A stretch of DNA of 64,000 nt from Terramyces sp. JEL0728 (taxonomy: Eukaryota; Chytridiomycota; Chytridiomycetes; Rhizophydiales; Terramycetaceae): assembly GCA_027603945.1 (NCBI GenBank), contig JADIIU010000019.1, forward strand, positions 62,001-126,000, given 5' to 3'. The notes below the pieces were generated by a model. The model was not told where the DNA came from, did no database searches, and was given only the letters and a program-made list of their open reading frames with translations. Shown one piece after another: positions 1 through 64,000 of the stretch. Positions within the stretch are counted from its first letter, which is position 1. Every line of letters starts with the position of its first letter. The position numbers and the translations under genes are program-made.

Positions 1-548
1 GTCCATACACGAATATTGATGGAGATAAATTGGCACAAAATCTGTACCCAAATCTATTGGTATTGGGAGGAATGAACGATCCTAGAGTTGCATTCTTCGA
101 ACCCCTAAAACTTGTTGCAAAAATGAGATATGAAAAACAGAAACATATAGAAAAGGCACATATAATTGGTACAGAAGTAGACGGCAATACTTTAGAGAAC
201 AGAATGCTAATTCTGAAAATCGACAATGCTGGTCATGGAGGCAACTCTGGACAGTATTCCTTTTTAGAAGACCTTGCATTTGAATATGCATTTTTAATCA
301 AAACTCTGAACGCATTAGAAAAACCAATCTATTCTGATTATGAATTGTTTGAAGAAAAAGCTTCCAATTTAACCAGTTCACAGTTAGAAACTGCAAAAAA
401 TTTTGAGCGAAGTCATAGGGGTCTTCGAGAAAGATTGTCATTTAAATGGGATAAGAAGAAAGAGAATCATGAGGAAAAAATTTACCGAAACAAGGCCAAA
501 AAGACAACAAGGACTCAACTATTTCAATGGCTGAATAATTTTTTATAA
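1..548 (+). CDS. Prolyl oligopeptidase (S9A) family protein, C-terminal part
   Basis: This frame is open from the first base of the window, so the gene begins upstream. The visible ~180 residues carry the end of an S9A peptidase catalytic domain: an LVLGGMNDPRV segment, where the Asp of NDPRV is the expected catalytic acid, and AGHGG, where the His is the expected catalytic base. After it comes the LEDLAFEYAFLIK helix typical of oligopeptidase B and PREPL-type enzymes. The serine nucleophile would lie upstream. Family members are cytosolic serine hydrolases acting on short peptides or thioesters. The last ~75 residues are charged and lysine-rich and look like a lineage-specific tail. I cannot tell oligopeptidase B from PREPL without the propeller. 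The stop is followed by a long gene-poor stretch. Confidence 0.8.
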   Translation, partial: PYTNIDGDKLAQNLYPNLLVLGGMNDPRVAFFEPLKLVAKMRYEKQKHIEKAHIIGTEVDGNTLENRMLILKIDNAGHGGNSGQYSFLEDLAFEYAFLIKTLNALEKPIYSDYELFEEKASNLTSSQLETAKNFERSHRGLRERLSFKWDKKKENHEEKIYRNKAKKTTRTQLFQWLNNFL

Positions 549-2609
549 TAAATATTGCTTTAAACTATTCCAAATAGTTCCCAAGCCAAAAAGAATTACT
601 AAAGTTCTGTTTGGAAATCTACAATAACCATCGGTAACGATAACCAAGCTTGCACTGGAATAACAAAATCATACAAGTTAAATAATCAAACACCTTCAAT
701 TGATTTGGTACTGCCAGAAAGAAAGCGTTCAATCCAACCACAGGTTTATACATGGCGGTTTAGTCCAGCAAAATACATTCTAACAGAGATAGAAACAACA
801 TTTAGGCCATTGCTTTGTTGGACACTATAAATACAATTTAGGCCGATTTCGAGAACAGCAGATATCCATAAAAGAGAATTTGCAAGCACTATCCACGCTC
901 ATTCCTCATTAAATGAAAACTGGAACTAGAATCAGAGTGTATTTTAATCAACGATGAATAAAACAAGCGTTCAACTAGAAAATGTATTTCCACGCCAATG
1001 CATTAGATTTAACTTTCGTCATTTGTCTTGCATTTATAACTTGTATGATGGGCTTACATTTAGGGTTAACAAATTGAATACCTGTCAACTATATTTTAGT
1101 CTGATGTCAATTGATATCTACTTTCAATATTGCAGACTTAATTAAACGTAGGCTTCATATGAGATACAGGAGTTTAAAATGATATTGCCGATTTTAGGGT
1201 GACAGAATCTCCATTAACAAACTCCTTTTGGTAGTGTATAAATTATGTATATAAATTGCTATTTGGGTTAAAGCTGTACTCAATACGACATATTGTAGCT
1301 GTATGTAATATTTAATGTGATTTATCTGCTATCCTATCAGAAATATTAAAAGAATTTCACCAGGGATTTGTCATTCTATATACAAAGTATGTTTATATTA
1401 AAAAGTTTAAATACATTAATGAGCCAATTGCAGAATAGGTATTCAATTTCTGAACAAATAATCGGAATGATCTTATTAATTTATATTAGTCAAATGGGAT
1501 ATAGCTTGGACGAGAGAAATTACAAATTCATGGTGAATAACGGGTTTTTAATAATATTCTTTGAACCAATAATTAGAGTTCGACTCATTCCGGAGTATTG
1601 AAGCTATTCGTCTTTTTTGTGGTTGTCTAGAATAAACTCAAATGCAAGGCAACTTGATTCTATTTTTTGCATCGTATAATCATTTATTTATACGGATTTT
1701 GAAGTTTAATTTGCGCAAACCAAAATTCTCTAGGTTATACCTAAAACAAATAACAATTTAATGAAGATGTTGATTGCGCAGTTTCACTTTTGTTTGCAAA
1801 TATTGCTTTATTAGACTAATGGGTATTATTAACATTCATATGGCATAGCTACGGTAAACTAGTTATACATTCTAATTATAAATTTCGTTACAAAGTAGGA
1901 GCAGTTAGCAGCAATTTCAAAATTGGCTGTATTAGTTCACGTAATTTAATGAAAACTGTTTCTGAAACAAATGACTATAAGGCATCTCACTCACTATCTT
2001 AATATCAAGTAATGTTGCAGATCAAAACCTGAGTTTCTCGTGCATAGTGAATGGTGTTGTGCGAATTTCAACACACGAACTGTAAGAGTCAATACTGATA
2101 GAACAGCCTACAAATTGTTTTGTATGATATTGGTATCATTACTGCTATGTTTAAATCGCAGTATTAGGTCGGATATTTCATTGCTTACACCACATTACTT
2201 TTTTGTTTGTTAAACTGGTAGTCAGACCTTTTTGACTTTGTTCCGTTTCGTATCCTATTGTTCTGTATTGTACGATACGATACACTTTTTTGTTCGTACC
2301 AAGAGACCTTACCGAAAGTGGAGCATACACCGTGATTTATCATCTAAATCAAATTCAGTCACCTGTGATACAATCCTGGATACCTACATACTATCCGGTA
2401 TTAGTAATATAAAGTTACTACGATCTTCTATTTGTATCCAACCACTATTATCTTAGTGCACTTTCCCGAATATCTAGTATTTTGTGGATCGGCTGTTTCT
2501 AGTAACTGCAGTTTCATTCGTGGTATTATTATCTTCCATTGCTTAGATTTATACTTTTGTCCAAGGTGTTTTGAATTTTATCTGCGCATTTCAGTTGTAA
2601 AATTTCGAA
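549..2609. other. Gene-poor AT-rich intergenic stretch
   Basis: About 2.06 kb between the peptidase stop and the INTS7 start codon. Open frames are short (77 codons or less), lack recognisable motifs and cannot be joined by the 20-nt introns typical here. I saw no tRNA fold, no snRNA core and no repeat array. The promoter of INTS7 must lie at its right end. It stands out because elsewhere neighbouring genes are usually separated by tens of bases. Confidence 0.6.
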
Positions 2610-5112
2610 ATGGATCCAACACAAAAACTAGTTGAACTCGATACTGGAATCCGGGATATTGAACTGGATATCAAAATTGAATCTATATTGAGTTTCAACA
2701 AGTTATTGTTACTGACTATAGAATAATGGTGAATTCAAAAATAATTCAATCTGCACTGATGAAAATTGCAGATTACTGGGTTCAGAGGTTATTAATGATT
2801 AAATTCAGCAACAACGAATTTAGAGTTTACATTTTAGAGCTGTTCAAAGATCTCAAATGTCTTGAAATGGAGAACGAGAATTCGGATAGGATAGTTGGGA
2901 GGATCAGCACAGTTTTAGATAGCAATGACCCAATTGCAAGAGCATTAACATTCTCTGTTTTGGGGTTCTTGTCCAACTATTCGAATAATGAACAGTTGCA
3001 GTTCAGGATTCTATCTGCTTTGGATAATTCTCAATTGGACGAGATTGAATTATTTGCGATCTTGGAAACAGCCTGTCGTCTTGCGGTTAAAAACGCTGAT
3101 TTTGCTTCCGATTTCTATCAAATTCTTCTTACAAGCCATTCAAGTATATTCTAATTGACTCAGGCAGCAGCAAGTATCGGGAGGTTTACTCGATATTTGA
3201 GCATTCGAGGTTCAGTCTTCCATTAGCTATCAAGGTTCAATCAGATTGATGTTAGGCAAAAGGAATCTGTAGTAAAATTATATCTAAAGAAACCAACATT
3301 GATCATATTCTTCAACTGTACAAGTCTATATCTATTATATCTGTTCGTTGTGGTATCGGAATTGCCCAATATGTATTATCAAAATAACTGTAGATACAAC
3401 AAATACTTCAAGAGATACAATCGTCAAGCTCCTCCGCATTAACTTTGGGTCTGTTGGATAATCTTATTTTCATTGCGGGATACAAACCAGAGATGTTTTC
3501 AACTGGAATTGTTGATTACTTTTTTGAATATTTAATCCGCACAAGCAATTCTCAAATTCGGGCAAGGACTGCCCAACTGCTTTATTCCATTCTATTAAAT
3601 TCACAAAACACCTTAGTTGAACTGCAAGGGCAAGAATTGATCGAAAAGTTTGAAGTAGCTGTCAATCAAGCTATCACTTCTGAACCGGGGTATTGCATAC
3701 CTCTACTCAAGTTGGCTTATTTGGTTTGCCCAGAAGGTGCTTCTGTAGAAAAATGGGCAAATCAATTACTTTTGCCAAATCGCAAAATAAGCTGTAAGGG
3801 TATTTGGATATTATTTCCTCTGCTAAAGTCAACTACTATTATTCAAGAATGTGTAAGAATGTTACTCACCTCCCCAAAATCATTCGTATTGCTTGAAAAA
3901 GTGCTAAAGTTTCAACTCCCAAGGTATTCGCAAAATGTATCTTTGATTGTCAACTCTAAAGATGTTCAAGTTCAATTCAAGGTATTTATATTCTTAGAAA
4001 GATTCTATTTGACCGATATGTATTTCCAGCATCCTTGACAAAAGATAATATTGATTTTAGTGAAATCGCTCATCAATATAACTATTGGGAACTGTACAAA
4101 TTGTGTAGATTACAGATTTGTAAAGGTAATTTCCACAATGCATCACAGCTCTTGGCAGATCTGTTTAATGCAACGAATTCCATTGAGTTTTCTTGTTGGA
4201 TTGCCGCCCTGGAGAAAGTGGTAGAATTTGAGCTTTCAATCAACTCTTTGGCCGAAATTGAAGAGCAAATGAAAGTAATTTTTCAAGCAATCACGAATTT
4301 CAAGGCAGTTTCCAGCATAACTGGTGGTTGCGCATTCCAAATGGATTTTTTGAACTTGCAATCTAAACTTATTAGATTATTACAAATACTGCCTGCGAAA
4401 AATCACCAGGCGGCGATTGGGAGATTGCTGTCCAATTTGTCTGGCGAATTTACAAAACTGGCTTATAGATACTTTGATATCGAGCAGCATAGCCAAAATA
4501 TTCTGTTGCATTATGCCTTTCTTTGCAATTCTTTATACCTTTTGACTCTGTCCAGCACTGTAGAAATTGATCACGAATGTAGCAATTCTGGGTGGTTGTA
4601 TTCCAAGAAATTGGAAATTGCAAATCTGCTTATCAATCAAAAAGAAACCGGAAAAAATGACTTGCAGTCTTCTCTAATTTCAATCTATAAATCAAATAGG
4701 TTGATCCCACCCTACTTTTTTCAGCAGCAATCGCGGTTTTCCATGGATGTAATGAAATACTAATGTAGATTGACACGACTCCGAAAATAATTACTAATAT
4801 ACCACTTAGGATCAGCAAACTGTGCAACTTTGTTTTTGAAATAGATGGGAATATCAAAAACGAATCATCAATTAAAAGTACTTGCAGCTAACCAAAGGGA
4901 AAATCACAAAGCTTGACTTCAAGGTAACCAGCGGAAATGAGATATTGTGTGAATCTAAATGTAACTATTCTCCAATATTCACCATCCAATTGGCGATTCC
5001 AACCGGAGACATGCTAAGCGGGCTTCTTAAATTACAGTTGAAGGTTAACATTATTGATTCCCAACTCAACTTTTGGAATATCAAGAATATCCCATTTTCA
5101 CTCTCAATTTAA
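2610..5112 (+). CDS. INTS7: Integrator complex subunit 7 (intact copy)
   Basis: Eight exons (2610-2701, 2722-3143, 3164-3234, 3256-3372, 3394-3981, 4002-4748, 4769-4877, 4898-5112) joined by seven 20-21-nt introns give 786 residues, against ~960 in human INTS7. The start MDPTQKLVELDTGIRDIELD matches the family N-terminus, and a SNDPIARALT segment matches the conserved SNDPVARAIT of INTS7. The rest is helical-repeat (ARM/HEAT) protein with a short beta-rich C-terminal domain. INTS7 is a scaffold of the nuclear Integrator complex, which cleaves nascent snRNA and other RNA polymerase II transcripts. Yeasts lack Integrator, so this argues for an early-diverging fungus. The start is preceded by the long intergenic region; NDUFS1 follows 56 bp after the stop. 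Confidence 0.88.
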
Positions 5113-5168
5113 GACATCAAAATTTTCAGAATAAAAATCTTTTGGTTTGAAAAAAATTTCATCTGCAG

Positions 5169-7372
5169 ATGCTCAGAAGAAACATTAGAAAAGCACAGAA
5201 TTTAATCAGTATTTCATTAAAGTCTAACTATTAGGGGAATTTTCGTCAACTTCACGCATCAACGCAGAGGTCGAAGTTTTTATTAATGACAAACCAGTTA
5301 AAATTGAAGCAGGATCGGCAGTAATTCAAGCATGTGAAAAAGCTGGAGTTGATATTCCAAGATTTTGTTACCATGAACGACTAGGAATTGCTGGTAATTG
5401 CCGTATGTGTTTAGTTGAAGTTGGCGGTCCAAAGCCTGTAGCATCGTGTGCGATGCCTGTGATGCCAGGAATGAAGGTGCAGACTGAAACACCTAATGTC
5501 AAGAAAGCTAGAGAAGGTGTTATGGAGTTTTTGCTGGCCAACCATCCCTTGGATTGCCCAATTTGCGACCAAGGAGGGGAATGTGATTTGCAAGATCAAA
5601 GTATTCGCTATGGCGCTGATAGGAGTCGCTTCAAGGAGGTCGTCGGGAAAAGGGCGACAGAAAACAAGGATCTCGGCCCTCTCGTCAAAACAGTTATGAC
5701 TAGATGTATCCACTGTACGCGCTGTGTAAGATTTGCAAACGAAATTGCAGGAGCGAGCGAATTAGGAACCACCGGCAGAGGAAATTCTATGGAAATTGGC
5801 ACCTATGTTTCAAAAGCTATAAAATCGGAAATGTCAGGAAACTTGGTTGATTTATGTCCTGTAGGTGCATTAACCTCAAAACCGTATGCATTTACAACTC
5901 GACCATGGGAATTGAAAAGGACAGAATCCATTGATGTGATGGACGGTATTGGCAGCAATATCAAAGTGGACACTAGAGGAAATGAAGTTATGAGGATCGT
6001 TCCAAGACTAAACGATGATATAAACGAAGAGTGGATTTCTGATAAATCAAGATTTGTCAGCGATGGATTAAAAAATCAACGACTCACCTCGCCTCTTGTC
6101 AAGAAAGGTAATGATTTTGTTCCAGTGTCGTGGGCTGACGCATTACAAGCTGTTGCAAACGCCTTGAAAGAAACGGATCCAGAACATATCGCAGCGGTTG
6201 CTGGACAACTTTCTGATGCAGAAAGTTTAGTTGCATTAAAGGATTTGATCAACAAATTCAACTCTGACAACCTGTACACCGAATCAAACCTTGAAGTTGC
6301 AGGCGGTTTAACTGATATACGCTCCAACTATGTACTGAACTCTTCCATTGCTGGTATTGAAGAAGCAGATGCTCTTCTCTTGATTGGTTCAAACCCAAGA
6401 CATGAAGGCCCAATTTTAAATACCCGCATTAGAAAGTCGTATTTACACAACGGACTACAAATAGGTGTAGTTGGTGAAAAGGGCGATTTAAATTATGATG
6501 CTGAACATGTTAGTGCGGATGCTTCTGGGTTGGACAAATTGTTGTCTGGGGAACACAAATTTTCGAAAACTCTATCTTCTGCAAAAAAACCATTGCTGCT
6601 TCTTGGACAATCCACATTGGACGACCCTGCCGTGTTGAAAAAAGCTTCAGAGTTGGCTTTGAAGCTTTCCAAGTCTGCCTCTTCGGAATGGACCTCTATT
6701 TTCAACGTTTTACAAAAAGTAACTTATTTTTGATTGTAGGATGCAAGCTCTACCGCAGCGTTTGATGTTGGCTATTCCACTCAAGCCCCAAAGGCAAATA
6801 CAAAGTTCTTGTATCTTTTAGGTGCTGACGACATTGATCCAAGTATCATCCCAAAGGACGCATTTGTGGTATATCAGGGCCACCACGGTGACGTTGGTGC
6901 TTACTATGCTGATGTCATCCTTCCAGGGTCGGCATACACCGAAAAGTCGGCGACATATGTAAACACCGAAGGAAGAGTCCAAACAACTCGTTCTGCTATT
7001 CCACCTCCAGCAGGTGCCAGAGAAGACTGGAAAATTGTCCGCGCACTGTCAGAAGTTGCAGGAAAGAAATTACCGTATGATGAAGTCCACCAATTACGTT
7101 CTAGAATGGTGCAAGTTTCCCCAACCTTTGCTGGATTTGACGAGTTTGAGAAAACTTCATCGCCTGTCGTACAGCTTGGCTTATCCCATATTAAAGCATA
7201 TACGGCTACTACTACCCAACCACTTCAATTGGCTTTCAAAGACTTTTATATGACCAATTCAATTGCTCGTTCATCTTCTACAATGGCCAAATGCTCCCAA
7301 GTAAGATATCATTAATTATAGGCATTCACGCATGGGAAAAAGATTGAGAACGAGGTTCCAGAATTATGTTGA
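5169..7372 (+). CDS. NDUFS1: NADH dehydrogenase 75 kDa subunit, complex I (unit 1)
   Basis: Four exons (5169-5208, 5235-6718, 6740-7300, 7322-7372; introns 26, 21, 21 nt) give 711 residues, close to the usual ~730. An arginine-rich mitochondrial presequence (MLRRNIRKAQ..REFSSTSR) precedes the ferredoxin-like domain with its [2Fe-2S] cysteines (GNCRMC). Next come the HPLDCPICDQGGECD segment, the second cluster site (CIHCTRC) and the molybdopterin-oxidoreductase-like domain. The C-terminus has the family's DFYMTNSIARSSSTMAKC ending. The protein carries electrons from NADH through complex I of the inner mitochondrial membrane. The copy in unit 2 encodes almost the same protein. The presequence exon is joined by the longest of the three introns. 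Confidence 0.95.
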
Positions 7373-7403
7373 AAATAAATCCATTCAAAATTTTCACTTT
7401 TGC

Positions 7404-8139
7404 ATGTCCTTTGACATAAACTGGAGCTTGTTGCAGGATGGGTTTGAAGCGGAGCAGTTGAAGGACTACCTCAATGAAAAGTTTGCAGATATCGTACGGC
7501 CAAATTTTCTAGGTCCAGTATCAGTTTCAAAATTCGATTTCGGAAGCATTCCTCCCCAAATCTCTGTAACAAACATTTGCGAGCCTTTGGACGAATTCTA
7601 TTATTTAGATGACGATAATTCGGAAGAACTGCAGTCAGAGTTGGAGCATGGGTCGTTTAATAGTAATTTTTCATCCTACTATAATAACAGCGAAGATGAC
7701 ACAATGATACCCAGAAAAGAAACGGATGCGCAAGTCGAAATTTCTATTGCATACCAAGGAGATATGACAATGTCAATTACGACCGAGCTGATCGTCAATC
7801 AACCAACACCTGGCTTTATGATACTCCCGCTCACTTTAACGCTAACCAAAACCTCGCTAAAAGGTGCAGAATACTAATTATAGCGACGGCTATTATCGCA
7901 TACTTGGGAAATATTATTAATATTTGCTTGAAAGAACCAGAGAACAGAGAAAGTTTTCTGCAAGATTTATCAATTGAATCCGCAATTGGCGATGGCAACA
8001 AACAAGGTAGCCATTACTTGATGTAGTGCTGAAAAATGTTGGCAAAATTGAAAAGTTTATTGTCCAGCAACTCCAGATTTTCCTCAACGACTATGTCGTG
8101 TTCCCAAACTACCATTCAATATTACTTGACGATTCATAG
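7404..8139 (+). CDS. MDM12: Mdm12, ERMES complex SMP-domain protein (unit 1)
   Basis: The start MSFDINWSLLQDGFEAE lies 31 bp after the NDUFS1 stop. Three exons (7404-7863, 7884-8006, 8027-8139; two 20-nt introns) encode 231 residues. The lipid-binding SMP domain begins at once: LGPVSVSKFDFGSIPPQIS matches the family's LGTIPPEI block, followed by the acidic EFYYLDDDN loop and the ending KNVGKIEKFIVQQLQIF that closes Mdm12 proteins. Mdm12 is the soluble link of the ER-mitochondria encounter structure with Mmm1 and Mdm34, moving phospholipids between the two membranes. A low-complexity acidic/serine insert sits at about residues 70-100. Its unit 2 copy differs by at least one residue (His to Asp in that insert). 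Confidence 0.9.
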
Positions 8140-8185
8140 TGTGCTAATGTATAAATAAACAAAAGAATTTATTCAGTCTTGTTGC

Positions 8186-8670
8186 TTAATATCCAGATGC
8201 CTGTCTGTCGTAGTTGGCACCCATCGCCTTTTGCAAAAGCAAAGTGATTTTTTGTTCTTGCAAATCCTTATATTAAAACGCGATTACTTCAAGGGATTCG
8301 GCAGATACCTCAACAGCAAATGATTTAATTACAGATTTGACGTCTGCAATATGGACTGAGAGCTTGCCGCGTCTCATTACTTTTACTTGCGCACCACACC
8401 AGCTAACTAAGAGAAATTTGGAGCGACGAGACTAAATCAAAACGTATTTACCAATTCGTCGTTTCCTACTACCATACGCACATAGCCAAAGTATGCTTGA
8501 TCAGGTTTTAAGTTTTGTTTGAATTCTGCAAAACCACCATTACCCGATCCAACAAGAGAAAGCACTTCGCCCTTCTCGTCCTTGTATCCAATGATCAACC
8601 AGTTGGTGTTGGTTTTGTCATTACGAACATCTTCGTAAGCTTTGGAGATATCGGATCCTAATTGAGGCAT
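8186..8670 (-). CDS. Coactosin-like ADF-H actin-binding protein (unit 1)
   Basis: Three exons (8670-8452, 8431-8288, 8266-8186; introns 20 and 21 nt) give 147 residues, the usual coactosin length. It is one ADF homology domain: ISKAYEDVRNDKTNTNWLIIGY at the start (Ala-Tyr-x-x-Val-Arg-x-Asp is characteristic), the actin-binding strand with RRSKFLLVSWCG, and the end GANYDRQASGY, matching the coactosin GGANYDAQ tail. Coactosin binds F-actin and opposes capping. The gene is convergent with MDM12, 46 bp between stops. Its unit 2 copy encodes the same protein in the part compared. Confidence 0.88.
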
Positions 8671-8761
8671 ATTTTTGACAGCAAGTTTTGTGTGTGGAGA
8701 ATCTTTTATAATTTGACATCACCAATCAAAATTTAGTATCTCACCCATTGTTCATAGACAA

Positions 8762-9938
8762 TTAAATCTCTTTATTGAAAGTCGCAATTTCACTCCAGTC
8801 CAGTCCCAAAAGATAGAGGATGTTTAAAAGATTTGGCTGGTTTAATCTTACTTTTGCTTGCTGTTGCACCTTTGGCTTTGCGTTGAATGCAATCCCAACT
8901 CCAGCCTCCGCTAGCATGAGTAAATCATTTGCACCATCTCCGACTGCGAATATCTACGTTATTTTACTGTTACTTGTTGCTTGATTATTCCCTCTGCCTG
9001 CGCGATAGTAGTCAAAAGATCCGCTTTTCTCTCCCCGTTCACAATTTGGCCATATACTCTACCCGTCAAACTGCTTTTATCTGGGGAAAATTCCAAATTG
9101 TTTGCAAATGCGTAATCAAGTTTAAGCGTATTTTTAACATGGAGAGCCAAAGGCATAAACCCACCTACCATTAGAGACATGTACCAGAAAGCACTGCCAT
9201 TTTATAGCCAAGATGCTTTAAAATTCTGCACAGATCTATCGCCCCGTCTGTAAACACAATTCTTCCTTTGACAGTTTCGATAATCTGAGTTGGCTGCCCT
9301 TTGAGCAATCCCACTCTTTGTCTTAGCGATTCATTGAAATCAATTTCGCCTCGCATTGCAGATTCAGTTATAGGAGCAATTTTATCATAGACACCTGCTT
9401 CTCTTGCCAATTCGTCAATAACTTCTTGTCTAATCAACGTGGAATCCATATCAAATACAACCAATCTTTTCTGCCTTCGATACGGCTCATCCAATTGTAA
9501 TGCAACGTCAATGAGAGTTTCCTGCCCGAATTCGAATAGTTTTGGAGCCAACTGCGAGTAATCTGCTTCTGACAGTGCTAGTGAAATTTCTAGAGCAGTG
9601 ACGGGTTCATCCGGTACGGACAATTGTCTAATCTTGTAAATATTTGGCAAAGTTGAAACCAATGCATAGAGATGAATAAATGAAATCCCTCTGGTTGAAA
9701 TTACAGTTGCAACGAAATTTCGAAGGTTTTTAGTAGCAAAGGAATTCTTTGAAATTGGAGGAAATTGGTATTCAAACAGATTCAACACTTTGGCCTTGGC
9801 ATAGAACGAATGTTGCTGTGTCTTTTCGCAATATCCATATTCTAAATTCGTGAGGTATTGAATTTGCGCTGAATACAATGAAATTTGATCGAATGTCTCT
9901 ACAACAGACAAATTTGAAACTAGCGGTTGGAATTGCAT
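8762..9938 (-). CDS. SER2: Phosphoserine phosphatase (unit 1)
   Basis: Three exons (9938-9185, 9164-8974, 8953-8762; two 20-nt introns) encode 378 residues. The HAD-fold catalytic motif VVFDMDSTLI carries the nucleophilic Asp. Further on are the motif II serine (AVLSGGF, spanning the first intron) and the metal-binding GDGANDLLML (motif IV). About 165 N-terminal residues form an ACT-like regulatory region as in bacterial SerB-type enzymes. The enzyme makes the last step of serine synthesis from phosphoserine. I start at the ATG of MQFQPLV, since the frame extends a few codons upstream without ATG. It sits next to sulfate-reduction genes, and serine is the carbon precursor for cysteine, which suggests a linked role. 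Confidence 0.92.
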
Positions 9939-10073
9939 GTTAATTTCCAACTTTTTTTCATGGTGATTTGACTGATCCCATGTGAAATGAATGGGCTTTC
10001 TTTGGCTATAAAGTGCAAATGTTATCGGTGCGCAATTGCAGCAACATGCTCAAGATAAATACAAGAAATTGGT

Positions 10074-10863
10074 TTATTGCAGATTCAGCATTTTCCTCTT
10101 TTCAGCCTCCTTTGCCAATCGCTTTAGTTTAAAGTAATCTTTATGCAGACCGCATTCAGTCTTTTCTTGGCCCCTCCATCTTCCTTCACGCTCGCTTTCA
10201 CCTTCAGCAGTCGGTGTTGTGGAATGCGAGTCGCCAATTGACTTGTAGCCCTGATCATGCAGTGCGTTATATGGTACATTGTTTCCTTTGACATAGGTCC
10301 ATACTTGATTATAATCCCAGGCGGCTAACGGGTTGATTTTAATCAATGGAGGAGAATAAGAGTGGTCCAATTCAATGATTGGCAATGCACTTCTTTCGGC
10401 GCCTTGCGATCTTCGTCTTCCGGTTAAAACAATCTTTGCCCCAAGTTCAAGGTTAGCTCTTCGTCCTGGTTCCGCCTTCACCAAGTAATCGTATTTGGCA
10501 GAATCTGTGGTCCACAGGGATTCACCGTACTTTTCTGCAAACTCCTGAGCGGTATCTGCCCCTGCTGGCTTATAAATGTGCAATTTGGGGGAATACCTTT
10601 GCTTGGTATTTTCAATCAAATCGTAAGTTTCACTAAAATCTAGAATTAGACCAGAAATTACTGTGAAGAGTATCAATAAATATTACTGGTAATAGAGACT
10701 CGGCCTTTGCGAGCATATCCATGATAACCAAGCCAGTTAATCCAAAGGAAGTGGTTTGGTACACTCCGTCGTAGCTCGTTACCCAGCGAAGGATTTCTTC
10801 TGGAGTCTTCTCTCGCAGAGTCAAGTTTAATTCATCAATTTCCGAAACTTCAATCTTGGTCAT
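10074..10863 (-). CDS. MET16: PAPS reductase (unit 1)
   Basis: Two exons (10863-10662, 10639-10074; one 22-nt intron) give 255 residues. The protein has the adenine-nucleotide alpha-hydrolase fold: TTSFGLTGLVIMDML (PP-loop-like), FIDTLHNFSETYDL, TGRRRSQGAERSALP with the substrate-binding arginines, and the KTECGLH segment with the catalytic cysteine. It reduces 3'-phosphoadenylyl sulfate to sulfite with thioredoxin, the step before sulfite reductase. It shares a divergent ~294-bp promoter with MET5. The extra Cys pairs of plant-type APS reductases are not seen, which favours PAPS as the substrate. The unit 2 copy differs by Thr to Ser just before the catalytic motif (KSECGLH). Confidence 0.93.
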
Positions 10864-11103
10864 TGTCGAGTGATATATTTTTTTCGTTTAAATATTTCCA
10901 ATCAATCTCCAAATAGCACAATTATTGCGTGCTCTTGAGACAAACATAAGAAAAAAAGAAGAGAATAGAAACTTGCTCGAATGATAGCCATTTACTACCA
11001 CTGGCTACCAGGACAATGCTTGGAAAAATTATAGGAACAATTCTGCAATTTCTCCATTTAATTCTACTGCATAGAACAGACAAATGTGGTCTGACAATTT
11101 TGG

Positions 11104-11111
11104 TCACGTGA
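11104..11111. promoter_or_regulatory. Cbf1-type E-box TCACGTGA (unit 1)
   Basis: A perfect palindromic TCACGTGA lies 47 bp upstream of the MET5 start and about 240 bp from the MET16 start, inside their shared divergent promoter. In yeasts TCACGTG is the Cbf1-Met4 element of sulfur genes including MET16. About 20 bp upstream lies AAATGTGG inside a CAGAC...GTCTG inverted repeat, similar to the Met31/32 site AAACTGTGG. Both are conserved in unit 2. Function is inferred from motif and position. Confidence 0.65.
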
Positions 11112-11157
11112 ATTCCCAAGACTTATAAGAGATGAACCGATTGAAAACTTTCAGAAA

Positions 11158-14100
11158 ATGCTCCAGGACAAACATACCTTGTTGAGCTACCTAAGGTAAA
11201 TATAAATTGATGGCAGCTACGATCTTTCTTCTGCGACCATTGTGGTTGACCATTCGCTAGACACCAGTTTAATCCATGCGTGGGTTGGACAGAAGCAGAA
11301 CAATCTTTTTGGAAGCGTTGGCCAACTGCATCAAGGACATTCAGTCACTTCCAGTTTACTTGCAAACTCTGGTGTGCCAATCACAGTGTTTTCAAGTCAA
11401 TCTGCCCTTGGAGACATATTAGCAGTTGCAGGAGAAAGAGGGATCGTATTCCATGTTCCATTCTCTGGGTCAATTAGCCAAAATGTCGCAATGGCAAAGC
11501 TTGGCGGGGCCGTAATATTGATTTCAAACACTCCAGATCAATTATACTCCAATGCGCATCTCGCTTATCTGCTTGCAACAAGAGGAAATGTAGTTCATTA
11601 CTATCATCTCACTAACGATGAAAAGTCTGAAAATTTCAAAGATTTTGACTTGGCTCTGATTGCCAAATATATTAATAGTAAAGACTCTACAAATCCTCAA
11701 GTATTCGCAAAACAACACGGAATTGATGCCAAGAGCTTTGTTTCCATTGGAGATATAGATGCGTCTTCCGTTATTGTTGGTTTTGGGGGTTGTGATTTAA
11801 CAACTGACAAACTTTGTGCCCACAATTCATTATTTGTCCAAATTGTTCAGTTAAACCCATTCAACTCCAAGGAGTTCCTTGATTTAGTGCCAAAAAATGC
11901 AAAGGAAATTTATTTGGTTGACTCTGTGGAGTTGCTGTATGCTGACATTGTCCAAACTCTCCAAACCAAGGATTCCTATCAAAATGTAGTTATAGAACAG
12001 TTGGATGAAAAATCTCCCTTGCACTCTCATTTTGAATCCAAAAGCCCTGTCGCTTCTCCCGTTTCCAAAGCAAATTCACACACTGAAATCCTGAATTCAA
12101 TTTTCAAAGATCAGCTGCAAATATTCAACAGCAAAGGTTCCCCAGAAGTAGCTTTTGGCTCGTTGATTTCCGATTTACAAAAACTGGAGACTTTTGTACA
12201 GTCCGTGTCTGAATTGTCCAATTCAAACATCTCTGGCGAATTAAAGTCACATCTGGACAAGTGGTTGAAGCTCAACAGCAAAGTCGATGACTCCTTATCA
12301 AAGAAATTGATTGAAGAGTCATCAACATTGGGCCAGACAGAATACGTTAGACTTCATCAAGAATATTTTAAAAGAAAATCTCGCTGGATAGTGGATGTGG
12401 AAACATTGTTGGATCTCAGTAATACCACTATTCACACTATTTTGTCATCTGGTGAAAACGTAAACTTGTTGATTGTGGACCACTGTCCTTACGACCCTGA
12501 ACTGCCAGCCGCAAAAAATAGGAGAGATGCTGGCTTGTACGCATTGAATTACAACAATGCGTACGTCGCTGCAATCTGCCCTCTCTATTCTTACACGCAA
12601 GCTGTTCAAGCATTGAAAGAAGCGGACGAATTCACCGGTCCTTCTGTCATTATCTTGCACGCACCTCAGGCTAATAGCGGTGGAAAAACTAAAGGCAGCC
12701 TGCAATCAATCAAGTTTGCAAAGAAGGCGATTGATAATGGATTGATTACCCTGTATCGCTGGACGCCAAAAACAGACAACTCCAAAGAAACTTTGGTGGT
12801 CGACTCCTCAAAAACTAAAGCAACATTGCAAAAGCATTTGGACAAGGGGGCTACTCTTTCATTATTACTGGAAGAAACCAAATTGAATGAAAATTCCGAT
12901 CTTGGGAACCAGATTGAGTCCAAAGTTCAACAAAAAGTGCTTGATAGTTACAAAAAGTTATTTGGTGGAATGAACAAGAAAAAATTGTTAATATTGTTTG
13001 GTTCAGATGGTGGTAACGCTGAAAGCTTGGCAAAGCGAATTGGTATGGAGGCAAAGGAAAAAGGTTTGTTTGTCAAAACCATGCCAATGGATTCATTCGT
13101 CACTGAAGATTTAGTCAGTGAAGAAAATGTATTGTTTGTTATTTCTACTGCAGGGCAAGGGGAATTCCCTGGAAACTCAAGGGAAACTTGGAAATTCTTG
13201 GCTGCTAATGAAATTGATCTTTCCAAGACAAACTACTCGGTCTTTGCTTTGGGCGATAGACAATATTGGCCAAGACCGGAAGACGCTCACTACTTTGCTA
13301 AAGCTGGTAAAGATTTGGATATTAGGCTGGCCAAACTGAATGGTGTTCGTTTGACTCCAATTGGGGTTGGTGATGACCGAGACCCAGATGGCTACTTTAC
13401 TGGATTCAATCTTTGGGCCCCAGAGTTTTGGACTTCTTTAGGAGTGGAAGCTGAATCTCTTGGTAATCAAGCAGCTGTGCCAAGTGATGATGCGATTAAA
13501 GCAGCAAGTAATTATTTGAGAGGTACCATTGCTGAAGGGTTATTGGACACTTCTACCGGAGCATTGGCTGAATATGACACCAAGGTATTTGTTCTTAATT
13601 GTAGCTCACCAAGTTCCACGGGATTTATCAGCAGGACGACAGAGATATCAGAGAATTAAGAGCAAGAAAGGGTCTCGAAAAGGCTTACTCATTTATGATC
13701 CGGGTCAGGGTTCCTGGTGGTATTGCTACACCTGCCCAGTATATTGCGATGGATGATATTAGTGACAAATGGGCAAACGGAACTATCAAGCTGACCACAC
13801 GCCAAGCTTTCCAGTTCCATGGTATCGTAAAGAGCGTTTTAAAAAGATCAATGCAAGACATTAACAAGTCCCTGTTAGGTACTTGATCCCTAATTTAGAT
13901 TCCATTGCAGCCTGTGGTGATGTTAATCGTAATGTAATGTGTAATCCTGATATTGAAAACACTGACATTCACAAGATTGTCTTTGACTTTGCCAAAAGAT
14001 TTAGCAACCATCTCTTACCAGCTACGGCAGCTTACCACGAGATTTGGTTGGACAAGAAATTGGTAGCGGGAGGCGAAGTTGAACCACTCTATGGGAAAAC

Positions 14101-15157
14101 CTATCTTCCTAGAAAGTTCAAGACTGCTATCGCTGTCCCTCCTTCCAATGACGTTGATGTTCTTGCTCACGATTTGGGATACATTGCTATTATCGAAGAT
14201 GGCAAGTTTGTCGGCTTTAATGTAACTGTCGGAGGAGGTATGGGTACCACTCACGGAAACAAAAAGACTTATCCACTTTTGGCGCAACCTCTTGGCTTTT
14301 GTACCCTGGAGCAAGCTGTAGCTGTTGGCGAAAAAGTGATGCTTGTACAGAGAGATCACGGCGACCGCGCCAACAGGAAGCACGCTAGATTAAAGTACAC
14401 CATTGAAGACAGAGGCATCGAATGGTTCAGAAATGAAGTTGAAAACAGACTTGGGTACAAGTTGGAAAAATCAAAGCCGTACAAATTTACTTCAAATGGA
14501 GATCGCTACGGCTGGAAGAAAAATAGTGATGGGACATGGTCGTACACTCTCTTTATTCAAAATGGCCGTGTCAAAGATACTCCTGAATACAAACTGAAGA
14601 GTGGGCTGCGCGAAATTGCCACAATCCATAAAGGTGTATTCGCATTGTCGCCAAACCAACATTTGGTCATTGCCAAAATCCCAGAAAACGAAAAGGCTAA
14701 TGTTTCAAACTTGCTTGCTAAATACGGAATTGATAACAATGGTTTATCCGGTTTGCGATTGAATTCCATGGCCTGTGTTGCGCTTCCAACATGTGCATTG
14801 GCTATGGCTGAAAGCGAACGTTATCTCCCATCTTTAGTTTGTAAAATTGAAAATATTTTGGAAGAAAACGGCTTAAGAGAAGAAGAAATCACTATCAGGA
14901 TGACGGGCTGTCCTAACGGTTGCGCCAGACCTTCAATTGCGGAAATTGCGTTCGTTGGTAAAGCACCGGGCATGTATAACATGTACTTGGGAGGAGGATT
15001 CGCTGGGGAACGTCTCAATAAAATATACAAGGAATCTGTCGGGGAAGAAGACATTTTGGCAGCACTAGCCCCAATGATTAAAGATTACGCACGATTGAAA
15101 AAAGAAGGAGAACACTTTGGCGACTTTGTGATTCGCCATGGCATTATAGCGGCTTGA
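11158..15157 (+). CDS. MET5: Sulfite reductase beta subunit, siroheme hemoprotein (unit 1)
   Basis: Four exons (11158-11195, 11217-13584, 13605-13878, 13899-15157; introns 21, 20, 20 nt) encode 1312 residues (yeast Met5/Ecm17 has 1442). Order of domains: pyruvate-ferredoxin-oxidoreductase-like N-terminal half, flavodoxin domain from about residue 600 ([24 protein letters not shown]), then the sulfite reductase hemoprotein. The siroheme/[4Fe-4S] ligands are the Cys-x5-Cys in CVALPTC near residue 1186 and the Cys-x3-Cys in [10 protein letters not shown] near residue 1228. The short exon between the two 20-nt introns matches [19 protein letters not shown] of the family. The enzyme reduces sulfite to sulfide with Met10 in the cytosol. 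It needs siroheme, which the MET8 part of the fusion at 31919-35839 would supply. Confidence 0.95.
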
Positions 15158-15210
15158 AATATTTCATCATGATATTTAAATAAACACAATTACAGGAATT
15201 TTATATTGGA

Positions 15211-16518
15211 CTAGTAGGGGGGCTGTTGCGGAATATAGGATGGATATTGTTGTGGTGGATTGGGATTTGCTGGTTGTTGATACTCTTGCGGATATCCTAA
15301 ACCTCTTGGAGCCATTTGAGGCTGATATTGAGCATCCATTCCAGGTTGTGTTTGATATGGGGTAAAATAGGCTGGTTCTGAATTAATATCAACTTACGCA
15401 TCTGCCTTTGGAAATTGCTGTGAGAATTCACCAGATTTTGGTAGGTGCTACAGGCTGCAGTGAATCTTTCATGCAGAGCTGCCAATTCATCTCGGGTTAA
15501 TAGCAATTTACCCTGTTTTTTCCTTTGGTTTCCTGCACTTTTGATTACTTCAGGCACTAATTCCAATACTGCCTGGTATTCCTCCTAGAATTAACGCTGA
15601 TTACTTGCAAACGTTGATTTTCAGAGAAATTATGGCCCAGCGGATCTGCTTTTGCTATATTTTGCTTCAAATTTTGAATGGCTCCAAGTTTCCCCAAAAG
15701 CATATCTTCTTGGCCCATTGAAGCCGATGTTGAACTGATCTTTTCCACATAATTCGCTGGAAATATCCCAACATTCCCCTTGAAAGTTCCTTTCCACCAA
15801 TCGTTAAATGTTGAGTTGTCAAATACTTCTACAATACTTCCTTTTACAAGCTGCAGTTCTCCATCTTCCGTTGGGTGGTAATCATACAATACTTTAACAC
15901 TAAATAATGCTTTCGGGGTTGGAGCTGCTGCTTGCTTTGCAGGCTGCTGTTGTGAAAGAGAGAGGGCCAAAGCCAGCTGTAAATCATCCTCTTCCTTTTG
16001 CTTATCGACATACGACTTTTTTTTAGGAGACGGCGGTTGATCAGAAGGAAATGAAAATCCTTCATTTCTGAGCTGGTTGTATATATCCTGCATATAATCC
16101 AACGATGGGTTTCCTTTAAAATCCTTTGCCCAGGTTTGAATAAAATCCAATATTCTGTTTCTCACCGTAATGTGAGTAGAATTGTTGTTCAATAGCTTTA
16201 ATAGCGCCTGTAAAAATGGACGAGAGGAGATTTCCTGCTTCAGTTGCATGCCGCAATTTTGGACCAGAGCATTTGACAGTGTCAATGAAAATAGGATAAC
16301 CTAAATAAAAGCAGAGTTTACGTTGACATTCTTGTGGTTTAATTTTCGGATGATTATATTTACAGCGTCTCGAGCTTTTGAAGGATTGCTAAATTAACTA
16401 AACCAAACCTTTCGACAATTTCACAGATTTTGATGATCACTCCCCAGTCTTCTCCGGTGTTGGTTTCACTAGTGGCTGCATCTACAATCAAATCGTAGTT
16501 ACCAATAAGAGATTCCAT
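15211..16518 (-). CDS. HSE1: Hse1/STAM, ESCRT-0 subunit (unit 1)
   Basis: Six exons joined by five 20-21-nt introns encode 401 residues. Domains in order: VHS (start MESLIDAATSETNTGEDWGV, TNTGEDWG is the family signature), a ubiquitin-interacting motif near residue 165 (EEDDLQLALALSLSQQQ), an SH3 domain (VKVLYDYHPTEDGELQL ... WWKGTFKGNVGIFPANYV), a helical GAT-like core and a Gln/Pro/Tyr-rich tail (ending YIPQQPPY). With Vps27/HRS it sorts ubiquitinated cargo on endosomes. It is convergent with MET5 (53 bp between stops) and its start codon is only 15 bp from that of the divergent SWEET gene. Confidence 0.92.
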
Positions 16519-16533
16519 TTCTTTCAGATCTGA

Positions 16534-17245
16534 ATGGCAACAAATTTAGAAGTGGTTGCCACCATATGCACAATGGGGCTATTCCTCACAAACGCCTACG
16601 ACGTGTATCAATTTTACAAATTGCAATCTACAGGTAATTCTAGCGCACTCCCTCTTATATCTACGCTGGTAAATTGCGCTTTGTGGTACAAATATGGTAA
16701 TTAGATCTTGATAGAGGTTCCCTACTGGATCAGCCGACAATGACAACTGTGAACGGAATAGGGTTATTAGTTACATTGGTTTGCATTTATTCGTTTTTCA
16801 TTTACTCACCAAACCAAGTAATTTCATTTTAAGCAAGCATTTAATTGAAAGGCAGATTACATTCACTCTGCTGTTTCTAATTGCCGTACTGGCCTATGTC
16901 CAACTGAATCCGCCAACAATAATCGTCCAATTGGGATGTCTGGTTTCAATTGTCAATATTTTGATGTACGCTGCACCTGCAATCAACCTCTATCAAGTTT
17001 ACAGATTCCAAACCACCCATGGGCTAATTTCACTCCCTATGACTTCAATGACAATTCTAGTTTGCTTGCTGTGGACTTTGTTTGGATATCAATTGGGAGA
17101 CAACTTTGTTATTCTTCCAAATTTCATTGGGTTGATCCTTGCTGCCGTCCAGCTTGGGTTTTACTTTTATTACTCAAATTCAGAGAATTTACCAACAAGC
17201 AGAGCCAGGATATTGAACTGGATATCAAAATTGAATCTATATTGA
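16534..17245 (+). CDS. SWEET sugar transporter with duplication-altered tail (unit 1)
   Basis: Three exons (two 20-nt introns) give 223 residues. The seven-helix SWEET fold (two MtN3 triple-helix bundles) is clear: MATNLEVVATICTMGLFLTN, SALPLISTLVNCALWYKYG, TVNGIGLLVTLVCIYSF, then the second repeat with GLISLPMTSMTILVCLLWTLFG and NFIGLILAAVQLGFYFYY. SWEETs are bidirectional sugar uniporters. The junction at 17208 replaces the last residues: after SRAR the frame reads ILNWISKLNLY from INTS7 exon sequence, instead of RNSRKTY in unit 2. All membrane helices are intact, so it may work, but its native 3' UTR is gone. Confidence 0.88.
17206..17211. other. Duplication junction (SWEET 3' end / INTS7 exon 1)
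   Basis: Base 17208 is the last base matching the SWEET end at 31765, and 17209 is the first matching INTS7 at 2655. Upstream of 2655 the INTS7 reading is ATC CGG GAT, while at the junction it is AGC CAG GAT. The overlap is only one or two bases, so the join is nearly blunt. No inserted bases and no transposon-like ends are visible. Confidence 0.9.
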
Positions 17246-19667
17246 GTTTCAACAAGTTATTGTTACTGACTGTAGAATAATGGTGAATTCAAAAATAATT
17301 CAATCTGCACTGATGAAAATTGCAGATTACTGGGTTCAGAGGTTATTAGTGATTAAAATTCAGCAACAACGAATTTAGAGTTTACATTTTAGAGCTGTTC
17401 AAAGATCTCAAATGTCTTGAAATGGAGAACGAGAATTCGGATAGGATAGTTGGGAGGATCAGCACAGTTTTAGATAGCAATGACCCAATTGCAAGAGCAT
17501 TAACATTCTCTGTTTTGGGGTTCTTGTCCAACTATTCGAATAATGAACAGTTGCAGTTCAGGATTCTATCTGCTTTGGATAATTCTCAATTGGACGAGAT
17601 TGAATTATTTGCGATCTTGGAAACAGCCTGTCGTCTTGCGGTTAAAAACGCTGATTTTGCTTCCGATTTCTATCAAATTCTTCTTACAAGCCATTCAAGT
17701 ATATTCTAATTGACTCAGGCAGCAGCAAGTATCGGGAGGTTTACTCGATATTTAAGCATTCGAGGTTCAGTCTTCCGTTAGCTATCAAGGTTCAATCAGA
17801 TTGATGTTAGGCAAAAGGAATCTGTAGTAAAATTATATCTAAAGAAACCAACATTGATCATATTCTTCAACTGTACAAGTCTATATCTATTATATCTGTT
17901 CGTTGTGGTATCGGAATTGCCCAATATGTATTATCAAAGTAACTGTAGATACAACAAATACTTCAAGAGATACAATCGTCAAGCTCCTCTGCATTAGCTT
18001 TGGGTCTGTTGGATAATCTTATTTTCATTGCAGGATACAAACCAGAGATGTTTTCAACTGGAAATGTTGATTACTTTTTTGAATATTTAATCCGCACAAG
18101 CAATTCTCAAATTCGGGCTAGGACTGCCCAACTACTTTATTCCATTCTATTAAACTCACAAAACACCTTAATTGAACTGCAAGGGCAAGAATTGATCGAA
18201 AAGTTTAAAGTAGCTGTCAATGAAGCCATCACTTCTGAACCGGGGTATTGCATACCTCTACTCAAGTTGGCTTATTTGGTTTGCCCAGAAGGTGCTTCTG
18301 TAGAAAAATGGGCAAATCAATTGCTTTTGCCAAATCGCAAAATAAGCTGTAAGGGTATTTGGATATTATTTCCTCTGCTAAAGTCAACTACTATTATTCA
18401 AGAATGTGTAAGAATGTTGCTCACCTCCCCAAAATCATTCGTATTGCTTGAAAAAGTGCTAAAGTTTCGACTCCCAAGGTATTCGCAAAATGTATCTTTG
18501 ATTGTCAACTCTAAAGATGTTCAAGTTCAATTCAAGGTATTTATATTCTTAGAAAGATTCTATTTGACCGATATGTATTTCCAGCATCGTTGACAAAAGA
18601 TAATATTGATTTTAGTGAAATCGCCCATCAATATAACTATTGGGAACTGTACAAATTGTGTAGATTACAGATTTGTAAAGGTAATTTCCACAATGCATCA
18701 CAGCTCTTGGCAGATCTGTTTAATGCAACGAATTCCATTGAATTTTCTTGTTGGATTGCCGCCCTGGAGAAAGTGGTGGAATTTGAGCTTTCAATCAACT
18801 CTTTGGCCGAAATTGAAGAGCAAATGAAAGTAATTTTTCAAGCAATCACGAATTTCAAGGCAGTTTCCAGCATAACTGGTGGTTGCGCATTCCAAATGGA
18901 TTTTCTGAACCTGCAATCTAAACTTATTAGATTATTACAAATACTGCCTGCGAAAAATCACCAGGCGGCGATTGGGAGATTGCTGTCCAATTTGTCTGGC
19001 GAATTTACAAAACTGGCTTATAGATACTTTGATATCGAGCAGCATAGCCAAAATATTCTGTTGCATTATGCCTTTCTTTGCAATTCTTTATACCTTTTGA
19101 CTCTGTCCAGCATTGTAGAAATTGATCACGAACGCAGCAATTCTGGGTGGTTGTATTCCAAGAAATTGGAAATTGCAAATCTGCTTATCAATCAAAAAGA
19201 CACCGGAAAAAATGACTTGCAGTCTTCTCTAATTTCAATCTATAAATCAAATAGATTGATCCCGCCCTACTTTTTTCAGCAGCAATCGCGGTTTTCCATG
19301 GATGTAATGAAATACTAATGTAGATTGACACGACTCCGAAAATAATTACTAATATACCACTTAGGATCAGCAAACTGTGCAACTTTGTTTTTGAAATAGA
19401 TGGGAATATCAAAAACGAATCATCAATTAAAAGTACTTGCAGCTAACCAAAGGGAAAATCACAAAGCTTGACTTCAAGGTAACCAGCGGAAATGAGATAT
19501 TGTGTGAATCTAAATGTAACTATTCTCCAATATTCACCATCCAATTGGCGATTCCAACCGGAGACATGCTAAGCGGGCTTCTTAAATTACAGTTGAAGGT
19601 TAACATTATTGATTCCCAACTCAACTTTTGGAATATCAAGAATATCCCATTTTCACTCTCAATTTAA
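17209..19667 (+). pseudogene. INTS7: INTS7 copy in unit 2: 5'-truncated, frameshifted
   Basis: This copy begins at codon 16 of INTS7, directly after SWEET coding sequence, so promoter, start codon and MDPTQKLVELDTGIR are missing. A one-base insertion near 17354-17362 (ATTAAAATTC against ATTAAATTC in unit 1) shifts exon 2; the next codons read VIKIQQQRI and stop. Downstream exons are largely preserved with all introns. A transcript might start at the downstream ATG at 17422, but it would lack the N-terminal repeats. I judge it a pseudogene that arose with the duplication. Confidence 0.85.
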
Positions 19668-19722
19668 GACATCAAATTTTCAGAATAAAAATCTTTTGGT
19701 TTGAAAAAAATTTCATCTGCAG

Positions 19723-21926
19723 ATGCTCAGAAGAAACATTAGAAAAGCACAGAATTTAATCAGTATTTCATTAAAGTCTAACTATTAGGGGAATTTTCGT
19801 CAACTTCACGCATCAACGCAGAAGTCGAAGTTTTTATTAATGACAAACCAGTTAAAATTGAAGCAGGATCGGCAGTAATTCAAGCATGTGAAAAAGCTGG
19901 AGTTGATATTCCAAGATTTTGTTACCATGAAAGACTAGGAATTGCTGGTAATTGCCGTATGTGTTTAGTTGAAGTTGGCGGTCCAAAGCCTGTAGCATCG
20001 TGTGCGATGCCTGTGATGCCAGGAATGAAGGTGCAGACTGAAACACCTAATGTCAAGAAAGCTAGAGAAGGTGTTATGGAGTTTTTGCTGGCCAACCATC
20101 CCTTGGATTGTCCAATTTGCGACCAAGGAGGAGAATGTGATTTGCAAGATCAAAGTATTCGCTATGGCGCTGATAGGAGTCGCTTCAAGGAGGTCGTCGG
20201 GAAAAGGGCGACAGAAAACAAGGATCTCGGTCCTCTCGTCAAAACAGTTATGACTAGATGTATCCACTGTACGCGCTGTGTAAGATTTGCAAACGAAATT
20301 GCAGGAGCGAGTGAATTAGGAACCACCGGCAGAGGAAATTCTATGGAAATTGGCACCTATGTTTCAAAAGCTATAAAATCGGAAATGTCAGGAAACTTGG
20401 TTGATTTATGTCCTGTAGGTGCATTAACCTCAAAACCGTATGCATTTACAACTCGACCATGGGAATTGAAAAGGACAGAATCCATTGATGTGATGGACGG
20501 TATTGGTAGCAATATCAAAGTGGACACTAGAGGAAATGAAGTTATGAGGATCGTTCCAAGACTAAACGATGATATAAACGAAGAGTGGATTTCTGATAAA
20601 TCAAGATTTGTCAGCGATGGATTAAAAAATCAACGACTCACCTCGCCTCTTGTCAAGAAAGGTAATGATTTTGTTCCAGTGTCGTGGGCTGACGCATTAC
20701 AAACTGTTGCAAACGCCTTGAAAGAAACGGATCCAGAACATATCGCAGCGGTTGCTGGACAACTTTCTGATGCAGAAAGTTTAGTTGCATTAAAGGATTT
20801 GATCAACAAATTCAACTCTGACAACCTGTACACCGAATCAAACCTTGAAGTTGCAGGCGGTTTAACTGATATACGCTCCAACTATGTACTGAACTCTTCA
20901 ATTGCTGGTATTGAAGAAGCAGATGCTCTTCTCTTGATTGGTTCAAACCCAAGACATGAAGGCCCAATTTTAAATACCCGCATTAGAAAGTCATATTTAC
21001 ACAACGGACTACAAATAGGTGTAGTTGGTGAAAAGGGCGATTTAAATTATGATGCTGAACATGTTAGTGCGGATGCTTCTGGTTTGGACAAATTGTTGTC
21101 TGGGGAACACAAATTTTCGAAAACTCTATCTTCTGCAAAAAAACCATTGCTGCTTCTTGGACAATCCACATTGGACGACCCTGCCGTGTTGAAAAAAGCT
21201 TCAGAGTTGGCTTTGAAGCTTTCCAAGTCTGCCTCTTCGGAATGGACCTCTATTTTCAACGTTTTACAAAAAGTAACTTATTTTTGATTGTAGGATGCAA
21301 GTTCTACCGCAGCGTTTGATGTTGGCTATTCCACTCAAGCCCCAAAGGCAAATACAAAGTTCTTGTATCTTTTAGGTGCTGACGACATTGATCCAAGTAA
21401 CATCCCAAAGGACGCATTTGTGGTATATCAGGGCCACCACGGTGATGTTGGTGCCTACTATGCTGATGTCATCCTTCCAGGGTCAGCATACACCGAAAAG
21501 TCGGCGACATATGTAAACACCGAAGGAAGAGTCCAAACAACTCGTTCTGCTATTCCACCTCCAGCAGGTGCCAGAGAAGACTGGAAAATTGTCCGCGCAC
21601 TGTCAGAAGTTGCAGGAAAGAAATTACCGTATGATGAAGTCCACCAATTACGTTCTAGAATGGTGCAAGTTTCCCCAACCTTTGCTGGATTTGACGAGTT
21701 TGAGAAAACTTCATCGCCTGTCGTACAACTTGGCTTATCCCATATTAAAGCATATACGGCTACTACTACCCAACCACTTCAATTGGCTTTCAAAGACTTT
21801 TATATGACCAATTCAATTGCTCGTTCATCTTCTACAATGGCCAAATGCTCCCAAGTAAGATATCATTAATTATAGGCATTTACGCATGGGAAAAAGATTG
21901 AGAACGAGGTCCCAGAATTATGTTGA
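19723..21926 (+). CDS. NDUFS1: NADH dehydrogenase 75 kDa subunit, complex I (unit 2)
   Basis: Second intact copy, same four-exon structure and 711 residues, with mitochondrial presequence and all iron-sulfur cysteines. Seen amino acid changes against the unit 1 copy are Ala to Thr in ADALQTVANALK and Ile to Asn in DPSNIPKDA; most base changes are silent. Its promoter region lies between the broken INTS7 copy and the start codon and differs from unit 1 by a one-base shortening of an A run, so expression should be similar. Confidence 0.95.
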
Positions 21927-21958
21927 AAATAAATCCATTTCAAAATTTTCACTTTTGC

Positions 21959-22694
21959 ATGTCTTTTGACATAAACTGGAGTTTGTTACAGGATGGGTTT
22001 GAAGCGGAGCAGTTGAAGGATTACCTCAATGAAAAGTTTGCAGATATCGTACGGCCAAATTTTCTAGGTCCAGTATCAGTTTCAAAATTTGATTTCGGAA
22101 GCATTCCTCCCCAAATCTCTGTAACAAACATTTGCGAGCCTTTGGACGAATTCTATTATTTAGATGACGATAATTCGGAAGAACTGCAGTCAGAGTTGGA
22201 GGATGGGTCGTTTAATAGTAATTTTTCATCCTACTATAATAACAGCGAAGATGACACAATGATACCCAGAAAAGAAACAGATGCGCAAGTCGAAATTTCT
22301 ATTGCATACCAAGGAGATATGACAATGTCAATTACGACTGAGCTGATCGTCAATCAACCAACACCTGGCTTTATGATACTCCCGCTCACTTTAACGCTAA
22401 CCAAAACCTCGCTAAAAGGTGCAGAATACTAATTATAGCGACGGCTATTATCGCATACTTGGGAAATATTATTAATATTTGCTTGAAAGAACCAGAGAAC
22501 AGAGAAAGTTTTCTGCAAGATTTATCAATTGAATCCGCAATTGGCGATGGCAACAAACAAGGTAGCCATTACTTAATGTAGTGCTGAAAAATGTTGGCAA
22601 AATTGAAAAGTTTATTGTCCAGCAACTCCAGATTTTCCTCAACGACTATGTCGTGTTCCCAAACTACCATTCAATATTACTCGACGATTCATAG
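21959..22694 (+). CDS. MDM12: Mdm12, ERMES complex SMP-domain protein (unit 2)
   Basis: Second intact MDM12 with three exons and 231 residues. Its second intron has the better branch-like TTAATG where unit 1 has TTGATG. The acidic insert reads ELEDGSF instead of ELEHGSF. The single-base insertion just before its start codon (CCATTTC against CCATTC) is in the 32-bp gap after NDUFS1 and does not affect either frame. Confidence 0.9.
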
Positions 22695-22741
22695 TGTGCT
22701 AATGTATAAATAAACAAAAGAATTTTATTCAATCTTGTTGC

Positions 22742-23226
22742 TTAATATCCAGATGCCTGTCTGTCGTAGTTGGCACCCATCGCCTTTTGCAAAAGCAAAG
22801 TGATTTTTTGTTCTTGCAAATCCTTATATTAAAACGCGATTACTTCAAGGGATTCGGCAGATACCTCAACAGCAAATGATTTAACTACAGATTTGACGTC
22901 TGCAATATGGACTGAGAGCTTGCCGCGTCTCATTACTTTTACTTGCGCACCACACCAGCTAACTAAGAGAAATTTGGAGCGACGAGACTAAATCAAAACG
23001 TATTTACCAATTCGTCGTTTCCTACTACCATACGAACATAGCCAAAGTATGCTTGATCAGGTTTTAAGTTTTGTTTGAATTCTGCAAAACCACCATTACC
23101 CGATCCAACAAGAGAAAGCACTTCGCCCTTCTCGTCCTTGTATCCAATGATCAACCAGTTGGTGTTGGTTTTGTCATTACGAACATCTTCGTAAGCTTTG
23201 GAGATATCGGATCCTAATTGAGGCAT
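22742..23226 (-). CDS. Coactosin-like ADF-H actin-binding protein (unit 2)
   Basis: Second copy with identical three-exon layout and 147 residues; exon 1 translates identically to unit 1. One change in the middle exon is ATT to ACT (Ile to Thr class change) in the codon region around SVIKSFAVE, seen as TTTAATTAC against TTTAACTAC on the plus strand, which leaves the frame open. Confidence 0.87.
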
Positions 23227-23318
23227 ATTTTTGACAGCAAGTTTTGTGTGTGGAGAATCTTTTATAATTTGACATCACCAATCAAAATTTAGTATCTTCA
23301 CCCATTGTTCATAGACAA

Positions 23319-24495
23319 TTAAATCTCTTTATTGAAAGTCGCAATTTCACTCCAGTCTAGTCCCAAAAGATAGAGGATGTTTAAAAGATTTGGCTGGTTT
23401 AATCTTACTTTTGCTTGCTGTTGCACCTTTGGCTTTGCGTTGAATGCAATCCCAACTCCAGCCTCCGCTAGCATGAGTAAATCATTTGCACCATCTCCGA
23501 CAGCGAATATCTACGTTATTTTACTGTTACTTGTTGCTTGATTATTCCCTCTGCCTGCGCGATAGTAGTCAAAAGATCCGCTTTTCTCTCCCCGTTCACA
23601 ATTTGGCCATATACTCTACCCGTCAAACTGCTTTTATCTGGGGAAAATTCCAAATTGTTTGCAAATGCGTAATCAAGTTTAAGCGTATTTTTAACATGGA
23701 GAGCCAAAGGCATAAACCCACCTACCATTAGAGACATGTACCAGAAAGCACTGCCATTTTATAGCCAAGATGCTTTAAAATTCTGCACAGATCTATCGCC
23801 CCGTCTGTAAACACAATTCTTCCTTTGACAGTTTCGATAATCTGAGTTGGCTGCCCTTTGAGCAATCCCACTCTTTGTCTTAGCGATTCATTGAAATCAA
23901 TTTCGCCTCGCATTGCAGATTCAGTTATAGGAGCAATTTTATCATAAACACCTGCTTCTCTTGCCAATTCGTCAATAACTTCTTGTCTAATCAACGTGGA
24001 ATCCATATCAAATACAACCAATCTTTTCTGCCTTCGATACGGCTCATCCAATTGTAATGCAACGTCAATGAGAGTTTCCTGCCCGAATTCGAATAGTTTT
24101 GGAGCCAACTGCGAGTAATCTGCTTCTGACAGTGCTAGTGAAATTTCTAGAGCAGTGACGGGTTCATCCGGTACAGACAATTGTCTAATCTTGTAAATAT
24201 TTGGCAAAGTTGAAACCAATGCATAGAGATGAATAAATGAAATCCCTCTGGTTGAAATTACAGTTGCAACGAAATTTCGAAGGTTGTTAGTAGCAAAGGA
24301 ATTCTTTGAAATTGGAGGAAATTGGTATTCAAACAGAGTCAACACTTTGGCCTTGGCATAGAACGAATGTTGCTGTGTCTTTTCGCAATATCCATATTCT
24401 AAATTCGTGAGGTATTGAATTTGCGCTGAATACAGTGAAATTTGATCGAATGTCTCTACAACAGATAAATTTGAAACTAGCGGTTGGAATTGCAT
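23319..24495 (-). CDS. SER2: Phosphoserine phosphatase (unit 2)
   Basis: Second copy, 378 residues in three exons, catalytic DMDST, SGGF and GDGANDLLML motifs kept. Differences from unit 1 are in the N-terminal ACT-like half (for example KVLTLFEYQ against KVLNLFEYQ and ATNNLRN against ATKNLRN), while the phosphatase domain is unchanged. This pattern suits relaxed constraint outside the active site. Confidence 0.92.
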
Positions 24496-24630
24496 GTTAA
24501 TTTCCAACTTTTTTTCATGGTGATTTGACTGATCCCATGTGAAATGAATGGGCTTTCTTTGGCTATAAAGGGCAAATGTTATCGGTGCGCAATTGCAGCA
24601 ACATGCTCAAGATAAATACAAGAAATTGGT

Positions 24631-25420
24631 TTATTGCAGATTCAGCATTTTCCTCTTTTCAGCCTCCTTTGCCAATCGCTTTAGTTTAAAGTAATCCTTA
24701 TGCAGACCGCATTCAGACTTTTCTTGGCCCCTCCATCTTCCTTCACGCTCGCTTTCGCCTTCAGCAGTCGGTGTTGTGGAATGCGAGTCGCCAATTGACT
24801 TGTAGCCCTGATCATGCAGTGCGTTATATGGTACATTGTTTCCTTTGACATAGGCCCATACTTGATTATAATCCCAGGCGGCTAACGGGTTGATTTTAAT
24901 CAATGGAGGAGAATAAGAGTGGTCCAATTCAATGATTGGCAATGCACTCCTTTCGGCGCCTTGCGATCTTCGTCTTCCGGTTAAAACAATCTTTGCCCCA
25001 AGTTCAAGGTTAGCTCTTCGTCCTGGTTCCGCCTTCACCAAGTAATCGTATTTGGCAGAATCTGTGGTCCACAGGGATTCACCGTACTTTTCTGCAAACT
25101 CCTGAGCGGTATCTGCCCCTGCTGGCTTATAAATGTGCAATTTGGGGGAATACCTTTGCTTGGTATTTCCAATCAAATCGTAAGTTTCACTAAAATCTAG
25201 AATTAGACCAGAAATTACTGTGAAGAGTATCAATAAATATTACTGGTAATAGAGACTCGGCCTTTGCGAGCATATCCATGATAACCAAGCCAGTTAATCC
25301 AAAGGAAGTGGTTTGGTACACTCCGTCGTAGCTCGTTACCCAGCGAAGGATTTCTTCTGGAGTCTTCTCTCGCAGAGTCAAGTTTAATCCATCAATTTCC
25401 GAAACTTCAATCTTGGTCAT
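24631..25420 (-). CDS. MET16: PAPS reductase (unit 2)
   Basis: Second copy, 255 residues, one 22-nt intron. Changes against unit 1 include Glu to Gly near the N-terminus (SEIDGLNL), Glu to Gly in YDLIGNTKQ, Thr to Ala in QVWAYVKGN and Thr to Ser before the catalytic ECGLH. The catalytic cysteine and the TGRRRSQG motif are intact. It keeps its own divergent promoter with MET5. Confidence 0.93.
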
Positions 25421-25660
25421 TGCCGAGTGATATATTTTTTTCGTTTAAATATTTCCAATCAATCTCCAAATAGCACAATTATTGCGTGCTCTTGAGACAA
25501 ACATAAGAAAAAAAGAAGAGAATAGAAACTTGCTCGAATGATAGCCATTTACTACCACTGGCTACCAGGACAGTGCTTGGAAAAATTATAGGAACAATCC
25601 TGCAATTTCTCCATTTAATTCTACTGCATAAAACAGACAAATGTGGTCTGACAATTTTGG

Positions 25661-25668
25661 TCACGTGA
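25661..25668. promoter_or_regulatory. Cbf1-type E-box TCACGTGA (unit 2)
   Basis: Identical palindrome, same spacing to the MET5 and MET16 starts as in unit 1. The AAATGTGG core and CAGAC...GTCTG inverted repeat upstream are also unchanged, although the surrounding promoter has several substitutions. Confidence 0.65.
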
Positions 25669-25714
25669 ATTCCCAAGACTTATAAGAGATGAACCGATTG
25701 AAAACTTTCAGAAA

Positions 25715-28700
25715 ATGCTCCAGGACAAACATACCTTGTTGAGCTACCTAAGGTAAATATAAATTGATGGCAGCTACGATCTTTCTTCTGCGACCATTGT
25801 GGTTGACCATTCGCTAGACACCAGTTTAATCCATGCGTGGGTTGGACAGAAGCAGAACAATCTTTTTGGAAGCGTTGGCCAACTGCATCAGGGACATTCA
25901 GTCACTTCCAGTTTACTTGCAAACTCTGGTGTGCCAATCACAGTGTTTTCAAGTCAATCTGCTCTTGGAGACATATTAGCAGTTGCAGGAGAAAGAGGGA
26001 TCGTATTCCATGTTCCATTCTCTGGGTCAATTAGCCAAAATGTCGCAATGGCAAAGCTTGGCGGGGCCGTAATATTGATTTCAAACACTCCAGATCAGTT
26101 ATACTCCAATGCGCATCTCGCTTATCTGCTTGCAACAAGAGGAAATGTAGTTCATTACTATCATCTCACTAACGATGAAAAGTCTGAAAATTTCAAAGAT
26201 TTTGACTTGGCTCTGATTGCCAAATATATTAATAGTAAAGACTCTACAAATCCTCAAGTATTCGCAAAACAGCACGGAATTGATGCCAAGAGCTTTGTTT
26301 CCATTGGAGATATAGATGCGTCTTCCGTTATTGTTGGTTTTGGGGGTTGTGATTTAACAGCCGACAAACTTTGTGCCCACAATTCATTATTTGTCCAAAT
26401 TGTTCAGTTAAACCCATTCAACTCCAAGGAGTTCCTTGATTTAGTGCCAAAAAATGCAAAGGAAATCTATTTGGTTGACTCTGTGGAGTTGCTGTATGCT
26501 GACATTGTCCAAACTCTCCAAACCAAGGATTCCTATCAAAATGTAGTTATAGAACAGCTGGATGAAAAATCTCCCTTGCACGCTCATTTTGAATCCAAAA
26601 GCCCTGTCGCTTCTCCCGTTTCCAAAGCAAATTCACACACTGAAATCCTGAATTCAATTTTCAAAGATCAGCTGCAAATATTCAACAGCAAAGGTTCCCC
26701 AGAAGTAGCTTTTGGCTCGTTGATTTCCGATTTACAAAAACTGGAGACTTTTGTACAGTCCGTGTCTGAATTGTCCAATTCAAACATCTCTGGCGAATTA
26801 AAGTCACATCTGGACAAGTGGTTGAAGCTCAACAGCAAAGTCGATGACTCCTTATCAAAGAAATTGATTGAAGAGTCATCAACATTGGGCCAGACAGAAT
26901 ACGTTAGACTCCATCAAGAATATTTTAAAAGAAAATCTCGCTGGATAGTGGATGTGGAAACATTGTTGGATCTCAGTAATACCACTATTCACACTATTTT
27001 GTCATCTGGTGAAAACGTAAACTTGTTGATTGTGGACCACTGTCCTTACGACCCTGAGCTGCCAGTCGCAAAAAATAGGAGAGATGCTGGCTTGTACGCA
27101 TTGAATTACAACAATGCGTACGTCGCTGCAATCTGCCCTCTCTATTCTTACACGCAAGCTGTTCAAGCATTGAAAGAAGCGGACGAATTCACCGGCCCTT
27201 CTGTCATTATCTTGCACGCACCTCAGGCTAGTAGCGGTGGAAAAACTAAAGGCAGCCTGCAATCAATCAAGTTTGCAAAGAAGGCGATTGATAATGGATT
27301 GATTACCCTGTATCGCTGGACGCCAAAAACAGACAACTCCAAAGAAACTTTGGTGGTCGACTCCTCAAAAACTAAAGCAACACTGCAAAAGCATTTGGAC
27401 AAGGGGGCTACTCTTTCATTATTACTGGAAGAAACCAGATTGAATGAAAATTCCGATCTTGGGAACCAGATCGAGTCCAAAGTTCAACAAAAAGTGCTTG
27501 ATAGTTACAAAAAGTTATTTGGTGGAATGAACAAGAAAAAATTGTTAATATTGTTTGGGTCAGATGGTGGTAACGCTGAAAGCTTGGCAAAGCGAATTGG
27601 TATGGAGGCAAAGGAAAAAGGTTTGTTTGTCAAAACCATGCCAATGGATTCATTCGTCACTGAAGATTTAGTCAGTGAAGAAAATGCATTGTTTGTTATT
27701 TCTACTGCAGGGCAAGGGGAATTCCCTGGAAACTCAAGGGAAACTTGGAAATTCTTGGCTGCTAATGAAATTGATCTTTCCAAGACAAACTACTCGGTCT
27801 TTGCTTTGGGCGATAGACAATATTGGCCAAGACCGGAAGACGCTCACTACTTTGCTAAAGCTGGTAAAGATTTGGATATTAGGCTGGCCAAACTGAATGG
27901 TGTTCGTTTGACTCCAATTGGGGTTGGTGATGACCGAGACCCAGATGGATACTTTACTGGATTCAATCTTTGGGCTCCAGAGTTTTGGACTTCTTTAGGA
28001 GTGGAAGCTGAATCTCTTGGTAATCAAGCAGCTGTGCCAAGTGATGATGCGATTAAAGCAGCAAGTAATTATTTGAGAGGTACCATTGCTGAAGGGTTAT
28101 TGGACACTTCTACCGGAGCATTGGCTGAATATGACACCAAGGTATTTGTTCTTAATTGTAGCTCACCAAGTTCCACGGGATTTATCAGCAGGACGACAGA
28201 GATATCAGAGAATTAAGAGCAAGAAAGGGTCTCGAAAAGGCTTACTCGTTTATGATCCGTGTCAGGGTTCCTGGTGGTATTGCTACGCCTGCCCAGTATA
28301 TTGCGATGGATGATATTAGTGACAAATGGGCAAACGGAACTATCAAGCTGACCACACGCCAAGCTTTCCAGTTCCATGGTATCGTAAAGAGCGTTTTAAA
28401 AAGATCAATGCAAGACATTAACAAGTCCCTGTTAGGTACTTGATCCCTAATTTAGATTCCATTGCAGCCTGTGGTGATGTTAATCGTAATGTAATGTGTA
28501 ATCCTGATATTGAAAACACTGACATTCACAAGATTGTCTTTGACTTTGCCAAAAGATTTAGCAACCATCTCTTACCAGCTACGGCAGCTTACCACGAGAT
28601 TTGGTTGGACAAGAAATTGGTAGCGGGAGGCGAAGTTGAACCACTCTATGGGAAAACCTATCTTCCTAGAAAGTTCAAGACTGCTATCGCTGTCCCTCCT

Positions 28701-29714
28701 TCCAATGACGTTGATGTTCTTGCTCACGATTTGGGATACATTGCTATTATCGAAGATGGCAAGTTTGTCGGCTTTAATGTAACTGTCGGAGGAGGTATGG
28801 GTACCACTCACGGAAACAAAAAGACTTATCCACTTTTGGCGCAACCTCTTGGCTTTTGTACCCTGGAGCAAGCTGTAGCTGTTGGCGAAAAAGTGATGCT
28901 TGTACAGAGAGATCACGGCGACCGCGCCAACAGGAAGCACGCTAGATTAAAGTACACCATTGAAGACAGAGGCATCGAATGGTTCAGAAATGAAGTTGAA
29001 AACAGACTTGGGTACAAGTTGGAAAAATCAAAGCCGTACAAATTTACTTCAAATGGAGATCGCTACGGCTGGAAGAAAAATAGTGATGGGACATGGTCGT
29101 ACACTCTCTTTATTCAAAATGGCCGTGTCAAAGATACTCCTGAATACAAACTGAAGAGTGGGCTGCGCGAAATTGCCACAATCCATAAAGGTGTATTCGC
29201 ATTGTCGCCAAACCAACATTTGGTCATTGCCAAAATCCCAGAAAACGAAAAGGCTAATGTTTCAAACTTGCTTGCTAAATACGGAATTGATAACAATGGT
29301 TTATCCGGTTTGCGATTGAATTCCATGGCCTGTGTTGCGCTTCCAACATGTGCATTGGCTATGGCTGAAAGCGAACGTTATCTCCCATCTTTAGTTTGTA
29401 AAATTGAAAATATTTTGGAAGAAAACGGCTTAAGAGAAGAAGAAATCACTATCAGGATGACGGGCTGTCCTAACGGTTGCGCCAGACCTTCAATTGCGGA
29501 AATTGCGTTCGTTGGTAAAGCACCGGGCATGTATAACATGTACTTGGGAGGAGGATTCGCTGGGGAACGTCTCAATAAAATATACAAGGAATCTGTCGGG
29601 GAAGAAGACATTTTGGCAGCACTAGCCCCAATGATTAAAGATTACGCACGATTGAAAAAAGAAGGAGAACACTTTGGCGACTTTGTGATTCGCCATGGCA
29701 TTATAGCGGCTTGA
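25715..29714 (+). CDS. MET5: Sulfite reductase beta subunit, siroheme hemoprotein (unit 2)
   Basis: Second intact copy with four exons and 1312 residues. Changes seen against unit 1 are few and conservative (for example Thr to Ala, Ser to Ala, Ala to Val, Asn to Ser, Lys to Arg, Val to Ala) and all lie in the N-terminal PFOR-like and flavodoxin parts. The hemoprotein half, from the last intron on, is identical. All cofactor-binding residues are present in both copies, so MET5 dose is probably doubled. Confidence 0.95.
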
Positions 29715-29767
29715 AATATTTCATCATGATATTTAAATAAACACAATTACAGGAATTTTATATTGGA

Positions 29768-31075
29768 CTAGTAGGGGGGCTGTTGCGGAATATAGGATGG
29801 ATATTGTTGTGGTGGATTGGGATTTGCTGGTTGTTGATACTCTTGCGGATATCCTAAACCTCTTGGAGCCATTTGAGGCTGATATTGAGCATCCATTCCA
29901 GGTTGTGTTTGATATGGGGTAAAATAGGCTGGTTCTGAATTAATATCAACTTACGCATCTGCCTTTGGAAATTGCTGTGAGAATTCACCAGATTTTGGTA
30001 GGTGCTACAGGCTGCAGTGAATCTTTCATGCAGAGCTGCCAATTCATCTCGGGTTAATAGCAATTTACCCTGTTTTTTCCTTTGGTTTCCTGCACTTTTG
30101 ATTACTTCAGGCACTAATTCCAATACTGCCTGGTATTCCTCCTAGAATTAACGCTGATTACTTGCAAACGTTGATTTTCAGAGAAATTATGGCCCAGCGG
30201 ATCTGCTTTTGCTATATTTTGCTTCAAATTTTGAATGGCTCCAAGTTTCCCCAAAAGCATATCTTCTTGGCCCATTGAAGCCGATGTTGAACTGATCTTT
30301 TCCACATAATTCGCTGGAAATATCCCAACATTCCCCTTGAAAGTTCCTTTCCACCAATCGTTAAATGTTGAGTTGTCAAATACTTCTACAATACTTCCTT
30401 TTACAAGCTGCAGTTCTCCATCTTCCGTTGGGTGGTAATCATACAATACTTTAACACTAAATAATGCTTTCGGGGTTGGAGCTGCTGCTTGCTTTGCAGG
30501 CTGCTGTTGTGAAAGAGAGAGGGCCAAAGCCAGCTGTAAATCATCCTCTTCCTTTTGCTTATCGACATACGACTTTTTTTTAGGAGACGGCGGTTGATCA
30601 GAAGGAAATGAAAATCCTTCATTTCTGAGCTGGTTGTATATATCCTGCATATAATCCAACGATGGGTTTCCTTTAAAATCCTTTGCCCAGGTTTGAATAA
30701 AATCCAATATTCTGTTTCTCACCGTAATGTGAGTAGAATTGTTGTTCAATAGCTTTAATAGCGCCTGTAAAAATGGACGAGAGGAGATTTCCTGCTTCAG
30801 TTGCATGCCGCAATTTTGGACCAGAGCATTTGACAGTGTCAATGAAAATAGGATAACCTAAATAAAAGCAGAGTTTACGTTGACATTCTTGTGGTTTAAT
30901 TTTCGGATGATTATATTTACAGCGTCTCGAGCTTTTGAAGGATTGCTAAATTAACTAAACCAAACCTTTCGACAATTTCACAGATTTTGATGATCACTCC
31001 CCAGTCTTCTCCGGTGTTGGTTTCACTAGTGGCTGCATCTACAATCAAATCGTAGTTACCAATAAGAGATTCCAT
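29768..31075 (-). CDS. HSE1: Hse1/STAM, ESCRT-0 subunit (unit 2)
   Basis: Second copy; I saw no difference from the unit 1 gene in any of the six exons or five introns. It encodes the same 401-residue VHS-UIM-SH3-GAT protein with Gln/Pro-rich tail and again starts 15 bp from the SWEET start codon. Confidence 0.92.
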
Positions 31076-31090
31076 TTCTTTCAGATCTGA

Positions 31091-31790
31091 ATGGCAACAA
31101 ATTTAGAAGTGGTTGCCACCATATGCACAATGGGGCTATTCCTCACAAACGCCTACGACGTGTATCAATTTTACAAATTGCAATCTACAGGTAATTCTAG
31201 CGCACTCCCTCTTATATCTACGCTGGTAAATTGCGCTTTGTGGTACAAATATGGTAATTAGATCTTGATAGAGGTTCCCTACTGGATCAGCCGACAATGA
31301 CAACTGTGAACGGAATAGGGTTATTAGTTACATTGGTTTGCATTTATTCGTTTTTCATTTACTCACCAAACCAAGTAATTTCATTTTAAGCAAGCATTTA
31401 ATTGAAAGGCAGATTACATTCACTCTGCTGTTTCTAATTGCCGTACTGGCCTATGTCCAACTGAATCCGCCAACAATAATCGTCCAATTGGGATGTCTGG
31501 TTTCAATTGTCAATATTTTGATGTACGCTGCACCTGCAATCAACCTCTATCAAGTTTACAGATTCCAAACCACCCATGGGCTAATTTCACTCCCTATGAC
31601 TTCAATGACAATTCTAGTTTGCTTGCTGTGGACTTTGTTTGGATATCAATTGGGAGACAACTTTGTTATTCTTCCAAATTTCATTGGGTTGATCCTTGCT
31701 GCCGTCCAGCTTGGGTTTTACTTTTATTACTCAAATTCAGAGAATTTACCAACAAGCAGAGCCAGAAGGAATTCAAGAAAAACTTATTAA
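31091..31790 (+). CDS. SWEET sugar transporter (unit 2, native C-terminus)
   Basis: Three exons, 219 residues. It is identical to the unit 1 gene up to the duplication edge at 31765, then continues as RNSRKTY and stops, which I take as the original tail because the flanking DNA is unique here. Membrane topology is seven helices in a 3+1+3 plan. The next gene, the MET8-MET10 fusion, starts 128 bp downstream on the same strand. Confidence 0.9.
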
Positions 31791-31918
31791 TGTCAATTAA
31801 TAAACTCTATGCGGAAAAACGGTTTTTCCACACGCAAAATCACGCAATTGAGAAAAATTGAGAGATGTAATGGTGTGATGGAGATGATATAAAAATCTTG
31901 GTTGGTTCTTCCCTGCAA

Positions 31919-34900
31919 ATGTTTCTTCAGCTGGATACTTTTGAAAAGTAGGATCTCGCTAACCTAGAAATGTCCTCGTTTTAGGAGGATCTATGCAAGC
32001 CTATAATGCTGTCATGTCACTGAAGGAAAATTCTGATATTACTTTGGTAGCTCACAAAACTGATTTGTGCGCTCAATTATATTCACAAGTTGGATTAGGA
32101 GAATTTGGCTGGTACAACAGAGTGTTTAGAAATTTGGATTTAAAAGGAAAGGACATTGTCATCAATTTCGATCCCACCATAAAAGGACTATCCAAGGAAT
32201 GCAAGGAAAAGGGAATTATTTACCAGAACTTGAGCAAGAATTCTTCTCTTGACTTTACCAAAACGTATTTTAATTTCTAATCATAGTTTCAAGTTTGGAA
32301 AAATAGAAATCGGTACAAGTACTCTAGGAGCCGCTCCGTTACTCGAACAATCCATCAATGATTACATCTCGTCAATCATTCCTAGCTTCTTGCCGGTAGC
32401 TGTGGAAAAGATGGAAAAGTTGACAGCCAGGTTGCATGCCGAAACTACTGAATCGCCAACTCAACATGACTTTTTAAGTTATATTGCTCAACATTGGTAT
32501 CTCAACGCAATTGCCAGATTAACGGATTCAAGCATTTCAAAGTTGATTGAATTGTACAACCACGGAAATTTGTCTCCTTCTTCTGATAATGTAGGGCTGA
32601 TTTGGGAAAAGGAAGATGAAAAACCAGCTGTTGTATCCAAGCCAGTTTCGGAAACTTCATCGCAATCTACTGCAGCAGACTCTTTCGAAAAAGAGCAATT
32701 ATTGCGTTCAGAATCCTTCTCCAGCAGAGCAGCCCCAAAGGCAATAGTGAAGGAAGTTCGCGCTGAGCCAAAGGTCGAACCGTTGGTCAAGAAGAATGTT
32801 GAATTTATTGACGGTGCTAATGCTGTTTCTTTGGTAGCTTACAATTTGTCTGAAGTATCTTACATTTATCCAATTTACACTGAAAACTACCTTGGGGAAA
32901 GCATGCTTGAATGGTCAAAGAACAAGGTTGAAAATGCTTTCAACACCACCACCAAAGTTATCAACACAACGGCTCAAGTTGGTGCCGGGCAAAGCATTGT
33001 TGGATCACTGGCTGCTGGTTCTAAAACCAGTGCTGTGTTCTCTTCTGCTGCGTTGGGATACTTGCTTCCATCAATGTACAGTATTGTGCGTGATAAGCAT
33101 TTTCCCGTATTCCATGTGGCATCTCACTTGATTAACGACGATCTTGTACTTGAACAAAGCAATGCAGATATTTACAAAGCAATCCACACTGGGTTCTCTA
33201 TTGTGTCTTCATCCAACACTCAGGAAGCTTACGACATGGCATTGGTAGCTCATTTAGCCGCAGAAATTTCCCAGAAACCGGTTTTACATTTCTTTGATGG
33301 CGTCAGAACTGCCAACCAAGCGCTCTCCACTTCAGTTGCCGATATTAAAGATGTCAAGAAGTCTGCCAAAATCAATGCGCACGGCACTACTTTTGAAATC
33401 ATTTCCCATATCTTGTACAGCGTATCAAAGCTGTTGGACAAATCTTACAAGCCTTTTGAATACTACGGTGCTTCCAGTGCCAAAGTGGTTTTGGTGGCTA
33501 TGGGCTCGAACAAGGACACAATTAAACCAGCTGTTGAACGATTAGCCTTATCTGGCCACCAAGTAGGGTTTGTCAGCATTCGAGTATTCAGACCATGGTC
33601 TCCTGACGCTTTACTTGCAGCTCTTCCAGAGACAGTAGAAAATGTGATTGTCATTGATCAAGCAAATACTTCTCCTATTGCAATTGATGTCGAAACTGCA
33701 TTCTATGGAAAGAACAGATTAACCCCATCAGTTATCACTGCGTCTTTCAAAAATGGGCTTGAAAACATCCACTCTCTATTTGTTGAACAGTTCTTGAAAA
33801 ATTATTTGGATGGATCAAATTCAAGAGAAATAATTAATGATAAAACTGCCATTACCACCGACGTATTCTACAAACACAGCACCTCTGGATTGTTTTGGGA
33901 CAAAAAAGCTTCTAAAACGAGCAAGGCGGTCTCAATTATTGCTGGTGATATTGATCAAAAATATGTTCAAAAGTATGCACAGCAACTGGCAACTTCTGTA
34001 GTTCCGGTGGAGCTTGGCCATTTGCAGTTTGACCATGCAGCTTTTGAAGAAAGCCATATCGTTTTGCAAGCCGATATTGTAATGGTCAACGACTTGTCGG
34101 TTGCAACTGGCTACAACTTTGCTTCTGCATTGCTTCCAAATGCCAAGATCTTCTTTAACACCAATTTGGCAAAGGAGGAATTGTTGTCGTCCATTCCAAC
34201 TGATGTCCTGTATGAATTAGCAAAGAAATCCATCAGACTTTACTCTTTGGATGCCAGCTTAGTGTCGACCAACTACACAATCTTCTATGGCTGTGCAACC
34301 CACTACTTGCAAGAAATTTTGGCAGCTGTGTTCTACAAACTTGTTTTGCCAGAAACTGAATCAAAAGTTATTCTTGCTAAGCAAATCGCCAGAATTAACA
34401 ATTCAGTGGGCAAAATTAATGTGCGCGAATCTCTGAAGGAAGCGATCCATTATGCATTGCAGCATATTGAAAATATTGGCATCTTGCCTGTTACTGTCGA
34501 CAGTGTGGAACCAATTACCCCAAGATATGTTCAAGGCACAGTCCCATCAAAAAATATTTTCAACGAAGAGGAGCTTGAACACTCTACTGAAGTATCATCA
34601 AGAATTGTTCCAAACCACAGGGCATTGCTGCCGGTTATTTTCCCAACTGCGTTCAAAACTACTCAGAAACTCCGTCCTGACATTGAAGGTGCCTACACTG
34701 TTACTGTTACTGAAAACTACCGCCTAACCCCAGATTCATATGATAGAAACGTTTTCCATATGGAGTTGGATATTACAGGCACTGGGTTGAAGTATGATAT
34801 TGGGGATGCCCTCGGTGTGTTTGCTCAAAACGATGGAGAAAAAGTCCACGAATTCTTGAAAGAATACGGACTGAACCCACATCAAGTGGTCTACATTGAT

Positions 34901-35839
34901 CGTCCAGATGGTGAAGGCAAAGTTGTTAGTGAATTGAGATCAATTGAACAGATCTTTATTCATACATTGGACATCTTTGGTAAACCTGGAAAGAAATTCT
35001 ACCAATACTTGGCGGCCAAAGCTACCGACGACTCTGAAAAAAATGTTATTGCTGAAGTTTTGGAAACAGCGGAAGGATTTGAAAAGTACGTTGAAGAGTA
35101 CACGCCTACCTTTGCTGATCTTTTAGCCAAGTTCCCATCTGCCAAGCTTTCTATTGAAGAATTGCTAGCTCAAATCCCCCAAATGAAACCAAGACACTAC
35201 TCTATTGCTTCCTCTCAAAAGAAGCACCCTAACAGTGTTCATTTGCTTATTGTCGTCGTAGATTGGGAGTCAAAAGATGGCGTAAAGAGACTTGGCCAAG
35301 CGACCAGGTTCCTTGTGAACGCTGCCATTGGAAGTACCATCTCTGTTTCGGTCAAGCCATCCGTGATGAAGTTGCCATCATCTCTTGAAGCTCCTGTAGT
35401 TATGTCCGGTCTTGGTACTGGTATGGCTCCATTTAGAGCTTTCATCGAGGAAAGGATGTACTGGAAAGAAAAGGGCAAGAAAGTTGGCCCAATGGTGCTT
35501 TACTTTGGCTCCAGAAACCGTGCGAATGAATACTTGTATGGAGAAGAATTGGAGGCATATCAAGATGATGGTATTCTGACTCACCTCAGATTGGCGTTCT
35601 CAAGAGATCAAAAACAAAAAGTTTACATCCAGCACAAGATTCAAGAAGACAAGGATTTGTTGCACGATTTGATCATCAAGCAAAATGGCTCATTCTATCT
35701 CTGCGGCCCTACTTGGCCGGTTCCCGATGTGACTGATGCATTGCTCCAATCATTTACTACTTCAATGTCCAAGGAAGACGCAGAAAACATGCTTGAAGAT
35801 TTGAAGCACCTTGAAAGATTTGTCTTGGAAGTTTATTAG
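31919..35839 (+). CDS. MET10: Siroheme synthase (Met8)-sulfite reductase alpha subunit (Met10) fusion
   Basis: Three exons (31919-31947, 31968-32264, 32287-35839; introns 20 and 22 nt) form one frame of 1292 residues. Residues 1-~200 resemble Met8/CysG precorrin-2 dehydrogenase-sirohydrochlorin ferrochelatase: a degenerate nucleotide-binding loop (NVLVLGGSMQAY), Asp78 in VINFDPT at the place of the catalytic Asp of Met8, and LDFTKTFKFGKIEIGTSTLG matching the DF...STGG region. A Ser/Glu/Lys-rich linker (~202-280) follows. Residues ~281-1292 are Met10: PFOR-like domain (DGANAVSLVAYNLSEV..IYPI), FAD-binding region with RHYSIAS, NADPH-binding end with CGPTWPVPD and the family terminus FVLEVY. No in-frame ATG lies at the start of the Met10 part, so a separate MET10 protein is unlikely. 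The fusion would couple siroheme making with sulfite reduction. Confidence 0.85.
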
Positions 35840-35892
35840 TTTCACAATACAAGCTTTGTTTTTTCACTTTTTTCGTGTTAAATTCAGTGCCA

Positions 35893-37226
35893 ATGAAAAA
35901 GCTTATTTTGCAAGTGGATTTACTCCCAAATATTTTCGAATACCTGGTCGCTTCGCCAAAGAATTTATTAATGTGTGCTGTGGTTTGCAAGGCTTGGTCT
36001 GATACTGCTATCAGTTACCTATTTTCGTACCCGCAATTCAAATCTATTTGGTCTTTAAGAAAGTTTTTGGATATAATCTGCATCAAACATCCGGAATTAA
36101 AAAGGTTTCTCAGGAAGTTGGATTTATCAGAGATACGCTCCACCATTTCAAAGGACGACCTTACTCGGATTGTCACCATGAATTGCCCACATATGCTCGA
36201 AATCGACTTTAGGAATTGCAAGAATTTGACAGATTATCACCTCGAAATTTTGAATATGTATCCAAAGTCTTTATCGTTTGCTGGGTCCAGAAATGTTACG
36301 AATTGTGGAGTAATTGCGCTAGTCCGAAATTGTGGTAAGTCTAGCCTAAAATAAGGATCTACAATCGAAAAACTATGTATTGAAAATTGCTCTCAGATTA
36401 CGGATCAGTCTTTAATTACGATATCCAAATATTGCGTTAAATTGCGACATTTGAAACTGGCTCAACTGGGAAGCAACATTACAGATGATGGATTATTAGC
36501 AATAGCTGGAATACATTTCCAAAAAAGATTCCCTACGATCAAAAGCAGTGCGGTACCATTGGAGGTGCTGCAATTATACGACTGTCCAATGCTATCTGAT
36601 TACTCGCTAATTGAAATTGCGCAGAACTGCAACAATCTATTCTTTATTGACTTTTACCACCTGCCTCATGTAACCGACCAGGCGCTGATAGCGTTTGCCA
36701 GATATTCAAACCTGACATGTGTCAGTTTATCAGAGTTGAAACGGATTACAGATCAGTCTATTTGTGAAATAGGTCGCTGCTGCGATATCACTTCACTTAC
36801 TATATGCCACAATGAACAGATTACAGACAGGGGAATGATAGAATTAGTGCGGCTATCTCCCAATCTCAGGTAGCTTATTCTAATCCCAGGTTGATTGACA
36901 TTAGTCTTGTCGGGGATATTACATTGGTGTCTCTCATCGCGACTGTACAATGCTGTAAGCTGCTAAAACATGTAGTTGTATCTGGCAATCTCAACCATGA
37001 ATGTATACCCACAAGAGCGCTTCTGGACGTAGTTAAACATGTTTCCTCACTGCAAACTCTAAGCGTGTTTCAGTCGCAAGATATGACTTTGGAGGATATC
37101 AATGATTTGGAGTCTGTTTGCCCTAAGCTCCAGCACCTGTTTGTTCGTAATTGCGTTGAAATTACAATATGCATGGCCCAAATCTTTTCAAAGACTCACA
37201 AATTACAATTAATAACTGATGGATAA
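35893..37226 (+). CDS. F-box and leucine-rich repeat protein
   Basis: Three exons (introns 21 and 20 nt) encode 430 residues. The F-box is at the N-terminus (LLPNIFEYLVASPKNLLMCAVVCKAWSD), followed by about ten AMN1/FBXL-type LRRs with the pattern C..LTD..L..I (for example CSQITDQSLITISKYC, LPHVTDQALIAFARYS, NEQITDRGMIELVRLS). Such proteins are substrate adaptors of SCF ubiquitin ligases. Similar to Grr1/FBXL2 but I cannot assign an ortholog. The stop is 18 bp from the stop of the convergent RPAP1 gene, so the 3' UTRs must overlap or be tiny. Confidence 0.82.
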
Positions 37227-37244
37227 TAAATAAATTGACACGCA

Positions 37245-40200
37245 CTATAATTTATATTGAGACGCAATGGAGTGCAAAATCGATCCACACCTCAGGTTTC
37301 CCCTAAACATTGCCTTTTTGTAAACGATATCCATTTCCTTATTTGAATCCAACGGGGCCAAGAATGCTTCAAAGGATTTTCCAGGCACTTGATCTTCATC
37401 TAGATCAAAGAATTTGTAATAATCAAAGAGTTTGGTCCAAAATGTCGCTCTGAAATCATGGGGAAACTTCATGGCTACAGGAAATAGAATATATCTCGCG
37501 AAAACTCTGTCGCCAAATGAAGTGGCAATGAAATGATCTATAAAGTCCTGGTATAGATTGTAAAAGTTTGGGATTTGCTGCAAATAATCCTCGTCATAAT
37601 CTGCATAGCCATCTTTAACCAGCAACTCCAATAGTTTTCCAAGCAACGAATTCACTGTTTCATCGCGGTAAAGGTCGGAGCCATTTACATCTGTTAAAAA
37701 AAACAAGTGCATAGTATTGTAAAACTTGCTGACTGTCGAGCCTGCCCTTGGAACAATATTTTCAGAGATTGAATTGGTGACAAATTGTAACCATCTTTTA
37801 ACTTCATCAATGTCAGCTACCGGATTATTTTTAAAGTTGGTAGGGAAATTAAATAGCCAGTCATTTGGGAGCGGAAGGGCCGTTTGATCCGAGTGTTGCA
37901 CTTGAATCATAAAAGATCGCGGAGGCTTTGAAGGGTTCGCTACTGTCATCAAATTGGAATTTGAGAGGGATTTAAAGTTATATAGCGTGTCAAAGCACTG
38001 CTGCGCTTGCTTGAAATCAGTTCCAACCCAATCTTTCGAAATCAAGTACTCGGTAAGGAGTCTGTGAGCGGTAAAATCGTCTCCTGGCAATGCAAATGAA
38101 CAATACCAGTAAATGGCTTTGACTACACAATCTTTGTATAACTGCTCTTTGGTTTTTCTATAAATTGTAGTATTTAACGTAATCCATGCTTCCAAGAATT
38201 TGTAAATCCCTTGTCCAAAGATTGAGATCCATCGATTGGTTATCGTGGAAATATTGCTGTTCAGAATATTCTGAATCAGTTTAACAACCGGATCAAATCG
38301 GTACGAATCTCCTTCAAAGCCCAACTTTTGGATACCGAAATTAAACAATTCCATTTGAGATGATAATATGTAGCATGAGCTAGAAAAGCCTTGAATATCC
38401 GTTATGGTGCCAAATTCATCTGACCCAATACAAGTAGCAACTCCTCCATCAAAGAGTGTCTCTGCTCCGTCAGCCAAGTTAATTGAAGGCACTTCAGGTA
38501 CAATAAACGACAAAGCTTCTCGGTTATTAAAGAATTTTGTTTGCTGTTCAATAAATGCATCACTAGCCAGGTATTGAAAAGTAGCAGCCTGCTTGAAATA
38601 AGTACAAATCAATTCCAATGCAGAATTATAGAAGGGTTGAAATATTTTAATCTCCTACAGTTAATCGAATAATACTTGAAATTTCAAGTCCGATTCCGTT
38701 ACCAGTTTAATCAGATACGACATAAATGGCAAATAAGCGTCGTTTGCCCCTCCTGCATCCAATTGAGTCCTGAATTTTTCCAATGAGGTTTTCAGCATTT
38801 TCAAGAAAGAGGAATAGGCATTTGCTTTTACCTCACTCGGATTCGACTTTCCAATATTGTCCACATGAAAAGTTTTGCTAATTTTTTCCATAAATTCAAA
38901 AAACAATGCCCTATAACTATCTAAAATTGATGCAGACAATCCGTATAGAAAAAGCGTATCAAATATTGAAAAAACTTTGCCAACTATTTGTAGCTGCAAA
39001 TCATCATCGTGATATACTGCAATAAATCGAACTATTCCTGAAACCAATTTTGAATTAGTAAACGCAACCGACGATTCATATGACGAGTGACACATAATCT
39101 TGAACAAACCAAGAATTTTGGCCAATAAGTTCAATTGTAATCCGTGAACTGCTGGCCAAGATGTTTTAAAAAGAACATCAGATAGTACATCTACCAAACC
39201 TTCCGTAGCTAAAATATCTTCTGCTGACGAGGGGGAATGTTGTGCTATGCATGTGAGTATATAAACCATTTGTATTTTGTACACATCATCAGACATGATT
39301 CCAAAAAGGTATCGTAATCTTGTAGTAATATTGCTTAAGAGCAGCCCTAATATAATATCCGATTGGAACAGCTTTAATATTGCTGCCATGCCATTTTCTA
39401 GTTCTGTGGTATCCAACGATACTCCCTTCTTTTTCAACTTGAAAGCTGCTTGCGAATCCAATTCCATGGCAACAGTTATGTCTACATTAGTAATGGTTTA
39501 CTAGAAAACAAGGACATTTTTTCAAACTTTAGCATGATTGATTCTCCGTTATTTTCATAGCCGAGAATCACAGCCAATAATTTAATCGCCATACAGTAAA
39601 CAGTTTCGTGCTTTGCATCTAATCCAATTCTACATGCGAGAACAAGATTTTCTTTTTTTAGCTTTTCAATCATAATTGCCGTGTTTTCAACAGAATACGA
39701 CCTTGAATACATTTTCTTGACTATACAGGCAAGTATTTGAAGCGCGAATGCCTTTTGAGACGGAAAAGTGCTTTTGGTCAAATGGATTAGCTCTTCGATT
39801 GTGTATCCTGCAAGATTTGGCTGGTCCCCATGATGATACAATCCAGAAATCGCTTCAAAGTCCTGGCTCGAATCTAGAATATGCCCTTGAAAGTCGAATC
39901 TCAATTGATCTTGATTCTCAATTTGGACTTCTTTCGTCCATTCCAGCTTTTTCTCTTCTTCCAATTTCATTATTCCTTCATGAACTACCTTGTTTTCCTT
40001 TGTTTCATCCAATTCTGCAGTTTCTTTTTCAGGAATCAAATCTTCATTTGTTGTTGGGCCATATTTTTTCGCTGCATTCCTCTTTATTTTTTCAATAGTC
40101 TCTTTGCTGAATGTAGCATAAATTTCATTCTGTGCTTCCTCGATTTCCCTGCTAGTCATTCCTCGCAATACATTCATATTGGTTTCATGCATATCTTTTT

Positions 40201-40474
40201 CTTTTTTAATTGGTTTGACAGAACGGTGCTGTGCAACAGGAAACCCGGATGGATGTTTCAATACGGGTGCTTGAGAGTCGTCGGTGTTACGCTCAGTTAT
40301 ATTGGACAGCACTAGTCCAAACAAGTCTGTCTTTGAGTCAATTTTTGCTGGAACAGAGATATTTCTCTGGGCGAAAATGGATTTCTTTTCCGACTTCTTT
40401 AGAATCTTCACTGACGGTGTACTTTTTTCAAATTCCTTTTGGAGTTCCAATAATTCTTCATCTCCAGAGATCAT
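37245..40474 (-). CDS. RPAP1: RNA polymerase II-associated protein 1
   Basis: Three exons (introns of 20 and 21 nt near 39468 and 38640) give 1062 residues. The N-terminal RPAP1 signature [23 protein letters not shown] is followed by a lysine-rich stretch and the second conserved block [15 protein letters not shown]. The rest is a long alpha-helical, ARM-like body with the family's late block [17 protein letters not shown]1 helps assemble and import RNA polymerase II and bridges it to Mediator. Its start codon is 11 bp from that of the divergent HIS6 gene. Confidence 0.87.
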
Positions 40475-40485
40475 TTTCCAAAAAA

Positions 40486-41311
40486 ATGACCAAATTCAGA
40501 CCTTGCATTGACTTACATAATGGACAAGTAAAACAAATCGTAGGAGGAACACTATCCGACAAGCATGAATCGCTGAAGACTAATTTTGTATCTGAAAATC
40601 CTCCAAGTTATTTCGCTCAACTGTACAAGGAACACAATTTAACCGGAGCTCATGTAATTAAGCTTGGGAAAAATAATGACGATGCTGCTTTAGAGGCAAT
40701 AAAGGCTTGGCATGGTGAATTGCAAATTGGAGGTGGAATCAATTTGGAAAATGCTGAGTATTGGTTGGAACACGGTGCAAAACAAGTAATTGTAACGAGT
40801 TGGTTATTTCCTAATGCTGAATTTGATGAAGAGCGACTAAGATTGTTAGTTGAAAAAATTGGCAAAGATAAATTGGTGGTAGATTTAAGGTTTGTGTTTC
40901 TAATGCAGTTGTCGCTCCATTGGAAGCGAGTGGTTTGTAGCAATGGACAAATGGCAGACGATTACTTCAATGAAGCTGGATGAAAGTGCTTTATATTAAT
41001 GTAGAAACCATTAAAGATTTATCTTTCAGCTGCTCAGAGTTTTTGGTACACGCTACCGATGTGGAAGGTTTGTGTAGGGGAATCGACGAGAGGCTTGTTA
41101 CCAAACTAGGCGAATGGTGCACTATACCAACTACTTATGCAGGCGGCGGTAAGGAATTGTCGGATCTGGATCTGGTCAAGAGACTATCTAATGGCAAAAT
41201 CGATTTGACATTTGGGAGGTGGGATCGCACTAACATAGCGCATTAGACATTTTTGGTGGTAATCAAATCAAGTTTGTAGACGCAGTAAATTGGAACAATA
41301 ATAAAGAGTAG
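40486..41311 (+). CDS. HIS6: ProFAR isomerase, histidine biosynthesis
   Basis: Four exons (40486-40889, 40909-40985, 41005-41218, 41239-41311; introns 19, 19, 20 nt) give 255 residues (yeast His6 261). The eukaryotic-type TIM barrel is clear: [20 protein letters not shown] with the first catalytic Asp, [41 protein letters not shown] with the second catalytic Asp, and [11 protein letters not shown]. It isomerises the fourth intermediate of histidine synthesis. This is the best gene to see 19-nt introns, because each intron falls inside a strongly conserved block. Confidence 0.95.
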
Positions 41312-41337
41312 GTACGTTTGTTTTCTTTCCTCGCGTC

Positions 41338-43152
41338 ATGACCAATCTCAATAGCTATCTCAAAGCCAAACTGAGCCAGCAAGAATTAGAAAAACCAGAG
41401 ATACATTTGGATCCATATCCGATTGAATATAAACCAACCAAGCACGCCAGTCCAAAAAAGAAAATCCCACTGCAGGAAGAGGACTATTCTTCTGGATCTA
41501 ATTTCTGGAAATTAGCCCAGTCTGGAGATACAAACAATGATATTCCAATGAAATCGATTAAACCCAAATCAGAGTTGAACAGCGTGTTTATGACAAAGGC
41601 GCCATACGGGAAACCAGATTCATCGGTTGCCAAACTGTTGAAAAAAATTAAGCAGCATGAAACTGATGAGGTTCCGTTAGATGAAAAAGTAGCCTTTACT
41701 AATGTAGATTCTAAAAGAAGGAGAGATTTGGTACTTTGACAATCTAGCGCGTTCAAGAGCGGTTGCCAAGTTGATTTGCAATTCCGTTGAGCAACTCCTC
41801 AAAGTTTATTCCTTGGATGGCATTACGTTAATAGCCACGGTAAATCTTACAAATGCATCCCATGTTGGGTCAGAAATTGGCGTCGAACCAAAGTTTATTG
41901 TGCAGACGATTACCAAAGCTTTTACATTTGGAGTTGATTCTGTAACCCATCGTGATACGTGGATAAATCACATCAAAAAGTATGTCAAAGATAAGCAATA
42001 CAAGGAATCAGAATCAATAGAGACTTTAAACGAACGATTAGAGCCATTATCTGCAGAGGAGGTTGCGAGAATTAATTTGTTGTCTTCAAAAATAGCAGAC
42101 AGTGCCGGCCAGATTACAAATATAGTGCAACAACGCATCAATGGAAACGACTCGAAATTTGAAGAGCCAACTTTCGATAACACTGAGATTATTCAAAAAT
42201 TGGACACGGACAAGGACGAGCTATCCAAGAAACTGGAGGAAATTAATACTAAAACTATCCGGGAAATTTCCGACTTGATAGCAGGTGCTGGGAATCCTCA
42301 TATGGAATCCAAGGCATTAAATTCAATAGTAGAGGAGATGATATCCAACGAAAAATTAATCAGACAGTTAATTAATAAAGTGGATGGGATTGAAAAGAAT
42401 ATCACACACATTTCTGCAGAGATGGAAAACAAAGAACCAGTTATATCGGGGACAACTCCATCGTTCATTCAAATTGACCGACCAACCAAAAATATAATTG
42501 TATCCATGAATGACAAGCTTATACAACTAGCTCGACTCCAGGAACATGCTGCTGATACTCATGCAGCAAAGATGACAAGTTTGGAAAAAAGGGTTTCTAC
42601 GTCCAAAGGCATTGATACAAAAGAAATATTGGACCAAGTTTATGGGATTCAAAAATCGCTTGATCTTAAAATTTCAAAAATTGAAAAACAGCTTAACAAC
42701 GCTGCAGATAATCAAAAGCATATCATCAACCTTTTACAGAGAAAAAGTTCTGCCCACTCTAATTCATCTGATAGTGACGACGATCATATCCAAAACCTTA
42801 AGGATGAATTCCAGGACTTTAAGCAGTTGTGGAGAAGCGAACAGCGTTTGTCCAAAGTAAATTTGCTTAATGTTAGGATAGAATGTCACAATTAGTAAAC
42901 ATGTTTTCCATTCTGCAAGAAGCTCACACCTCGATTTTATCTAAATTTAAATCTTTTGAAAACAGTGAAAGTTCATTAAAAGATAAAATCCATGGCTTTG
43001 AAGGAAAGCTTGATCGCGTTATACACGAAAAGGAAAACAGCGAACATCTAATTACCCAAATCCACACAAATATCGCCAGCTTTATTCCTTTGAATTTGGA
43101 ATCCAAATTATTCAATATTGAAAAATCTCTGAGTTTGATAGCTAATAAATAA
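41338..43152 (+). CDS. PH-like domain and coiled-coil protein, function unknown
   Basis: Best model: three exons (41338-41703, 41726-42856, 42877-43152; introns 22 and 20 nt), 590 residues. About residues 120-215 look like a PH-type fold: short strands around VYSLDGITLIATVNL and ending in the helix HRDTWINHIKKYVKDK, where Trp fits the invariant PH tryptophan. Residues ~220-590 are almost all heptad-like coiled coil with an acidic serine patch (SNSSDSDDDH). The first intron is uncertain: it would end in GAG, the only junction that keeps the frame. No close family recognised; a trafficking or cytoskeletal scaffold is a guess. Confidence 0.7.
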
Positions 43153-43271
43153 TTTTTGAATTACGGTTACAGGCTGCTGTTAATCTTGGTAAACTATGCA
43201 AGCGATGAAGGAACCATCGCTTTGGTAAATAAAATATATTAGCCCATTGTTTAAATTTTCAACTTTAATCT

Positions 43272-46034
43272 ATGGGGATATCAGGTAAACCAGTCCCACC
43301 CGGCCTTAGAATAGTTAGTGATCTTGAAGAGTCTCAAAGCCTTAGCAACAGTATTAATTGTTAATCCAGGGGACGAAGGCGCGTACAAAACTTCAAATCA
43401 AATAAGACAAGTAATAATTTCTAAATCAGAAAACTATAGGATGGGTAACGTCAAATACATTACACTCGCCATTGCCTTCGTCAAGTGTCCGATTAGTTTC
43501 AGACGAAAATCCTGCTGGTTTTGAAAATGCACCACCAGCGAATACATGGACGATTCAAAGATCTTTGAAGATGATAGATATATTCAAAGCTTTTCCGTCG
43601 GCATTTCTTGCAATTTTGCTGACCTATCTGGATGCGGTGTCGTATGGGATAATCATATTTCCACAACTAGATAGCAACTTACCGAAAAGTGCTCCACAAG
43701 CAGGGATATCAATATTTCTATTTAGCACAATTATATCGCAGATAGTCTTTTCAATTGGGTCGCAATTTAAAGGTGCAGTGGGGAGTATGGTGAAAACATA
43801 ACTAACCCAGACAATTGAATTGGTGCCGTTCTTGAACAACATCTGCGCTGTAATTGAGACACAGATGCAGGGTATGCCTGTGGAGAGCATCATCGCAACA
43901 ATAATGACTTCATTTGCTTCTAGTGCAATACTTACTGGTTTGACATTTCTGGCAATTGGATATTTCAAACTGGGCAGCATCATACACTTTTTTCCAAGAC
44001 ATATTCTAGTCGGGTGTATCGGAGGGATTGGATTGTTCCTTGTTTTAACGGCAATTGAAGTGACTGCACATGAAAAATTCGACCTCAGTTTTGATTACTT
44101 GACTGGAATTCTTCAAGCCAAAAAAATACTACTATGGGGCACCAGCTTGATCATTGCTGCAACATTAAAATTACTGCAGCGGTACAACAAACATGCACTG
44201 TTGATTCCAGCGTTTTACGTATTTTCATTTGCAATGTTTTGGGCGATAGCTGGATCCTTGGATATATCAATAGAAAGTTTAAGAGCAAATGGCTGGCTGC
44301 TGGATTTTGTAGATGGGGAAAATGTTCCCTTTTATGAATTCTGGACTTACTATGACTTTGGATTGGTCAATTGGAAAGCAGTTGCAGGTAAATAAAGTTA
44401 ATCCAGCTACAATACCTACTCAAATAGCAATGACATTCTTTGGAGTGTTACAGGTGCCTATTCACGTTCCGGCGCTATCCGTTTCTACCAATCAAGATAT
44501 TGTATTCAGCGACGAATTGTTTTTACATGGCGTTAGTAATTTACTAGCGGGAATATCTGGAACTCTCCAGAATTATATGGATTACGCAAACTCTTTGTTT
44601 TATATCAGGTCAGGAGGGGAATCAAAACTCAGCAATGTTATCCTCATATGCGGAACAATCATTCTCTGGATTGAAGGCAAGGAAATCCTATTCATTATTC
44701 CATCCATCGTTGTGGGAGCGTACGTTATGATTAACTTTAGTTTAATTTTTCATATAGGCATGGACTTGATTTATGAAAGTTTGATTGAGACTGTGCATGA
44801 TGGAATCGAGCCTTTGGAATATGCAACGGTGTTGATCATTACATTCATCATGGGGTTTGTCGGGTTTCCAGAAGGCATTGGAGCCGGCGTTGTCCTTTCC
44901 TGCATATTCTTTGTTTTTATGTACTCGAGATCGTCCCCAATCAGGGAAACCTTCACTGGAAAAGATGTTAGTTCAACAATTAGCAGGCCGTTCCGACAAC
45001 ACATGTTTCTGGATAAGGTTGGCACCCAGACAAGGATCCTTAAACTGCAAGGGTAAGCAAATTCTGATCTTAGATTCATGTTTTTTGGTACAGCGAACCA
45101 ATGTAATATGAATTAACAACAGTAGAAGAAAGTATCAAAGATATGACATCCAGGTCTGAACCAATTAGATTTATCATTCTTGATTTTGCTTTAATCACCG
45201 GGATTGGCTACTCTGCTTTGGAGACTTTCAAGAGAGTGAAAAGAAATCTAAAGAAACACAATATACATTTGATACTGTGCAATTTAGGCCAATTCACTCA
45301 AAAGCTACAATCATCAGGTATTTTCGAGTTAGATATGGACGAAAATAATGAAATGGAAGAGAGAATTGTTCACATATTACCCACCCTTAACGACAGTTTG
45401 GAGTATACAGAGAGTTTCTTTTTGGAGAGTCTCTACAACCAAACTGCCGAATTTTCATCAATTGATATCGACAGTGAATCGCCATGCAACTCACCTAGAG
45501 AAAAACAGCTATCAATTGCTGCTGTAACTGTGTTGGAAGGTAATTTATCCTGATACAGATCATCCAATGATAAACTATACTTTTCCAGGATACCAGCGAC
45601 CATTCAAATCACTATTTCAAGCAATATTAGATAGTGATAGTATCGATGACGAAATCCTTGAAGTTTTTGGAGCCGAATTTGTAAAGATGGAGTTTAAAGA
45701 AAATCAAATTGTGTACAAAAAGAGAACTGCTGCCCACAGTCTGTATATACTTGAAAGTGGAGAGCTGGCGTTACTGTCTGACAGCGACACAATCGTTGAA
45801 ACGGTTTTACCTGGATGTATGATTGGTGACATGGAACTGATCTCAAACAGACCCAGGATTTGCACACTAAAGTGTACTTCCCCAGCGGTTGCATGGGCAC
45901 TTTCGAGAGAGTCCTTTACAAAACTAACAAGATCCCATCCGTATTTAGCCGTCCAATTCATCAGGTTGATTGCAATGCCATTCAATTCGGCAAGGCTATA
46001 CAATATGGTCCACCATTGGGCTCAATTACGTTAA
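43272..46034 (+). CDS. SulP-type transporter with STAS and cyclic-nucleotide-binding domains (Vsb1-like)
   Basis: Eight exons with seven introns of 19-21 nt encode 874 residues. After a ~95-residue polar N-terminus come the SLC26/SulP membrane helices (from IFKAFPSAFLAILLTYLDAVSYG, through MGFVGFPEGIGAGVVLSCIF). Then a STAS domain (IRFIILDFALITGIGYSALETF) and a C-terminal cyclic-nucleotide-binding-like domain (MEFKENQIVYKKRTAAHSLYILESGELAL, VLPGCMIGDMELISNRPR). This order is that of fungal Vsb1/YGR125W, a vacuolar membrane protein tied to arginine storage in yeast, rather than of plasma-membrane sulfate permeases. Substrate cannot be read from sequence. Confidence 0.85.
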
Positions 46035-46130
46035 TAGATTCAACACTAAGTTTTGTTTGAAATTCGTTTTGTAATTGAATGCGATATCGCCTTGTTTACA
46101 TTCAGAATTTTTTGCAAATCAAACTTTTGA

Positions 46131-46447
46131 ATGACGGCTTCCAGATATCTTTTTGTAGCGTCAGAACCAAGCTCTAGACTGTACAAGCTATTAAATTTCA
46201 CAATAAGGAAAGGGACATACAAAAAACGGTACGGAGGTAACTCAAACTCACTGTAGAAATCGAAGAGCCAAAACCAGCAGAAAAAGTAGAAACCGCAATA
46301 CTGGAATTAAATGAGACAGAGAAAAAGATACTGCAGACGCTGGAGGATTTAAAACAGGAAAAGAGAAAGATTTTCTCACTTGTAGCTCTGAATATGAAGA
46401 AAAAGAATGAAAGGAGGAAGCAGAAAGAGAAGCTAAAAAGTCAATAA
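46131..46447 (+). CDS. Small basic coiled-coil protein, 98 aa, unknown
   Basis: ATG at 46131 opens a frame that is joined across a 20-nt intron (GTAACTCAAACTCACTGTAG, 46210-46229 approx.) to a second exon ending at 46447. The product starts MTASRYLFVASEPSSRLYKL and ends in a lysine/glutamate helix (KKKNERRKQKEKLKSQ). The intron has the standard size and ends and the frame closes exactly, which supports a real gene. It lies 96 bp after the SulP gene and only 6 bp from the stop of convergent CEP78. No family recognised. Confidence 0.6.
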
Positions 46448-46453
46448 ATTATA

Positions 46454-48378
46454 TTAATCTCTCTCCCATACGTCTAGTATTTTGTGGAAGCTGGCAATAG
46501 AGGATTCTATGATATTTAGCAGATCATGATCATCTGTTTTTTGTATCTCGCCGAGAATTGCTGCAGTTGGATATTTCAATTCATCATGTTCTTTTAATAG
46601 CACCAAATGATCTACAGATTTGTTGGTTGTATGTTGGCCATCCAAGTGTGACTTGTATAGGGCTCCCTTTGTTGAGGTAGCGAGTTGGCTTGATTCGAGA
46701 ATACCATTTCCCTGCGTTTCCAGGTTGTATTTGGAAGTGATTAACAATCCCTCTAGTTTATTCAATCTCATTTTCAATTCTTCATTTTCTTTTTGCAATA
46801 TATCCAGTTTATACTGTGGTGTCCTTTCCAACTCTTTCTTTTCATTTTCAATGTGTCTGTACAAACTGTCCAGATAATTTAAATCGTAATCTATTGTTTC
46901 TTGAAGAGCTTCAGAGTCTGTTTGTGGGGGATAGTATAAGTCCAATACAGATTGCACTTTGCCAAAGTCAATCAGTTTTGGTTTTGGGTTCAGTGATTTA
47001 CCAGAGTTTGGTGCATGCGACTTGGCTGATTTTCTAGAGTCTGCGTATTTTGCATTCAATTTCGGCGATTTACTGGATATTGGAGGTGCTGTCTTGACTG
47101 GGGTTTGCTGTACTGATTGGGCCTTTCTTGTATCGTTTCCTTTTGATTCGCGTTTTTCCATAATCCACGGTCTATTCTTGTCTATAGCTAGTGTTTGTGT
47201 TTCTTTCAATGGCGCTCGCTTATCTTTTGGCGGTCCTACTCTATATTTTTTGATTGAACTTGTAGTATGCATCTTTGACCTCGATTTAATCCTTTCTGGA
47301 TGATAAGATGATTTTAATGGATCCTTTGAATCCAGCCAGAGTAAACCATCTGCATTTCCGTGGAGTGTAAGGTTATTTGCAAGCCTTTGGTGTACAATAT
47401 TCATAGCTTCGTTGGATATTTTGTTGTTGCGGAGATCCAGTAACAAAATTTCAGTATTGTTCTTTATCATTTCGTGTGCAAACAAACCGCTTTTTTCTGT
47501 TAGATTATTGTATTGTAAATCAAGGCCTTGATTAACGCAGAGTACCTTTTAATCCCACTTCTTCAAATAATAATTCAAATAGCGGAACGCACCCTTTATC
47601 CCCAAACTTGTTACAGCACAGAATCAGTCGCTTTAGAGGGCACGGGGCTTCTTTTGATGGAAACTTTTGTTCTGCATCTACATTATTACGCAACGAATAT
47701 GCCCATTTATCCGCTTGTCTCCGAACTGCCAAACTCTTTAAAAATGCTGCAATGATATACGCTCCCTTTTCTCCCAACTCGCATCCAGACAGATTCAGCA
47801 CTTGCAGATGCAATATCGTCCTAATCGCAGGTGCCAGCACAAATATCCCAGAGTCTCCAATGTTGCTTCTGGATAGCGAAAAGTTTTTAATTCTTGTATT
47901 GTTTAGTAATCCTTTGGAGAGGGTTTTCAACACTGTTTCTCTCAATCCAATTCCAGATATTTCCAAAGTTGTAAGAAAGCTATTGTGCAATAAACAATCT
48001 TTAATCCCACTACATTAAGCACAGTTACCCAATAAGATCAGGCAGGACTCTGACGATGCTTTTTCCGGTGTGACTTTCAAACCTATTTCCGATTTCGGTC
48101 GTCGAGATAGTATCAGCGGAATATACACACACCTTTACAAGATCTCTGTTTTTGCGCAATGCTTTGAGAATTGGACTCCATTCCTCGTCTTTTACTATGC
48201 GTTCAACATCAAGCAACAAGTGATTATTTTCGTGATTTATTACATGTGGGAGTATTGGTAGTGAATATAGCTGGCACAAAGAGAAATAGGTTCTTCCAAA
48301 TGATGTAGGGCCGCCATGATCTAGTATTTCATGTGTGTGCGCACATTTACTGGAATTTGTTCTCTCCAACACTTTCAT
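46454..48378 (-). CDS. CEP78: Centrosomal/basal-body protein CEP78
   Basis: Three exons with two 19-nt introns encode 628 residues from the ATG at 48378 (the frame reaches an upstream ATG at 48441, giving 649). LRRs fill residues ~60-290: LHLQVLNLSGCELGEKGAYIIAAFLK, then VRRQADKWAYSLR, matching human CEP78 MRRHEETWAESLR, and LDLQYNNLTEKSGLFAHEM ... LLLDLRNNKISN. The C-terminal part has a coiled coil and ends SSIASFHKILDVW, like SIENSFQKFHAFLDLL of human. CEP78 sits at mature centrioles and controls ciliary length. Its presence implies centrioles and flagella. Confidence 0.85.
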
Positions 48379-48437
48379 AACGCGAAAATAATAGAAAAAA
48401 TCCTTTATATTTATGAAACATGTATTTAAGATTAAGC

Positions 48438-50123
48438 TCATTTAGAGACCGCGGCCGGATATGCGGCGTAGTAGACAGCATCAGATACAAAAGAAGCTGA
48501 TACCTACAGTTAATTCCATTTACTGTTTTCCCGTCGAAATATCTACCATTTATAGCTCTAATAGCCGCCCTAGCTGATTCAACAGAATCAAATTTAATAT
48601 ATATATGTCCTTTGCTTTTTGGATCTACCGCAATATGGCGTATCTTACCGTATTTGGTGCATTCATTTTTGACTTCCTTTTCAATTTCTTTGTCCCAGCT
48701 TGGTCCAGTTTCCCTAAGTTAGCTTGAATTACTTTGCAGGATCAAACATATTCTTCAACACAATAAAGCATGTTTGGATATCGGAACCAGATCGTGATAC
48801 AGGTTTTTGGGTAGAGCTTGTTCTGACATCGTCTCTGGCCAATTTTGCCATCAACTCTACTCTAGACAGTGAATTTAACGAAAAATTTTGCTCCCCTTCG
48901 TCCAAATTCTTTTTTGAAAGCTGCTTATCTTCAATCGGCCCAACTTTAATAGACTTTCCTAGTATTTCTGCGTGGTTCATTCGATTTAAAGCATATCTTG
49001 CATCGCTAGCGCTACGATAGTGAATAAATGCGAAACCTTTAGATTTCCCGGTTTCTGCATCATAGTGGAGATTAATCTTTTCAACCGTTCCATATTTTTC
49101 AAAGGCATTTCTAAGGTCAACTTCTGTAGCATTAGGATGTAATGACCCAACATACAGAGTATTCGTTACAATTTGAGGAGGCGGTCTATATTAACGACAG
49201 TTACCGTTCAATCGGGATTGGCATTGGAATTCCATTATAGTCCTCAATCTTATTTTTTTCACTTTCCGAAGCCTGAATGATAATTGGAATCCCTAACAAT
49301 CGCTCTCCGGTCATTGAAATTGCTTTTGGGGCTGAAGATTCATCATAAAATTCAACATATGCAACACTAGATTAGCTAGAAATTACCCTTTAGATCGTCT
49401 AGTTACTTTATCCATTACTACTTTCGCTTCCCGGATTCTTCCACATGGTCTCAAAAATTCACCCAATTCTCTAGAAGTTAATCTGGCAGCTAATTGCATG
49501 CAAAACACAGTCCGGCGATCTCTTTCAACAGGATCTACAATAAGCGGAGGGGTTGGTTCTCTTACAGGAGTTAGAGGCCTTGGAGATCTATGAATTAGCG
49601 ATAATCACCTCTCTCTGCTACGTCTACGATGTCTTTGCTCACTTCTTTCATAAGATCTTTCTCTTCTTTCATCCCTATCGTATGGCCGTTCTCTTTGTCT
49701 TTCATCCCGTTCATATCTTCTGCTGGATGAGCGATAGCCTCTTCCGTCACGATAATCTCTTTCATCGCGATAGTCTCTTTCGTCATGATAGTCCCTTTCG
49801 CTTATGTAACGGTCCTCCCTTCGGCTTCTTTCTCTTGACCTGGAACGAGGCTCATAGTCATAATGACGGCTTCTTTGTTCCATAGAACGGGAGCGAGACC
49901 TTCTTGATCTGTGTCTCTTTTCCTTTTTATCCTTTTTATAGTCAATTTGCTCTTCACTATATAATTGTGACTCTTCAGTTACATTTTTTTCTGGAGTATT
50001 AAAAGTTGTAGAGTCCTCTTCAACTAGTATTGGCTTTATCGAATCTTTTGATTGCTAGCGTCAGTTATTCAGTACTTGTTTTTCGAACTGTGCTTCCAAA
50101 AGTGCTTCAATATCAACGTCCAT
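48438..50123 (-). CDS. RBM39: RBM39/CAPER-type splicing factor
   Basis: Seven exons with six introns of 19-21 nt give 521 residues. The N-terminus is an RS/RD-rich region ([15 protein letters not shown], then repeats of ERDYRD). RRM1 begins [20 protein letters not shown], with [11 protein letters not shown] and [14 protein letters not shown] as in CAPER; RRM2 is [17 protein letters not shown] with SKGFAFIHY; the third, UHM-like RRM is [13 protein letters not shown] ... [13 protein letters not shown], with the RYF replacing the usual RNP1. It is a U2AF-related factor that recognises 3' splice sites, of interest here because introns are so short. Its TGA overlaps the upstream ATG of CEP78 as ATGA. 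Confidence 0.92.
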
Positions 50124-50163
50124 TTGCAGAAAAAAGTAGAAAATTTTTGAACACGTCAATACA

Positions 50164-51346
50164 ATGAGCGCTTATTTCCAAGAGTCCAGTATCGACTTAC
50201 TTTGCCGAGGATACGTGAATTCGTACATCAAATTCTTTCACTCCAAAAGTTATGATTTTTCGCAAAGGCAGTTTGACGAATTGAAGCAACTATTGACTGC
50301 CGTGGAAGATGCGCTTAGAATGGGTACGAGGGAACTTACACAGGAAACTACGAACTGATTTACAAAGCGAAAACAGATGTAGCCAGATTTTTCTCCTCTA
50401 ACAGCCAATTTTCAGAAAGCTTGACTTACTTTTCAGAAGCGTTGGACGCAGCAAAAAGAGTTAACAATAAAAACGCTCAGCATGAAGTAGATGCAAAATG
50501 CAATTTGGGATCTGCTGTTGGAGAGGCTGGTACTTTAACCTAACAGCAGGAGATTGGAATGAAGCGTTGCAGTTATTTGAGAATGCCCGCGAACTGTCAA
50601 GAAATTTGAATTATATCGAAGGGGAAAAGAAAAGTTTGGGGTTCTTACTACATACGCACATGTCATTAGCAAACCAAGTAAATACCATTAACTCAGGAAA
50701 CTGATGCTGGAAACCCAAAAGAAGCAATTCCACACTACACGAAATGCATCGAGTTGATTAAATTTGAAAACTCAACTAGCGATGCAAGCATGTACAATAA
50801 TCTCCTATACTGCTTGGGCAAGTCGTCAAAGGAAATTGGCGAATGTGAAAAAGCAGTTTCGTATTTGGAGCAGTTTTTGGAAAGAGTAAAGCTGACAGAG
50901 GACAGGGTAAACGAAGGCAATGCGCAGTTGATTTTGGCAGAGTGCTATGAGCAGTAGCTTGATTCTAATTCAGGTTGAACAAGAAAGATCACGCGATTTC
51001 GTACTTGGAGGTTTTCATTGAATCGCAAACGGATTCAACGCAGAAGGAAGCTGAAGCAAAAGCATGTAAGCAGCTGGGTATGTTATACAACAAAATCGAA
51101 AAACATGATCTTTCCTCAAATTACTTTGATAGGCACTACCAACTGCTAAAAACGATTACTCCAAGCAGCCACATGCAGGTTGAAAGCGCAATGGTACAAT
51201 TAGGAGTTGCAAAAGCCAATTCCAAGATGCAATTCTTTTTTGAGACAATTGCAGATCCAAAAGGAGTATCTGCAATTATACAATTTAAAGAAGATGGGTC
51301 TTTTGGAGACTACTTGCCTCCAGCTCATAGAGTTACTATCCAATAA
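50164..51346 (+). CDS. TPR protein, TTC29-like (flagellar)
   Basis: Five exons with introns of 20, 20, 19 and 20 nt encode 367 residues. TPR helices cover most of the length: FSESLTYFSEALDAAKRV, GDWNEALQLFENARELSRNL, GNPKEAIPHYTKCIELIKF, GECEKAVSYLEQFLERVKL, KKDHAISYLEVFIES, HDLSSNYFDRHYQLLK. The order, spacing and the late LGVAKANSKM segment resemble TTC29, an axonemal dynein/intraflagellar transport factor, but other TPR families cannot be ruled out. It starts 40 bp from the divergent RBM39 gene. Confidence 0.65.
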
Positions 51347-51365
51347 ATAGTAGAATTTAAATAAT

Positions 51366-51670
51366 TTATTCAGCATTGTCAAGCTCTTGTGAAGATGTAC
51401 CAGTAGATGCAAGCGGCATCACTCCGCTCCAAATGGCCGCAAACATAAGGTATCTCGCCTGCGAAACCGAATCTGTAGACTACCAAAGATGACCATACAA
51501 CCATATAACAGCGTGTCAATTACCCCATCTTTCTCCATCTCTGAACTTTTGCACAGCACACCACCGAATATCTGCAAAGCTAAGCCTATCCCGACCATTT
51601 TCCTTATGATCACAGGATCTCCCTTTGATATACCACATGAAATTGTTTCCCAGCAATATCTACGCCACAT
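51366..51670 (-). CDS. Possible small membrane protein
   Basis: An ATG-started frame of 83 codons (51670-51419) with a hydrophobic stretch (MVGIGLALQIFGG and LLYGCMVIFGSL) lies between the TPR gene and the ABC transporter. A reading through a 29-nt intron would instead end in QARYLMFAAIWSGVMPLAS, a good membrane helix, closing at 51366. Neither model is decisive and no family is recognised. The opposite strand has a shorter, less convincing frame. Confidence 0.35.
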
Positions 51671-51716
51671 CTAATCCTGCTCTTCACCCACCCAATTTTT
51701 CTTTCGTGTTAAAGCG

Positions 51717-54700
51717 ATGACCAAACAAATCGTGGTTGCGGTATCGACGAGTTCCAGGGGACACAATATTGGATTGTGGAGCAACAATTTCCTGTCAAAT
51801 TGGTTCTTCATTTGGGTGCTGCCTATCATCAAGAGAGCATCTCCAGCCAATATCATGACCCTCCAATTCAACCTCAGACATCAAGAAACAGCCAGGGTGA
51901 ATGTAGACAAATTGGAAAGGGAATGGAAATTTGAACTTGAAGCAAACTCAAAGTACCAAACGAATTAATCTAGAAACCCATCTATTTTGCGGGCAATGCG
52001 CAGCGCTTTCGGAACAGAGTATATGGCGATTGCAGCTTATAAAATAGTTTGGATTTTCTTCACTTGGGCTGGTGCATGGTATTTGTTGTTGCAAATGATT
52101 AACTTTTTGGGCAAAACAAATTTGAATGTGCTTCCAGATTTTAATGGACACATGTATGCACTAGCGCTATTCCTTGCAGGATTTTTCAGTTCGATTGCAA
52201 TTCATCAACAGTACTCAGAATGCAACAGAGTTGGAATCAAAGTTAAAGCTGCTGTTATGGGATTGATCTACAGAAAATCGTTGAAACTATCAAGAGTGAA
52301 GGGTGGGGCTGGAGAAGTGTTGAATTTAATGACTGGCGATGTTATCAAAATCAACGAAGCTATAGTTAATTTTCACTTTTTGTGGTCTGCATTTTTGGAG
52401 GTTGCCTTAATTCTGGCCTTATCTTTTTACCAAATTGGTATCTCTGCCCTGCCTGCACTAGGGTTTGTTTTGATTTTATTACCCATCCAAATGTATTTGG
52501 GCAAAAGGACAAACGATCTGGGAAGGGCACAAAGCAAGCAAACCATCCTACGCGTGCATTTGATGTCTGAATTGCTGACGGCAATCAAATTGATTAAATT
52601 TTACGCATGGGAGATGCCGTTTGCAAAGAAAATCAGCGAATTGCGCAAAAAGGAAACAAAGTACATCTATGATGGTTTGATTACCAAAACAATTAATTAC
52701 ACTGTAGTATTTGCGATTCCAGTCTTGGTTGCTCTGACCTGTTTGTCCACATACGTTGCCATTGGGAACAAGTTGACTGCTTCTGTTGTATTTGCCGTCC
52801 TCTCAGTTTTCAATACATTGCGCTATCCCTTCTTCATGTTGCCAATCGCAGTGAAATCTACCGCTGGAGCGTTGGCTTCTGCTGAACACTTGACTGAATT
52901 CCTATTACTAGATGAAATCATCGAACTAAAACAGTCCGTTCGACCTGAAGGATGCGATTTAGCTGTGGAGATTATTGACAGCGATTTCAAATGGGATGGG
53001 GCAGAAGGACATAAACCATCTATCCATGATATAAGCTTGAAGCTGAAAAAGGGGTCTAAAATTGCAATAGTCGGAGACGTTGGAAGCGGCAAGTCTTCAA
53101 TCATTGCCGCAATACTGGGCCAGATCCGTCAAGTTCGTGGAGATTCAATCAAGGTGTATGGCTCCACTGCTTATATGTCTCAAGAAGCATGGTTATTAAA
53201 CATGACACTACGGGAAAATGTTTTGTTTGGTAAGGAATACAATGCAAAGAAATACAATGAAGTAATTCGAGTAGCTGGCTTGGAAAGAGATTTAACATTG
53301 CTCATCGCCGCTGATCAAACTGAAATTGCTGAACGCGGTGCCAATTTGTCAGGCGGACAACGACAAAGAGTATCTTTGGCCAGAGCAATATACTACGATT
53401 CGGATATTGTTCTTCTGGACGACCCCCTTTCTGCAGTGGACCAGCATGTTGGGAGACAAATATTTGACGAGTGCTTCAAGAAACACCTGAAAGAAAAAAC
53501 TGTCATAGTGTCAATGAACCAGCTTCAATATTTGACTGAAATGGATTACATTGTTTATGTGCAAAACGGAACAATTCACTCGCAGGGGACTTATAAATAC
53601 TTGATGGACAGCGTCGAATCATTCCATACACTAGTTTCTTCCCATGTAGCAGATTCATCAATCGATGATGAGATAGAGTTAATCCCACATGAACCTGAAG
53701 TCACCAAAAACGCTGAAATTCAAAATGTGTCTTCAAAAGAGTCCAGCAGCGAAGAGTTGCAAAAGATTATGGACCAAAATAGCATGTCGCTGCGCATAAG
53801 AAACCAACTCTCGATACGAAAAGGAAACAGGGAATTGAACGAACACTCTATCAGGTCGATGCTCGAAAAGCAATCGCTACATCCAATTGCAGGGCTGGAA
53901 GACCACGATATCGCACGATTTATGCGCCAAAATGAATTATCCGTTCACACAGAAGTCGATCCTGTTGACATTGCTGCCTTAAAAGACGAGGAGCTGCTAA
54001 AGAAAGGCAAATTGGTTCAAGATGATTTGTCAACTAAAACTGCTGGATTTGGTGACTTCTTGGCATATGCAAAGGCCGAGAATGGTGTTTTTATCACGCT
54101 GCTTGTGGTCATCACCTTTTCCCTGGTTCACGGTCTGTTTAGAATCGGTGGTGATTTCTGGTTAAGACTGTGGGTTCCGAGAGTTGGAAATTTCACTGAT
54201 CAAGTATATGTTGGGGTTTACGGTGCTTTCTGTATTGCGTTTTCATTGGGTGCGCTTGGTCGTGGATTGTTCTTTACCAAAGTTACCACTGCCAAAGCAA
54301 TCTATTTGCACGATAAGCTGTTTGATGCTGCTATCCATGCTCCAATGGGATTCTATGACACCACTCCCATTGCCAGAATTCTTTCTTGTTTTTCCAAGCA
54401 TCAACTGCACGTTGACGACACAATGTTGGACGCAGCGATGCAAGCTTTGCAGTATTTCCCTCTTGGATTTGGTGCTCTTATTATCTGTGCAGCTACCATC
54501 CCTTGGAATTGGCTGCCTTGTGTAATTTTGCTATTTATTGGATATATATTTATCAAAGTTACCAGCCCAGCAGACATTGGCACAAAGTCGTTAGAAGCTG
54601 TAACCAAACCACCAATCTATTCCCACTTGACAGCTACCCTTGAAGGTTTACTTTCCATTCGATCATACCACGCTGAATCCAGATTTGATGATATTAATCT

Positions 54701-55956
54701 GGATAAAATTGACAAAAACCATGCGGCCTTGTTTGCAATGCAAAATGGTAACCCCCGTCTTAACTGTAGTCAAATCATTCCAAGCATTGTATATCGATAT
54801 TCTTTCTTCGCTTGTAATCTACTTTGCCGCTTTACTACTAGTTTTTGCTCGAAATGTCCCAAGTATTGATTCCGTTGCTGGTCTTGCATTGTCGAATGCC
54901 CTGCAAATGCTGGTGTTTGTACAATGGACGGTAATTTTAAAATAAGTATAGGTTCGTCAATGGGGCGACGTTGAAACCCAAATGTCATCGGTTGGCCAGC
55001 TGGTATACTACGGAAATGTTAAACCAGAAGCACCATTCGAAATCCCGACCAACAAACCTCCGCCGGATTGGCCTCAAGAAGGGCGAATTAAATTCACAAA
55101 CATTGAGTTGAAATACCAAAAGTTTGGTGTATCGGTATTAAAGAATATTAGCTTGACCATATATCCAAAGGAAAAGATTGGTATTGTAGGAAGAACAGGG
55201 TCTGGTAAATCTACGGTGAGATTTGATTAATAGCAGTTGCTTATTTCATTGCTGAGAATCGTCGAACCTTGCCATGGAACCATCACCATCGATGATTTGG
55301 ATGTCTCTGGAATCGGCCTTCATGATCTTCGCAACAAAATTGCTATTATCCCGCAAGAACCGGTCATGTTTGTGGGCACTATTCGATCAAATCTCGATCC
55401 TTTCAACAAATCAACCGATGAAGAAATTTGGCGAGCACTCGACGCGGTATTTTTAGGCGAAAGCTTTCGCAATTCCCCCTCTAAATTGGAGACACTAGTG
55501 TCTGAAAATGGAAAATCAGTTTCTCAGGGCCAAAGACAACTTTTGTGTATTGCCAGGGCTATTTTGTCAAAAGCTAAAGTGTTGGTGCTGGATGAAGCTA
55601 CTGCATCGCTAGATGCCCAAACTGACCTGATGATACAAGAAGCTATCAAAAAGAATTTTGGAGAACTGACCATGTTGACCATTGCTCATCGATTGAACAC
55701 AATTATCGAATCAGACAGGGTTTTGGTTATGGACGCGGGAAAAGCAGTTGAATTCGACGAGCCTGTCAATCTGTTGAAAATCCCAAATGGCATCTTTAAA
55801 AGTCTAATTGATCAAACTGGTGAACTCGCAGCCAAAAAATTGATAGAAATTGCTGGAAAGGCTCATAATGACAGAGTCGAAAATGGATATGATTTCCCTG
55901 CACTTAAGGATAAGTCAGATGACCAACCACTAAAAGTTGATGAAATCTTCAAATAA
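51717..55956 (+). CDS. ABCC (MRP/CFTR family) multidrug transporter
   Basis: Five exons (51717-51952, 51974-54747, 54770-54930, 54952-55215, 55237-55956; introns 21, 22, 21, 21 nt) give 1384 residues. It is a short ABCC without TMD0: N-terminal LWSNNFLSNWFFIWVLPIIK, TMD1, NBD1 with Walker A GDVGSGKSS, signature LSGGQRQR and Walker B IVLLDDPLSAVD, TMD2, then NBD2 with GRTGSGKST split by the last intron. NBD2 has VSQGQRQLLCIARA as signature and VLVLDEATASLD with the catalytic Glu; the Asp in NBD1 is the usual degenerate site of ABCC. It exports organic anions and glutathione conjugates at plasma or vacuolar membrane. Confidence 0.93.
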
Positions 55957-55987
55957 ATTCCGATTGCGTATTTTTTTTTCTTTTTTC

Positions 55988-57477
55988 ATGGACTTCAAGT
56001 ACGACTTGAAAGAATCTGCAAACTTTATCGAGGGCAAGCAAAATATCTGTCTTCAATTCCCAGATGAATTGCTTGCAGACGCCCCTCTAGTTGCCCAGCA
56101 CCTTAACTCGGACTCTGTATTCATTATGGCTGACACTACGTTTGGCCCATGCTGTGCCGACCTGATAGCTGGTCAACATGCTTCCGCTGATGCAATTATA
56201 CATTATGGCCCTGCATGTCTGACAAGGCAAGTATTTCCTAAATTAGACCGGGAAAAGAGTCTCCGCCTATTTTGTATGTTTTTGAAAAGCAAGCTGTTGA
56301 TATTGACGATTTGGCTGCAAAAATCGAATCTACCTTTACTGATAGCCAACCAGTAATAGTACTTGGCGATACCTCCACTTATCATATTTGGCCTGCCCTT
56401 CAGAACAGAATACCGCTTCCCAATTTTATATGGTCCAGAATAGAAAAAGAGGTCCACAACGATGCTGAAGAAGAGGAGAAAATCCACGGACGGATTATTA
56501 GCTTGCCGGACAATGTGCAGATGCAAGACTGTGTTTTGTTTTATATTGGTGCAGATTCTCTCTGCCTGTCTAATTTGGTAATGTCGATATCTCCTGCTTC
56601 AGTTGTAATATACACTCCCGACACTAAAGAAATCAACGGGCATTATGGCCAGTTGCAGTCGGTTTTGCAGAGACGGTTTGTGCAAATGGAAAAAGCTAGA
56701 GACGCCAATGTCATTGGGATTGTTGTGGGTACTTTAGGAGTTGGTAAGTTGGACCGTTGGTAAATGATGACCATTAGATGCATTCTATAGGAAGAGCCGT
56801 CGTAACAATATCGAGAGATAATTTGACGACCATTTACTTCTGCTGATACCAAATTTTTATTCTTCAGACTAACCTTAGCATCTTATTTGGAGGTGGTGAA
56901 CACCTTGAAGGAATTAATTATAGCTAGTGGCAAAAAGCCCTATATTCTTGCTGTTGGCAAGCCAAATCCCGCAAAGTTAGGAAACTTTCCTGAAATTGAT
57001 TGCTTTGTGTTAGTCGCTTGTCCCCAGAACTCTATTCTAGATTCAAAAGAGTATTTTTACCCTATCGTTACTCCCTACGAGCTGTCCCTCGCTTTGGACA
57101 AAAAATCCATCTGGAATCCGTCCAAATACGAATTGAACCTCAGTCGTATGATGCAAGGTCTTTCGGTGCAACTTGAGGATACCAAAATTAGAGCTTCGGA
57201 ACACCACGACTCTGACGATGAACCGCATTTTTCTCTGATTACTGGTCAATACGCAGTCAAGAAAGGCTTCGTGACAGTTACCAACGATGAAGATGTCCCA
57301 GGGGAATTCATGATGATCAAAAAGGAAGGCGGACAGCTTTCAAAGTTTGTTACATCAAATGTCGGTGCAGAATTCTTGAATAGCAAATCCTTCAAAGGGT
57401 TGGAACCTAAAATAGGGGAAACTAAAGTGGAACTCGCAGAGGAAGGTAGAAGCGGTATTGCAAAGAATTATGAATAA
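55988..57477 (+). CDS. DPH2: Diphthamide biosynthesis protein 2
   Basis: Three exons (55988-56226, 56247-56743, 56879-57477) encode 444 residues. Family blocks: NICLQFPDELLADA, ADTTFGPCCADLIAGQHASADAIIHYGPACL with radical-SAM-like Cys, VGTLGVASYLEVVNTLKEL, VACPQNSILDSKEYFYPIVTPYEL and the ending EEGRSGIAKNYE. With Dph1 it makes the first step of diphthamide on elongation factor 2. Intron 1 is a 20-nt GC-AG intron (AG|GCAAGT donor); intron 2 is 135 nt, six times the local norm, and hosts a C/D snoRNA. Confidence 0.93.
56757..56852 (+). ncRNA. C/D box snoRNA, probable U49 (SNORD49) homolog
   Basis: Inside the 135-nt intron of DPH2. C box ATGATGA is at 56764-56770, D box CTGA at 56843-56846, and the flanking TTGGTA (56757-56762) and TACCAA (56847-56852) form a perfect six-base terminal stem. 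The internal guide ATAGGAAGAGCCG (56787-56799) is a 13-base perfect complement to CGGCTCTTCCTAT of eukaryotic 25S/28S rRNA. A degenerate D' (CGTA, 56801-56804) puts the fifth upstream base, G56796, opposite the C that human U49 methylates (28S C4426 in the older numbering). The rRNA comparison is from memory of yeast and human LSU sequence. No second guide assigned above the D box. Confidence 0.82.
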
Positions 57478-57505
57478 TTTATTACTGTAATTTTAAATAT
57501 AATTT

Positions 57506-58533
57506 ATGTCCAGACTTTTAAATGTCTCCACCCTTGCGCCACAAATTGGTGCTACTTTGATTTGCAATTGTTTAATTTGCCAAATGATTGTACTCAAAGT
57601 AGCTTTTCATGATGGCAAGAAGACTGAAATCAAGCGATTGCCAATGTCCCGATTGCCGAATGAACTGACCTTTGACGAAGTAATTGGCGCTAATCTAGCT
57701 TATAGTAACAATCAACCGAATGTTTAAAAGATCAGATCAACTCGTTCTCAAGTATTTGGATGAAGGTAGATCCATTTAACCGTAGATCAGGATTTGGTTT
57801 CATTGGAAAACGACGGAGGTTCAATTTGCTAATGCTAGATATTTCACATGCCCTCAATATCAACACCACGTTCAAGATTCATGCCTTTACAGACAAGATA
57901 AAGGAAATTCCAACCAGGCCAGAGTTATTGTTCGCCAAGGCGAACGATTCCAGCGACATTAAGGAGATTCTTGGCATGGTCCAGTCTACTTTGGAGAAGC
58001 TACTGATTAAGGGTAAACTATTGTTTACAACAGAATCTAAAGTCGAAACCGAGAAGGAATCGTTCGCCCCTGTCAATTACTCGCAATTCGAGCCATCTCA
58101 ACAGGTTGCAACAAACCCGAGCTACAGCTATCAAAATGCTCAGCGCTCTCAGACTCCTATTCAGCCAATCCAGACCCCAATTACCCAGCAAACCCAAATT
58201 CAACCCTTGAATCAACCTATGCAGCCGGCAATGAACCAACAGAGCCAAATCAATCAGCAACCGCAAATGTCCCAACAAGGTCCAATTAACCAACAAATGA
58301 ACCAGATTCATCCAGGCACGCCAGCTACTCAACAGCCGCAAGCAACTACTCAGGCATATTCGCAGTGGTCACCTCAAGATTCGGGTTATCAACCGCACTA
58401 CTATCAAACACAACCAAGAAGCCGGCCATTTTCGGGAAGCTATCCTCCGCTGCAAAACCCACACCTTCCAGCCCCTGCCGTACATCAACAAAATCCTAGC
58501 CATCAATTACCTCCTCCTATCCAATTCCGTTGA
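57506..58533 (+). CDS. TFG: TFG-like PB1 and Gln/Pro-rich protein
   Basis: Four exons with introns of 31, 20 and 20 nt give 318 residues. Joined, the N-terminal half reads as a PB1 domain: IVLKVAFHDGKKTEIKRLP (basic cluster), LTFDEV, LVLKYLDEDQDLVSLENDGD (acidic OPCA motif), FKIHAF. A short helix (VQSTLEKLLIKG) follows, then ~150 residues rich in Gln, Pro and Tyr, predicted disordered. This is the architecture of TFG, which forms meshworks at ER exit sites and helps COPII carriers. Start could also be the internal Met before IVLKVAF. Yeasts lack TFG. Confidence 0.78.
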
Positions 58534-58591
58534 GTTTTTATTAAATACAAATTTCTTTTTGCACTGTCACGTCATTTTTACTTTGTAATGA

Positions 58592-59717
58592 ATGCCTCCA
58601 GTCAAAAAGGTTAGTTGGGAATAACAGTCAGAAAAGAAACAGGTGAGGCTTTATATGCATCCTCCCTCTATCCCTACAAGATTTCAAACGATCCACTATG
58701 AGGATTCAGAAAAGAAAGCGTTTGCTTCGACCTCAAGGAGGTTTGAGGGGAAAATGAACGATTTGCCAGGACCAGGATACTATGCAAGGGCAGCAGAAAA
58801 GTTGGAATTAGTGTTAAAAGATGCTTCAATCTCGAAAAGAGGATATGGAGTGGGATTTGCGTCTCAAGTAGTTATAGGATTAATACAAGAAAAAACGGTT
58901 TTTGAAACCTCCAACAGACATGGAGACGGAAATAACTATATCTCCAGCTCAATATAATCCAAAGTCTCCAAAATACTCTGATTCTCTGCAAAACTCGCTG
59001 TCGGCTGCATTTCGAAACCCAACAAATGCAGTTCTGGGCAACTCTAGATTTGTTTCTACAAACACGATGGTTCGTACAAAGCGAGGATTTAAACCAACTC
59101 CAGGTCCGGGCGAATACTCTGTGGAAAGAATAGCTGCTCGACCACCGCTAGGCGACGAGAAATCTTCCATCTTTAAAAGCAAAACATCAAGGAGCCATTT
59201 AGACGCTAGCATCAACCGTCCTGCGCCAGGTAATTGACACTGATTCAAGGCAGCTATGATATAGGGAAATCGTCGAAATCATTAGAACCAAAAATATATG
59301 GAGCAATTTCTGCTTTTAAATCATCTCAAAGATTCCAAAATAGCTATCTGTAAGCAATGTTAATATAGAACTAAAGGCCCTGGTCCCACTTCTTACAATC
59401 TGGACGATATACAGCCAGGCAAAAAGTATCTTTCTATTAACAAAAGGAGTGCGAGAAAGATCAAAATTGTAAACTTGGCAGACCCACCAGCTCTGCCTGA
59501 CGAACCGCTAGCAAACCAAGTTTGTGTTCCTGGTTCAGGACAAACACCAATTGCATTCCCTTCGCCTGGAAAATACAATATAGTTAGAGGTGCAGATGCA
59601 ACACTAAAATCATGCCAGGTAACGCGGTGCATATTTATGAGCAAATCAGACAGGTTTGGTAAACCACAGAACAAGGACATGCCTGGACCAGGAGACTACC
59701 ATCGTAATATTGATTAA
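58592..59717 (+). CDS. STPG/SHIPPO-type PG-rich repeat flagellar protein
   Basis: Five exons with introns of 18 (or 22), 22, 20 and 19 nt encode 348 residues. Sperm-tail PG-rich repeats recur: DLPGPGYYAR, TPGPGEYSVE, PAPGSYDIG, KGPGPTSYNLD, PSPGKYNIV and MPGPGDYHRN. Proteins of this family (STPG2, ODF3/CIMAP) line axonemal microtubules. The first intron is ambiguous: ATG at 58592 with an 18-nt intron and ATG at 58588 with a 22-nt intron both keep the frame and the length. It supports a flagellate life stage. Confidence 0.78.
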
Positions 59718-60132
59718 TGTAGCATTCCCGCATTCCAAATCGAGATCATATCATCTTAACCTTGAAGAAAACTGGACTTAATATATTTATTTCTATTGCT
59801 CAATGTCAGACTGCACTTTTCACATGACCAAACCTCGGCATTGGAATTAACAAGATCAGCTCATTTTGTGCTCATAGTTGGTCCATCTTCAACTTATAGC
59901 ACGTGAGTCACTGATTGAAGCGGGAAGTTGCTTACTAATCAAAAAATAGACATGGATACAACTTTTCGACGAATTGTCCAAAAAACACTTACCAATCGCC
60001 GGATACATGTCCGCATACATATTCGGTGCCAGGTCCTCACTTTTGCATTGAAATAGACACCATTCTAGGCGGAAATTGCGTGATCGAAAATTTTTTGTAT
60101 ATAAGACGGTCACAAGAAACGCCTGGTGAAAA
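59718..60132. other. Intergenic region upstream of sulfite oxidase
   Basis: About 415 bp between the STPG stop and the sulfite oxidase start, long for this window. It contains the CACGTG/TGAGTCA element described separately. A minus-strand frame at 59889-60113 with a GTAAGTG donor-like site is present, but I could not build a convincing gene from it. Nothing else seen. Confidence 0.5.
59900..59910. promoter_or_regulatory. Overlapping CACGTG and TGAGTCA sites
   Basis: CACGTG (59900-59905) runs directly into TGAGTCA (59904-59910), about 225 bp upstream of the sulfite oxidase start codon. In fungi CACGTG is the Cbf1/Met4-type sulfur element and TGA(G/C)TCA the Gcn4/AP-1 element. The same E-box core occurs in the MET16/MET5 promoter. 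Shared sulfur or amino-acid-starvation control is inferred from motif only. Confidence 0.5.
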
Positions 60133-61873
60133 ATGAACGAAATCAGCCAATCACGTCACGTTGATCCCACCCACAATCCTCATTAAAAAAGGGCCTCATT
60201 CCTATTTTAACACAAATGAGCAGAAGAGTAAAGATTTCCTAACCCAGTTTGCACAGCAATTATTACCCCGGCTTTTAAATCGACACAGAGCCCTACTCAC
60301 CATTGGTGGGGGAGGGGTCGCTCTGTTTTGCTTGACAAGTACCGTCTATTCTGAGGGGAAATTACGCATAGGAGGAAACGAGTCAAATGCGCTGCAACTG
60401 GCTACTAAAGCTGAGGAAAAGTCACTTCAAATTAGCAAAGTCAAGCTTCCAAAAGAAGCAGCTATTTACAGTCGACAAGATGTATCACACCACAACTGCA
60501 GAGAAACAGGAATCTGGGTTACTTACTTGGATGGTGTTTATGATGTGTCAGAGTTCGTCGCTATCCATCCTGGAGGCGAGCGAATCCTGCTGGCAGCCGG
60601 AAAAGCTATTGACCCATTTTGGGCTGTATTCTCTATCCATATGACCAAAGAGACTAGGGAGCTTTTGGAAACTTATCGAATTGGAACTCTGCTGCCGAAA
60701 GATCAGGATCCTACTTACAAAGATGAGCCTTCTGGTTTAGAAAAGCTGTTTGCAAATGAACCTGATAGAGATCCATCCCTAAAAGTGCTAGCTAAAACCC
60801 CGTGTAACGCTGAAGCTGATGTCAAACACCTGGAAACATTTATTACTCCAAACGAAAAATTCTATGTACGTAACCATTTGCCTGTCCCTTTGGTAGACCC
60901 TGAGAGTTATAGATTAGCCTTGGATGGTCCAGGTATTCCTGAAGATTTTGAACTCTCCTTGGATGATCTGACACAGAAATTACCAAAATATTCGGTTACG
61001 GCCACTATGCAGTGCGCAGGAAATCGTAGAAAGGAGATGCATGAAAAAATACCAGTGAAAGGGTTGCAGTGGCAATCTGGTGCTATCAGCAACGCTGTAT
61101 GGACCGGCGTGCGATTGCGTGATGTACTAGAATATGCTGGTTACAAGATGCCAGATTATTCAAGCGAAGAAAGCTTTCCAGGTGATGTCGAACATGTTGT
61201 TTTTGATGGGTTGGAGGGGTATGGTGCCTCTGTACCCGCTGAAAAGGCATTTAACCCTCGAGGTGATGTTATTTTAGCGTATGAAATGAACGGCGAGCCT
61301 ATTCCAAGAGACCATGGATATCCTCTTCGCGCTGTTATCCCTGGCGTTGTTGCTGCCAGATCCGTCAAATGGCTTTCTAAAATATCACTATCTGATGAAG
61401 AATCACCTTCACATTGGCAGCAGAGGGATTACAAAGGCTTCAATCCATCCGCCGATTTAGCCAGCTCTGACTACTCGAAATCCCAATCAATTCAAGAACT
61501 ACCTGTGCAATCATCAATCACCACACCTGTTGCCGGAGAAGATCTCACAGCCGATAACGGGTTTGTTACTGTTAAAGGCTATGCCATCGCAGGTGGCGGT
61601 AGAGGAATTAACAGGGTAGATGTTTCTAGCGATGGCGGTAAGACCTGGACGGATGCTACTTTACATCCTCCAAAGCAAACAAGAGGCAGAACTTGGGCCT
61701 GGACTCAATGGGAAGCCAAAATACCAGTAAACGACAGAAAAGAAATGGACCTTGTTTGTAAGGCGGTAGATGAAAGTTACAATACTCAGCCCGATTCTTT
61801 CGATGGCATCTACAATGTTCGTGGTGTTTTGGTATCAGCCTGGCAACGCATTAAAACAAAAATTGTCAATTAA
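60133..61873 (+). CDS. SUOX: Sulfite oxidase, mitochondrial
   Basis: Two exons joined by a 37-nt intron (60155-60191) give 567 residues. A basic leader and hydrophobic segment (HRALLTIGGGGVALFCLTST) fit a bipartite signal to the mitochondrial intermembrane space. Then a cytochrome b5 domain with the heme ligands in HPGGERIL and FSIHMTKETRELLETYRIG. The molybdopterin domain carries the molybdenum-binding Cys in MQCAGNRRKEM and the conserved RDHGYPLRAVIPGVVAARSVKW, and the C-terminal dimerisation domain has GYAIAGGGRGINRVDVSSDGG. It oxidises sulfite to sulfate and gives electrons to cytochrome c. With sulfite reductase it sets the fate of sulfite. The upstream frame has no ATG, so the spliced start is my choice. 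Confidence 0.93.
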
Positions 61874-62030
61874 AATATTTCATTTGCTTATTCTTTGCGT
61901 TCAAATCTCCTTCCGGCAATTGCTCAAATTGACTCTTCCAATCATCCATTCTTGTATCACATATTCTTTTTATTGCAATGATTGATACGTGGTACTTTAT
62001 TTTTGCAATCATTTTTCAAAGCAAAATCCA

Positions 62031-64000
62031 ATGAGTTCAAATCTCAAAGGCAAACTGTCCTTAATTCTAGGAAAATTTCAGTTCAGTGGAATTCCACCTC
62101 GTAAAAAGAGGTCAGAATCAAACTTTGAATTAAAGAAAAACGTCGAGCAGACTGTTACAACCAAGAAACCAATTCAAACTGAAACTAATACTGGATTTCA
62201 AGTAAAACCAAATGACTGGGGATTTGACGATGAAATTGATTGGGGGCAAGTAAATAATGCAGAAATAACTGCAGAAACGAATGGCAGAAACGATCCAACT
62301 TTTGATAATGTACAATCTACGAACAAGACTGGGTTTAAATCATTCGAGAAGGATCCTGTCGCCAATATCAATTCTGCAAAATCAACACCAGTGCCGATTT
62401 CGAGCGCACAATTCAAAGATACAACATCAAGCATAAAAAAGATTTCCCCGCAACAAACAGTTCTATCTGTTACCAAATCTATAAGCACAGGAGTTTCGCA
62501 ACCAGATGAAGTTATAACAAAAAAGATTCCTACACCAAGACTGTCTCCCAAGAAGGTGGTAATGGTGACTAGTGAACCACTTGTAGATGATGCATCTTGG
62601 GATAAGGATAACAAGTGGGGAGATTGGAATTCACCAGAAATCCCTCCGGTGCTTGACCTCCCTATCAAACAACATGCTCCACCAACAGTCACAAAATCAA
62701 GCCCTCCAAAAGCTAATCTAAAGTCGCCGTTAAATGAATCAGCTATGAAATCAAGTACAGCGAAATCACCTTCCTTTGGAAAAGCTAGTCCAATCAGCAA
62801 CCCTGTTGTTGTGCCTTCATTAGCACAAGCTGGAAACAATATTTCTCAAGATACAGCAAGTTGGGATATTGGAGATGAAGACTTGTTTACCCAGAACGTT
62901 GGAGAATCTATAGATAAGACATCCGCTGGCAGACCGTCCCCCGCTGCAAGTCTCCTTAAAAGTCCGGCTGCAAATGCAGTTCAACCTTCTCCAAAACCCA
63001 AGCCTACAACCCAAATGGAACAATTGCCATATAAAAGCCCAACCATAAATAATATCCAACCTTCTCCAAAAATCGTGCAGCCCTTCACAGAAAAGTCCCC
63101 AAATAGAGGCACACCTCTACAAATTGTAGAAACTGCAAGTCTGCAATATCTTCCTGTGACTTCCAGCCCAAAACCAGCTATTTCAGCATTGCCAGCTCCT
63201 CAAAAGTCACCTGCTGTCCGAGCAGCAAGTCCTAACAAGAGATCGCCGGCGATAAACAAAAGCCCAAAGCTCCAACAGAAATCAGAAAGCCCACAATTGG
63301 CATTTGATCAAGTGCCAGGCAAAAACAAATCCAAAGAAATGATGTTGACTTCAGCCCCTGGATTTTTAGCAGCTCAGCCAGAAAACAATCCTCCAAGAAC
63401 TACAAATTCGTTTCAAACAAGCCCAGTAATTCCTTCCAAATCGCCAGAGGTACCATTTCGCAAACAGTCCACTGCTTTCCAAGATCAACCTGGAAATTTG
63501 CAGTACTTTCCATCTGAACCAGCAACTACCTTTGAACAGAACGGTCAACATGTAAATATTAATTGATTTTTAGGACACAGTTGGCTATTTCGTGCAAGAT
63601 CCTACTCAAATCAATCATGGCCAGCAAGGAAACGCTCTTTACGACGAATATGGCTATCCAATACAGCCAGATACTTTGGGAAATAATGCTCAGTATGATG
63701 AGCGCGACCATACCAGGATACTAAACTCTACTAGTGAACAAGATTGGTATGCGCAGCAGGCTAGTTACAACACAGAAATTGGTGATCAAAATCTTGGTAA
63801 TTATGGTTTGGGATTGAAGCTTCAAAATCAAACCGTTGACCCTAATTATCAACCTATGAATCAGGAAGCTAGTATGCAGCAAGCTGTACAGGAGCAGCAT
63901 CATATTCAGCAGCAGTATATATCCCAACATTACCAACCAGAAATGGCTCAGTTCCATGGAAATACTGAGACTCTAGAATCAAAATTTGCCGACTCGCAGC
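62031..64000 (+). CDS. Ser/Pro-rich disordered protein, possibly SEC16 N-terminal region (3' partial)
   Basis: ATG at 62031, one 22-nt intron (63552-63573), and the frame is still open at the window end after about 649 residues. It has three acidic tryptophan patches (NDWGFDDEIDWG, SWDKDNKWGDWN, SWDIGDEDLFTQN), many KSP/SP sites and a Gln/Tyr-rich part with YDEYGYPIQ. EDLFTQ-type motifs with nearby Trp also occur in the N-terminus of yeast Sec16, and TFG, its partner at ER exit sites, is encoded 3.5 kb upstream. This is a weak match; the diagnostic Sec16 central domain would lie outside the window. Confidence 0.45.

Follow-up and report, generated by a model that had tools for sequence, protein, structure and literature searches.

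Introns of 19–22 nt as the probable rule in the chytrid fungus Terramyces sp. JEL0728

Introduction

Among the closest described counterparts of the introns reported here are those in the nucleomorphs of chlorarachniophyte algae, which are mostly given as 18–23 nt (PMC4494063, the parts dealing with intron size); an earlier note on the present DNA had called its introns comparable to these in size, and that figure agrees with it. For fungi, the cited portion of a Cryptococcus study describes a mean intron of 63 bp as relatively short (PMC8476143). In yeast, Slu7 and Prp18 are described as dispensable when the branch point and the 3′ splice site are close (PMC10711555, introduction).

Here we describe the introns of a 64,000-nt stretch of Terramyces sp. 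JEL0728 DNA, which we refer to as the window, together with counts from 314 kb and from genome-wide pattern searches. The sequence evidence argues that most genes of this fungus very probably carry U2-type spliceosomal introns confined to a narrow length range of 19–22 nt.

Results

The length class was queried with and without learned splice signals. A gene finder supplied only with codon statistics, stop codons, GT..AG borders and flat lengths placed 214 introns, 75 of them 19–22 nt long; with seven control dinucleotide pairs the same signal-free run returned 3–9 introns of this size, the peak appearing for GT..AG only. With learned splice signals and flat lengths, 341 of 416 introns were 19–22 nt, and the final decoder with learned signals, run over 314 kb, called 458 introns, of which 433 (94.5%, a figure that is partly circular because the matrices were derived from 19–22 nt introns) belong to the class. 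Calls outside 19–23 nt number 21 of 458, and about half of the introns measure 20 nt. Counting GTA..YTRAY..YAG without gene models over 628 kb (both strands of the 314 kb) gave a peak at 20 nt, where 149 matches compare with an expectation of 17.7. The counts at 19, 20, 21 and 22 nt were 93, 149, 68 and 29 over a background mean of 17.7 at 24–150 nt, no other length rose above the mean plus 4 sd, and the 22-nt value is weak taken alone (log10 P −2.1). Genome-wide, the pattern GTAATTN{0,30}TTAATNNTAG matched 189 times, compared with 29 for the backward-read pattern; among the 100 matches listed, 91 spanned 20–23 nt and nine spanned 29–44 nt. Nearly all introns thus fall in a narrow range around 20 nt as a genome-wide rule, and extrapolation to the genome of ~15 Mb yields ~21,000 introns.

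Within the window the decoder placed 103 introns, 99 of them 19–22 nt, from 2702–2721 to 63552–63573. Part of the window is duplicated in tandem; without the second copy, 76 introns remain, 72 of 19–22 nt, so that the rule proposed in the earlier note from about 60 introns is borne out and extends further. The exon sums of the decoder models carry no evidence, since the decoder enforces coding lengths divisible by three.

On the forward strand, an INTS7-like gene (Pfam INTS7_N, 92 bits) has eight decoder introns, at 2702–2721, 2788–2808, 3144–3163, 3235–3255, 3373–3393, 3982–4001, 4749–4768 and 4878–4897, and an NADH dehydrogenase 75-kDa-like gene has two, at 6719–6739 (also placed by the signal-free run) and 7301–7321. 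Further forward-strand decoder introns lie at 7864–7883, 8007–8026, 16697–16716, 16818–16837, 31948–31967, 32265–32286, 36335–36355, 36870–36889, 50324–50343, 50530–50549, 50678–50696, 50954–50973, 51953–51973, 54748–54769, 54931–54951, 55216–55236, 57680–57698, 57766–57785, 57819–57838, 58868–58889, 59230–59249, 59350–59368, 59704–59722, 60228–60247 and 63552–63573. On the reverse strand, the decoder called introns at 15378–15397, 15585–15604, 16301–16321, 16389–16408 and 16482–16502 in what we take to be a VHS/UIM/SH3-like gene, as well as at 38655–38675, 39482–39501, 47527–47545, 48010–48028, 48504–48523 and 48714–48732; those at 49186–49204, 49367–49386, 49588–49608 and 50055–50075, also on this strand, were placed by the signal-free run as well. 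A 53-nt call at 17131–17183 comes from the decoder only. The second copy of the tandem duplication (17256–31394) holds 27 decoder introns of 19–22 nt; between the two copies, all five indels lie outside exons, and differences at the three codon positions number 18, 11 and 66. Several calls were discarded, namely 41285–41379 (95 nt), where the HIS6 frame reaches its stop, 46030–46158 (129 nt), before which the homologues end, 46237–46256 (20 nt), which sits in a wrongly joined tail, and a 56-nt call in Prp18, in place of which a 20-nt GC-AG intron is read. Three or more bridging introns are among the decoder errors.

Homologous proteins back 21 tiny-intron junctions. Both introns named in the earlier note as test cases in the MET5-like sulfite reductase beta gene (13585–13604 and 13879–13898, 20 nt each, forward strand) leave a hemoprotein that aligns gap-free with PDB 6c3m across each junction; the intron in the 5′ part of this gene (11196–11216, 21 nt, forward) is a decoder call only. 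The third named case, 40890–40908 (19 nt, forward), lies in HIS6, whose joined exons align gap-free with PDB 2agk across it, as they do across 40986–41004 (19 nt) and 41219–41238 (20 nt) on the same strand, the last of which is also spliced in the public model; in the next gene downstream, 41689–41707 (19 nt, forward) and 42857–42876 (20 nt, forward) are called by the decoder and the public model alike. Gap-free homology on the reverse strand spans the PAPS reductase intron at 10640–10661 (22 nt; PDB 7rge), the phosphoserine phosphatase introns at 9165–9184 and 8954–8973 (20 nt each; PDB 5is2) and the coactosin-like intron at 8267–8287 (21 nt; PDB 4liz). At the other coactosin-like intron, 8432–8451 (20 nt, reverse), the PDB 4liz alignment is interrupted by a gap of a single residue, about three residues off the junction. 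In the DPH2-like gene (forward), a 20-nt GC-AG intron at 56227–56246 was called by the decoder, the homology alignment being gapped nearby.

The forward-strand sulfate transporter gene offers the densest series. Its first intron, 43351–43369 (19 nt), rests on the decoder, the homologues giving no decision at the junction. The protein is colinear with Boothiomyces JEL0866 and three further chytrids across 43411–43429 (19 nt), with six of the six homologues shown across 43790–43810 (21 nt), with all six across 44388–44406 (19 nt), with five across 45053–45073 (21 nt; the sixth model is without this stretch) and with five across 45103–45122 (20 nt), these last two introns being spliced in the public model too. 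Across 45540–45558 (19 nt) it is colinear with Boothiomyces JEL0866, the other homologues diverging here. Intron 44720–44740 (21 nt) is in frame and stop-free, and its seven residues are absent from all six homologues and from the public model; the decoder missed it. In the Boothiomyces JEL0866 model, a skipped stretch ends exactly where intron 45103–45122 ends in Terramyces, which would fit tiny introns in Boothiomyces also.

These junctions bear on whether the length class could be an artefact, produced by sequencing errors, by the assembly or by the gene finder. In favour of an artefact, the learned matrices come from 19–22 nt introns and the decoder has known errors; however, a peak at the same lengths arises in the signal-free flat-length run and in the model-free motif count, and homologous proteins run on across the junctions. 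At the supported intron 44720–44740, in frame and stop-free, no frameshift is being mended. We give an artefact a negligible probability and regard the segments as introns.

Public annotation of the same region is affected by these introns. The public protein HDV01_002647 of Terramyces sp. JEL0728, 1,383 of whose 1,386 residues match the window exactly, fuses three genes, running from the end of HIS6 through a second gene into the sulfate transporter. Neolecta was discarded as the source of the DNA when homologues indicated Rhizophydiales, and Boothiomyces gave way to the exact identity with Terramyces sp. JEL0728. The public model of this genome splices six segments of 19–21 nt, and at three places it takes out longer stretches, whereas reading a tiny intron there retains residues that relatives share. 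At 43411–43429 the public model skips the next exon instead, and at 44388–44406 it cuts 40 nt, dropping residues present in all six homologues.

Intron anatomy is highly regular. The donor is close to G|GTAATT, with G favoured at exon position −1 and T at donor +5, and the branch motif is TTRAY/CTAAY, a full YTRAY being present in 57 of the 75 introns found without any branch model. The branch adenosine stands at +14/+15, followed by 5–6 nt to the 3′ end. The earlier note had YTRAY ending 3–6 nt before the AG; the motif lies nearer, at 2–3 nt, with mostly 5–6 nt, AG included, behind the branch adenosine. Its statement that nearly all borders are GT-AG holds in so far as GT..AG alone gives the length peak, with exceptions in the GC-AG borders of five of the 458 decoder calls and of a sixth, homology-supported 20-nt intron in Prp18. 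GT-AG, rarely GC-AG, borders and a branch motif near the 3′ end are what U2-type introns display.

Two alternative fates of these segments can be weighed against this anatomy. The segments might be kept in the mRNA and skipped in translation (programmed bypassing), or be removed by a non-spliceosomal route; the removal step is not readable from DNA alone, and the proteins would look identical. Splicing predicts, and bypassing does not, the GT-AG borders, the branch motif at a fixed distance, the G at exon −1, the GC-AG variants, whose donors read GCAAGT or GCAATT, and the genes for the splicing machinery, which makes such a route very improbable. The segments might also be real introns, many of which are inefficiently spliced, with retention being regulatory or common noise. 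This would be compatible with 19–22 nt spliceosomal introns as the rule and would suit the weak donor +5 (G in 85 of 433 introns) and the weak branch motif found in 42 of 433; yet about half of the introns are 20 nt, so that retention would shift the frame and usually destroy the protein, and we consider widespread inefficiency unlikely. Removal by the spliceosome remains the preferred reading.

Longer introns form a minority, and the proposal of 19–22 nt nearly throughout therefore stands for most genes and gives way in some, with homology-supported introns of 62 nt in Isy1 and 135 nt in the DPH2-like gene. The latter (56744–56878, forward, donor GTAAGT) yields a protein that is gap-free, if weakly similar, against PDB 6q2d. 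In both of these long introns the donor is GTAAGT or GTATGT. Other candidates consist of tandem units of ~20 nt: 20 + 20 nt with no gap at L003 2386–2425, 21 and 20 nt around CAA at L016 8121–8164, and, at the 5′ end of Isy1 (L040), units of 20, 20 and 21 nt separated by 1 and 3 nt; genome matches lie at C26:84631–84670 and C30:14748–14788. Scoring at least 2.0, three intron pairs stand 0–28 nt apart (gaps 0, 3 and 3), one of which (L024 579–621) is more plausibly coding sequence. With the cut-off lowered to 1.0, gaps of 0, 1, 2 and 3 nt occur in two, one, one and three pairs, gaps of 8, 9 and 13 nt once each, and more pairs follow from 24 nt; the enrichment at 0–3 nt is only a lead. It is conceivable, if doubtful, that a two-part ruler operates, with 13–14 nt before the branch adenosine and 5–6 nt after it, and that longer introns survive only with a canonical GTRWGT donor or as head-to-tail units of ~20 nt set 0–3 nt apart. 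For Isy1, the public model of a relative has one intron with a different join.

The genome encodes a U2 snRNA (140 bits) whose branch-recognition stretch equals the Rfam consensus, and genes for U2AF65 (an interrupted gene; U2AF_lg 252 bits against a curated cut-off of 310, second piece 28 bits), SF1 (SF1-HH matches of 66 and 43 bits), Slu7 (139 and 104 bits, both above cut-off), Prp18 (109 and 56 bits, both above cut-off) and Isy1. U2 snRNA together with U2AF65 and SF1 genes is the equipment of U2-type splicing. A search with RF00003 returned no match for U1 snRNA, and the controls were silent in the same search. RF00026 gave only two near-identical, degenerate U6 copies (27 bits) without the AGC triad; of two patterns for a U6 split by a tiny intron, the first gave no match and the second one match that is not U6. 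An assembly gap is as likely a reason for the missing intact U6 as such a split. The N-terminus of Isy1 depends here on the reading of its three tandem intron units; an altered Isy1 N-terminus has been claimed for Stentor.

Discussion

Taken together, the length peak, the splice and branch signals, the 21 junctions, the U2 snRNA and the splicing-factor genes fit the earlier claim that a fungus has spliceosomal introns of 19–22 nt as its rule. A mechanism can be proposed in which U1 and U2 would treat each intron as a single unit; the branch adenosine would attack the 5′ splice site to form a lariat loop of ~14–15 nt with a tail of 5–6 nt, and the reaction would use the AG immediately downstream of the branch point. 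The two nearly fixed spacings, which sum to 19–22 nt, we take as spliceosome geometry. The minority of longer introns implies that other lengths are still accepted and that the length range is not absolute.

A fungus with a 15-Mb genome, from the same order as Batrachochytrium, in which near-minimal introns are the rule would provide a test case for the lower size limit of a spliceable intron, and as relatives have been sequenced, the collapse in intron length could be followed within one order. The practical cost of such introns is faulty gene models such as HDV01_002647. Ideas on mechanism can also be separated: the Slu7 and Prp18 genes persist here despite the 5–6 nt tail of most introns, and the notion that their loss follows from short tails was rejected, both scoring above cut-off.

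The introns share GT-AG borders, a CTAAY-like branch motif and U2-type machinery genes with ordinary fungal introns and differ in size, at about one third of the 63-bp Cryptococcus mean (as given in the cited portion of PMC8476143); among the matches listed from literature searches on fungal, chytrid or very short introns, no fungus has such introns as the rule. Paramecium and Nyctotherus have ultra-short introns of ~25 nt as the rule, as the cited part of PMC5014332 has it, but are ciliates, with introns a few nucleotides longer than those of Terramyces. The ciliate Stentor coeruleus, to judge from the cited sections of PMC9505925, shares with Terramyces a very narrow length range, AT-rich introns and a short fixed tail behind the branch adenosine, whereas its introns measure 15–16 nt, with the branch adenosine at position 10 or 11 and without a strong branch consensus; Slu7 and Prp18 are there said not to have been found, while both genes are present in Terramyces. 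The chlorarachniophyte nucleomorphs (Bigelowiella natans, Lotharella, Amorphochlora) have ultrasmall introns with GT-AG borders and, according to the consulted portion of PMC4494063, rare introns of 40–41 nt that resemble two fused units, like L003 2386–2425. They are relict endosymbiont nuclei with 793–1,028 introns, whereas the present DNA belongs to a 15-Mb fungal assembly, that of Terramyces sp. JEL0728, with ~21,000 introns by extrapolation, and is not of nucleomorph origin. The kind of intron is already known from chlorarachniophyte nucleomorphs and Stentor.

Results

Across 314 kb of Terramyces sp. JEL0728 (Chytridiomycota, Rhizophydiales, Terramycetaceae; assembly of 15.0 Mb in 231 contigs), comprising the window (C19:62001-126000, C19 being contig JADIIU010000019.1) and 25 stretches, each 10 kb long (20 at the start of a contig and 5 in the interior), introns were called with a decoder, a gene finder built for this analysis. 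Its first run relied on GT..AG, stop codons and codon statistics that were derived initially from long open frames and then retrained on the decoder's own output; all lengths of 8-200 nt were equally likely. This signal-free run returned 214 introns; 16, 35, 18 and 6 measured 19, 20, 21 and 22 nt, respectively, and the remainder were thinly scattered. Seven control dinucleotide pairs, run in the same way, gave 3-9 calls each at 19-22 nt. Counting GTA..YTRAY..YAG by length on both strands (628 kb; an earlier version covered 264 kb), with no gene models, yielded 93, 149, 68 and 29 matches at 19, 20, 21 and 22 nt, whereas lengths of 24-150 nt averaged 17.7 and every length outside 19-22 nt stayed at or below this mean plus 4 sd. 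A single consensus pattern matched 189 times across the genome, versus 29 for the pattern read backwards, and 91 of the 100 matches listed spanned 20-23 nt.

Splice-site matrices were trained on the 75 signal-free introns of 19-22 nt. With flat lengths, both matrices together placed 341 of 416 introns at 19-22 nt, the donor matrix by itself 221 of 335 and the acceptor matrix 242 of 373; a retrained codon model without matrices placed 179 of 391 there. The final run, in which GC donors were allowed and lengths followed a mixture of 70% peak and 30% flat, called 458 introns, of which 91, 217, 95, 30 and 4 were of 19, 20, 21, 22 and 23 nt and 21 of other lengths; the 19-22 nt share of this run is partly circular, which the signal-free run and the motif count are not. 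These calls occupy 3.3% of the 314 kb at 1.8 per kb of coding sequence, and extrapolation from this sample, mostly contig starts, gives ~21,000 introns for the whole genome.

A full YTRAY was present in 57 of the 75 signal-free introns, the commonest branch motifs being TTAAT (18), CTAAT (16), TTAAC (9) and TTGAT (8). Among the final 433 introns of 19-22 nt, 391 carry a scored branch motif and 42 a weak motif only; the branch A lies at +14 or +15 in 334 of the 391, and in 347 it leaves 5 or 6 nt to the 3' end. At donor position +5, T occurs in 200 of the 433 introns and G in 85, and +6 is T in 247. The 3' ends are TAG (291), CAG (98), AAG (41) and GAG (3), and G+C is 30%.

Homologous proteins continue across 21 tiny-intron junctions within conserved stretches: seven in the sulfate transporter, three in Isy1, two in phosphoserine phosphatase, two in a coactosin-like gene (one with a one-residue gap nearby), one each in PAPS reductase and Prp18 (the latter GC-AG), and two and three, respectively, in sulfite reductase and HIS6, the genes holding the test introns of the earlier note (13585-13604 and 13879-13898; 40890-40908). 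Candidates 43351-43369 and 56227-56246 are left out of this tally. The sulfate transporter intron 44720-44740 is in frame and stop-free, and the decoder read through it; its seven residues are absent from all six homologues compared and from the public model of this genome. The signal-free peak, the motif count and these junctions bear out the claim that introns of 19-22 nt are the rule. That nearly all are of this length agrees with 433 of the 458 calls, but homology also supports a 135-nt intron in DPH2 (similarity is weak right at the junction) and a 62-nt intron in Isy1 (318-379 of L040, a stretch of the assembly outside the window). The decoder-called intron 46237-46256 proved wrong by homologue comparison. 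The Isy1 start (L040, minus strand) has three units resembling introns, which are 20, 20 and 21 nt long and have spacers of 1 and 3 nt between them; a Boothiomyces public model has a different join there.

The GenBank protein model HDV01_002647 of Terramyces sp. JEL0728 maps to window 40980-46031, where exact segments account for 1,383 of its 1,386 residues and the remaining three sit at segment borders. This one protein is a fusion of the HIS6 end with a second gene and the sulfate transporter. The model splices out six stretches of 19-21 nt, which means that GenBank already contains tiny introns implicitly. In three other places its removals are longer and lose residues retained in Boothiomyces JEL0866; at one of these, the lost residues are also present in all five other homologues compared. 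For sulfite oxidase (60137-61873), the nearest proteins are from Rhizophydiales chytrids, topped by Globomyces at 74% identity, and the best 120 matches listed include no Terramyces or Boothiomyces protein, for which missing or mis-joined public models could perhaps account.

Slu7, Prp18, SF1 and Isy1 score above their respective cut-offs; the Slu7 gene has three predicted introns of 20-21 nt, and Isy1 is 93% identical to that of Boothiomyces sp. JEL0838. U2AF65 scores 252 bits, below the curated 310, its gene being interrupted by introns. The U2 snRNA (140 bits) matches the Rfam consensus in its branch-recognition stretch. The genome search returned neither a U1 snRNA nor an intact U6, which does not imply their absence; two degenerate, near-identical U6 copies were found instead. 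These lie on different contigs (1501-1606 of stretch L027 and 1501-1605 of stretch L028), keep ACAGAGA and lack the AGC triad.

The window also holds a direct repeat of 14.56 kb (2651-17208 and 17205-31765; 99.22% identical) that includes complete copies of several genes; it could be a genuine tandem duplication, or else two haplotypes that the assembly has placed one after the other. Within predicted exons the copies differ at 18, 11 and 66 sites at codon positions 1, 2 and 3 (4,301 sites each), at 4 of 551 intron sites and at 8 of 956 intergenic sites; all five indels fall outside exons, one of them within an intron. An Integrator subunit 7 match in this fungus (2610-5112, and its copy) scores 92 bits for Pfam INTS7_N and 24 bits for INTS7_HB, and a HEAT-repeat gene in another stretch (L003, 1140-2766) presumably resembles INTS4.

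Discussion

Judged from sequence, the reading of these segments as putative spliceosomal introns of a fungus stands. They are probably removed by two-step splicing through intron definition, with a small lariat loop that would measure 14-15 nt and leave a tail of 5-6 nt. The two spacings, before and after the branch A, each vary by one or two bases, and their sum, 19-22 nt, would represent a geometric limit.

Among the literature matches listed, most subscription journals lying outside the search, none describes a fungus in which introns of this size are the rule, and the available text of a chytrid genome paper (PMC13391722) and of the Batrachochytrium genome paper (PMC5364385) gives no intron lengths. 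Tiny introns as such are already known in other organisms; the value here lies in the lineage and in the comparative handle it offers. In the accessible portions of the respective papers, chlorarachniophyte nucleomorphs have introns of 18-23 nt as the rule (PMC4494063), and a 23-nt Trichomonas intron is described as among the shortest known (PMC12316389). For Stentor, with introns of 15-16 nt, the available text proposes that steric clashes are avoided at a 10-nt loop and records that neither Slu7 nor Prp18 was found (PMC9505925). Terramyces sp. JEL0728, in contrast to Stentor as described there, has both genes, and short tails therefore need not cause their loss.
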